DNA of 40,188 nucleotides, taken from IMG/VR virus record IMGVR_UViG_3300035196_000052, positions 1-40,188 of that record, one strand, 5' to 3'. Each line of letters begins with the position of its first letter. Within the stretch, counting starts at the first letter, position 1. The stretch is from a virus. Below, piece after piece: positions 1 to 40,188 of the stretch. The notes below the pieces were generated by a model, which was not told the DNA's origin, made no database searches, and was given only the letters and a program-made list of their open reading frames with translations. The position numbers were made by a program, and so were the translations under genes.

Positions 1-5
1 ATATA

Positions 6-13
6 TATATTTG
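6..13 (+). promoter_or_regulatory. Candidate -7 promoter box TATATTTG
   Basis: The octamer TATATTTG followed by C matches the TAnnTTTG -7 element of Bacteroidota primary-sigma promoters. It ends 4 nt before the ATG at position 18. The same motif with the same 4-nt spacing recurs before the genes at 10290 and 12237. Any -33 element would lie outside the window. With this spacing transcription would begin at or next to the start codon, which implies a leaderless or nearly leaderless mRNA. That reading is inference; only the motif and its spacing are seen. Confidence 0.5.
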
Positions 14-17
14 CAGA

Positions 18-1160
18 ATGGTAAATGATTTAATAGAAGACTTTAACGGATTCACCACAGAAGACATCAATGATGTTGATTTTTTCACAGTGGAAGAAGA
101 TGAAGTTATAGACACAACAAAAAAACCCCTCACATCTGAAGAGAAAAGTAAGATAGAGGAAGAGGAAAAAGTTAAGGACAAGGAGCCAGACCTTTTTGCT
201 GTTGAAACAAAAGATGATAAGGATGAGGATGTAGTAATAATTCCCCCTGGTACACCTGCTCCAGTTGGAGATGAGGTTGTATTAGAAGGAAGCTCATTAA
301 CCACTTTAGCAATGATGAAAGAAAAGGGATACCTTGACTACACATTAGAAGAAGGGGAAGAATTAACTGATGTGAGAGCAGGAGAGATTCTTGAAGACAG
401 CATGGACAACGTGTTTGATACAAGAGTGGAAAAACTGTTTGAAGAGATGCCCACTGTATTAAAAGAGATGAATAAGTTTGTAATTAATGGGGGAGATATC
501 GACCAGTTCCTTAATAAGGTATCATTACAAAACAACACAGGTCTTACAGAAGGTATGGACATGACTGTAGAAGAGAATCAAATAGCTTCAGTAACAGTTG
601 GTTTAACAGAGGAAGGATACGATGCTGAATACATTAGTGCTCAGATTGACTTCCTAAAAGATTCAAAAAGATTAGAAGCAGCTTCAAATACTCATTACAC
701 TAGATGGTCTGAGAAAAAAGAAACTGAGAGACAAGCAATACTTACAGGCACAGAGAATAAACTTAAAGCTGAAAAGACTCAACGAAGAGAGTTAAAAGGT
801 CGAGTTTCTTCTTATCTAAAAGATACTGAGTCAGTTGCTGGATTTACTTTGACACCAGGAGACAAGATAGCTCTACCAGATTATATGTCTGATAGAACTG
901 TTAAGTTAGATAATGGTTCACAAGTGACAAGCATGCAAAGAGATTTACTAAGAGTTTTAAATAGTCCTACAGGTTCTGTCCAGATGGCAAAATTGTTGAA
1001 AGCAGCTAGCCAGAAGGGTGAGCTTAACTTTGAGGAAATCAAAATTGATACAGAGACAAAGGTAACAAAGAAGGTTATAGAGAATGTTAGGCGAGATAAA
1101 AAACAGAGTATTGTAAAGACAGCAGGAGCTAAGAAGCAACTAGCTGACTATTTTAACTAA
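18..1160 (+). CDS. Probable capsid scaffolding/assembly protein
   Basis: The product has 380 aa. The N-terminal 90 residues are extremely acidic (runs of Asp and Glu). The middle, about residues 195-270, is highly charged and probably helical or coiled coil. The C-terminal 30 residues are Lys/Arg rich. An acidic N-terminus, a helical centre and a basic C-terminal tail, encoded directly before the major capsid gene, are the usual profile of a phage scaffold. I did not recognise a specific family. It could instead be a minor head protein. I see no cysteine. The ATG at 18 follows a candidate -7 box; the next gene begins 17 nt after the stop, so this is probably the first gene of the capsid transcription unit. 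Confidence 0.6.
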   Translation: MVNDLIEDFNGFTTEDINDVDFFTVEEDEVIDTTKKPLTSEEKSKIEEEEKVKDKEPDLFAVETKDDKDEDVVIIPPGTPAPVGDEVVLEGSSLTTLAMMKEKGYLDYTLEEGEELTDVRAGEILEDSMDNVFDTRVEKLFEEMPTVLKEMNKFVINGGDIDQFLNKVSLQNNTGLTEGMDMTVEENQIASVTVGLTEEGYDAEYISAQIDFLKDSKRLEAASNTHYTRWSEKKETERQAILTGTENKLKAEKTQRRELKGRVSSYLKDTESVAGFTLTPGDKIALPDYMSDRTVKLDNGSQVTSMQRDLLRVLNSPTGSVQMAKLLKAASQKGELNFEEIKIDTETKVTKKVIENVRRDKKQSIVKTAGAKKQLADYFN

Positions 1161-1177
1161 TAATAAAAATTTAATTT

Positions 1178-2659
1178 ATGGCAACAAAAATTAACAAGCT
1201 ACAGGTAAGACAAGCCAAGTTCAACTCTACGAAGATGACTGACTTGAACCACTGGAGTAATCAGTTGGCTATTAAGCCTACAGTATTTGAAGCACCAACA
1301 AGAGCAATCTTTGCCTCAAAGACAAACAACTTAAATTTATCCTCAGGTAATGTTCTTGAAGGTATGTTTGGTTTAGGAAAAACAAAGTACATTGATGACC
1401 TTAACTGGGCATGGAAAATGAAAGTGAAAGGATTCAGACCTATGACTATCTTAGAAAACAGAACTGCTGGGGCAACTCCAGGGAAGTTTCGTCAAGATAT
1501 CACAGTATTGGTTGATGTGGATTTATTCGCAATTGGAGAATCTATTAGTCCAGGTTCATCTGACAAGTCTCAGGTAGCAGTAGTTACTCAGAAGTCTAAA
1601 GAAGGTGCTCGTGGATTTGTATATACTTTAAAAACTTATACTGAGGGAGCTGAACATTTCATTAAAGCTAAGTATTTAAAGCCAGGTGTCAAATGGACTC
1701 GTATGTTCACAATGCGTGGTGAAGCTGCTGAAAGTGGTTCTCATACAGAAAACTACACTAATGTAGAGTATAAAAACTCTTTAGTGAAGTTACGTAAAGA
1801 ATATAAAGTAACTGATTTTGCAGCTCAAGCTGTAGTTGAAATTGCTTTTCAAGATGATGATGGTGCAGTTCACAAATCATGGATGGATAAGCAGGAGTCT
1901 GATTATTACATGTCTATGAATAAAGAGATGGCAATACATGCAATGTATTCTCGTCTTGGAGACCAACCTTTGATTGACCCAGATTCTGGATACCCAATCA
2001 ACCCAGGTGCTGGTATGGAACAACAAATCGGTTTTGGTGGAAATGTAGAGCGTTATACTACAATGTCTGCTGAGTTAATTGAGGCATTCTTCGATAGAAT
2101 TGTGTACTCTAGAATTAATCCAGGTGAGTTAGGAGAAGTAATGGGATTATCAGGACATTATGGAATGAAAGAATATGCTAAAGCATTAGATACTTGGAAT
2201 GGTTCTAAGGCTATTGTTAGAGAAAGTTCTACTTTCATTAAAGGGACTGAAGGGATGTCTAACAACTCTTTACGTACTGGATACCAGTTTGTTACTTATG
2301 ACTTACCAACAGGTGGTTCATTCAAATTAGTCCACAATGCATTAAACGATGACAAGTCAATTCACAGAGATATTGACCCATTAACTGGAGTACCTTTACA
2401 GTCACAAAGAATTACGATTCTTGATGTAACTGGAGGAAATGGAGACAGTCTTTCAAAAGACAACATCTGTTTAGTTCGTAAGAACAAAGTTTATGGAAGT
2501 ACACGAATTTTAGGTAGAGTTGGACCAGGTGGTGTTAGTACTGGAGACAGAGCAACACACTCAGGTGATTATTACGAAGTACATATCTCAGATAGTATTG
2601 GAGTACAAATCGAAGATTCAACTGTAACAGGAGAATTAGTGAAAACTGTTAACGATTAA
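1178..2659 (+). CDS. Major capsid protein (crAss-like)
   Basis: The product has 493 aa and forms the icosahedral shell. Length, N-terminus (MATKINKLQVRQAKFN) and overall composition fit the crAss-like major capsid family of about 490-500 aa, which has an HK97-type fold. A recognisable segment is the Gly/Pro-rich loop around SGYPINPGAG near residue 270. Codon use differs from the neighbours: by eye about 9 of 21 arginines are CGT, while most other genes here use AGA almost exclusively, which fits a very highly expressed gene. There is one visible cysteine, near the C-terminus. The leader is A/T-rich (AATAAAAATTTAATTT) with no Shine-Dalgarno. Family assignment is from recognition of the crAss-like pattern, not from a search. 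Confidence 0.9.
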   Translation: MATKINKLQVRQAKFNSTKMTDLNHWSNQLAIKPTVFEAPTRAIFASKTNNLNLSSGNVLEGMFGLGKTKYIDDLNWAWKMKVKGFRPMTILENRTAGATPGKFRQDITVLVDVDLFAIGESISPGSSDKSQVAVVTQKSKEGARGFVYTLKTYTEGAEHFIKAKYLKPGVKWTRMFTMRGEAAESGSHTENYTNVEYKNSLVKLRKEYKVTDFAAQAVVEIAFQDDDGAVHKSWMDKQESDYYMSMNKEMAIHAMYSRLGDQPLIDPDSGYPINPGAGMEQQIGFGGNVERYTTMSAELIEAFFDRIVYSRINPGELGEVMGLSGHYGMKEYAKALDTWNGSKAIVRESSTFIKGTEGMSNNSLRTGYQFVTYDLPTGGSFKLVHNALNDDKSIHRDIDPLTGVPLQSQRITILDVTGGNGDSLSKDNICLVRKNKVYGSTRILGRVGPGGVSTGDRATHSGDYYEVHISDSIGVQIEDSTVTGELVKTVND

Positions 2660-2681
2660 TTAATTAAATAATAAGATAAGC

Positions 2682-3503
2682 ATGGTAACACAAGATTTAA
2701 AAATAGAAATCAGACCAATACCAGGAAGAAATGGTATTAAAAGTTTTTCCGAAAACTTAGAATACTTTTCTCAAGCTCATATCTTAGCCCCTTTTGTAAA
2801 CCCTGTGACGTTGAAATACAGCACAGGGCTTACTGAGGAGGATGTAAAGTATCTTGAAAAGGAAAAGTTTCCTTATAATATTGAAGATACTTACAGGCGA
2901 GGTACAGCACATGAATTCTGGGAAAGTTCGATAGTAAAGGTAGAATTAAGCAATAGTCCAATCTTTTTGTATCCAGGTAAAAATCACATTGACTTTATAA
3001 AGTATAAGTATTTATTAATAAATAACTATATCTACTGTTCAGAAGATGAGATGAGAACTGGAAGCAAACCAGAAGCTACCCATTATATTTATAATGAAGG
3101 GGCTGCAAATAAAATTAAAGCAACTAAACTAGAGAAAAGAAACACTCTTATTAGTGAGGTTGCAGCTTTATCTCCAGCTCGTAAGAGACAAATTGTTTTA
3201 ATATTATTAAATGAAAACACTGACAATAAAGATGAAGATTATTTAACTGTGAGATTTGAGGATATAATTAATAAAAAAGAACTATCTTTGGAACTTCAAG
3301 GACTCTTGCAAAAATCTGCAGAGGACATCACGTTAATATCTGATATTAAGTCAGCTATTCAAAAGAATGTACTTAAACGTACAAGTAAAGGAATTTTCTA
3401 TTTTGAGACCAATTTAGGTTTCAGCGAGGATGAGGTAAGAAAGACTCTTAGCTCTCCTGATAATCAAGAGGTTTTACTTAGCGTAAAATCTAAAATACAA
3501 TAA
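2682..3503 (+). CDS. Conserved structural-block protein of unknown function
   Basis: The product has 273 aa and sits immediately downstream of the major capsid gene, with only 2 nt before the next gene. The N-terminal half is rich in Tyr/Phe and looks beta/mixed (for example FLYPGKNHIDFIKYKYLLIN near residue 95). The C-terminal half is predicted helical and charged (LSPARKRQIVLILLNEN near residue 165). I see no signal peptide, transmembrane segment or catalytic motif. Position alone suggests a head-associated or head-completion protein. I do not recognise a named family. Confidence 0.55.
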   Translation: MVTQDLKIEIRPIPGRNGIKSFSENLEYFSQAHILAPFVNPVTLKYSTGLTEEDVKYLEKEKFPYNIEDTYRRGTAHEFWESSIVKVELSNSPIFLYPGKNHIDFIKYKYLLINNYIYCSEDEMRTGSKPEATHYIYNEGAANKIKATKLEKRNTLISEVAALSPARKRQIVLILLNENTDNKDEDYLTVRFEDIINKKELSLELQGLLQKSAEDITLISDIKSAIQKNVLKRTSKGIFYFETNLGFSEDEVRKTLSSPDNQEVLLSVKSKIQ

Positions 3504-3505
3504 TT

Positions 3506-4582
3506 ATGAAACATACAATAGCACAAAACAAGCAGTTATTCAATGTAAAAGCCATTGCAGATTCTAAAACTTTTGAGACCTTAGGGGACAATGAAGTAGG
3601 AGTATTTGCTGCTGGTTCAACCACAAGTTTACCTGCTGCTGCAGTCTACGCTGCATTACCTGCTGAATATAGTGTGGTAGGGAAAGTAAATGGTAACATC
3701 TACTACTCTTTCGCTAACATTCAGAAAGCTAAAATGACTCGTTATGCAGAACAAGACTATACAGCATCTGCTGTAAACATCTGGGAAGCTGTAGTTGAAA
3801 GTTCAGAATGTGACTGTATTGGTACAGCTACAATTAAAATTAACATTGATGAAGAGTCTCTAATGAGAGAACGTGGTTTATCTTGGGTAAATACTGACAC
3901 AAGTGTAGTTAGTTCTCCTTCAGAACTTACTGCTCAATGTGATTGTACTGGTAACCCAACTTATGATAATCATGTTATCACAAGAGAGTTATTCAAACAG
4001 GTAAATGATTCAGACTCTCCTTTCTATCTTGCAAAGTGTAAAATTACAGGTGGGGCAGCTTTAGCTGACTTAGCTGCAATTGATGCACATATTGCAACTA
4101 ACAAAGCAGTGAATACTGATAATGACCCAGGAACTGATACTGCAACACTTACTCTTATTATAGAGGGTAAACCAGCAGTAACAAGAGATTACAAAGACCT
4201 TGATGTTAATTATATCTTCCCTAGAGGAGCTAAATTATTCCCATCAGTTAAGCTTAACGGTGATGCAGGTCCAAGTATTGAGTTCACTGAGACACAAGAG
4301 ATTACTTATGAGTTAGGTGCAGGAGCAGATGTAAGAGCTTCAGAATTTGAGTGTATGTCATTATACACCAACTTAAATCATTACCCTCAATTGTCTGATG
4401 GTGTTGCTTCAGAAGACTTAGTTTACCAATTTGAGAATAGTGTTAATTACAACACTGTATGCTTTGAATGGACAACTGACAAAGTGAATGTAAATGATGG
4501 AGACAAACGCTTATTTGGAGTGTTGTTTGCAACATCAAGTGGAGCTGTATATACTGCCTTAAAAGCATTATTCTCAGCATAA
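3506..4582 (+). CDS. Probable auxiliary capsid / head decoration protein
   Basis: The product has 358 aa, is beta-rich with many Ala, Thr, Val and Asp residues, and has no membrane segment. Two CDC-x-G motifs stand out: C102-D-C104-I-G and C145-D-C147-T-G. Further single cysteines lie downstream (AKCKI, FECMS, TVCFE). Composition and position just after the capsid genes suggest an abundant capsid accessory protein. CGT/CGC arginine codons occur here too, as in the capsid gene. The paired Cys motifs could make inter-subunit disulfides or a metal site. The role is inference from synteny with crAss-like phages; a major tail or neck component is an alternative. The start lies 2 nt after the preceding stop. 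Confidence 0.55.
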   Translation: MKHTIAQNKQLFNVKAIADSKTFETLGDNEVGVFAAGSTTSLPAAAVYAALPAEYSVVGKVNGNIYYSFANIQKAKMTRYAEQDYTASAVNIWEAVVESSECDCIGTATIKINIDEESLMRERGLSWVNTDTSVVSSPSELTAQCDCTGNPTYDNHVITRELFKQVNDSDSPFYLAKCKITGGAALADLAAIDAHIATNKAVNTDNDPGTDTATLTLIIEGKPAVTRDYKDLDVNYIFPRGAKLFPSVKLNGDAGPSIEFTETQEITYELGAGADVRASEFECMSLYTNLNHYPQLSDGVASEDLVYQFENSVNYNTVCFEWTTDKVNVNDGDKRLFGVLFATSSGAVYTALKALFSA

Positions 4583-4600
4583 TCTAAAAACTAAAAGACT

Positions 4601-5299
4601 GTGACTATAAAAGACATGCACTATGACTTCAAATCGAAGTTAAATAAAATAGACAGCCAGCAATTCAGGAATCTTAGGGTTCCTGAAATTGATTGGAAGC
4701 TTAATGAGGCACAGGAACTTTTTGTAAAAATGGTTGCTAAACCTGGTTTAGCAGGCAGATTAGGATTTGAAACTTCACAAAGAAGTATAGATGATATTAG
4801 AACAGTAGTTGTTAATGGCTACTGTTCTCCTATCACTGATAATTTATTTACTCTCCCAGTGGATTATTGGCACTTTTTAAGTGCTACAGTATTAATGACT
4901 AAAGGAGAATGTAAAAATTTTACAGCTACCTTAAAGGTTAGACAACATGATGATGAGTTTGAAGAAAGTCCTTTTGACTGTTCTTCATTTGAGTGGAGAG
5001 AGGTTAATGGTCTCTTTCATGCTGAAGGTATAAAAACCTTTGATGATGGCACTTTTTCTAACAAGACTATGTGTCTTGATTACATTAAAGAATTAGAGTA
5101 TATACATAATGCAGAAGACTTTAGAGTTGGAGGGTACAACCTTCCTTCAGGAGTTTTACTGACAGGTTCTTTAGACTGTATATTACCAAAAACAACACAC
5201 AGAGAAATTGTAGACTTGGCTGTTCTTATTGCTTCTGGAGACTTACAAGCCCCAGATTACCAATTAAAACAAGCTAAACTAAACTTAAACAAACAATAA
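4601..5299 (+). CDS. Probable ring/connector (neck) protein
   Basis: The product is 232 aa from GTG at 4601; an in-frame ATG at 4616 would give 227 aa and is a plausible alternative, since neither start has a Shine-Dalgarno. The N-terminus (RVPEIDWKLNEAQELFV) followed by a LPVDYWHFLSA segment near residue 85 resembles proteins of the phage head-to-tail connector/tail-ring type found in crAss-like structural blocks (P22 gp4 / T7 gp11-like architecture). It carries about five cysteines (YCSP, ECKN, DCSS, MCLD, DCIL). The C-terminus ends in an amphipathic Lys-rich helix. The next gene starts after 1 nt, indicating translational coupling. Ring assignment is moderate: general resemblance and location, not a residue signature. 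Confidence 0.55.
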   Translation: MTIKDMHYDFKSKLNKIDSQQFRNLRVPEIDWKLNEAQELFVKMVAKPGLAGRLGFETSQRSIDDIRTVVVNGYCSPITDNLFTLPVDYWHFLSATVLMTKGECKNFTATLKVRQHDDEFEESPFDCSSFEWREVNGLFHAEGIKTFDDGTFSNKTMCLDYIKELEYIHNAEDFRVGGYNLPSGVLLTGSLDCILPKTTHREIVDLAVLIASGDLQAPDYQLKQAKLNLNKQ

Positions 5300-5300
5300 G

Positions 5301-5906
5301 ATGGTTATAAAACTATTAGAAATACAACCAGGAGCCACTAGTATTATTGCCTCTGTTGAAGTAGACACTGGTAATACAGTAGTAAAAGCAGTAGCTTGGA
5401 ATAAAGAAGGGTATAAAGAAGATGCAGAAGGTATAGACTTAACACATCTTTTATCAGGCTTAACAGAATTAGAAGATTTTTCTATAAGTGCTGAAGAATT
5501 AGGAGTAGCTCAAATAACAGGCTTTTATGCAATAGAATTTTCTTCTTCTGCATCTCCTTTATTTAGAACAGATGAACCTGAAGAAGAACTTCCTCAGACT
5601 GGTATAGTTGCAAACTTATTACCTTATCATGAATGTATAATAAACAAGTCTTTAGCTATTGTTGTTAAAGATTGTAGTGTGGTAAAGAGCAAGTGTGGAG
5701 ACATGGATACTTTATTATTTGCTAGTACTTTATTAGACACAGCAAACAATACTCTTTTATTTGGGTTATATGATGAGGCTATACAAATTTTAAACACCTT
5801 AGATGAGGTCTGTGAGATATGTGTTGCTTGCCCTGACTATGGGACAGATTTAGAGCATTCAGGCTTTGGGTATAAAACAGTAAATAATAATCTAATTTTA
5901 GCATAA
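5301..5906 (+). CDS. Unknown structural-block protein with Cys-rich C-terminus
   Basis: The product has 201 aa. The first ~100 residues look beta-rich; a helical segment follows (LLFASTLLDTANNTLLFGLY). The protein then carries a compact cysteine cluster, CEICVAC, near residue 170, with additional cysteines in HEC, KDC and SKC. Its stop codon overlaps the next start as TAATG, so the two small proteins are probably made together. The bipartite layout (beta domain then helical Cys domain) suggests an adaptor or small neck/fibre-attachment protein, but I do not recognise it. Confidence 0.5.
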   Translation: MVIKLLEIQPGATSIIASVEVDTGNTVVKAVAWNKEGYKEDAEGIDLTHLLSGLTELEDFSISAEELGVAQITGFYAIEFSSSASPLFRTDEPEEELPQTGIVANLLPYHECIINKSLAIVVKDCSVVKSKCGDMDTLLFASTLLDTANNTLLFGLYDEAIQILNTLDEVCEICVACPDYGTDLEHSGFGYKTVNNNLILA

Positions 5907-6253
5907 TGCAAATAGACACTAACAACATAAACATCCTAGTAGGGAGCGTTAAGAAAGCTTTAGACATGAGAATCATTTTGGGTGACACAGTTAGTAGTGA
6001 GTCTATTGTATTATTCAACACTATAAATAAAAGCTTAACTTATTGTATTACACAATACAATGCAGGAAATACAGAGTATTCAACAAAAATAAAAACATTA
6101 GAAAACTTACTTCTATCTCTTAAGTATGGATGTCCAAGTATATGTAATTACTTTAAAACTTTTAATAGTGCTTTTGACTTTAAAATAAGTAATGCTAAAA
6201 TAAGGATTGATACAACAGAGTATAGAATAAGTGAACTACAAATCATAGTATAA
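5906..6253 (+). CDS. Small helical protein, unknown, coupled to upstream gene
   Basis: The product has 115 aa, starting on the TAATG overlap with the preceding gene. It is predicted mostly helical and contains a C-x3-C pair (GCPSIC) near residue 77, following a Leu-rich helix. This echoes the helix-then-Cys arrangement at the C-terminus of the upstream 201-aa protein. The two may be distant paralogues or partners, which is an inference. It ends 2 nt before a fibre gene, so fibre attachment or assembly is a reasonable guess. No known domain was recognised. Confidence 0.45.
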   Translation: MQIDTNNINILVGSVKKALDMRIILGDTVSSESIVLFNTINKSLTYCITQYNAGNTEYSTKIKTLENLLLSLKYGCPSICNYFKTFNSAFDFKISNAKIRIDTTEYRISELQIIV

Positions 6254-6255
6254 AA

Positions 6256-8289
6256 ATGGCACAGAAACACTTAAATTTAGGCACACCTAATGGGCAGAAT
6301 GGAGATTTTGTTAGAGATGCACACGTAAAAATAGAAGATAATTTCACAGAATTATACAACACTACACAAGGAGTAGTTGATGTAAATGCTGATTGGAGAG
6401 GAGGGCTTAATTTTGCAGTAACAGCAAATGCTTTTCCTGTCTCTAATATATGGTATTCTTCAACCCCAGATAATGTTGTATTAGATGTTGCAGATGGCAC
6501 TTTTGACAGAATTGATTTAATAGTAGGAAATACAGATGGAACAATAGGTAAAGTCACAGGAGAAATTACAGGAGCCACTCCTGCAGAACCAAACTATGAC
6601 CATGCTACACAATATCCAATAAAGTTTATTTTAGTCCAAGCTGGGCAAACAGACCCATCAGGATATTTAGACAAAACAATATTTAACGAAAATTTAGGGG
6701 ATTCAGCAGAATGGGATTTTACACCAACTGCAAACATAACAGTGGCAAGTGATAATGCACAAGATGGAACTAAATCTATTGAAGGTGTGAACACTATTCA
6801 TGACAAAGTTTACCTATCTTCTCCAACTCCTGTTTTAAGGGATGAAATGAATACACTTAAATTTTGGATAAGGTTAAAAGAAGCTTATGGAGCAAAGGGG
6901 GAAATTTATATCTATTTTAAAGATACTACCACTCCTGATGCAAAAGTCCCAGACAGTGCGTTAAAAATAGCTCATGGTCAATATGGATTTGATGCTGACA
7001 GTACTTCTTACCAAGAAATTATAATTGATTTAACTAGAATAAAAATATTTGTTCCTTCTGTTAGTATCATAGAGATAAAGCCTTATAAAGCTGCTACAGG
7101 AACTATAGGGTACTATCTTGATAATATTACCTTACAGGTAGGAGAACCAGTGAGAAAGATAGAAGAAACAGTAGAAGTACCTGTTAATACTTCTTCTCTT
7201 ATTAATGATGGAGAAGCAGGAGATTCTAAATATACAGAAGATAAAGATTTAGGAGCAACAGCAAAAAGTAATGAGTATGGAGATTTAGATAATAAACCAT
7301 CTTTAGGGACTGTAGCTACCTCTAATGACTATGCAGACTTAGATAATAAACCAACAATAGGTACTGCAGGAGCTACTAATGACTATGCAGACTTAGATAA
7401 TTTACCAGTGATAAGTACTGTAGGAATTAGTAATGATTATGCAGACTTAGATAATTTACCAGTGATAAGTACTGTAGGAATTAGTAATGATTACAATGAC
7501 CTAGATAATTTACCTGTAATAGGTGCTAATGAATTAGGTATTTGGGAGTTTGATAGTGCAACAACTGCAACTGCCCCACCTACAGGAAAATTAAAGTTTA
7601 ATAGTGCTGCGCCTTCTAGTTCTACTTTTATATTTATAGGAGACACAGTGTCTGCAGGAGCTAATGCTAGTTTCTATATTGAAAACTTACAGCCTGGAGA
7701 TATAATTTATGTACAACAAAGTAATGACAATACAAAATTTATTGTTGCAGAAGTTTCAGCAACTCTGATTTCAGAGATAGGTTGGAATAGAATTCCAGTA
7801 ACTATAAAGGATAGTGGAGGAGTTATAGATAATTTAGCTAAATCTTATTTTACTATATATAAAAAAGGTATTGAAGAAGTAGTTTTAAACAATATACAAA
7901 ACATAAAACAATTAAATATTACTGGAACTCCTCCAGTAATGCAAGATTTACTAGCTAATCCTTTAGTGTTAGTTCCAGCAGCAGGAGCAGATAAGTTAAT
8001 TAAGTTTGTCTCTATAACAGGGTTAGTTGATTTCAACTCTGTAGCCTATGACTTTACTGCTAACTTTGATATTAAATATGTGTCTAGTGGGATTAGTATA
8101 TTTGAAGGGGCATTTGGAGATGCTAATTCTGGTGTAAAAACACCTTTTAATCTTAGTCCTATAGCAGGACCAGGAGGGCTGTTATCCTTAAATGAAGATG
8201 TTGTTTTGACAACTCCAGTAGATGCAACAGTAGGAGACAGTGATATTAAATACATAATTTTTTATATAGAACAAGATTTTAACTTTTAA
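6256..8289 (+). CDS. Fibre protein with jelly-roll-like domain and tandem 18-aa repeats
   Basis: The product has 677 aa. The N-terminus (MAQKHLNLGTP, with IEDNFTELY near residue 30) is a short anchor-like region related to the N-terminus of the next fibre. Residues ~150-295 resemble a carbohydrate-binding beta-sandwich (pattern W-D-F ... K-S-I ... L-K-F-W-I ... Y-Q-E-I-I-I-D-L ... Y-Y-L-D-N-I-T-L). Residues 338-424 are five repeats of an SNDYADLDNxPxIxTxGx unit, a motif typical of phage fibre shafts. Residues 425-677 form a beta-rich C-terminal region. It probably builds a head or tail fibre that contacts host surface glycans. Whether it attaches to head or tail cannot be told from sequence. 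No cysteine seen. Confidence 0.75.
   Translation: MAQKHLNLGTPNGQNGDFVRDAHVKIEDNFTELYNTTQGVVDVNADWRGGLNFAVTANAFPVSNIWYSSTPDNVVLDVADGTFDRIDLIVGNTDGTIGKVTGEITGATPAEPNYDHATQYPIKFILVQAGQTDPSGYLDKTIFNENLGDSAEWDFTPTANITVASDNAQDGTKSIEGVNTIHDKVYLSSPTPVLRDEMNTLKFWIRLKEAYGAKGEIYIYFKDTTTPDAKVPDSALKIAHGQYGFDADSTSYQEIIIDLTRIKIFVPSVSIIEIKPYKAATGTIGYYLDNITLQVGEPVRKIEETVEVPVNTSSLINDGEAGDSKYTEDKDLGATAKSNEYGDLDNKPSLGTVATSNDYADLDNKPTIGTAGATNDYADLDNLPVISTVGISNDYADLDNLPVISTVGISNDYNDLDNLPVIGANELGIWEFDSATTATAPPTGKLKFNSAAPSSSTFIFIGDTVSAGANASFYIENLQPGDIIYVQQSNDNTKFIVAEVSATLISEIGWNRIPVTIKDSGGVIDNLAKSYFTIYKKGIEEVVLNNIQNIKQLNITGTPPVMQDLLANPLVLVPAAGADKLIKFVSITGLVDFNSVAYDFTANFDIKYVSSGISIFEGAFGDANSGVKTPFNLSPIAGPGGLLSLNEDVVLTTPVDATVGDSDIKYIIFYIEQDFNF
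7267..7527 (+). repeat. Five tandem 54-bp (18-aa) coding repeats in the fibre gene
   Basis: The units start near 7267, 7321, 7375, 7429 and 7483; the last is truncated. All encode the SN(D/E)Y-x-DLDN-(K/L)-P core. Copies 3 and 4 are nearly identical at the DNA level, including TTACCAGTGATAAGTACTG, so the expansion is recent or is being homogenised. The repeats stay in frame and are part of the shaft of the 677-aa fibre, so copy number would set fibre length. Confidence 0.85.
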
Positions 8290-8311
8290 TTAATTAATAA
8301 TAATAACAAAA

Positions 8312-9316
8312 ATGGGACAAAGACATTTAAGTAAACAAGTCTTACAAGACAAAGACTTTAAGAAGATAGAATTAAATTTTGTAGAATTATTTGCCAGAGA
8401 AGTTGGTACAATTGTAGAGGGGACTGCTGCTAGTGGTTTTGATGAAGTTGGTACAGGCTTATCAGCTTTCAATAGTACTCAAGATATTACTAGAACAGGT
8501 AAGATGGGGTTAGGAGAACCTAATCCTGAAGAGTTATTTGATATGATAGGTACTCCTGCAACTGGGTCTTATAAGACCGAGTATACTTATGCAAATGGTA
8601 GAGTTGTTAGAGTACAAGAAGGAGGACAAAACATTTTAAGTGAGTTAGGTGTGCCAGCAGGATTAGTAGAAGGGTATGCTGTTGATATGGTAAATATACC
8701 AAATTATCTTAATGCTAGGTCATATATTTTATCTGGGGATTTTTCTGCTGTGGCAGGAGGAAGAAACCTACAAAATGGGATGGGGCTATCTGCTTTAAAT
8801 GCTTCTTTCTTTAGTAGAATACAATTTGAACCAGCAGTCGATGATGACACATCTAATTGGGTAGCTAAGTTTCAAGTTGCTAATGCTGGTGATGATGTAG
8901 TAGATTATACAATCAGAACAAAAGGTGTGGGAGCAGATTTTCTTTTGGAAGCTCAATCTAAATTAGTTCTTAGTAATTCAGAAGGAGATGTAAATGAATT
9001 TGTTGTAACCCCACATGTTACAAGACTAGGGAAAGGTTTAATTCTTAATGGATACACTGGAGATTTATTACAAGAAGGAGATGATTTTACTGATGTGATA
9101 GGGAAAACAGGAACTGTAGTAACAACTATTGGAGAACTAAGTTATTTATTAGCTGTAGATTCTTTTGGTAATGTAGGTAAAGCAAAAGGTTTAAAGACTT
9201 TGAATATAAAACCAGTTGCAGTAGAACCAGCAGGTGTTGCAGGAGATATATATTTTAATAATGTGTCAAATAAACATAGAGGGCATAATGGAACAGTTTG
9301 GAACGACTTATACTAA
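8312..9316 (+). CDS. Second fibre / receptor-binding protein
   Basis: The product has 334 aa. The N-terminus MGQRHLSKQV followed by KIELNFVELF shares the M-x-Q-(K/R)-H-L ... K-x-E-x-NF-x-ELF/Y pattern of the preceding fibre, implying that both dock on the same virion component. The centre is beta-rich. The C-terminus (GDIYFNNVSNKHRGHNGTVW, ending NDLY) is the common phage-fibre terminal motif GDxYxN-x-x-x-NKxRGxNGTxW. It is encoded between the long fibre and the esterase-like gene, 3 nt from the latter. The leader is A-rich (AATAATAATAACAAAA). The probable role is receptor contact or fibre branching; no enzymatic motif was seen. Confidence 0.7.
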   Translation: MGQRHLSKQVLQDKDFKKIELNFVELFAREVGTIVEGTAASGFDEVGTGLSAFNSTQDITRTGKMGLGEPNPEELFDMIGTPATGSYKTEYTYANGRVVRVQEGGQNILSELGVPAGLVEGYAVDMVNIPNYLNARSYILSGDFSAVAGGRNLQNGMGLSALNASFFSRIQFEPAVDDDTSNWVAKFQVANAGDDVVDYTIRTKGVGADFLLEAQSKLVLSNSEGDVNEFVVTPHVTRLGKGLILNGYTGDLLQEGDDFTDVIGKTGTVVTTIGELSYLLAVDSFGNVGKAKGLKTLNIKPVAVEPAGVAGDIYFNNVSNKHRGHNGTVWNDLY

Positions 9317-9319
9317 ACT

Positions 9320-10270
9320 ATGTTCTATAGCAATAACAATGGTAGCCCAGTAGATTTAACTGGTCTAAACACAACATTCTATCAGGATGTTCAGTATGGA
9401 AGAACTAATAGAGAAGTCCTAGATATTTTTATCCCCAATGATGCTGTTTCTCCTACAGGATTAGTTATAAACATTGGAGGAGGAGGTTTTATTGAGAACG
9501 AAAAAGATGCACTTTACACAGGAGGGTTACAAACAAAGATTCAAAATTTTTTAGGTGACAATACTGCATACTGCTTAATAAATTATGATTTAATAGAAAC
9601 AGAAATTGAGTTAATAGGATTAATAAATTCTTTAATCAGTGGTCAATTTGCTGTTCAATTTCTAAAATTTCATCATATTCTTTTGAATTTAGATAAAACT
9701 AACTTCGTAATCAAAGGGTCTAGTGCTGGGGCAGGTATTGCAATGTGGTTGGCTTATGGTCCAGACAGAGCAGATGCAGGAAGTACAAATAATATTCTTA
9801 AAGAAAGTACTGCAATTAAAGCTGTTACTTTAAGTGTTCCTCAAGCAACCTATGATTTAAAGAAATGGGAGACTATAGTGTACGCTGATTTAGGGTATAG
9901 TATAGATAACCATTATAATAATAGTGCAGGAGCCAAAATATTATTACATAGAACTTATGGTATAACATCTTTAGCAGATTTTTATTTAGAGCCAACTATA
10001 ACTGAAAGAGCTGATGTGGATATGCTTCAATTCATAACTAATACTGGAGGAGTAGAAACTTATATATCAAATAGTAACTCATTAGCCACTGGATTATTAG
10101 GAGACTCAGGAGTCAATAATATTAATCATGACCCAAGACATGCTAAAGTAATAAAGGATGCCCTAGAAGCCCAAGGAACAACCACAGTCTCTTACATTTC
10201 TGCCTATGGTATATCAGACCCAAGTGGAGAGACCGAGAATAATTTTATAAAAAGGAAGATTTCCGAATAA
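9320..10270 (+). CDS. Alpha/beta-hydrolase, esterase-like, encoded with the fibres
   Basis: The product has 316 aa with the signatures of an alpha/beta-hydrolase of the esterase/lipase type. G53-G-G-G56 follows a hydrophobic strand (LVINI), as in the oxyanion-hole HGGG loop. G133-S-S135-A-G137 is a GxSxG nucleophile elbow with S135 as likely nucleophile. A candidate catalytic histidine is H270 (or H274) in NINHDPRH; the acid is not certain. The region YGRTNREVLDIFIP near residue 30 matches the usual start of these folds. There is no signal peptide. Encoded directly after two fibres and before the holin, it probably de-esterifies (for example O-deacetylates) a capsular or surface polysaccharide during adsorption. 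Substrate and virion location are inference. The first histidine of HGGG is replaced by Ile-Gly. Confidence 0.75.
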   Translation: MFYSNNNGSPVDLTGLNTTFYQDVQYGRTNREVLDIFIPNDAVSPTGLVINIGGGGFIENEKDALYTGGLQTKIQNFLGDNTAYCLINYDLIETEIELIGLINSLISGQFAVQFLKFHHILLNLDKTNFVIKGSSAGAGIAMWLAYGPDRADAGSTNNILKESTAIKAVTLSVPQATYDLKKWETIVYADLGYSIDNHYNNSAGAKILLHRTYGITSLADFYLEPTITERADVDMLQFITNTGGVETYISNSNSLATGLLGDSGVNNINHDPRHAKVIKDALEAQGTTTVSYISAYGISDPSGETENNFIKRKISE

Positions 10271-10277
10271 ATTAAAC

Positions 10278-10285
10278 TACATTTG
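10278..10285 (+). promoter_or_regulatory. Candidate -7 promoter box TACATTTG
   Basis: TACATTTG followed by C lies in the 19-nt gap before the holin gene and ends 4 nt before its ATG, matching the TAnnTTTG Bacteroidota -7 consensus. I found no convincing TTTG or TTG -33 element at the usual distance upstream. The identical spacing at three genes is the main support. Confidence 0.5.
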
Positions 10286-10289
10286 CAAC

Positions 10290-10877
10290 ATGAAATATTA
10301 TCAGTATAATTTTATAAGTGTTTTATCAAAATTTAGTTGGCAGAAATCTTTGGTATTTCTACCTGCCCCATTCTTAGCTCAAATCGAAACTGTGATATAC
10401 CCCCTTATAGCTTTGTTACTTATAATATTTGCAGACCTTTTCACTGCTTTAGTAGCTTACTTTTACACTCTTAAACAGGAGAAGAAAAGACAATTAAAAT
10501 TTAACGACTACAGACATGGGTTATTATCCAGAGGTTTGAGGCAAACTATAAAAAAGGGATATCAATATGGTATGGCATTTATAGTAGTATTTATAATAGA
10601 AGTTTTTGGTTTTGGAGGGAAAGTAGAATTTACTATACCTCTAGTAGAGATTGATGCTACTTTAACACAGTTTGTCTTATGGGCATTTGTTTTAATAGAG
10701 GCAAAAAGCATTGATGAGAATTTAAAAATAGTGTCAGGGAAATCTGTAATAGAATCTATAACTGGTATATTTGAATTTTTAAGAGAGTCTATAACACGTA
10801 TCACAGGTAAAAAAACATTACCTGATGATTCCCCTTCAGAAACTACAGAAGAAGGAGAAGATACTCTAGCACATTAA
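10290..10877 (+). CDS. Holin (Phage_holin_4-like)
   Basis: The product has 195 aa. It has three predicted membrane segments: about 35-59 (IYPLIALLLIIFADLFTALV), 91-108 (YGMAFIVVFIIEVFGF) and 123-138 (LTQFVLWAFVLIEA). A basic loop follows the first, and the motif EAKSIDENL at 137-145 matches the E-x-x-SI-x-EN signature of the Phage_holin_4 family. The C-terminal tail is hydrophilic and acidic. It probably permeabilises the inner membrane to trigger lysis. No endolysin gene is recognisable in the window. A candidate -7 box precedes the ATG, so it may be transcribed separately from the fibre genes. Confidence 0.75.
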   Translation: MKYYQYNFISVLSKFSWQKSLVFLPAPFLAQIETVIYPLIALLLIIFADLFTALVAYFYTLKQEKKRQLKFNDYRHGLLSRGLRQTIKKGYQYGMAFIVVFIIEVFGFGGKVEFTIPLVEIDATLTQFVLWAFVLIEAKSIDENLKIVSGKSVIESITGIFEFLRESITRITGKKTLPDDSPSETTEEGEDTLAH

Positions 10878-10887
10878 CAAAACATAT

Positions 10888-12213
10888 ATGACGATAAAAA
10901 AGAATATCCTCAACCATCTTCTTAACAGTGGTGGTAGATTGGAAGAAGGGGAAACCTGGCTTTCAGTTGCAGAGAAGTTTGGTTTAAAAGCCAAGGACAA
11001 AAAGAGAGCTAAAAAAGATAGAGCTTACGAAAAGAAAGCTATCAGTAGGATAGCACAACAGTACTGGCAACAGTATGTAAAACAAACAGATAAACTTAAA
11101 GTCCAGAAACAAATCTTTGTAGATGGAGAATTAAAGTTTGAGACCCATAAAAAAGGTCCAGAAAAAGCTCAACTACCAGCTAATCCAGAAGACTTCGAGA
11201 TAGAGAAGTACACAACCAATCCTTATGGTGGTGCTTGGATGAAATTAAAACGTAAAGAAAAACTACTTGATGACACACACCTTGAGGATTTAAAGACTAT
11301 CCTTACTAGTAACTTGACACCTATAGAGTATAAGCCTGATATGTTTACTAATGGTAAAGCACATTTTGTCTATGGCTCTGATAAGCACATTGGGGCACTG
11401 ACTAAACTTGATTCTATTTATAAGAATAAGTATGACAGAAAGGTTATGAGAGAAAGAATAGTATTGGCAACCATTGCTAACATTGAAGAGAGTGTAGCAT
11501 TACATGGTGCATTTGAATCATTATACATTATGGATTTTGGAGATGCCTTAGATGGGTTCAACCAAAAGACTACAGGTGGTTTAAGAGGAACTTCTTCTCA
11601 CACACTCCCACAACAATTGAACAATAGAGAACAACATGATTTCTATGTTGAATTACACAGAGAATTATTTGACCACATTATGGCACAGGCTTATGCTAGA
11701 GAAGTTTACTTCGTAGCAACAAGTAACTCTAATCATGGTGGAGACTTTGAATATGGGGCTATGAGAACTCTTCAAGTTTACTTGGAGTTGAAATACCCAG
11801 ATGTAAAAAGTTATGTCAGCTATAAACCTTACAATCACTTTATTTATGGAGGTCATGCCATTATTTTTGGTCATGGAAAAGATGATGAAGACATGAAGAA
11901 TGGTTTGCCTTTAGTTATCAATGATAAAGTAGCTACTGTATTATCTGATTACATAAGAGTAAATGAATTGGATAAATATAATGTATCTGTTATTAGTGGA
12001 GATTTACACCAAGCTGCAGATGGTTATGCAAAGAACTTTAGGTATAAAAAAGTATTAGCACAATATGGAAGTAGTAAATGGATGCATACAAATTTTGGTT
12101 CAGGTCAACCTGGATTATCATCTGAGGTGTTTGTCAGTGGGTCTAAGAAGATATATAAAGAAGAGGATTTCTTTGAGATAGAGAATGAATCTAACACAGG
12201 GATAGAATTTTAA
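10888..12213 (+). CDS. Calcineurin-like metallophosphoesterase
   Basis: The product has 441 aa. All five metallophosphoesterase metal-binding blocks are visible in order: D165-K-H167 (DxH), G218-D219, N282-H283 (N-H of GNHD), G328-H329 and G371-D-L-H374 (GDLH). The dimetal phosphoesterase core therefore spans about residues 158-380. The N-terminal 1-130 is basic and helical, possibly nucleic-acid binding. Substrate is unknown; phage relatives are usually taken as nucleases or phosphatases acting on nucleic acid. It starts 10 nt after the holin stop and lies between lysis and tail-ring genes, so it may be a virion or packaging-associated enzyme. Family assignment is strong; function is inference. 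Confidence 0.85.
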   Translation: MTIKKNILNHLLNSGGRLEEGETWLSVAEKFGLKAKDKKRAKKDRAYEKKAISRIAQQYWQQYVKQTDKLKVQKQIFVDGELKFETHKKGPEKAQLPANPEDFEIEKYTTNPYGGAWMKLKRKEKLLDDTHLEDLKTILTSNLTPIEYKPDMFTNGKAHFVYGSDKHIGALTKLDSIYKNKYDRKVMRERIVLATIANIEESVALHGAFESLYIMDFGDALDGFNQKTTGGLRGTSSHTLPQQLNNREQHDFYVELHRELFDHIMAQAYAREVYFVATSNSNHGGDFEYGAMRTLQVYLELKYPDVKSYVSYKPYNHFIYGGHAIIFGHGKDDEDMKNGLPLVINDKVATVLSDYIRVNELDKYNVSVISGDLHQAADGYAKNFRYKKVLAQYGSSKWMHTNFGSGQPGLSSEVFVSGSKKIYKEEDFFEIENESNTGIEF

Positions 12214-12224
12214 ATAATTTTTAC

Positions 12225-12232
12225 TATCTTTG
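12225..12232 (+). promoter_or_regulatory. Candidate -7 promoter box TATCTTTG
   Basis: TATCTTTG followed by T lies in the 23-nt gap between the phosphoesterase stop and the nuclease ATG, ending 4 nt before the ATG. This is the third occurrence of TAnnTTTG-N4-ATG in the window. Upstream sequence is T-rich (TAAATAATTTTTAC) but has no clear TTTG -33 element. Confidence 0.5.
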
Positions 12233-12236
12233 TCAA

Positions 12237-12950
12237 ATGGACAAAAATAAAATCATAGGTTTCTTTAAAGATTTAGAATTTAATGAACCTAAACATATAT
12301 ATAGTGTAAAAGGGAAAAGGATAAAATCCTCAGTCTCTAAGTTGGTCAAAATCTTTGTTAAGAAGGTGAATTTCAATGACATAGCAACTTCAATGGACAA
12401 GAGAGATAGTCTCCCTAGTGGGACTACCTCTCTTATGTGGTCTCTAAATTCTAAGGTTTCTTTAGCTATTGGAACTGCAGCTCACTACTTTGGAGAAATG
12501 TACTCTTTCAATAGAAAGTTAAAACCTTCAAATGGATATGAAGAGGCAATGGTTAAATTTTGGGATGAACTTCCTGACCATATTGTGCCTGTTGAAATGG
12601 AGTTAAAGATGTATCATAAGGATTATATGTTTGCTGGGACAGGGGATATATTGTTGTTTAATAAGAATACTGGACACTATATTATAGGAGACTATAAAAC
12701 AAATAAAGATTTATTTAAAAATCATAAAGGGCAAACAATGATAAATGAGTTTAGTCATTTGTTAGATATGCCTATAAGCCACTATCAACTACAGCTTTCT
12801 TTTTACCAAATCTTATTAGAACAAACAGGGGTAAAGGTAGAGAGCAGAAAGATAATTTGGGTTAAGCCTGATGGAGAGTATGATATGTATGACATGGAGG
12901 ATTGCACAGACATTTTAAGAAAATATTTAAAAAACAATACAGTATGTTAA
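12237..12950 (+). CDS. PD-(D/E)XK nuclease (RecB/Cas4-like fold)
   Basis: The product has 237 aa. Active-site elements of the RecB-family PD-(D/E)XK fold are visible: GTAAH83 with E87, an E120/E122 pair, G136-D137, D152-Y-K154-T, then HYQLQLSFY with Q184/Q186 and Y190. These match the order H, E, GD, DxK and Q-x(n)-Y of RecB/Cas4-type exonucleases. crAss-like phages carry such a nuclease inside the structural block, where it may process DNA during packaging or entry. The gene follows a candidate -7 box. Its 3' end overlaps the next gene by 7 nt (ATGTTAA), indicating translational coupling. It is compact for the family, so it probably lacks extra domains. Confidence 0.85.
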   Translation: MDKNKIIGFFKDLEFNEPKHIYSVKGKRIKSSVSKLVKIFVKKVNFNDIATSMDKRDSLPSGTTSLMWSLNSKVSLAIGTAAHYFGEMYSFNRKLKPSNGYEEAMVKFWDELPDHIVPVEMELKMYHKDYMFAGTGDILLFNKNTGHYIIGDYKTNKDLFKNHKGQTMINEFSHLLDMPISHYQLQLSFYQILLEQTGVKVESRKIIWVKPDGEYDMYDMEDCTDILRKYLKNNTVC

Positions 12951-13702
12951 TTAAAGAAATGATACAGAGAGTCCAATCTTTGTACTCAAAAGGAGTACAA
13001 TCTGATGACACTAGATTACCTTCTAGACAAATATACAGTAAATTACTTACTGGGAGGTCTAGGTTAATAACACAAAAAATAAATAAAAGACAACAAATAA
13101 GTCAGTGGGTTTATCAAACTCTTGATTGTGTTGAAATGATTAAGGCTTTACCTTATGAATGCCCTTGCTTACCAGCAGTTGGGTGTCAAGTATTAAGAAC
13201 TAAATTACCTTTACCTATCCCTTTAACTGGGTTACAGGATGGACACATGATTCAGTCAGTTACCTCAGTAGAGGGAAGCATCAAGTTTTCAGAAACAAAT
13301 TGGGATAAAAAGAGATATAGTGCTGGAGCAAAGTACACAAGTACTAAACCAGATTTTTATATTAGGGACAACTACTTATTTATAACAAGTAAAGGAGCCC
13401 CTAAAGTAATATCTATTACAGGGCTGTTTGAAGACCCTCTGGAAGTGCAGGCTTACCCTAGCATTTGTGGGGCTACCCCATGTAAAGACTTAACAGAAAA
13501 TAAAGTCCCTGAAGAACAGGGGTATTACCCTGAGGACCACTGCCCAGAATGTATGAGCCCTTTAGATATGGATTTACCTATAGCAAAGGACATGGTTCAG
13601 ACACTAATTGAGTTGGCTAGCAATGAACTTATATCTATTTTTAATCAAGGTACTGAGGATATAAGTAATAATTCTAGAGAAGATGAAAAATTTAAGAGAT
13701 AG
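12944..13702 (+). CDS. Tail ring protein (crAss-like) with zinc-finger-like Cys set
   Basis: I place the start at ATG 12944, giving 252 aa beginning MLIKEMIQRVQSLYSKG. A longer in-frame start at 12902 would bury 14 extra residues in the nuclease gene and is less likely. The N-terminus, with SDDTRLPSRQIYSKLLTGRS shortly after, is typical of a conserved structural protein of crAss-like phages that I associate with the tail ring. Cysteines cluster as C73-P-C75 and C81, then C175-x4-C180 and C200-x2-C203; the last four resemble a structural zinc site. The gene ends with TAG, with TAA two codons later, and overlaps the HU/IHF-like gene by 20 nt. Confidence 0.7.
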   Translation: MLIKEMIQRVQSLYSKGVQSDDTRLPSRQIYSKLLTGRSRLITQKINKRQQISQWVYQTLDCVEMIKALPYECPCLPAVGCQVLRTKLPLPIPLTGLQDGHMIQSVTSVEGSIKFSETNWDKKRYSAGAKYTSTKPDFYIRDNYLFITSKGAPKVISITGLFEDPLEVQAYPSICGATPCKDLTENKVPEEQGYYPEDHCPECMSPLDMDLPIAKDMVQTLIELASNELISIFNQGTEDISNNSREDEKFKR

Positions 13703-14153
13703 TTATAAACTATATAAGGAAACAGTAGAGAACCCAACAGATATAAAAACCTATCTGTTAGTTGCTGCTGACTACAACAAGTTTTTATTAAGCAAAGTCT
13801 TAGAGGGCAAAGAGGTAGCTCTCCCTTCTAGGATGGGAACTTTATCAGTGGTTGGCAGAAAACAAAAAGTCAGGTTTGATAAAGAAGGTAAGATTACAGG
13901 ACTAGCTCCTGATTGGGTTAAAACAAAAGAAATGTGGAGAACCAATCCTCAAGCTAAAGCAGAAAAGAAACTCTTGTACCATTTGAACAATCATACTGAT
14001 AATATCAGATATAAGTTCTTGTGGAGAAAGAAAAGAGTTCTTGTGGAGAATAAAACACTCTACTCTCTGAGACTTACGAGAACCAACAAAAGAGCTGTGC
14101 ATCAAGCTATACTAGAGGGTGCCAACTTTAAAATTTTAAGCTATGATAACTGA
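13683..14153 (+). CDS. HU/IHF-like DNA-binding protein in the structural block
   Basis: The product has 156 aa and is strongly basic. After an N-terminal helical region, residues 40-60 (LEGKEVALPSRMGTLSVVGR) match the beta-entry of HU/IHF proteins (G-x-x-V-x-LP-x-x-GT). The C-terminal part (YKFLWRKKRVLVENKTLYSL, then RTNKRAVHQAILEG) resembles the arm and final helix of Bacteroidota phage HU-like proteins. The HU fold is interrupted by a basic insertion, about residues 65-115. crAss-like phages are known to carry IHF-like genes beside tail genes. It probably binds or bends phage DNA, possibly as a virion component. It overlaps both neighbours (20 nt upstream, 11 nt downstream) and ends with TGA. 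Confidence 0.7.
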   Translation: MKNLRDSYKLYKETVENPTDIKTYLLVAADYNKFLLSKVLEGKEVALPSRMGTLSVVGRKQKVRFDKEGKITGLAPDWVKTKEMWRTNPQAKAEKKLLYHLNNHTDNIRYKFLWRKKRVLVENKTLYSLRLTRTNKRAVHQAILEGANFKILSYDN

Positions 14154-14412
14154 AAAATTAACTTCAGCTCAGGTTTCCTTTGAAGGAAAATCTAAAAAGA
14201 CTCTGCCTGAGGGAGCAACAGTGAAAAATAAATCTGTAAGAATTACAGTAAAGGAGATTGAAAATGGATTCATCCTAAGTAAATCTTATGATATAGATTA
14301 TACAAAAGAAGATGGAGACAATGGGTATCTGTACTATACAATAGACACTTACTCTAAAACAAACCCTATTAAGAAAGACCAGAATAAAGCATTGGCTGAG
14401 TTCTTTGATTAA
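14143..14412 (+). CDS. Small unknown protein between HU-like and ring genes
   Basis: The product has 89 aa, starting inside the last codons of the HU/IHF-like gene (11-nt overlap) and ending 15 nt before the next ring protein. Predicted beta-rich core (NKSVRITVKEIENGFILSKS near residue 28) with an acidic, Lys-rich C-terminus ending ALAEFFD. No cysteine, membrane segment or known motif. The tight overlap suggests it is translated together with the HU-like protein. Function unknown. Confidence 0.5.
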   Translation: MITEKLTSAQVSFEGKSKKTLPEGATVKNKSVRITVKEIENGFILSKSYDIDYTKEDGDNGYLYYTIDTYSKTNPIKKDQNKALAEFFD

Positions 14413-14427
14413 ATAAAACAAACAATT

Positions 14428-15363
14428 ATGAGTGTATTAAATTATACAACAATGGATAGAATCTTTTCTAAGATTCATAGAGACCTTAAAGGGACTACCA
14501 TTAATGAGACTGATGTAATAGAGTGGGTTGGAGAGGCTTTAGAGTTTCTCAAAGTTCCTCAGATACTTGTACAAGATGTAACCTTCTTGAAGGTGGTGGA
14601 CTACCATTCTGTGATGCCAGCCAACTTACATTTAATCACTCAGATTGCTAGAGACAATGAGTATGACCCTAATAATGCCTGTACCTGTGAAACAACTCCA
14701 GGGGCTATTGAGGACGAGGATGAGGAGACAGCAGAAATACCAGAGACCTCAGACCCTTGTTGTGAGTGTGCTGCAAACTGTCCAGCTCAGTTCTTAGACC
14801 TTAGTTGGACCTATGAAGTTTGGACTAGCCATGCTGAGTTCATTAATCATTTCACACCTGTGAGACTTTCTACACATACTTTCTTTAATAGTATAGTGTG
14901 TAAAGAAAAAGATATGACTCCTTATGCTAGTTGTAAAGATGAATACACTATTGTAGGGGAAACTGAAAAGAGATTAAGATACAATTTTATTAATGGTATG
15001 GTAGCAATCAGCTACCTTAGAAATGCTTTTGACCCTGAGACAGGATACCCACTTATTCCAGACAACATATCTTACATAACTGCTATAGTTTATTTCATTA
15101 AATGGAAGATAGCTGAGATGTATGACTGGGCTGGTAGAGAAGGCTGGGGAGTTAAGGCTGAGAAAGCTGAAGTCAAGTGGCTTAAATATGTAGGGCAAGC
15201 TAAAAGCTTTATGAAAATGCCTAAGACATTAGACCAATACCAAAACTTATTAGAACAATCTCATCACCTCTTACCAAACCATAGAAAGTATTACAACTAC
15301 TTTGGAACACTAGGAGAACAAGAGGTAAGAAACTATAACAGAGATAATAAAATATACCAATAA
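14428..15363 (+). CDS. Tail ring/connector protein (P22 gp4-like candidate) with Cys-rich insert
   Basis: The product has 311 aa. The N-terminus (IFSKIHRDLKGTTINETDVI near residue 12, then WVGEALEFLKVPQ) is the helical pattern of crAss-like ring or tail-stabilisation proteins related to P22 gp4. The C-terminal half is Trp/Tyr-rich and helical (AEMYDWAGREGWGVKAEKAE). In between lies an acidic insert flanked by cysteines C85, C87, C111, C112, C114 and C118, which could bind zinc or form disulfides. The stop overlaps the muzzle start as TAATG, so ring and muzzle proteins are probably made in a fixed ratio. Ring role is from family resemblance and neighbourhood. Confidence 0.7.
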   Translation: MSVLNYTTMDRIFSKIHRDLKGTTINETDVIEWVGEALEFLKVPQILVQDVTFLKVVDYHSVMPANLHLITQIARDNEYDPNNACTCETTPGAIEDEDEETAEIPETSDPCCECAANCPAQFLDLSWTYEVWTSHAEFINHFTPVRLSTHTFFNSIVCKEKDMTPYASCKDEYTIVGETEKRLRYNFINGMVAISYLRNAFDPETGYPLIPDNISYITAIVYFIKWKIAEMYDWAGREGWGVKAEKAEVKWLKYVGQAKSFMKMPKTLDQYQNLLEQSHHLLPNHRKYYNYFGTLGEQEVRNYNRDNKIYQ

Positions 15364-18300
15364 TGGAAGAAAAGAATATAACAAAAGTTCAGGGAGGGTT
15401 GTTTACAGATAACTCTCCTATTGACACCCCAAAAGGAACCTATAACTATGCTCTTAATGCTGTTGATGAAACAGAATTAGGAGATTCTGCTTTTATATCA
15501 AATGAAGAAAGTAATGAACCATCTTATATTTTACCAAAAGACTATTCACCTATATCTCAAGTTTATATAGGTAATAATAAAACTGTTATATTCTCAGTAC
15601 ACAACAGTATTCCAGACCTATCTGAGATAGGGGTTGCTGACACCGCTGGAAATTATGTCACCCATGTTAATGCCTTACTTGGTTTTAAGATAACACATCA
15701 GATTGATGTTACCTTCAGGTTAAGAAGAGGGTGTGAATCTACTTTATACTGGGTAGATGGTAAGAATAATAAACCCTTATTTTATATTCTGGAGAAACCA
15801 TTTCAGTTTCAAAATGATGATGGAGGGTGGAACAAGAATAAATTTGAGCTTCAAAGAAGTTATGCAAAGATTCCTAAATTTGAGAACATTACACTAGAGA
15901 ATTCTGGAGGACAAATAGAACCAGGCTCAGTAAATGTAGGTATTCAATATTTAGATGAGAACTTAAACCCAACAGAATGGGTGGTTACCTCTGAAATTGT
16001 GAAGGTTTATAATGACAACACTACAGAAAGTTTTCTTGATATTGAAGGAAGTGTAAACATTGTAGCAGGAGCTGATGAAGAAGATTACAGAAACTTTGAG
16101 ACCACAAGTAAATCTCTAAGAGTTGAAATGAGTAACTTAGATGAAACATTCCTATTTTACAGGTTAGCTTTTATAGAGGCTACTACAGGGAATGGTTTAA
16201 TTACAGATATAAAATACACTGAGAACTTACCAATTCAAAATAATGTATTCCTTTACACTGGGACAAACTTTGTTTCTAAAGGAACTGAAGCCGAACTTAA
16301 AGCTTTTAATGGTATTATTGAATCAGCAGGGTCTATTGAACAGATAGATAACATGTTGTTGTTAGGTAATGTTCAAGGAAAACAAACAAACTATTGTAAG
16401 TTACAAAGTTATGCATCTAAGATATCTGCAGACATGATAACTAAAACTGTCTTAGCTAATGAGATGATTGATGGAGCTAACACAAAACACCCTACTGCTT
16501 CTTTTGATGGAGTGGGATATATGCCTGGAGAAATATATTCTTTTGGTATTGTTTATATATTTAAAGATGGGTCATTAACTCCTGTATATCATATACCTGG
16601 AAAGAGTCATCTTATTATATCTGATATGGTCAATGTGTCAGAAGATTTCGTATTTGAGCCTTCAGCAGAAGGTAATGTTTTTCCTATGTCAGCAGTCAAT
16701 GAGAGTGTTAGTAGTGTTTACACTGACAATAGCACTTGTGGAGCTGAAGATTATTGGGGAGTAGATTCTATTGGGACAGGTTTAAAATTCCAAAAGGTAA
16801 GACATCATAGATTTCCCCTAAGGAGTAAAGTAGGATTAAAGTTAGTTGAAGAAACTGGAGTTGTGGGAGGAGAAACTAATTACTTCCAAGTTAAACTTTC
16901 AGTTATTGGAAACTTAATAACTTCTTATGCTTGTTCTGCTGAGGATGTGACAAATGGAGTATGTACAGTTGAGGGAGACCTTGTAGCTTTACCTCCTTTT
17001 CAGGCAAGAGTTAGTTATACTGTAGGAGGAGTTCCTGACACCACAACAATAAATATTAACCCTGCTGATTATATAGGAGGAACTACAACATCTGCAGTTG
17101 ACTTAGTGAAGCTTTCAAACTTCCTTAGTGCTTCTGACACTGTTGTTATTACTGATATTTCAGAGTCTCTTGCAGATGGGACAACTTCCAGTGTTGGAGT
17201 GTCTTCTGGGACAGGGAATGCTGAGCATGGGTCCTTAGCTTATGTTGCTACAGTTGAAACTGCAGTTTTCAGTCAAGAAGAAAAATTATATGCAACAGAT
17301 ATCTTTGGTATTCAGTTCTCTGGAGTTGAATTACCCCCTCTTTCAGTTACTGGAGAAGAAGAAATAATTGGGTATTATATAGTAAGAAATGAAAGAACAG
17401 AAAATGAGAAGACTATATTAGATAGTGCTATTCTTACCCCCTCTGTTACAAACGATAAATACATCTCTCATGGGTTACTTTTCCCTGAGTTTGCTATAGG
17501 AGAGAGAAAAATATCAGACAAAGTGTTTGGTATGATTCACCCAGAACATAAATTCAATAATGTAAAATACACTGAATTTGATGAAATGATACAAGAGGGA
17601 GAATTCTCAGTTCAAATAAGAAATAAAAGTAAGGCAAAATATAATGATGTACAGGATGGAACATCTTTTGATTCTAGTGTTCATAAGACTGGAGGAGGTA
17701 CTGATGATGATGGGTGGTCTTTAAAAGCTATCACTAGAGATAATATAACACAATACCACTCTGCTTCTCTTAGCTTTGATATAACTAGAGACCAAATAGA
17801 AGATGTATTTTACTTAGATGCTCTACAAAGTAGAAACATTGAAGAGGCAGAAGGAGAGCCAGAACTATCAGTATACAATATTGCTGGGGACAATCAAGTA
17901 GGAATGGTACACTTAAAAGAAGATAACCCTACCCAAATTGATAACACTCTCCCTTATGTATATTTAAAAAGAGAGATAGCAGATTCTTATGCTACTTTTA
18001 GAAGTCTTCCTTATTATAAAACTAGTATAAACCCACACCTCTTCAAACTAGAAGATGGTAGCTTAGACCCTAGTAGTGACAAAGCTATTGAGTTTAATGG
18101 AGATACCTATGTAACTCCAATGAGATATGTAAATACTATGTGGTATGATAATAGGATAGCAAAAAGAGCTGGAAGAACTTCAGTTTGGAATTATATAGTT
18201 GGAGCAATACTCTTAGTAGTAGGTGCAGTACTATTAATTTTTGGGGGTGCAGGAGCATTTGTAATTGGAGCAGGGATTGCTGTAATTGGAGGTGGAGCAC

Positions 18301-21233
18301 TCTTTATATCTTCAGGTATAACTAAAGATGCTTTAGTTAGAGCATACTATGAAGAGTATGATAAAGGGTTAAGAGAAACTACATTAGATGATTGGACAAC
18401 TGAAGAGTATGTAAATCTCCCTTGTGATGGATATGGTAACCCAAATAGACATTGTGATACTCCTTCAGATGACCAGATAGAATGGATTGCAGATTGTGTA
18501 ACTGATTTGTGGTTTGAGTCCCAAGTTAATATATCATTAAGGTATGGGATGACTACAGGACTCCCAACATTTATGGATGCTCCAGGGAGAATTGAAACAG
18601 GAAATACTGGGAGAACAAGAGCTTATGAGCACTTTGGTATTTATAAGCAAGTAGGAGAGGCTATTAATCCTTTCACCATATTGGACAGACATATTATGAA
18701 TAAGCTTTCAGTGTTTGACCCTGAGAGAGAAGAGAGTAGGTCTTATATGGGACACCCTTTAGGGGAGTGGTATGAAACTAATCCAGATTATAATAGAGGA
18801 AACAAACAAAAAGTTTATTTCCATTTACCAATAGAGTATGACTGTTGTTCTGAGTGTCAAGAAGATTTCCCTCATAGAGTGCACTGGACTCCTCAATCTT
18901 TTCAGGAGGAGTTAACTGATAACTTTAGAGTGTTTCTTCCTAATGATTATAGAGATATTGAAGGAGAGACAGGAGAGATTACTGACCTATTCAGAATAAA
19001 GAATAATATTTATATTCACACTGAAGAGGCTCTTTGGCACCAACCTCAAACTTTCCAAGAGAGGGTAACAGGAGATATATTATCTTTTTTAGGTACAGGA
19101 AGTTATTTTTCTACCCCTGGAAGAAAGATATTAGATGACAACAAATTATCTGCTGGGACTAAACATAGGTGGGCAACCCTTAAAACTAAACATGGAGTAT
19201 TCTTTGTCTCTGAGAATGAAGCAAAGATATATCAATTTGATGGTAATAAATTAGAGCCTATTACAGATATAGGAGTTTCTAGTTGGTTTAAAGAAAACTT
19301 ACAAATCAGACTGTTGGAAGATTACTATTCAACAGATGGAAAAGAGTTTCCTTTTGATAACAACCCTTCAAACCCTTTTGGGACTGGGTTCTTATCTACT
19401 TATGACACAAAAAAAGAAAGAGTAATATTTACAAAGAAGGATAAAATATTAGCTGATGAGATTACAGACAGTGAAGATTTTGAAGTATGTTATCTTGAAG
19501 GAGAGTTATTACTATTTACTCCTTTTCAGGAGATTATAGATGCTCGTTTATTAGATGGTTGGGTATATGTTGGTATGGAAGATTGTAGAATGAAGTTTGA
19601 AAAGACTACTTACACTACTGAGATTCACACAGGGGAGATAACAGTAATTACTCAAATACCTCCAGACACAATTGTAATACCTTTCTTTGACACTACATCA
19701 ATGACTGCTGCTACTATTGTAAATATTTCTGCAACTCTTGATACTTGGTTTCCAGGCTTTAAGGCTTCAGTAAATGGGGGAGACAATAATGTAACCTTTG
19801 TTAATCCTGGAACATGGAATAACTGGGGGACTGAAAACTGGGTAAGAGATGTACCTCAACTAGTGTTAGATAATTTAGGTGCTGGGCTTAATGTGTTAAT
19901 CCTTGCTTTTGTTGATGAGGTTCACAATAAATTTCATGGGAACACTATTAGTAATCCTATGTCAGCTCCTACAGACATTGATACTAACAGTTATGTAAGT
20001 AGTGCAGAGACATTTACTAATGTTCTTCACCCACAGTTTAATACTTTCATTGGTATTAACTACCCTATCATGAGAGATAATACTACTGATAAGGAATACT
20101 TACAACATGCTATAGCTTGTATTGAAGGAAAGAACATGACTCAGGTAGAGGTAGATGCCTTAGACCAGAATCCTTTATTTTCAAATGGGGATTGGGACAT
20201 ACTTAAAAACAACTTAATGAGTAATCCTTATGTAGGGCAACCTATTCTAAGAGACTATGGTTGGTTGTATAAAGAGAATAGAGTAGATGGGGTAGACAAC
20301 AATGGGACAGCAGAATGTCCTATAGATGGGGTCTCTGTTATAACTCCATGTCAGTTTACTATAGATGTAAATGATGTGTTGACTACAACTACCTCAACAG
20401 AGATTGAAGAGGTGGACATAGTGGTTCAAGTTGCAAATCTTGAGATAGAATATGAAGATGGTACACCAACAGATTTCGAGAAAGCTAATAATTCTTGGAC
20501 TATGAGTTTCTCTTTAAAAAAGAAAAGTTGGACCTCATGGCATTCTTATTTACCAGACTTCTATCACTACTTAGCAGAAAAGTTTTATTCTTGGAAAGCA
20601 GGAAAAACTTCAGCTAAAGGACCTGAACAAGTAAACAGTGTTTGGCAACATAATAAGAAAGGGAACTATGGTAATTTCTATGGTACTCAACATGATTTTG
20701 TATTTGAGTACACTGCAATGTCAGGACCTCTAAAAACAAAAATATGGGATGATATCCTTATACACACTGAGGCAAAAAGATATAATGAGCCTATGAAGCA
20801 GTATGTAAATGTTAAAGATGTCACTTTTAACAAAGGTATATTCTATAATAGTCATCAGTGTACTGGAGAGCTTAACTTAAAGGTTAAAGACTCTGAAGCT
20901 GATGATGTTAATTTCATGCATAAACAAGTAGTTAATGTTGACCCAGGTACTATAATCATTGATAGAAATGAAAGAGATTGGTCTATAAATGATATTCGAG
21001 ATATCAGAGTAGACTATGACCAACCAATCTTCAATGCTGATATTATGGCTAGGCAAGATGAGTATTACACTGACAAAATATTAAACAGTTCAGCTTTAAA
21101 TGAAAACAAAGATTGGTTAGAGCTTGAAAGTTTAAGAGATAAATATTTGGTGGTTAGATTAAAATTTGATACTTTTGACGATGTCAAGTTGATAATGAAC
21201 TATTCCGTTGAAAGTCAGATAGATTCAATATAG
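15363..21233 (+). CDS. Muzzle / tail-hub protein
   Basis: The product has 1956 aa. The N-terminus (KVQGGLFTDNSPIDTPKGTY near residue 8) and the size match the muzzle (tail-tip hub) protein of crAss-like phages, functionally comparable to P22 gp10 or T7 gp12. Most of it is beta-rich. A long hydrophobic stretch at about residues 944-986 (VGAILLVVGAVLLIFGGAGA, then a Gly/Ala/Ile run) could form a membrane-inserting hairpin. Cysteines occur at intervals, including YDCCSEC. It is translationally coupled to the preceding ring gene and followed by the cargo genes. The stop is TAG with TAA eight codons later. Confidence in tail hub is high; muzzle equivalence is by size, start motif and synteny. Confidence 0.8.
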   Translation: MEEKNITKVQGGLFTDNSPIDTPKGTYNYALNAVDETELGDSAFISNEESNEPSYILPKDYSPISQVYIGNNKTVIFSVHNSIPDLSEIGVADTAGNYVTHVNALLGFKITHQIDVTFRLRRGCESTLYWVDGKNNKPLFYILEKPFQFQNDDGGWNKNKFELQRSYAKIPKFENITLENSGGQIEPGSVNVGIQYLDENLNPTEWVVTSEIVKVYNDNTTESFLDIEGSVNIVAGADEEDYRNFETTSKSLRVEMSNLDETFLFYRLAFIEATTGNGLITDIKYTENLPIQNNVFLYTGTNFVSKGTEAELKAFNGIIESAGSIEQIDNMLLLGNVQGKQTNYCKLQSYASKISADMITKTVLANEMIDGANTKHPTASFDGVGYMPGEIYSFGIVYIFKDGSLTPVYHIPGKSHLIISDMVNVSEDFVFEPSAEGNVFPMSAVNESVSSVYTDNSTCGAEDYWGVDSIGTGLKFQKVRHHRFPLRSKVGLKLVEETGVVGGETNYFQVKLSVIGNLITSYACSAEDVTNGVCTVEGDLVALPPFQARVSYTVGGVPDTTTININPADYIGGTTTSAVDLVKLSNFLSASDTVVITDISESLADGTTSSVGVSSGTGNAEHGSLAYVATVETAVFSQEEKLYATDIFGIQFSGVELPPLSVTGEEEIIGYYIVRNERTENEKTILDSAILTPSVTNDKYISHGLLFPEFAIGERKISDKVFGMIHPEHKFNNVKYTEFDEMIQEGEFSVQIRNKSKAKYNDVQDGTSFDSSVHKTGGGTDDDGWSLKAITRDNITQYHSASLSFDITRDQIEDVFYLDALQSRNIEEAEGEPELSVYNIAGDNQVGMVHLKEDNPTQIDNTLPYVYLKREIADSYATFRSLPYYKTSINPHLFKLEDGSLDPSSDKAIEFNGDTYVTPMRYVNTMWYDNRIAKRAGRTSVWNYIVGAILLVVGAVLLIFGGAGAFVIGAGIAVIGGGALFISSGITKDALVRAYYEEYDKGLRETTLDDWTTEEYVNLPCDGYGNPNRHCDTPSDDQIEWIADCVTDLWFESQVNISLRYGMTTGLPTFMDAPGRIETGNTGRTRAYEHFGIYKQVGEAINPFTILDRHIMNKLSVFDPEREESRSYMGHPLGEWYETNPDYNRGNKQKVYFHLPIEYDCCSECQEDFPHRVHWTPQSFQEELTDNFRVFLPNDYRDIEGETGEITDLFRIKNNIYIHTEEALWHQPQTFQERVTGDILSFLGTGSYFSTPGRKILDDNKLSAGTKHRWATLKTKHGVFFVSENEAKIYQFDGNKLEPITDIGVSSWFKENLQIRLLEDYYSTDGKEFPFDNNPSNPFGTGFLSTYDTKKERVIFTKKDKILADEITDSEDFEVCYLEGELLLFTPFQEIIDARLLDGWVYVGMEDCRMKFEKTTYTTEIHTGEITVITQIPPDTIVIPFFDTTSMTAATIVNISATLDTWFPGFKASVNGGDNNVTFVNPGTWNNWGTENWVRDVPQLVLDNLGAGLNVLILAFVDEVHNKFHGNTISNPMSAPTDIDTNSYVSSAETFTNVLHPQFNTFIGINYPIMRDNTTDKEYLQHAIACIEGKNMTQVEVDALDQNPLFSNGDWDILKNNLMSNPYVGQPILRDYGWLYKENRVDGVDNNGTAECPIDGVSVITPCQFTIDVNDVLTTTTSTEIEEVDIVVQVANLEIEYEDGTPTDFEKANNSWTMSFSLKKKSWTSWHSYLPDFYHYLAEKFYSWKAGKTSAKGPEQVNSVWQHNKKGNYGNFYGTQHDFVFEYTAMSGPLKTKIWDDILIHTEAKRYNEPMKQYVNVKDVTFNKGIFYNSHQCTGELNLKVKDSEADDVNFMHKQVVNVDPGTIIIDRNERDWSINDIRDIRVDYDQPIFNADIMARQDEYYTDKILNSSALNENKDWLELESLRDKYLVVRLKFDTFDDVKLIMNYSVESQIDSI

Positions 21234-21264
21234 TTAATATTAAACTTAACAAATTAATAAAAAT

Positions 21265-22788
21265 ATGAGCAAGAAAAAATACAAATATCCTCTGGGGACA
21301 GGAAGAAATGGAGTAGTAAAACACTACATTGATTCTCCCCAAGAGACTTTACTAGAAAATGATATGGCTTTGTTTAAAGCTAAAGAAGATGCTAGAGATA
21401 ATGGAGTAGCTAAAGGTTTAGGTATCTTTGGTGGTATGGCTGTAGACTATGGATTAGGTATGATGGCAAATGGAGTAGGTGCTCCTGGAGAGGAAGACAC
21501 CACTGGGGCAGGGAATTCATTCTCAGGACCAGATAACAACTCAGGGGCAGGAGGGAATTCAAGACTCGCTGCTTTTGGTCTTTCAGACATACAGAATACA
21601 GAAGTAGAGGTTGAAGGAAAAGAAGTAGCAGTACTCCCTGATGGAGGACTTATAGATTTTAAAGGTCCTTCACATAAAGATGGTGGGATTGATGTTAACC
21701 TTCCTAAGGGAACTGATATCTTTTCAAAGAGGATTAAAGTTGCTGGAGAGACAATGGCAGAGAGAGCTAAGAAGCGTGACAGTAAAATGACAAGTCTTGA
21801 AAACTTATTAAAAAAGAATGATACTGATAAAGTATTAAAAGACACCATTAAAAGAACTGGTGAGAATAATGATATGGAAGCAGAAAAAGATAAAAGATTA
21901 CAAGAGGTAGTTAAACTGATGAAGCAATTAACTGCATCAGGGACTGCTGAGACTGAAGAACAGTTTGCTGATGGAGGAACTGTTGGTGGTAACTTACTAA
22001 GAGGTATGTTTGGTGGGACTGATGCAGATGGTAACCAAATAGAGGGGAAATTGCCTAACTATACTGGTGGGGACTTACTTGGATTAGCAGGAACATTATA
22101 TTCTGCCTTTGAACCAATGAAAAACACTAAGGAAGCCAGAGCAGGGGACACCCCTAACATAAATGCTTTTGAAGACTTTGGACAAGAGGGGTTAGCAACC
22201 CTTGAAAATGCAAAAACTCATATTGGAGAACAACAAGATAAAGCTTTAAAGGATGTTGAAGTATCTAGAACAACCTCAACAAACAGAAATAGAGGGACTG
22301 CTAGAGGAGTTAATACTCTTCGTACTTTAGACTTAGCTTCTGACATACAAGCAAACGAAGCTAGTGGAGATATTTATGACACATTCTCTAAACAGATGAT
22401 GGGGCTACTTTCTAAACAAGCTGGATTTGAGAATGACCAAGATAAGGTTGTTATGGCAGGGGAAGATGAAAGAGACCAACGTGACAGAAAAGACAGAGAC
22501 AACTACTACACTCAGTTAGCACAAGACATCGCCACTAAAGGACAAGGTATCCAACAGTTAGGTAAGATGAGTAATCAAATTAAGAAGAATGAAGTATCTG
22601 AAAATTTACTTAATGCAACTTCTAAAGGGTACAAGGTTGATAACAATGGTAACATCACATTGAAGGATGGTACTAGAGAGTTAACAGTAGCTGAGATTGA
22701 TGCAGTATTACAAAGAGAAGCTGATGCACAGGGAGTGACCTTGAAGCAATACAAAGACATTTTAGCATACCAACAACAACAAGATTAA
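21265..22788 (+). CDS. Virion cargo protein (crAss-like)
   Basis: The product has 507 aa and lies directly between the muzzle gene and the giant-protein genes, the position of a capsid cargo protein in crAss-like phages. A Gly-rich hydrophobic segment near residues 48-70 (GLGIFGGMAVDYGLGMMANG) precedes a recognisable module containing GPSHKDGGI at 134-142, then NLPKGTDIFS and an amphipathic helix; this module recurs in virion proteins of Bacteroidota phages. The remainder is charged, helical and Gln-rich at the end. No cysteine is present. It is probably packaged inside the head or tail and ejected. The 31-nt leader is A/T-rich and shows no promoter motif. Confidence 0.65.
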   Translation: MSKKKYKYPLGTGRNGVVKHYIDSPQETLLENDMALFKAKEDARDNGVAKGLGIFGGMAVDYGLGMMANGVGAPGEEDTTGAGNSFSGPDNNSGAGGNSRLAAFGLSDIQNTEVEVEGKEVAVLPDGGLIDFKGPSHKDGGIDVNLPKGTDIFSKRIKVAGETMAERAKKRDSKMTSLENLLKKNDTDKVLKDTIKRTGENNDMEAEKDKRLQEVVKLMKQLTASGTAETEEQFADGGTVGGNLLRGMFGGTDADGNQIEGKLPNYTGGDLLGLAGTLYSAFEPMKNTKEARAGDTPNINAFEDFGQEGLATLENAKTHIGEQQDKALKDVEVSRTTSTNRNRGTARGVNTLRTLDLASDIQANEASGDIYDTFSKQMMGLLSKQAGFENDQDKVVMAGEDERDQRDRKDRDNYYTQLAQDIATKGQGIQQLGKMSNQIKKNEVSENLLNATSKGYKVDNNGNITLKDGTRELTVAEIDAVLQREADAQGVTLKQYKDILAYQQQQD

Positions 22789-22791
22789 GAT

Positions 22792-24534
22792 ATGGGACAA
22801 TATTATAAAACAGCAAAACCAACCTTTGTAGATGATGTAATCTACCAAGCCCCTTACGAGTTGATGGCTAGAGCTTTACAAGCCAAGGACCTACAGGTAG
22901 AAAAAGATGAGGCTGAGTATGACGAATTTGATGTACTTGGAGATGACAAGAACTACACTGATAAAGACAAGGCAAAAAGAAATGAGATTATAGATGGACA
23001 CCGAGAAGAAGCAGATAGGATTGCTAGAGGTATCCAAGAGAACCCACAGAACAGAGCTTACTATATGAGACAGATGGGGAGAGCAAGAAAGAAATTTGAT
23101 AAGGATATCAAGACTGGTTTCCTTAACGATGCTGACTTAAACTTCACAGCTAGAGAGAAAGCTGTTGAAGAGATTGACAAAAGAACTGACATCTCTCACG
23201 AACAAAAACAAGTCTCTAAAGCTCAGTTAGACCAAGAGTTTCAAGGTTCAGATGCACTTGAAGGCAATACCTTCAATGATAAGTTACATATCTATGAGGC
23301 TTTAGATGAAGAGAAATTTATCCAAGCAAAGAAAGCTGAGATAACTGCTGACTCTATTACCACTAAGAAGAACAGGACTGATGGAAGATACTTCACAGAT
23401 GAAACTGGGATTAGAAAGTTCATCTCTGATGAGAGACTTGATAAATCTTTTGAAGGGTCTACTGGTGTTGGTAAGTGGGAGAAAGCTAGATTACAAACTT
23501 TAGAAAGACAAGTTCAACAAGGAGTAATTACTCAGGACGAAGCCAATGCTACATACTCTCAGGAAAGAAAACAGTTTAAGGATGACTTTATTAATTCTTT
23601 AGGTTTTGAACAAGTTACTGAAACAGACTTTGTGACTAGAGATGGTACTAGAGTTGCTGAATCTAATAATGCTTTAGGTTGGGCTAGGTTTAATAAAGAA
23701 GAATTAACTCTTACTCAGGACACTAAAATTGACCCAGGATATATTACAACATCTGGTAAACCTCTTGAGGACCAAACAACTAATGAGTCTCGTAACTCAA
23801 ATTATAATACTGAGGGAACTCGTATTAAGAACAAACTTGGTAATGACTATTCAGCTATTGAAGCTGCACTGAAGTCAGGAGACACAGCAGCTAAGAAGGC
23901 TGCCTATGCTAAGATGAAGACTCTTGGATATTCTCCAACAGAGGTTCTTAATTTAAGAGGTTTCCTTGCAAACAAAGAAAGAAACTACATTGCTGTAGAG
24001 ACTGAGGCTGAAAGAAAAGGTTACTTAGCTATATCTAAGTCAACCCCTGATAATGCTATTGTGCAAGTTAAATACACAGATGAAACAACTGGACAAGATG
24101 TTGTTGAGGAGATGCCACTACACGAAGCTAGAGCACTGTCACGTAAAAGTACAACTACTAAGACAACTGAAAGTAAGCCAACTACAGTGACTGTAGATGG
24201 TCAGGAAGTATTATCTTATAAAGATGGAACAAGATTTGTTGCTATTGAAGATGAAGAGGGTAATACTATTCCAGCAACTGATTTTGTAGCAGGCACATTA
24301 GTGAATGGAAGAACTCCACACACATCTAAGGTAGCCTCTACAACATCAACTAAACTGCCATACTCTACAAAGGGGGTAACAGTATCAACAAGTGAAACCA
24401 ATTTTAAATATGATAACCCATTTTCAGAACCTACAAAAACTAAAGTGGTTAATTATCATGAAGTTATAGACAACAGAGAAGTTATAATCTCTATACCTAT
24501 TGATGCTAATAAAGCAAACATAATAAACAATTAA
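22792..24534 (+). CDS. Second virion cargo protein (crAss-like)
   Basis: The product has 580 aa, beginning MGQYYKTAKPTFVDDVIYQA, a start pattern seen in crAss-like virion proteins encoded just before the giant proteins. The N-terminal ~250 residues are highly charged and helical. The C-terminal third is Thr/Ser/Lys-rich with beta tendency (TTKTTESKPTTVTVDGQEV near residue 460). No cysteine, catalytic motif or membrane segment was seen. It starts 3 nt after the previous stop and ends 3 nt before the giant gene, so the cargo genes form one tight operon. Probable ejected internal protein; biochemical role unknown. Confidence 0.6.
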   Translation: MGQYYKTAKPTFVDDVIYQAPYELMARALQAKDLQVEKDEAEYDEFDVLGDDKNYTDKDKAKRNEIIDGHREEADRIARGIQENPQNRAYYMRQMGRARKKFDKDIKTGFLNDADLNFTAREKAVEEIDKRTDISHEQKQVSKAQLDQEFQGSDALEGNTFNDKLHIYEALDEEKFIQAKKAEITADSITTKKNRTDGRYFTDETGIRKFISDERLDKSFEGSTGVGKWEKARLQTLERQVQQGVITQDEANATYSQERKQFKDDFINSLGFEQVTETDFVTRDGTRVAESNNALGWARFNKEELTLTQDTKIDPGYITTSGKPLEDQTTNESRNSNYNTEGTRIKNKLGNDYSAIEAALKSGDTAAKKAAYAKMKTLGYSPTEVLNLRGFLANKERNYIAVETEAERKGYLAISKSTPDNAIVQVKYTDETTGQDVVEEMPLHEARALSRKSTTTKTTESKPTTVTVDGQEVLSYKDGTRFVAIEDEEGNTIPATDFVAGTLVNGRTPHTSKVASTTSTKLPYSTKGVTVSTSETNFKYDNPFSEPTKTKVVNYHEVIDNREVIISIPIDANKANIINN

Positions 24535-24537
24535 TTT

Positions 24538-27500
24538 ATGAATGAAGAACAAATTTTAGCTTTACAAGCTAATGGTTACACATATACTGGTGGAGGAATT
24601 ATTGACTCTGAAGGTGTTTACCAATCCTCTGTTGAGGTTCTTGGTGTTACTTATGATTCTATTGCTACTGAAGATGAATACAACTTACTTCAAGAAGAAG
24701 AGACTGAGTATGCAGTGAATGAGCAGGCTAGAGAAGCTGAATTAAAAGCTGAACAAGATAGTTTATTAGCTTATGAGAAAGAGCCAATGGCTAACACTAT
24801 AGACCATGTGCGACCAGAGACTTATGACCAATACATGCAAAACAAAGTTGCCAACAATGAGCCTGGAGCTTATGAAGACAAGGAAGACTTTGTAGAGCAA
24901 TTAGAAAGTAAAGCTCTGGTAGAAGAGGTAGAAAAAAACTTAGAGACTGGAGAAGCTATATACACTAAAGCTGTGTTTACAGGGGTAGGAAAAGACCCAA
25001 TGTTCCAAGACAAAGGTATTAACTATGATGTACTGGATAAAATTGTTCCCTTAGAAAAAAGATTAGCTGAGATTGAAAGTATAGATGAGGATGTAGATAC
25101 TAGAGTTGCAAGATATAACAAAGAGAATCAAGTAAAATTAGATAGTAATGCTTGGTATAATCCTGAAAATGTCTTATTACACTTTGACAATTTTATGGGT
25201 TCCATCTTTGCTGCCCTGTCTCCTGATGGAGCTTCAATGGACAACAAGGAATTAAAAAAAGAGTATATAAAAACTACTGAGGAAAGAGATAATGTTCTTA
25301 AACCAGAAATTGAAAAAATAAGTCAAATTATTAAAGATGGTGAACTTGATTTCTACGACAAGGATTACGAAAAAAATTATAATGCTAGTTCTCTAGTGAG
25401 TAGAGAAGATGCAGGGATTAACAATTATATGAGAAGACAACTTCAATCTAAAGTAGACGAGTTAGATGCTTATGTAAATGATGATAATGTCTATAACCTT
25501 TTAGGAGAAGAGTTCTTAACTGACATTGCCACTTTTGGAATAAGAGATGCACATGATTCAGTTAAATACAGAAAATATTTGGTTGATAAATTAGAAAGTG
25601 GAGAAGAAAGAACTGAAGCTGAAACAAGAGCTTTAGAGAATATGGCTAGAATAGACTTACTTAATGGTCTTAATGTAGAACAAAATACATTATACAATTT
25701 AACCTATGGTGCAGGACATTCTGTATCCTTCTTAGGTGGGGGTGTATTTGGTAGAGCTGCTGGTAAAGGAGTTGCTAAAGCAGTAAGTGCTGCAGTAACT
25801 AAAGGAGTGTCTAAAGGTATAGCTGGAAAGATAACAGCTAAACTTGCAACTAAAGGTGGAGCTAGAAAGATAACAGCTAAACTTGCAACTAAAGGTGAAG
25901 TACAGGCAGTAAGAAAATCTACAGGAGATGCTGTGGGGTTACTTGCAGATGTAACGACACAAGCTACACTGCACACTTCCAACTTAGCTAACACTATTGA
26001 TAACCATAATGGTTCAGTACACTTTAATTTTGAAGGAGGTAAAGTGTCTATGCAAACTGACAGAATGCAGTACCAAGCAATGATTAATGATATTGAAAAG
26101 TATCAGGATGCTCTAGACAGAGGTTTAGGGACTCCAGAACAAAGAAAGGTAACTAAACATAATCTTGTTCAGATGAAGGAGATATTAAAAAACACTAAAG
26201 AACCACAAACATGGGCGGGGGCTGGGGCTAAAGCTTATACTGGAACTTGGGTTGAAGCAGTTTCAGAGGTAGCAACACTTGGTTTACTTAAAGGTATCCC
26301 AAATAATGTTGTTACTAGAAAGCTTACAGAAAACTTTAGAAAAACCCCAACTTGGAGTAAAGTTACTGCTAAATCAACTAAAGCTAAAACTATAATAGAT
26401 AAAATAAACAACCCTTTTCCAAAAACTATGGAAGCCCTTAATAACTTTTCAGGTAAAAGGATTGGAAAGCCAACCATTGGTGGAAACCTTGAGGAGGCTT
26501 TAGAGGAAGTTGTTGTTCAAGCTGTCCCTGTATGGGGAGAGACTGATGCTGAGGCATCTGCAAGAAAGAATGAATTACTTAATGGTAGTTTTTATTTTAA
26601 TGTATTGGCACAAGCTCCTATTCAAAAAATAATAATGAGCCCAGTAGGTAACTCTATTAGAGGGGCTAAGTACTTACAGAACAAATTAGGTTCTGATTAC
26701 AGACAAACTAAGAAGAACTTCGATAACTTGATGAAGGACTTACAGAAAGAAGGTATCACTAAAGAAGAGATAGATGGTATCATGATGGCTGCAGGGAGTG
26801 GAAACTTTAGTCAAACAGAGTATAAGAATAAGATTAAAGAACTTACTGACCAAGGTAAGCATGAAGAAGCTAATAAGATTAGAGAGAACAGAATATTCAA
26901 TGGTGTCTTCCAGGCTATGAAACATGGTAAAGGGAAGCAGTTTATATCTGCTCTTGAAGGGTCTTTAGCTAAGCAACAAGCTCCAACTACTATCCCAAGT
27001 GAGGAAGAGATGGCAACTATGAAAGCTACACAGAAAGCAATTGCAGAAGCAAAAGCAGTAATGTCTAGTGCTAAAGCTTCTGAAGGTCTTCCTAATCATG
27101 AGTATATACTTAACTTAGAATACAATAAAAGAAATCTTGAGTCTAATAAAACAGAACTAGAACAAAGAATAAGTGAGTTACAGGGAGAACCTGAGACTGA
27201 GCAAAGAGACCTTGATATCAAGTCTTACCAAGAGTCTTTACAAAAGACTGAGACTGGGTTAAGATTTTTAGATAAGAAAATAGGGGTTGAGAAATCTCCA
27301 GCTAAAGCTAAGAGATATCAGGATGAATCTACTATGATGAAATTTGCTCAAGAGCACATAGCTTCTAACAGTAAGGTAACTGTAGCTCAAGCTCTTAAAG
27401 ATAATTTTGGTAAGAGTGTGTCAAACCAATCTGTACAGAAAGTATTAAAACAAACTGAACGTCTACAAATACTAAAGACTTTCAAAGAAGAAATGGCTGC

Positions 27501-30500
27501 TAAGAAGGAAGCTGATAAACAAGTTGAGGTTACTCCTCCAACAGAGACAGCTCCTGCTGAAGTCACTACTCAAAACCCTTTTGGAGAAGGTAGTATAAGT
27601 GCTTCTCAGGACCAAGAGGTAGAAGATTTAGGAGAGGAGTTTAAAGAAATTGTTAGTGAAAACATGCAAGAGATTGAAACTTTTGTTCAAGATGAAATGG
27701 ATGGGGGTATGGATATCTTTATGCAAATGCCTGAAGATGAGATGGTTTCTACACTAAATGATGCAGATGCTGAGACTAATCCTCTTGTAAGTATAGGACA
27801 CAAGATGAAAGCTTTTGCTGAAGTGTTGAAAGAAACAACTGGTAGAGATGCTACATTTGAAGATTTCCTTATGGCAATTGGTGGAAAAGGTACTATACCT
27901 AACTACCAAGAGTACTTAACTTTGTTTGGTAATGCCTGGAGCAATGCTGGACTTGGTAAAGTAGATGTACAACAAAAATATAATAATGCAATAGCTATGG
28001 CTAACTCTCTTCAAGAGAAGTTAGACTTGGCAACTGTTGCTGTAACTGAGTCTATAGAGACCACTGAAAAATTAGAGAAAGAAGAAAAGGTCCTTGGACT
28101 AACTTCTACACCTTCTGAAACAGTGGTTGTAGATATCAATGGTATACCTGTAGTAGAACAAAACAGAGACGAGGTTTATGATGAAGTACATAAAGTAAAC
28201 TACTCTGCATTAGAGTTTGTTGAAGAAGAAGTTGTAGATGAGGAAACAGGAGAAACTTATATTCGTAGAAGTAATGCCCCAGTTCCACAAAGAAATAGTG
28301 ATTCTCCTACTAATGTTAACAATCTTGTTAATCCAAACAAAAACAACAAAGGAGACATATTAACTATTGGACAACCTACTGCTGAAGAGACTGGTAAGAC
28401 ATTTGTTTCAGTTAGAAATGAGAATGGTAAGACTGTTAAAAGGATTCCTTTCTCTGAATGGGTAGAGGAGAATAGACCTAAAACAGGTACTAATACCCAA
28501 TCTGAAATAAATAAACGAAGAAACGAAGAATTAGATGTTGAGTTAACTAAAAAAGCTAAAGATATACCTGTAAAAAAAGAATATTATACAGATGTTAATG
28601 GTAATGATGTTACAGTGACAACTTATAGAGCTGGGAATAAAGTAGCTGTGTTTACAAAAAGTGGAAACGTAGCATCTGAAAATGGGGATTTAGAAGGTTT
28701 TGTTGAAGAGGGGACTAAACCACATAACACAGAAACTGTTACAAGTAAACTAGAAAATAAAATAAACGCTAAGTATGATGCTGAAATAGCTAATTTAAGT
28801 GGTAGTATGTCTATTGAAGAGTTCTCTAAAACTGATGAATATATCAGTAAAGTACCTATGTACTATGTTGACAGTGAAGGTCAAAATGTAGGATGGGTTG
28901 CTGAGTCTGAATGGTTTAATGCTTCTACTGAAGGACAGAATGATGGTACTAAAATTAAAGTATCAAATTTATCCTCTCTTGAAAAGAAAGAAATTGAAGT
29001 TAAAAGACTGAGTGCTTTGAATCTAAGAAAAGAAATCCTTGCTGGAAACACTAAGGAGTTTGAAATATTATCTGATGGTACTTCATTTGTAAGATTAAAA
29101 ATACAAAAAGAAGAAGCTGATGGTACACCAATACCTCCAAAGAAATTAAATGAAGTAGCGAAGACTAGCCATGTGGCAGTGATGGGGACATCAGGTCTTA
29201 ACTTTGTTGATGGAGGAGTGAAGATTGATACTGGAGATATAATCAACTGGGGAGACAGTGATGCTGGGTTCTCAAAGAAAATTAAGCAAACTAGTAAAGA
29301 TGGTAAATCTGTTTCTTATGTTGTAGAGAATGCAGGGAAAGCTGTTTATATAGAACATGTATCTACTATAAATGGAGTTAAGAAGTACGTTGTTACACTT
29401 GCTTTAAGAAAGAATGAAGATAATAAGAACCAGGCTAGACAAGATGCTATTGAGACTGTAAGAATCTTAGCAGCAGCTAACACTATCCTAGTAAATGATA
29501 CTTTTAGTATAGGACCAAACAAGCAACCATTTATAGCAAAGGACAATCCTTATAGAATGACTAAGGAACAAGCACAACAAGTGCATGACCAAGTTAAGAA
29601 AGAGACAGGATTATCTTTGTCTACCTCATTAAGTGAGTTAGTTGAAGGATTAGTTTCTGTGAAGAAAGGTGCTGAAGAGACTGATGGTAAAGAAGTTAGA
29701 GGTTTACACATAGCTAAAATGGCTCATAGATGGAACAAAGATTCTGGAATGGCTGTTAATAGTGATAAGTATGTACAGAACACAACTTATGGTCCTCGTT
29801 CTCATCAAGGGGGTGTAGTAAGTATCTCTAAGACTGAGGATGGACAATTCAAAGTAGAGAAAATAGCAGACTCTTATGAAGAGTATTTGAAAGATACACT
29901 ATCAACCAACTTGATGGGATACAATGTAGGGACTGAAGAAAACCCAGTGTTTACACCAGCCCTTCAACAAGGAGTAAGAATAAAAGCAATCAAGAGTGAT
30001 AATCCAAAACCTCTAGTACAACAAGTACAAGAGTCTAAGACTGAACCTGTTGTAGCAGAAAAGATTGTAGAGATTAAAGAAGATGTAGTAGAAGCTGAAG
30101 TAATTGCAGAGGTATTAGATGGAAACACTGAGACCCTATCTGAAGCAGAAACAACCACAAGAAATGAGGCATTAGAAACTGCCACTGCTCTTATTAATAA
30201 GCTTGGAGGTACAATCAATCCTTTAGAAGAAACTGATGAGCTGGTAGTATCAGAGATGACCTCAACACAAAATGTGAAAGATGGTATCCTTGTTACCAAA
30301 GGTTTAACTGTAGAACAAGAGGAAGATATAATTGGGAGTATGAGTTCTGAGTTAGCTAATAAAGATGCTAACCCATTAACTATCCTTTCCAACTTAGAAA
30401 AAGACTTGAAAGAAGCTGCCAAAGAGATTGAGGCAAGCCTGGAGACATTAGAAAGTTTCAAAGGTAATCTTGCTGTAGAAAATGTTACTAGTAGCTTAGA

Positions 30501-33500
30501 GACTCTTAAAGAGCAGATTAAACAAGTAAGTAAAGATAAAGGTAAGTTATTAACTGAGGCTACTGAAAGAGGTAAAAGAGAAAACTTCGTAGTAGATGTT
30601 TATGAGGAAACTGAAGGAGAGTCTGTAAAAGACTACAGTAAAAAATCTAACGAAGAGAAGCCAGTTGATAAATTGGGGACTGCACTTAAAAGATTGTTTG
30701 CACAAGTAGAGACTGGAGAGACTGGATTCTTAGGAAGAAAGAAAATCACCCCATTCAAAAGTATGTATGACACTGTATTGCTGACTCTGTCTAGCTCTAT
30801 AGGGTCAACAACTGACTTTAAAGATATGATGAGAATACTTAAACAGTATGAGAAATCAAATTTCTGGGTGAGTTCTTTAGTTGAGAAATTAGAGAGCTCA
30901 GAAGAATCTGTTCAAAACTCTTTTGTTTATAACATGCATGCTCAAAAAGTATCAGCATACTTTTCAGGGTTCACTAATGATGGAACAACATTGAATGCTA
31001 CTCTGTATGAGAGTAATTCAAATTCTGCAGTTCGTGTAATCAAAAACAACTGGAAAGAAAATTTCAAAAGAAATAAAATAAATAAGAAAGGTGTTGTCAA
31101 TAAAGAAGAGATGACAAGACTTTATAATGAATACCTAAGTTGGGGAGCTTCTCCAGAGAAACAATCTCTAGAGACACTTCAAACTTGGTTGGGAGCATTT
31201 GGTATTAGAGTATCAGAAAGAGCTATGGAAGAGATGATGAAAGGTCAATTGGCTATAGTTAAGGATGGTATTGCTGAGAAGAAATCTTTAAAGCAATTAT
31301 TTGAAGACTCTGCAGGAGTATTCAACATCTTAAATAAATTCCTTATTGACAATAGAGGAGAGAATGATGCAGCTATAAACTTTTATGCTAAACCAAAGAC
31401 ACATCCATTTGAGAATATGCACTCAATCTTAGAGCAAGTAGCTTACTTAGAGGCTAAGAACAATAGTAGATATGCAAGTACTACTAGAAGGTCTGGTCAA
31501 AAAACAGTTACTGAAGTAGAGAATATGACATACTTCTATCAACAAATAAGAAAACTGAAGAACTCAGTGATGGCAAAGAACAGCTACCTTGGGAAACTAA
31601 GAGAGACTGCTTTTGCAAAGGATTCTTACATGTTGAGAATGTTGGCTGAAGACCCTGAATTCCTTGAAACTTTCGACCATGGATTAATGGACTTAATGTC
31701 ACTTAAAGATGTGTATAAAGATACTCCAATGTTTGCAGGTATTGATGAACTTAGTGAAGAAGATTACCAATTAGCTTTACGTATAGCTTATCAATCTAAA
31801 GGAAGAAAAGGTAAGTTGGATAAAGCATCTGGCTTTAAACTTCGTCCTCCGCACATGAACACATTAACAAACTCTGATAAAGGGAGAATGGTACTTATGA
31901 AAACATTTGTGTATGATTTCTATGCAAGTGACCAATCCTTCACACAAGATGCTGAAGGAAACTACATATTTACTGACCAAGTGAATGAGTTGATGTATGA
32001 TAACTATGTTATGCCAGAGCTTAGAAGAATGTATTCTTTTATTGCAGGAGGTAGAAACACTGATATCAAAGGGTATGCACAAGGAGCTGAGAGATTTAAT
32101 ATTTTCCCAGTACTGAATACAGTTAAGAATAAGAAGGGACAAACTATAAGAGATGCTATCATAGAGAAGGTTAAGGCTGGAATCAGTGAGGCAGATGCAA
32201 TGGAGGCTATCAAAAAAGAATTCAAAGAAGTTTCTACTAAAGAGGTTGAAAAGAATACATTTGCTGAAGCTCGTAAAGTATCTGATAACAGGTCAGTACC
32301 TAATGATGTTGACTTTATGGCAGCTAGAACAATTGGAACAGACCAAGAAAGAAACATGTTAGCTGAAGTAGATTTCATATTGAACTCTAAGTTAACCTCA
32401 ATGAACTATATGCAAATGGTTGCTGGTGACCCAGCAATGTATTATAATGCTGACCATAGTTCTGCAACATCTAATAATTTAGTAGAGGCTACAAAAGCTT
32501 CTGTTATAAGTGCAGTAAACATTGGTAAGAGAATGGCAGCTATGATTGCACCAGGAAAAAATCTTGCTAACTCTAAAGGAGACACATACTTACAAGTAAT
32601 GATGGAGGATGTGTATGGAGCTGCTGAGAACTTACTTGATATTGTAGGTTGGCACTATTCTCAGAAAGAGATTAATGCAACTCATGAAGAGTCTGGGTTT
32701 ACTTACAGAGACATGATTAAAAGAGTAGTGGAAGGAGATAATTCTTTTGAAGATATTCTTAAAGATAGATTTAGTAATATTGCTGACTTTATTGGTATTG
32801 AAAGTACTGATGCACAGGAATACAGTACAGTGAAAGAACATTTGTATGTATTAGAAAAACAAGGTCGAATACCTCAAGAAATATTAGATGCAATCCGTAC
32901 TAAGATAGATGCACAAAACAAATTTTATGCAGTAGAAGAAAATCAAGGAAAACCTATTCCTGCTGAACTGGCTCTATCTCAAGTAATTAACAGTGCTAAT
33001 AAATCTATTAATGGTTTAACTATGACTGAGATATTACTACAACCTTTAAAGCCTGTTTATACAGGGAGTATTTTAAAGGATGGAGTAAACAGAATGGTTT
33101 ATATTAAGTCCTCATCATTCCCTTTAATCCCTGAGTTAACAGCAGGTAGAAAGCTTGATGGACTAAGAGTTAAGATGGAAACACTAGAAAATCAAACTGG
33201 TAAAACAGTGAGAGCTTCTTACCAATCTGCTAATAAAGTAGGTGGTTTGACTGGGGATAAAACTTTCAGTGATATTGATGCTCCATTGTCTTTAGACAAT
33301 ACAATTGAATTAGACAGAGAGCATTTTAAAATCCAACAGGATGTACCAAACAAGTCTCAGAAGACTGGAGATGATACAGTATCAATGGGTACACAGATTT
33401 TCAAGTTACTTTTCGGAGATGGTATGACAGACCTTAAAGGGTTTATGTATCAAGGAGAAGAGTTGACAGGAGAGGAGATGAAAGAAAAATTCTTTGAAAC

Positions 33501-36500
33501 ATTCTCTGCAATGGTTAACATGAAGAAAGGGAAATTCTTAGATGCTTTAGGGTTAGATGAGAACATGGTTCCTATTGATGAGAAGAAATCTAAAGAGCTT
33601 GTACAACAGTTGATTTTAGCTGAAGCTGAAAGTAGAGGATTTTCTAAACAAGACTTAAAGTCTCTTGAGTTAGTAGGACCTAAAGACGAGTTCAGACTCC
33701 CTTTATGGGCAACTGGGAACAGTAATAAGTTTGAAGCAATGCTTAATGCTTTAATTACAAACAAAATATTCAAACAAAAGATTCCTGGTAACAAGTTTGT
33801 TACTGCATCTGAAGCTGGTTTTGAAGTAGCTGAAGATTACAAAGGGGTTAATAGAAGTAAGATTATACATATTGGAGATTTCAAAGGAGGGACATTAAAG
33901 AGTACCAAGAATGCTCAAGGGCAAATTATTAAAGCTGAAGTGCTTATGCCTTCTAGATTTAAACTTGGTGGGAAATTAATTGACATATTTGATGGATTCA
34001 ATGAGGCTACAGGACAAGGAGACTACATTACTTTAGTTGAAGGTACTTACCAACTTAGAGAAGAGATGTTTGATAAGGAAGTGTTAGAGCAGTTTGCTTT
34101 TAGAATTCCAACATCATCTCATGGACTAGGTTCTGCTATCAAAATAGTAGGATTCTTACCTCCTGAGTCTGGAGATTTAGTAGTGACACCTAAAGGTTTC
34201 ATTGCACAGATGGGACAGGATTTTGATATTGACAGTTTAACAGCTTACCAATACCACCACATTGTAAGACAAGATGGGAAGATTGAGAAGTTAACTGAAG
34301 AGAATTCTGATGCTTATATTGCTGAGAAAACTAATGAGATTGCTACACTACAGAGGTTAATTACCACTGAAGGAAAGTATGCTCCTGAGACTGCTAAGAT
34401 GATAGATGGTCTGGTACAAGGACTGTTAGGAGAAGATGAGGCAATGACATTTAACATTTACCCTCACACTGAGGCTGAGTTAAAAGATATGGTTGCTTTC
34501 TTAAAGTCACAAATTAAAGGAAGTTATGAACAAAAATTATTGGAGAACAAGTTTGTAGAGACTCACATTGCTGTGTTCTCTAATCCTGCAGCTCAAGACA
34601 AGATAAACAAAGCTTTATCTATGGCTTATGCTGAGGGACAGGCTGCTGATATCCAACAGTTAATTGATACAAATGCTGAGGAGTCAACTACATTTGACAT
34701 GTTGTCTCCAGAGTATCAACGAGTTAAGATGAACAATGGTTCTACTGGGTCTATTGCAATTGGTATCTATGCTAAAGGGGTAACTCTTCATAGTGGATTC
34801 CAACAAGCAATCAGTAAAGGTGGAGTACACTTAACTAGAATGGTAAATAAAACTAAGACTAGAGCATCTGTTGTGGTGGGTAATCTAGCATCTAATGGTA
34901 ACTTTGGTTCTAAGGCAACACTTGCTACAAGTAAAGCAGTTGCTTTCTTAGGAAGACCAATCTCAACAGTTCTCGATGAGAGAACTAATACAGCAACTGA
35001 TAATGAGAAAGCTCAGATTCTTGGTAAGACAGGATTAAATCACAAGAGTGCAATTGCAGTGGATAGTATGATGGCAATGTTAGGGTTTGACTCAGAGCAT
35101 GAAATCATTAAAGAAGAAGAGTATATAGAAGGAGAACCTTTCCACAGAAAGAAATCAATTAATGGTAAAACAGTATTCTACAAAGAGTACTCTATACCTT
35201 ACTTGTTACACTCTCAACCTATTGTAAAAGAGTTCTTTGCAATCTTAAATCAGAAAGAATCTATTTCTAGTCTTGAGTTCCCAGTGAACCCAAAGCAAGA
35301 AGCAATTGATGCTTTGATAGTTAAGTATGGTACAGCAGGGTCTGTAATACAAGGAGGAAGATATGGGCAGGAAGTTTCCAGAATGATGGGAGAAGATGTG
35401 ATAACTGTATTTGAGTCTACTCAGGACAACAAACAGTTCACAGGTAAGAGATTAGCTGGTAATGTTTCTTTAGGAGATAAGGCAGATAATGTACAACAGC
35501 TTGAAATCTTAGCTCTTTATGCTCAGTTAATGAGTGATGCTGAAGGGGTTAAGGAAGCAGGGCAGTTGGTAGATATGAACAACTTAGGAAAGTCTATGTG
35601 GGAATCAGCAACTAAAGAAGATGATTTCAGAGAGTACTTTTCAAACACAGATGAGAATTCAAACCTGGATGGGGTTGAGTTACTAGTGGGAGATATAGTG
35701 TATGATGGAGAAACTATAGAAGAGGGAGAGACTTACATTGACTTAGGTAAAGGAGTATATCTAATACCTAGAACCAACCAAGGTATAATGGTAGGTACTG
35801 CTTTATCATTAAGTACAAATTTATTTAATGGTTTATTCCCTGCTAAGAGTGTGTATCTAAACAAGATAATGTCTAAAATACTAGCTAGTAGTAAGGTAAA
35901 TATTAATAATTCTTTTGCTTTGATTAAAGCTAAAGAGCACATGTTCCAAGAGATGAAGAGATATATCACTACTTCTCAGATGTTAGGTTTGTTTAACACC
36001 AATGCAAAAGAGGTTAGAGAAACCCTTTTCACTGATGTTGAAGGACATAACACATCTTTAAGTACATACATTGACCATTTATATTCTGATGATAGTGCAG
36101 AGTTTAGTAAAGGAGTAGAGAAGGTAAGAGGGAATTTATTCTTAAACTTACTTAACTTTCAATATGGGGAAGATGGGAAACCTTCTTTAATCACATTCAA
36201 CAACCAAGAATCTTTCGAGGCTAACCAAGAGGCTATCTTCACAGCATTCAAGGCATTGATTGCAGAGGATATATCTTTACCTAGAATTAACAGAAATGGA
36301 GAAACAGAATTCTACTCTACAAGATTGCTAGCACAAGAGCTGATTGCATATTCTTATGCTTCTGGAGGTATAGTACAGGGAGCTTTACAGTTCCACAAAT
36401 TTTTACCAATAGAGTATTTAGATGATATGACTGCAAACATCTCTACAGGGGACAATATGACAGCCAGTGGGGTTCTTAGACAGTTTAATAGTTTAATGAA

Positions 36501-37836
36501 TGATGACACTAATAGAGTAGCTTTCTTAACTGGGTTTGAAGAACAATACTTTCAAAACAATCCACAGATGGCTCAGCAAAAAGCACTGAAGAGATTTGAA
36601 ATCCCAGGTGGTGGAGCTTATTACACATTGAAATCAGAGGTTAGTAATCCTCCTATGTATATATCTGCAAAGGTATCTACTAAGAGTAAGCTTAAACAAC
36701 ACAAGTGGAAGCTATACAGACAGGAAAGAGCAGGAGTGTATGTTGAGATTGAAGTTCTTGGTGCACTAGGTATGGCTGAGTATCAGTATCAAATAGCTAA
36801 TGCTACTTCAAGTGTTACAGATAAAGAGTTTGTAAGAAATGAAGTATCAGAAATTGAGTCTAAGTTTCATGAGAATGAAAATTTAGGTACTCTTCCTGAC
36901 AATGGTACTCCTATAGTAGAGATAACAAGCACAATTGCAAAAGGAGAGTTTGGAGATGACCAAAGAATAATGGAAATCGCTAACTTCATTGCACCATTAT
37001 TAAATGATGTAGATGAATACAATGAGTATGATGGTGGAGCTGCAGGGACTACTAGTAGAAAGACTGGAAACATTAAGATGAATGTAGACAGAATACCAAC
37101 TAGAGCACACTTTGCTAAAACCTTTATTCATGAGGCTTTACATAACTTAACTGCTAGATACATTAGAGATTTTGTAGATGGTAATGGGACAATAGCTGAA
37201 GGAGCTCCAAGTGAGGTTTATACTTATATGAATGTATTCAGTCAGTTTAAAGAACAACTGAGAAATAAAGACACAGTAAAGTATGATAACTTTTTGAAAG
37301 AGTATGGAGATTATAAAACCAGAAGAGACAGTAATCAATCTATCTCCTCTGAACACTTCACTCTTAAAGGAGATGAGTTTGAAACTTACTATGCTGCTAT
37401 AAACCCTCAGGAGTTCTTAGCTGTGACATTATCTAATACTAATGAGACATTTAGAAATACTTTAAAAGGTATGGACTATCTTGCTATCCCTAAGGGATTA
37501 ATGGAAAAGCTGACAGATGTTTTAGTTAGAATAATTAATAAAATTGCTAAAAGAGAAAACTTAGAGAATAATTCCTTAGCTTTGCAGGCAATCAAGTCTA
37601 GCTTGATGGTTACAAAGAGGGGGAGTGAACATAACTTTAAGAAATATAAAAAAGCTCCTAAGGCAGTTAAAGTGACACAAGCTCCCTCCCCTTTAACAGA
37701 AGAGGCAGCGTATTTGGCATTTCTTGAACAACAGATATTATCTGAGGAAGGTGGACCAGAGTTCACACCAGAAGGTCCAAGTGCTGGAGTCTCTTTTAAA
37801 AGTATAACAGATGACATTAATAATAAATGTAAATAA
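24538..37836 (+). CDS. Giant virion fusion protein: N-terminal module, virion RNA polymerase, zincin protease
   Basis: The product has 4432 aa. Residues 1-~2030 are a virion module of helical and linker regions, including a Gly/Ala-rich amphipathic stretch (391-455) with a tandem repeat. At ~2042 begins a crAss-type RNA polymerase (KLGTALKRLFAQ); its catalytic double-psi beta-barrel carries D3228-F-D3230-I-D3232, the DFDID metal-binding motif known from the crAss-like phage phi14:2 virion polymerase. It is preceded by FRIPTSSHGLGSAIKIVGF. The polymerase region ends near 4080. A zincin follows with H4198-E-A-L-H4202 and E4292 in NPQEFLA as likely third ligand. The polymerase is expected to be ejected and to transcribe early genes. 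By eye the only cysteine is residue 4431. The fusion of these three parts is the notable feature. Confidence 0.9.
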   Translation: MNEEQILALQANGYTYTGGGIIDSEGVYQSSVEVLGVTYDSIATEDEYNLLQEEETEYAVNEQAREAELKAEQDSLLAYEKEPMANTIDHVRPETYDQYMQNKVANNEPGAYEDKEDFVEQLESKALVEEVEKNLETGEAIYTKAVFTGVGKDPMFQDKGINYDVLDKIVPLEKRLAEIESIDEDVDTRVARYNKENQVKLDSNAWYNPENVLLHFDNFMGSIFAALSPDGASMDNKELKKEYIKTTEERDNVLKPEIEKISQIIKDGELDFYDKDYEKNYNASSLVSREDAGINNYMRRQLQSKVDELDAYVNDDNVYNLLGEEFLTDIATFGIRDAHDSVKYRKYLVDKLESGEERTEAETRALENMARIDLLNGLNVEQNTLYNLTYGAGHSVSFLGGGVFGRAAGKGVAKAVSAAVTKGVSKGIAGKITAKLATKGGARKITAKLATKGEVQAVRKSTGDAVGLLADVTTQATLHTSNLANTIDNHNGSVHFNFEGGKVSMQTDRMQYQAMINDIEKYQDALDRGLGTPEQRKVTKHNLVQMKEILKNTKEPQTWAGAGAKAYTGTWVEAVSEVATLGLLKGIPNNVVTRKLTENFRKTPTWSKVTAKSTKAKTIIDKINNPFPKTMEALNNFSGKRIGKPTIGGNLEEALEEVVVQAVPVWGETDAEASARKNELLNGSFYFNVLAQAPIQKIIMSPVGNSIRGAKYLQNKLGSDYRQTKKNFDNLMKDLQKEGITKEEIDGIMMAAGSGNFSQTEYKNKIKELTDQGKHEEANKIRENRIFNGVFQAMKHGKGKQFISALEGSLAKQQAPTTIPSEEEMATMKATQKAIAEAKAVMSSAKASEGLPNHEYILNLEYNKRNLESNKTELEQRISELQGEPETEQRDLDIKSYQESLQKTETGLRFLDKKIGVEKSPAKAKRYQDESTMMKFAQEHIASNSKVTVAQALKDNFGKSVSNQSVQKVLKQTERLQILKTFKEEMAAKKEADKQVEVTPPTETAPAEVTTQNPFGEGSISASQDQEVEDLGEEFKEIVSENMQEIETFVQDEMDGGMDIFMQMPEDEMVSTLNDADAETNPLVSIGHKMKAFAEVLKETTGRDATFEDFLMAIGGKGTIPNYQEYLTLFGNAWSNAGLGKVDVQQKYNNAIAMANSLQEKLDLATVAVTESIETTEKLEKEEKVLGLTSTPSETVVVDINGIPVVEQNRDEVYDEVHKVNYSALEFVEEEVVDEETGETYIRRSNAPVPQRNSDSPTNVNNLVNPNKNNKGDILTIGQPTAEETGKTFVSVRNENGKTVKRIPFSEWVEENRPKTGTNTQSEINKRRNEELDVELTKKAKDIPVKKEYYTDVNGNDVTVTTYRAGNKVAVFTKSGNVASENGDLEGFVEEGTKPHNTETVTSKLENKINAKYDAEIANLSGSMSIEEFSKTDEYISKVPMYYVDSEGQNVGWVAESEWFNASTEGQNDGTKIKVSNLSSLEKKEIEVKRLSALNLRKEILAGNTKEFEILSDGTSFVRLKIQKEEADGTPIPPKKLNEVAKTSHVAVMGTSGLNFVDGGVKIDTGDIINWGDSDAGFSKKIKQTSKDGKSVSYVVENAGKAVYIEHVSTINGVKKYVVTLALRKNEDNKNQARQDAIETVRILAAANTILVNDTFSIGPNKQPFIAKDNPYRMTKEQAQQVHDQVKKETGLSLSTSLSELVEGLVSVKKGAEETDGKEVRGLHIAKMAHRWNKDSGMAVNSDKYVQNTTYGPRSHQGGVVSISKTEDGQFKVEKIADSYEEYLKDTLSTNLMGYNVGTEENPVFTPALQQGVRIKAIKSDNPKPLVQQVQESKTEPVVAEKIVEIKEDVVEAEVIAEVLDGNTETLSEAETTTRNEALETATALINKLGGTINPLEETDELVVSEMTSTQNVKDGILVTKGLTVEQEEDIIGSMSSELANKDANPLTILSNLEKDLKEAAKEIEASLETLESFKGNLAVENVTSSLETLKEQIKQVSKDKGKLLTEATERGKRENFVVDVYEETEGESVKDYSKKSNEEKPVDKLGTALKRLFAQVETGETGFLGRKKITPFKSMYDTVLLTLSSSIGSTTDFKDMMRILKQYEKSNFWVSSLVEKLESSEESVQNSFVYNMHAQKVSAYFSGFTNDGTTLNATLYESNSNSAVRVIKNNWKENFKRNKINKKGVVNKEEMTRLYNEYLSWGASPEKQSLETLQTWLGAFGIRVSERAMEEMMKGQLAIVKDGIAEKKSLKQLFEDSAGVFNILNKFLIDNRGENDAAINFYAKPKTHPFENMHSILEQVAYLEAKNNSRYASTTRRSGQKTVTEVENMTYFYQQIRKLKNSVMAKNSYLGKLRETAFAKDSYMLRMLAEDPEFLETFDHGLMDLMSLKDVYKDTPMFAGIDELSEEDYQLALRIAYQSKGRKGKLDKASGFKLRPPHMNTLTNSDKGRMVLMKTFVYDFYASDQSFTQDAEGNYIFTDQVNELMYDNYVMPELRRMYSFIAGGRNTDIKGYAQGAERFNIFPVLNTVKNKKGQTIRDAIIEKVKAGISEADAMEAIKKEFKEVSTKEVEKNTFAEARKVSDNRSVPNDVDFMAARTIGTDQERNMLAEVDFILNSKLTSMNYMQMVAGDPAMYYNADHSSATSNNLVEATKASVISAVNIGKRMAAMIAPGKNLANSKGDTYLQVMMEDVYGAAENLLDIVGWHYSQKEINATHEESGFTYRDMIKRVVEGDNSFEDILKDRFSNIADFIGIESTDAQEYSTVKEHLYVLEKQGRIPQEILDAIRTKIDAQNKFYAVEENQGKPIPAELALSQVINSANKSINGLTMTEILLQPLKPVYTGSILKDGVNRMVYIKSSSFPLIPELTAGRKLDGLRVKMETLENQTGKTVRASYQSANKVGGLTGDKTFSDIDAPLSLDNTIELDREHFKIQQDVPNKSQKTGDDTVSMGTQIFKLLFGDGMTDLKGFMYQGEELTGEEMKEKFFETFSAMVNMKKGKFLDALGLDENMVPIDEKKSKELVQQLILAEAESRGFSKQDLKSLELVGPKDEFRLPLWATGNSNKFEAMLNALITNKIFKQKIPGNKFVTASEAGFEVAEDYKGVNRSKIIHIGDFKGGTLKSTKNAQGQIIKAEVLMPSRFKLGGKLIDIFDGFNEATGQGDYITLVEGTYQLREEMFDKEVLEQFAFRIPTSSHGLGSAIKIVGFLPPESGDLVVTPKGFIAQMGQDFDIDSLTAYQYHHIVRQDGKIEKLTEENSDAYIAEKTNEIATLQRLITTEGKYAPETAKMIDGLVQGLLGEDEAMTFNIYPHTEAELKDMVAFLKSQIKGSYEQKLLENKFVETHIAVFSNPAAQDKINKALSMAYAEGQAADIQQLIDTNAEESTTFDMLSPEYQRVKMNNGSTGSIAIGIYAKGVTLHSGFQQAISKGGVHLTRMVNKTKTRASVVVGNLASNGNFGSKATLATSKAVAFLGRPISTVLDERTNTATDNEKAQILGKTGLNHKSAIAVDSMMAMLGFDSEHEIIKEEEYIEGEPFHRKKSINGKTVFYKEYSIPYLLHSQPIVKEFFAILNQKESISSLEFPVNPKQEAIDALIVKYGTAGSVIQGGRYGQEVSRMMGEDVITVFESTQDNKQFTGKRLAGNVSLGDKADNVQQLEILALYAQLMSDAEGVKEAGQLVDMNNLGKSMWESATKEDDFREYFSNTDENSNLDGVELLVGDIVYDGETIEEGETYIDLGKGVYLIPRTNQGIMVGTALSLSTNLFNGLFPAKSVYLNKIMSKILASSKVNINNSFALIKAKEHMFQEMKRYITTSQMLGLFNTNAKEVRETLFTDVEGHNTSLSTYIDHLYSDDSAEFSKGVEKVRGNLFLNLLNFQYGEDGKPSLITFNNQESFEANQEAIFTAFKALIAEDISLPRINRNGETEFYSTRLLAQELIAYSYASGGIVQGALQFHKFLPIEYLDDMTANISTGDNMTASGVLRQFNSLMNDDTNRVAFLTGFEEQYFQNNPQMAQQKALKRFEIPGGGAYYTLKSEVSNPPMYISAKVSTKSKLKQHKWKLYRQERAGVYVEIEVLGALGMAEYQYQIANATSSVTDKEFVRNEVSEIESKFHENENLGTLPDNGTPIVEITSTIAKGEFGDDQRIMEIANFIAPLLNDVDEYNEYDGGAAGTTSRKTGNIKMNVDRIPTRAHFAKTFIHEALHNLTARYIRDFVDGNGTIAEGAPSEVYTYMNVFSQFKEQLRNKDTVKYDNFLKEYGDYKTRRDSNQSISSEHFTLKGDEFETYYAAINPQEFLAVTLSNTNETFRNTLKGMDYLAIPKGLMEKLTDVLVRIINKIAKRENLENNSLALQAIKSSLMVTKRGSEHNFKKYKKAPKAVKVTQAPSPLTEEAAYLAFLEQQILSEEGGPEFTPEGPSAGVSFKSITDDINNKCK
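25822..25899 (+). repeat. Tandem 39-bp duplication in the giant gene
   Basis: Two adjacent 39-bp copies (25822-25860 and 25861-25899) differ at only two positions. Each encodes A-(G/R)-KITAKLATKG-(G/E), residues 429-441 and 442-454 of the giant protein. The near-identity indicates a recent in-frame duplication within a basic, amphipathic Ala/Gly-rich segment that might interact with membrane. Confidence 0.85.
34219..34233 (+). other. Catalytic DFDID motif of the virion RNA polymerase
   Basis: These codons encode D3228-F-D-I-D3232. In crAss-like virion RNA polymerases the aspartates of this motif coordinate the catalytic magnesium in the second double-psi beta-barrel, as in two-barrel polymerases related to eukaryotic RNA-silencing RdRPs. 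The surrounding IAQMGQ...SLTAYQY matches the family context. Confidence 0.9.
37129..37143 (+). other. HExxH zinc-protease motif
   Basis: These codons encode H4198-E-A-L-H4202 in FIHEALHNL, near the C-terminus of the giant protein. E4292 in NPQEFLA, about 90 residues downstream, fits the third zinc ligand of phage/plasmid zincins. It could process the giant polyprotein or cut host or virion proteins; the target is unknown. Confidence 0.75.
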
Positions 37837-37838
37837 AT

Positions 37839-40188
37839 ATGAGTAAAATATGTAAAGCAACCTTAGTTGCAGTAAAAGAGGACTATGATAAAAGAGTCCA
37901 AATCTACATTAAGAAACTCTACAACAAAAGCTTTGAACAACTAACTGATAAGACTAACCCCATGCATACGGTGCAAGGGGTTAAGTTCTTAAACATCAAA
38001 AGGAGTATAGGCAGTTCTACTGCTTTCTCTATTGAGGTTAATAAGGAAGGTATGGATAAGCTAATAGTTATGGAAACCTACAGAGCAATGAAGATGGATG
38101 GTCAAGATGAGAATGTTTTGCCTCCTCTTCCACCTGCAAGTATGTTGCCTGGTACACCTGTAAAAAATGATTTTGATTTCTTACAGACTATTGAGCACAG
38201 AAAAAAACTTAAAGAACAGGTAGATGTAAAGATTCAACTTTTAAAAAATGAGGAATTAAGAACTGGAGAAAGCAGGGCTCAGCTTGAACAGATAGCTTCT
38301 CTTAAAGAACTGTCTATCAGTCTGTTTAAAGAGATTAAAACCTTAGAGGACAATGATTCAGACACTATGGCATTTATTGATAATATCAGAGTAGACATAG
38401 TTAATATGCAAAACCTTTTAAGAAATCCTACAATTGAGAATTTAGAGTTTGTTAAGAAGTATGTTGATATGATTGGTTACATGACCTCTAGTCAAAAGGG
38501 AGGATTCTTAACTGAATCTTTTATAACACTTGCTAAAAATAATCCTCCTGTACACGCTGCTATAGTTAAGGCTAAAGCAGGTCTTAAAGCTGTAGAAGAT
38601 GATTTAAAAGCTGAAGTTGAATTAAGAGTTCTGGAGAAGATAGAATTTCATCTGAGACAGACAGAAGAAAATAAAAATGCCCAAGATGATTTTATTAAAG
38701 AAGAAGCAAAAAGATTATATGACATTCAGTTTGCTTCTAGAGTTGGTAAAGATTACATAGGTGTAAAATACTACACCAGAATGGATAATCAAGAAGAGGG
38801 AGAAGTAATTACTTCTGTAATTAAGAAAGCTTATGATGATGCTGTTAGAAATAACGGTAAGAAAGGTGTGGAAGATAAGCTTTTAGCAAAAGAGAAGTCT
38901 ATTACTAAAAGATTAATGGACACTGGAAATTTTATAGGGACTTTCTTTAATAAGAAAGCTGATTGGAGTATTTTTAAGACTGCCAATAAAGGAGAGAGCA
39001 GATTGATAAATGTTTTTACTGTAGGGTGGCAAGAATTCAAGAAAAAGAATGCTATCAGACAGAAAAGTGTAACAAAAATATCTTATGTTTTTACGGCTGA
39101 GAATTCTGATGCTCAATTGAATACAATTGATAAGCATTATGAAGACTTGTCAAAAGAAGCTGATTTTATAGATGTTAGAAAACTTCCTGAAATAATTGCT
39201 GACTCTTCATTTTCTGAATTCTCTGGTAATTTTGCAAATGACCAAGAAGCCCTAGATTACAAACAGGAGCTGATTGACAGAATGGGACAAAGAGAGTATA
39301 ATAAACTCGTTAAAGAAGCACAAGATAATATTAGTGCTTTTATGATAGAGAAAGATGTTAAATTACAAAGACTGTTAGAAGAGTATGGAGCAACAAATGC
39401 AGGAGAATTGCAGGATAAGATGTATAAAGCAGACGCTGAGAATGTGTGGAATTTTTACTTACAGAACTTTTATACTAAGTCTCCATTTGTGTTTGCAGAA
39501 AATCATTTTGACCAGGCTACAGGTAATAAGGTTGCTAAGTCTTTCTTTATAGATGGTAAACAATACATTAATCATGATGCAAGAGCCAACTTGGAGTACA
39601 GTACTTTCACCCCTAAAGACAAACATAAAGACAAGAGATTTGAAGAGAACATCAAGAGTGACCCTGTACTGTTAGAAGCATGGGAGCTTATGGATGAATT
39701 GGTTGAGTACTCTAACTTAAATGGAACTAACTACAATGAATCCTCAGACTTATTAACAGATTTAGGTCATGAAAAACTAGACACACACCTTTTATCAGAT
39801 ATACTGGGTTTGGTTTCCCCAAAAATTCTCAAGAATATAAAAAGACTAATTGGTCGTTTTACTGGAACTATATCTGGTAAGGAGTACCAATCTGAAACTG
39901 GAGAAAGGAATATCACTGGTTCTCGTATAACTACAGAAAGTAAGATAGGACCTCAATACAAAAAATTACTAGCTATTGATGGTGTTTCCGAAAAGGATTT
40001 AACTCCCGAAAAGAAACAAGATTACAGAGAAAGAGCTGTAGAACTAGTTGAAGCACAAGAGAATAATGATAATTTACTACATAATATAGTAACTTCTTCT
40101 CAAACCACTGGAGCTTTCAAAGCTAAGAAAGAAGTTGAAACTTTTGTTAATTTTATGGCTGACCAACTAAGAAATGTTAAAGATAGAC
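37839..40188 (+). CDS. Second giant virion protein, 5' part (runs off the window)
   Basis: ATG at 37839 follows the previous stop by 2 nt and opens a frame that stays open to the window edge, giving 783 complete codons plus one base. The protein starts MSKICKATLVAVKEDYDKRV and is long, charged and mostly helical, with coiled-coil-like stretches (for example HRKKLKEQVDVKIQLLKN near residue 118). Size, location and style match the additional giant virion proteins that accompany the polymerase in crAss-like phages. No DxDxD or HExxH motif appears in the visible part. By eye there is a single cysteine, at residue 5. Function unknown; probable ejected cargo. Confidence 0.8.
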   Translation, partial: MSKICKATLVAVKEDYDKRVQIYIKKLYNKSFEQLTDKTNPMHTVQGVKFLNIKRSIGSSTAFSIEVNKEGMDKLIVMETYRAMKMDGQDENVLPPLPPASMLPGTPVKNDFDFLQTIEHRKKLKEQVDVKIQLLKNEELRTGESRAQLEQIASLKELSISLFKEIKTLEDNDSDTMAFIDNIRVDIVNMQNLLRNPTIENLEFVKKYVDMIGYMTSSQKGGFLTESFITLAKNNPPVHAAIVKAKAGLKAVEDDLKAEVELRVLEKIEFHLRQTEENKNAQDDFIKEEAKRLYDIQFASRVGKDYIGVKYYTRMDNQEEGEVITSVIKKAYDDAVRNNGKKGVEDKLLAKEKSITKRLMDTGNFIGTFFNKKADWSIFKTANKGESRLINVFTVGWQEFKKKNAIRQKSVTKISYVFTAENSDAQLNTIDKHYEDLSKEADFIDVRKLPEIIADSSFSEFSGNFANDQEALDYKQELIDRMGQREYNKLVKEAQDNISAFMIEKDVKLQRLLEEYGATNAGELQDKMYKADAENVWNFYLQNFYTKSPFVFAENHFDQATGNKVAKSFFIDGKQYINHDARANLEYSTFTPKDKHKDKRFEENIKSDPVLLEAWELMDELVEYSNLNGTNYNESSDLLTDLGHEKLDTHLLSDILGLVSPKILKNIKRLIGRFTGTISGKEYQSETGERNITGSRITTESKIGPQYKKLLAIDGVSEKDLTPEKKQDYRERAVELVEAQENNDNLLHNIVTSSQTTGAFKAKKEVETFVNFMADQLRNVKDR

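Follow-up and report, generated by a model that had tools for sequence, protein, structure and literature searches.

For the crAss-like and N4-like phages it is an open question how several very large enzymes pass together and in order through a tail channel that is too narrow for them in the folded state, and the locus studied here gives this question a particular form. The window, a 40,188-base IMG/VR fragment considered at its full length, ends in four cargo genes in which a first-pass annotation had noticed only two cysteines in about 6300 residues, both at protein ends. Exact counts agree (2 in 6302 residues): one, the sole Cys of the giant protein, is residue 4431, and the other is residue 5 of the partial protein that follows, which starts MSKIC. 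Why is this cassette so poor in cysteine, and why do its two cysteines stand on either side of a gene boundary? The cassette and the contrasting regions of the window are as follows, with 47, 50 and 49 given in phiCrAss001 numbering:

6256..12213, plus strand: five consecutive non-cargo ORFs, 1 Cys in 1963 aa (counts)
15363..21233, plus strand: muzzle-type protein, 1956 aa, 17 Cys, a non-ejected contrast (PHROG 15100, count)
21265..22788, plus strand: C1-like cargo protein, 507 aa, 0 Cys (ORF, count, PHROG 15413)
22792..24534, plus strand: C2-like cargo protein, 580 aa, 0 Cys (ORF, count)
24538..37836, plus strand: giant cargo protein, 47 and 50 (RNA polymerase) fused, 4432 aa, interior free of Cys (profiles, PHROG 16227)
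37839..40187, plus strand: 49-type cargo protein, first 783 aa, partial at the window end (profile match to residues 15-782)

The gene order ring-muzzle-C1-C2-47-50-49 is that of the Crassvirales-type vRNAP cargo, and the C1-like and C2-like genes match by position FpV4 gp30 and gp31 as well as phiCrAss001 gp45 and gp46. The same gene family and order are found in gp45, gp46, gp47, gp50 and gp49 of phiCrAss001 (Bayfield et al. 2023, PMC10172136), where 47 and 50 are separate, whereas they are fused in the window and in FpV4. In the RNAP tree, which has many open forks, the window falls among uncultured loci, and at a wider level with FpV4, rather than with the Steig-, Intesti- or Suoliviridae. 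FpV4 is a Fipvunavirus, listed without the order Crassvirales. The closest homologue of the window's 49 in its alignment (L092) is 59% identical, and neither megablast nor a single-protein scan using the giant gave matches.

The other 18 ORFs of the window, taken as the non-cargo comparison, hold 60 Cys in 7035 residues (0.85%), a rate at which 53.7 would be expected in the cargo (Poisson P(≤2) ~7e-21). The normalisation for base composition that had been proposed shows that the depletion is a property of the proteins, since the position-specific base composition of the cargo genes themselves predicts 66.6 Cys. TGY occurs at 0.3 per 1000 cargo codons in frame against 14.3 and 56.6 out of frame, and the out-of-frame values are close to those of the rest of the window, such that the depletion is confined to the reading frame. 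The upstream proteins had been described as comparatively Cys-rich, which holds for the neck, ring and muzzle proteins (8 Cys in 266 aa, 8 in 311 aa and 17 in 1956 aa), but not for the five ORFs at 6256-12213, within which positions 9320-10270 match a BD-FAE esterase; Cys poverty in the window is therefore not restricted to cargo.

Complete relatives (FpV4, phiCrAss001 and phi14:2) served as stand-ins for the replication genes of the window phage. Cargo homologues of other crAss-like phages are also Cys-poor, while the remainder of those genomes averages 0.7-1.0% Cys. The depletion recurs in the ejection proteins of unrelated podoviruses: homologues of T7 gp15 have no Cys in 34,319 aa (46 homologues), those of T7 gp16 have 5 in 63,174 aa and those of the N4 vRNAP 2 in 65,220 aa, and P22 gp7, gp16 and gp20 have essentially none. 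The proposal that ejection selects against cysteine gains from this recurrence, but the phiKZ vRNAP subunits (16 in 2614 residues), T4 Alt (3 in 682) and P1 DarB (9 in 2255) are ejected and keep theirs, and ejection alone is thus insufficient as a cause. Depletion is not universal among homologues either, as cargo proteins of several lineages carry up to 26 Cys, nor is it specific to ejection, given that scaffolds are also Cys-free and the 6256-12213 block nearly so.

The giant matches the 47 profile at residues 55-1901 and the 50 profile at residues 2440-4101, and contains, together with the start of its neighbour, these features:

30241..31854, plus strand: fused 47/50 joint, residues 1902-2439, no Cys (between the two profile matches)
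33826..33858, plus strand: residues 3097-3107, homologous to the site where locus L189 is newly cut (blastp, giant searched with each half of L189)
34219..34233, plus strand: RNA polymerase catalytic motif DFDID, D3228, D3230 and D3232 (invariant GxDxDxD columns, alignment A3)
37129..37143, plus strand: HExxH motif HEALH, residues 4198-4202 (sequence, alignment A5)
37567..37833, plus strand: C-terminal tail of ~85 residues, predicted disordered, with Cys4431 near its tip (AlphaFold2)
37828..37830, plus strand: Cys4431 codon (TGT), proposed coupling cysteine at the C-terminus (alignments A1 and A5, invariant)
37851..37853, plus strand: Cys5 codon (TGT), proposed N-terminal coupling cysteine and candidate partner of Cys4431 (MSKIC)

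The catalytic DxDxD core is homologous to that of phi14:2 gp66 (tblastn 6e-18). In alignment A5, H298, E299 and H302 of the HExxH motif are invariant, and the motif may represent a zincin-type protease site. Cys4431 (C531 of the aligned fragment) is invariant in 12 of 12 sequences of A5, and the AlphaFold2 model has pLDDT values of ~30-50 across most of the last 90 residues.

We then considered the ends of cargo proteins in ~175 crAss-like loci, with a first set and a held-out set of 80 loci, assigning the architecture by profile HMMs and lengths, independently of terminal Cys. The rule proposed is that at every cut the upstream piece has a Cys ≤12 residues from its C-terminus and the downstream piece one within ~8 of its N-terminus. 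The vRNAP cargo is one colinear chain, 47-50-49, made as one to four proteins depending on the lineage, and cysteines mark its joints: they are present at 175/176 joint ends in the first set and 96/98 in the held-out set, compared with 1/150 and 0/53 of the outer ends and the ends of fused proteins. Pooled, this is 271/274 against 1/203, which contradicts the notion that the terminal cysteines are incidental. The window follows the same rule, with Cys4431 of 4432 and Cys5 at the cut, and no Cys at the N-terminus of the giant or at its 47/50 joint, where the Steigviridae, Intestiviridae and other lineages have both a chain cut and a Cys pair.

Within the first set, Cys is found at the RNAP-ORF C-terminus at a free joint in 65 of 66 cases (a count that includes frameshift and TAG corrections), at the N-terminus of all 64 separate 49 proteins, at the RNAP-ORF N-terminus in 24/24 and at the 47 C-terminus in 22/22. 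The last value was 20/22 before correction of two wrong neighbours: in phiCrAss001 and cr106_1, the actual 47 gene lies on the other strand and its product ends in Cys. Ends that do not form a joint lack it: 0/55 for RNAP N-termini with 47 fused, 0/22 for RNAP C-termini with 49 fused, 0/55 for 49 C-termini and 1/18 for 47 N-termini. The held-out joints gave 48/49 and 48/49 (separate 49 proteins have an N-terminal Cys in 48/49), and other ends 0/46 and 0/7. Among other ORFs of the same loci, a Cys occurs in residues 2-9 in 16/363 (37/391 with the looser N-terminal test that was applied to the cargo) and among the last 12 residues in 63/429. C1 and C2 are outside the rule.

Middle links have Cys at both ends, as in 50 of phiCrAss001, phi14:2, cr106_1 and cr111_1, in a 534-aa extra protein (L257) and in a 1281-aa protein (L260), and complete three-way fusions have none at all (L155, L156, L157, L161, L162, L164 and L227, the last of 5642 aa). 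Where L189 is newly cut inside the RNAP core, one half has a Cys at residue 1851 (of 1854) and the other half one at residue 5, and no further Cys was seen in either protein. Of 11 convergent 47 genes on the opposite strand, 10 still encode a protein that ends in Cys (47 lies on that strand in phiCrAss001, cr106_1 and others), and we therefore rejected an origin of the terminal codons in overlap of DNA or translation. The terminal cysteines rank with the best-conserved features that these proteins have, and the tail sequences around them vary freely. In a quick tree with many open forks, in which many loci are close kin, the fusion state changed at least 6 and 8 times, and the 8 supported independent pairs went in the predicted direction (3/3 and 5/5); the phylogenetic replication of the rule is real but modest.

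The exceptions are a 50 without terminal Cys although its 49 has one (L163), a 49 with its first Cys only at residue 20 (L219), a convergent ORF taken as 47 without Cys at its end (L228), and L220, where the terminal Cys is absent. Other apparent cases were rejected. L131 and L173 are not fusions but artefacts of TAG read-through, their real ends being ..FKCK (stop) KIMACD and ..TTKCQ (stop) MSCSI, and in L160 and L135 the genes are frameshifted, with other frames ending LKKNCK and NLKCRK. The 50-49 starts of crAss002 and cr110_1 are probably annotated too far upstream, as an in-frame MSC start follows. Irregular or broken genes were also seen in L140, L116, L224 and L268. Interior Cys are numerous in some lineages, with 26 in one cargo protein of L237, so that strict interior avoidance is not required there.

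In our view, it is fairly likely that separate 47, 50 and 49 pieces are joined end to end by their terminal cysteines into one linear thread. At each joint, the C-terminal Cys of the upstream piece and the N-terminal Cys of the downstream piece would join in the virion, most simply by an interchain disulfide, and the chain, like the fused giants, would be pulled through portal, tail and envelope channel with the order of its pieces and their 1:1 ratio fixed, until the reducing cytoplasm separated the pieces after arrival. The interior would be kept almost Cys-free because a Cys there would give a loop or branch, which could jam the channel. We lean, if only slightly, towards the fuller picture of a disulfide-coupled protein train of ~5,000-6,500 residues, whose Cys-poor interior lets only the intended joints form and for whose delivery fusion and coupling are interchangeable. 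The covalent bond, its disulfide nature, the time of its formation and its role in threading are what we infer here. As the cytoplasm in which packaging takes place is reducing, and most of the gut lumen is anoxic, the moment at which a disulfide would form is a difficulty for this model. For phiCrAss001, whose joined gp47, gp50 and gp49 would have a mass near 690 kDa and whose virion mass spectra have been recorded with and without reduction (PMC10172136), the computed monoisotopic masses of disulfide-linked tryptic peptides are 1812.823 for gp47-C/gp50-N (CNS + CITTNSTIEELAAK; 2410.147 with EQALRCNS, one missed cleavage) and 1992.017 for gp50-C/gp49-N (ICGANTLYEL + CAIIPQVR). Its virions contain other interchain disulfides, and partial unfolding is required for its cargo to get past constrictions <50 Å (PMC10172136).

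The annotation's own explanation was that Cys is selected against in unfolded, threaded, periplasm-exposed proteins, which would leave the terminal Cys as merely tolerated. It draws on the repeated depletion in T7, N4 and P22, on a review of ejection proteins that terms the periplasm oxidising (PMC8954989), on autotransporter passengers, which are equally Cys-poor and for which disulfides are a hindrance except where DsbA is deleted (PMC3297439), and on the lower number of interior Cys in FpV4, phi14:2 and the window than in human-gut genomes. Tolerated cysteines, however, would not sit at nearly all joint ends and almost no others, nor be lost on fusion and regained at a new cut, and for the terminal Cys this explanation is already refuted. 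It may be part of the cause of the Cys-free interior, but as the whole account we consider it quite unlikely. The annotation's interpretation is partly supported, and the terminal Cys shift the explanation from pure avoidance to avoidance plus conserved end-to-end coupling. Far less probable still is an origin in composition, by which A+T-rich genes and helical, charged proteins would be Cys-poor without selection. The cargo is rich in K, E and Q and poor in W, and helical scaffolds and tape measures are Cys-free (P22 gp8, N4 gp57, T4 gp22, lambda H and P1 Sit), but base composition predicts far more Cys than were found, W is only 2.7-fold down compared with ~27-fold for C, and enzymes that share the fold but remain inside the cell have an ordinary Cys content (N4 RNAP1/2, 13 in 685 aa; T7 RNAP, 12 in 883), in contrast to 0 in 3506 for the N4 vRNAP.

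Two further readings retain a function for the terminal cysteines. Adjacent end Cys might meet in the assembled polymerase through a metal or other thiol chemistry (e.g. ligation or trans-splicing), which fits the pairing and the fusion logic equally well; ~10 of the downstream proteins begin with a similar short stretch of C-P-N type, a possible docking element, and a regular-expression search found no such start inside the fused giants. Since there is one Cys per end, no other conserved ligand is evident in the tails, and these vary in sequence and length, we regard this docking as unlikely, but worth keeping in mind. Alternatively, each Cys could anchor its own protein elsewhere (capsid, portal, C1 or a host protein) or act as a redox timer. 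T7 gp14, a small ejection protein whose single Cys is kept at residue 2 in 39/44 homologues, demonstrates that a terminal Cys can serve otherwise, yet separate anchoring seems improbable to us, as it gives no account of first pieces without N-terminal Cys, last pieces without C-terminal Cys, middle pieces with both and fused joints with none.

End-to-end coupling can be set beside known systems. Three RNAP-associated proteins were described in phiCrAss001, with 6 copies each as an example, and their partly unfolded ejection via the tail was proposed; the main text reports disulfides in the tail hub, rings and gp57 and none in the cargo, and the word cysteine is absent from it (PMC10172136). 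Mass-spectrometry evidence from virions concerns the phiCrAss001 and phi14:2 homologues, and presence in the virion and ejection are predicted for the window's proteins. The catalytic core of phi14:2 gp66, the RNA polymerase (PDB 6VR4, also matched by the 50-type protein of cr111_1), is homologous to that of the window, and gp65, gp66 and gp67, three separate proteins unlike the window's fused 47/50, show the same pattern of terminal Cys (C-terminal only, both, and N-terminal only). The N4-type (Schitoviridae) vRNAP, with gp51 and gp52, is also a giant, ejected, Cys-free RNA polymerase thought to unfold in transit (PMC12633501), but it is an unrelated T7-type polymerase in one chain, and among the homologues examined none was split or had a terminal Cys. 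T7 gp14-gp16 and P22 gp7, gp16 and gp20 are likewise ejected, channel-forming and essentially Cys-free, but they are separate and non-colinear, and among them only T7 gp14 keeps a Cys. Autotransporter (type V secretion) passengers cross a narrow pore unfolded, with little or no Cys, and disulfides hinder their transport (PMC3297439); direction and machinery differ, and end-to-end coupling is absent.

Few viruses of the human gut are as abundant as the crAss-like phages, and to the question of how their cargo is delivered the junction rule suggests an answer that is concrete and can be tested on existing data. We know of no earlier case in which separate polypeptides are coupled end to end by cysteines and threaded as one chain, and this would, if true, be the first. 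The junction cysteines also constitute a simple sequence signature for finding the pieces of such chains in metagenomes.

The window is a 40-kb IMG/VR fragment whose final part, from 21265 onwards, holds four ORFs that we regard as its cargo. They contain only 2 Cys in 6302 residues, both of them terminal (residue 4431 of the 4432-residue giant, and residue 5 of the incomplete last protein). This depletion, suggested by the first-pass annotation, is real: 53.7 Cys would be expected at the rate of the remaining 18 ORFs of the window (60 Cys in 7035 residues), and 66.6 if the rate were set by the base composition at each codon position within the cargo genes; in these genes TGY triplets are absent in frame only, so that the effect is not compositional. 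The contrast with upstream proteins drawn in the same annotation holds overall but is uneven, as five consecutive non-cargo ORFs (6256-12213) have 1 Cys in 1963 residues, a poverty that selection linked to ejection leaves unexplained. One ORF of this block matches BD-FAE esterase, and another weakly a holin family.

The giant (24538..37836, + strand) is a member of PHROG 16227. The C-terminal half is similar to gp66, the RNA polymerase of Cellulophaga phage phi14:2, and the same query shares 31% identity, over 97% of its length, with the giant of Flavobacterium phage FpV4; the invariant DxDxD motif corresponds to D3228/D3230/D3232. Using profiles built in this analysis, and phiCrAss001 numbering for the parts of the virion RNA polymerase (vRNAP) chain, we placed the 47 part at residues 55-1901 of the giant, the 50 polymerase part at residues 2440-4101, and the 49 part in the last ORF. 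The giant also carries a putative zincin-type protease motif (HEALH, residues 4198-4202). In phiCrAss001, gp45, gp46, gp47, gp49, and gp50 were detected in virions by mass spectrometry, and were proposed to be ejected in a partly unfolded state (PMC10172136).

The chain is cut differently among families, between all three parts in Steigviridae, only between 47 and 50 in Intestiviridae, and only between 50 and 49 in Suoliviridae, FpV4, and the window. The terminal Cys follow a linear-chain pattern in the order 47, 50, 49, being C-terminal only in the first protein, at both ends in the middle one, and N-terminal only in the last. Thus, phiCrAss001 has Cys at 2339/2341 of gp47, at 5 and 2404/2412 of gp50 (plus one internal), and at residue 5 of gp49; phi14:2 at 1797/1797 of gp67, 3 and 2179/2180 of gp66, and 3 of gp65; and FpV4 at 4286/4287 of the giant and at 3 in the next protein (plus one internal). 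The Cys track the cuts in ten more genomes.

This junction rule was examined systematically in 80 IMG/VR loci retrieved with a polymerase-core profile, calling the fusion state from profile hits and lengths, never from Cys, and accepting a Cys at most 12 residues from the end of the upstream protein or no more than about 8 from the start of the downstream one. A Cys was present at 175 of 176 ends facing a free joint: 65/66 C-termini of the RNAP ORF (after correcting for frameshifts in two genes and for two joints made of a single TAG), 64/64 N-termini of 49, 24/24 N-termini of the RNAP ORF, and 22/22 C-termini of 47. The automatic count for the last class was 20/22, but in phiCrAss001 and cr106_1 it had taken a wrong neighbouring ORF for 47; the genuine 47 genes of these two phages lie on the other strand and do end in Cys. 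Non-joint ends had a Cys in 1/150 cases (0/55, 0/55, 0/22, and 1/18), and other ORFs of these loci in 16/363 (N-terminal) and 63/429 (C-terminal). A second set of 80 loci, found with a different profile and analysed only once the rule had been settled, had a Cys at 48/49 and 48/49 joint ends, and at 0/46 and 0/7 ends elsewhere; this set was held out but not fully independent, since the profile is related and a few phages are repeated (L194 is phiCrAss001, L212 is cr106_1), and both sets include some close kin. The fully fused 47-50-49 giants (L155, L156, L157, L161, L162, L164, and L227) have no Cys. In loci L131 and L173 a single in-frame TAG, preceded by CK and CQ, respectively, separates the 50 and 49 genes; judging from the sequence, stop suppression would yield a fused protein with both joint Cys.

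Rearranged chains follow the same rule. In L189 a new cut, at a position homologous to residues 3097-3107 of the window giant and some 120 residues N-terminal to the catalytic motif, interrupts the polymerase with about 6 kb (5567-11480) containing several other ORFs, and both flanking halves look intact; the first half now has an added tail bearing its sole Cys at 1851/1854, and the second starts with MAIKC, its sole Cys in the portion available. The chain of L257 contains an additional 534-aa protein, which starts with MGC and ends with FTC, and that of L260 has a further cut on the 47 side, yielding pieces ending in NCI, running from MNC to KNKNC, and starting with MSSC. A DNA-level or translational-coupling reason for the terminal Cys is excluded, as 47 genes convergent on the opposite strand are still Cys-ended in 10 of 11 cases. 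A quick tree of the polymerase core implies at least six and at least eight changes of fusion state, and the supported independent pairs went in the predicted direction in 3/3 and 5/5, so that the replication is real but modest.

Depletion itself extends to other ejected proteins. Cargo homologues in crAss-like phages are also Cys-poor (4 Cys in 7213 aa in FpV4; 7 in 7478 aa in phiCrAss001, versus a genome average of 1.02%), and no Cys are found in N4 vRNAP (3506 residues), gp51 (644), and gp52 (150), T7 gp15 (747) and gp16 (1318), or P22 gp7, gp16, and gp20 (1309 together). Homologue sets agree, with 0 Cys in 34,319 aa for T7 gp15 (46 proteins), 5 in 63,174 aa for T7 gp16, and 2 in 65,220 aa for N4 vRNAP, against 0.57% for T7 gp12 and 1.0% for N4 primase; the same-fold control polymerases N4 RNAP1/2 and T7 RNAP have 13/685 and 12/883. 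Although widespread, the depletion is not universal, being mild or absent in myovirus ejected proteins (phiKZ vRNAP, 16/2614; T4 Alt, 3/682; P1 DarB, 9/2255), and Cys are also lacking in tape measures of unrelated phages (lambda H, L014, 0/853; P1 Sit, L017, 0/1140; T4 gp29, L013, 0/590) and in several scaffold proteins. Ejection through the tail is therefore insufficient as a cause, and unfolded threading, or periplasmic assembly, is a better candidate. The Cys poverty of autotransporter passengers is the nearest known principle (PMC3297439). The literature searched, which did not include the phi14:2 polymerase paper, says nothing of terminal Cys, or of a scarcity of Cys, in phage proteins that are ejected: 'cystein' is absent from the phiCrAss001 atlas (PMC10172136) and a Crassvirales review, and 'cys' from two N4 vRNAP papers and an ejection-protein review. 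T7 gp14 is Cys-free apart from one Cys at residue 2 (MCWA or MCEP) in 39/44 homologues (L042-L089), and the sole Cys of T7 gp6.7 is also at residue 2; ejection of the T7 type may likewise make use of a single terminal Cys.

At the crAss-like joints, 0-8 residues follow the C-terminal Cys, and the N-terminal one occupies position 3-8, so that a chain bonded through the two would be almost unbranched. Sequence varies freely in the terminal tails; in the giant, the last ~85 residues are predicted to be disordered, and the start of 49 is predicted, with modest confidence, to be helical. Several otherwise unrelated 49 and 50 pieces share the start M-x(1-3)-C-P-N-x-[NKS]-[ST], followed by an aromatic position (L100, L101, L143, L151, L169, L178, L186, L188, L261, and L271), which may be a small element for docking. 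The density of interior Cys is 0.040% in 47, 50, and 49; the remaining ORFs of these loci have 0.705% Cys. By our own sums, interior Cys number 77 in ~67,800 aa in 11 human-gut genomes and 1 in ~16,500 aa in FpV4, phi14:2, and the window, a hint, with phylogeny and habitat confounded, that an oxidising setting sharpens their avoidance. We infer that each Cys pair probably forms an end-to-end disulfide in the virion; other interchain disulfides are present in phiCrAss001 virions (PMC10172136). Coupled in this way, the pieces would travel through the channel as one linear chain, like the fused giants; interior Cys would bring a risk of branching, and reduction in the cytoplasm would separate the pieces.
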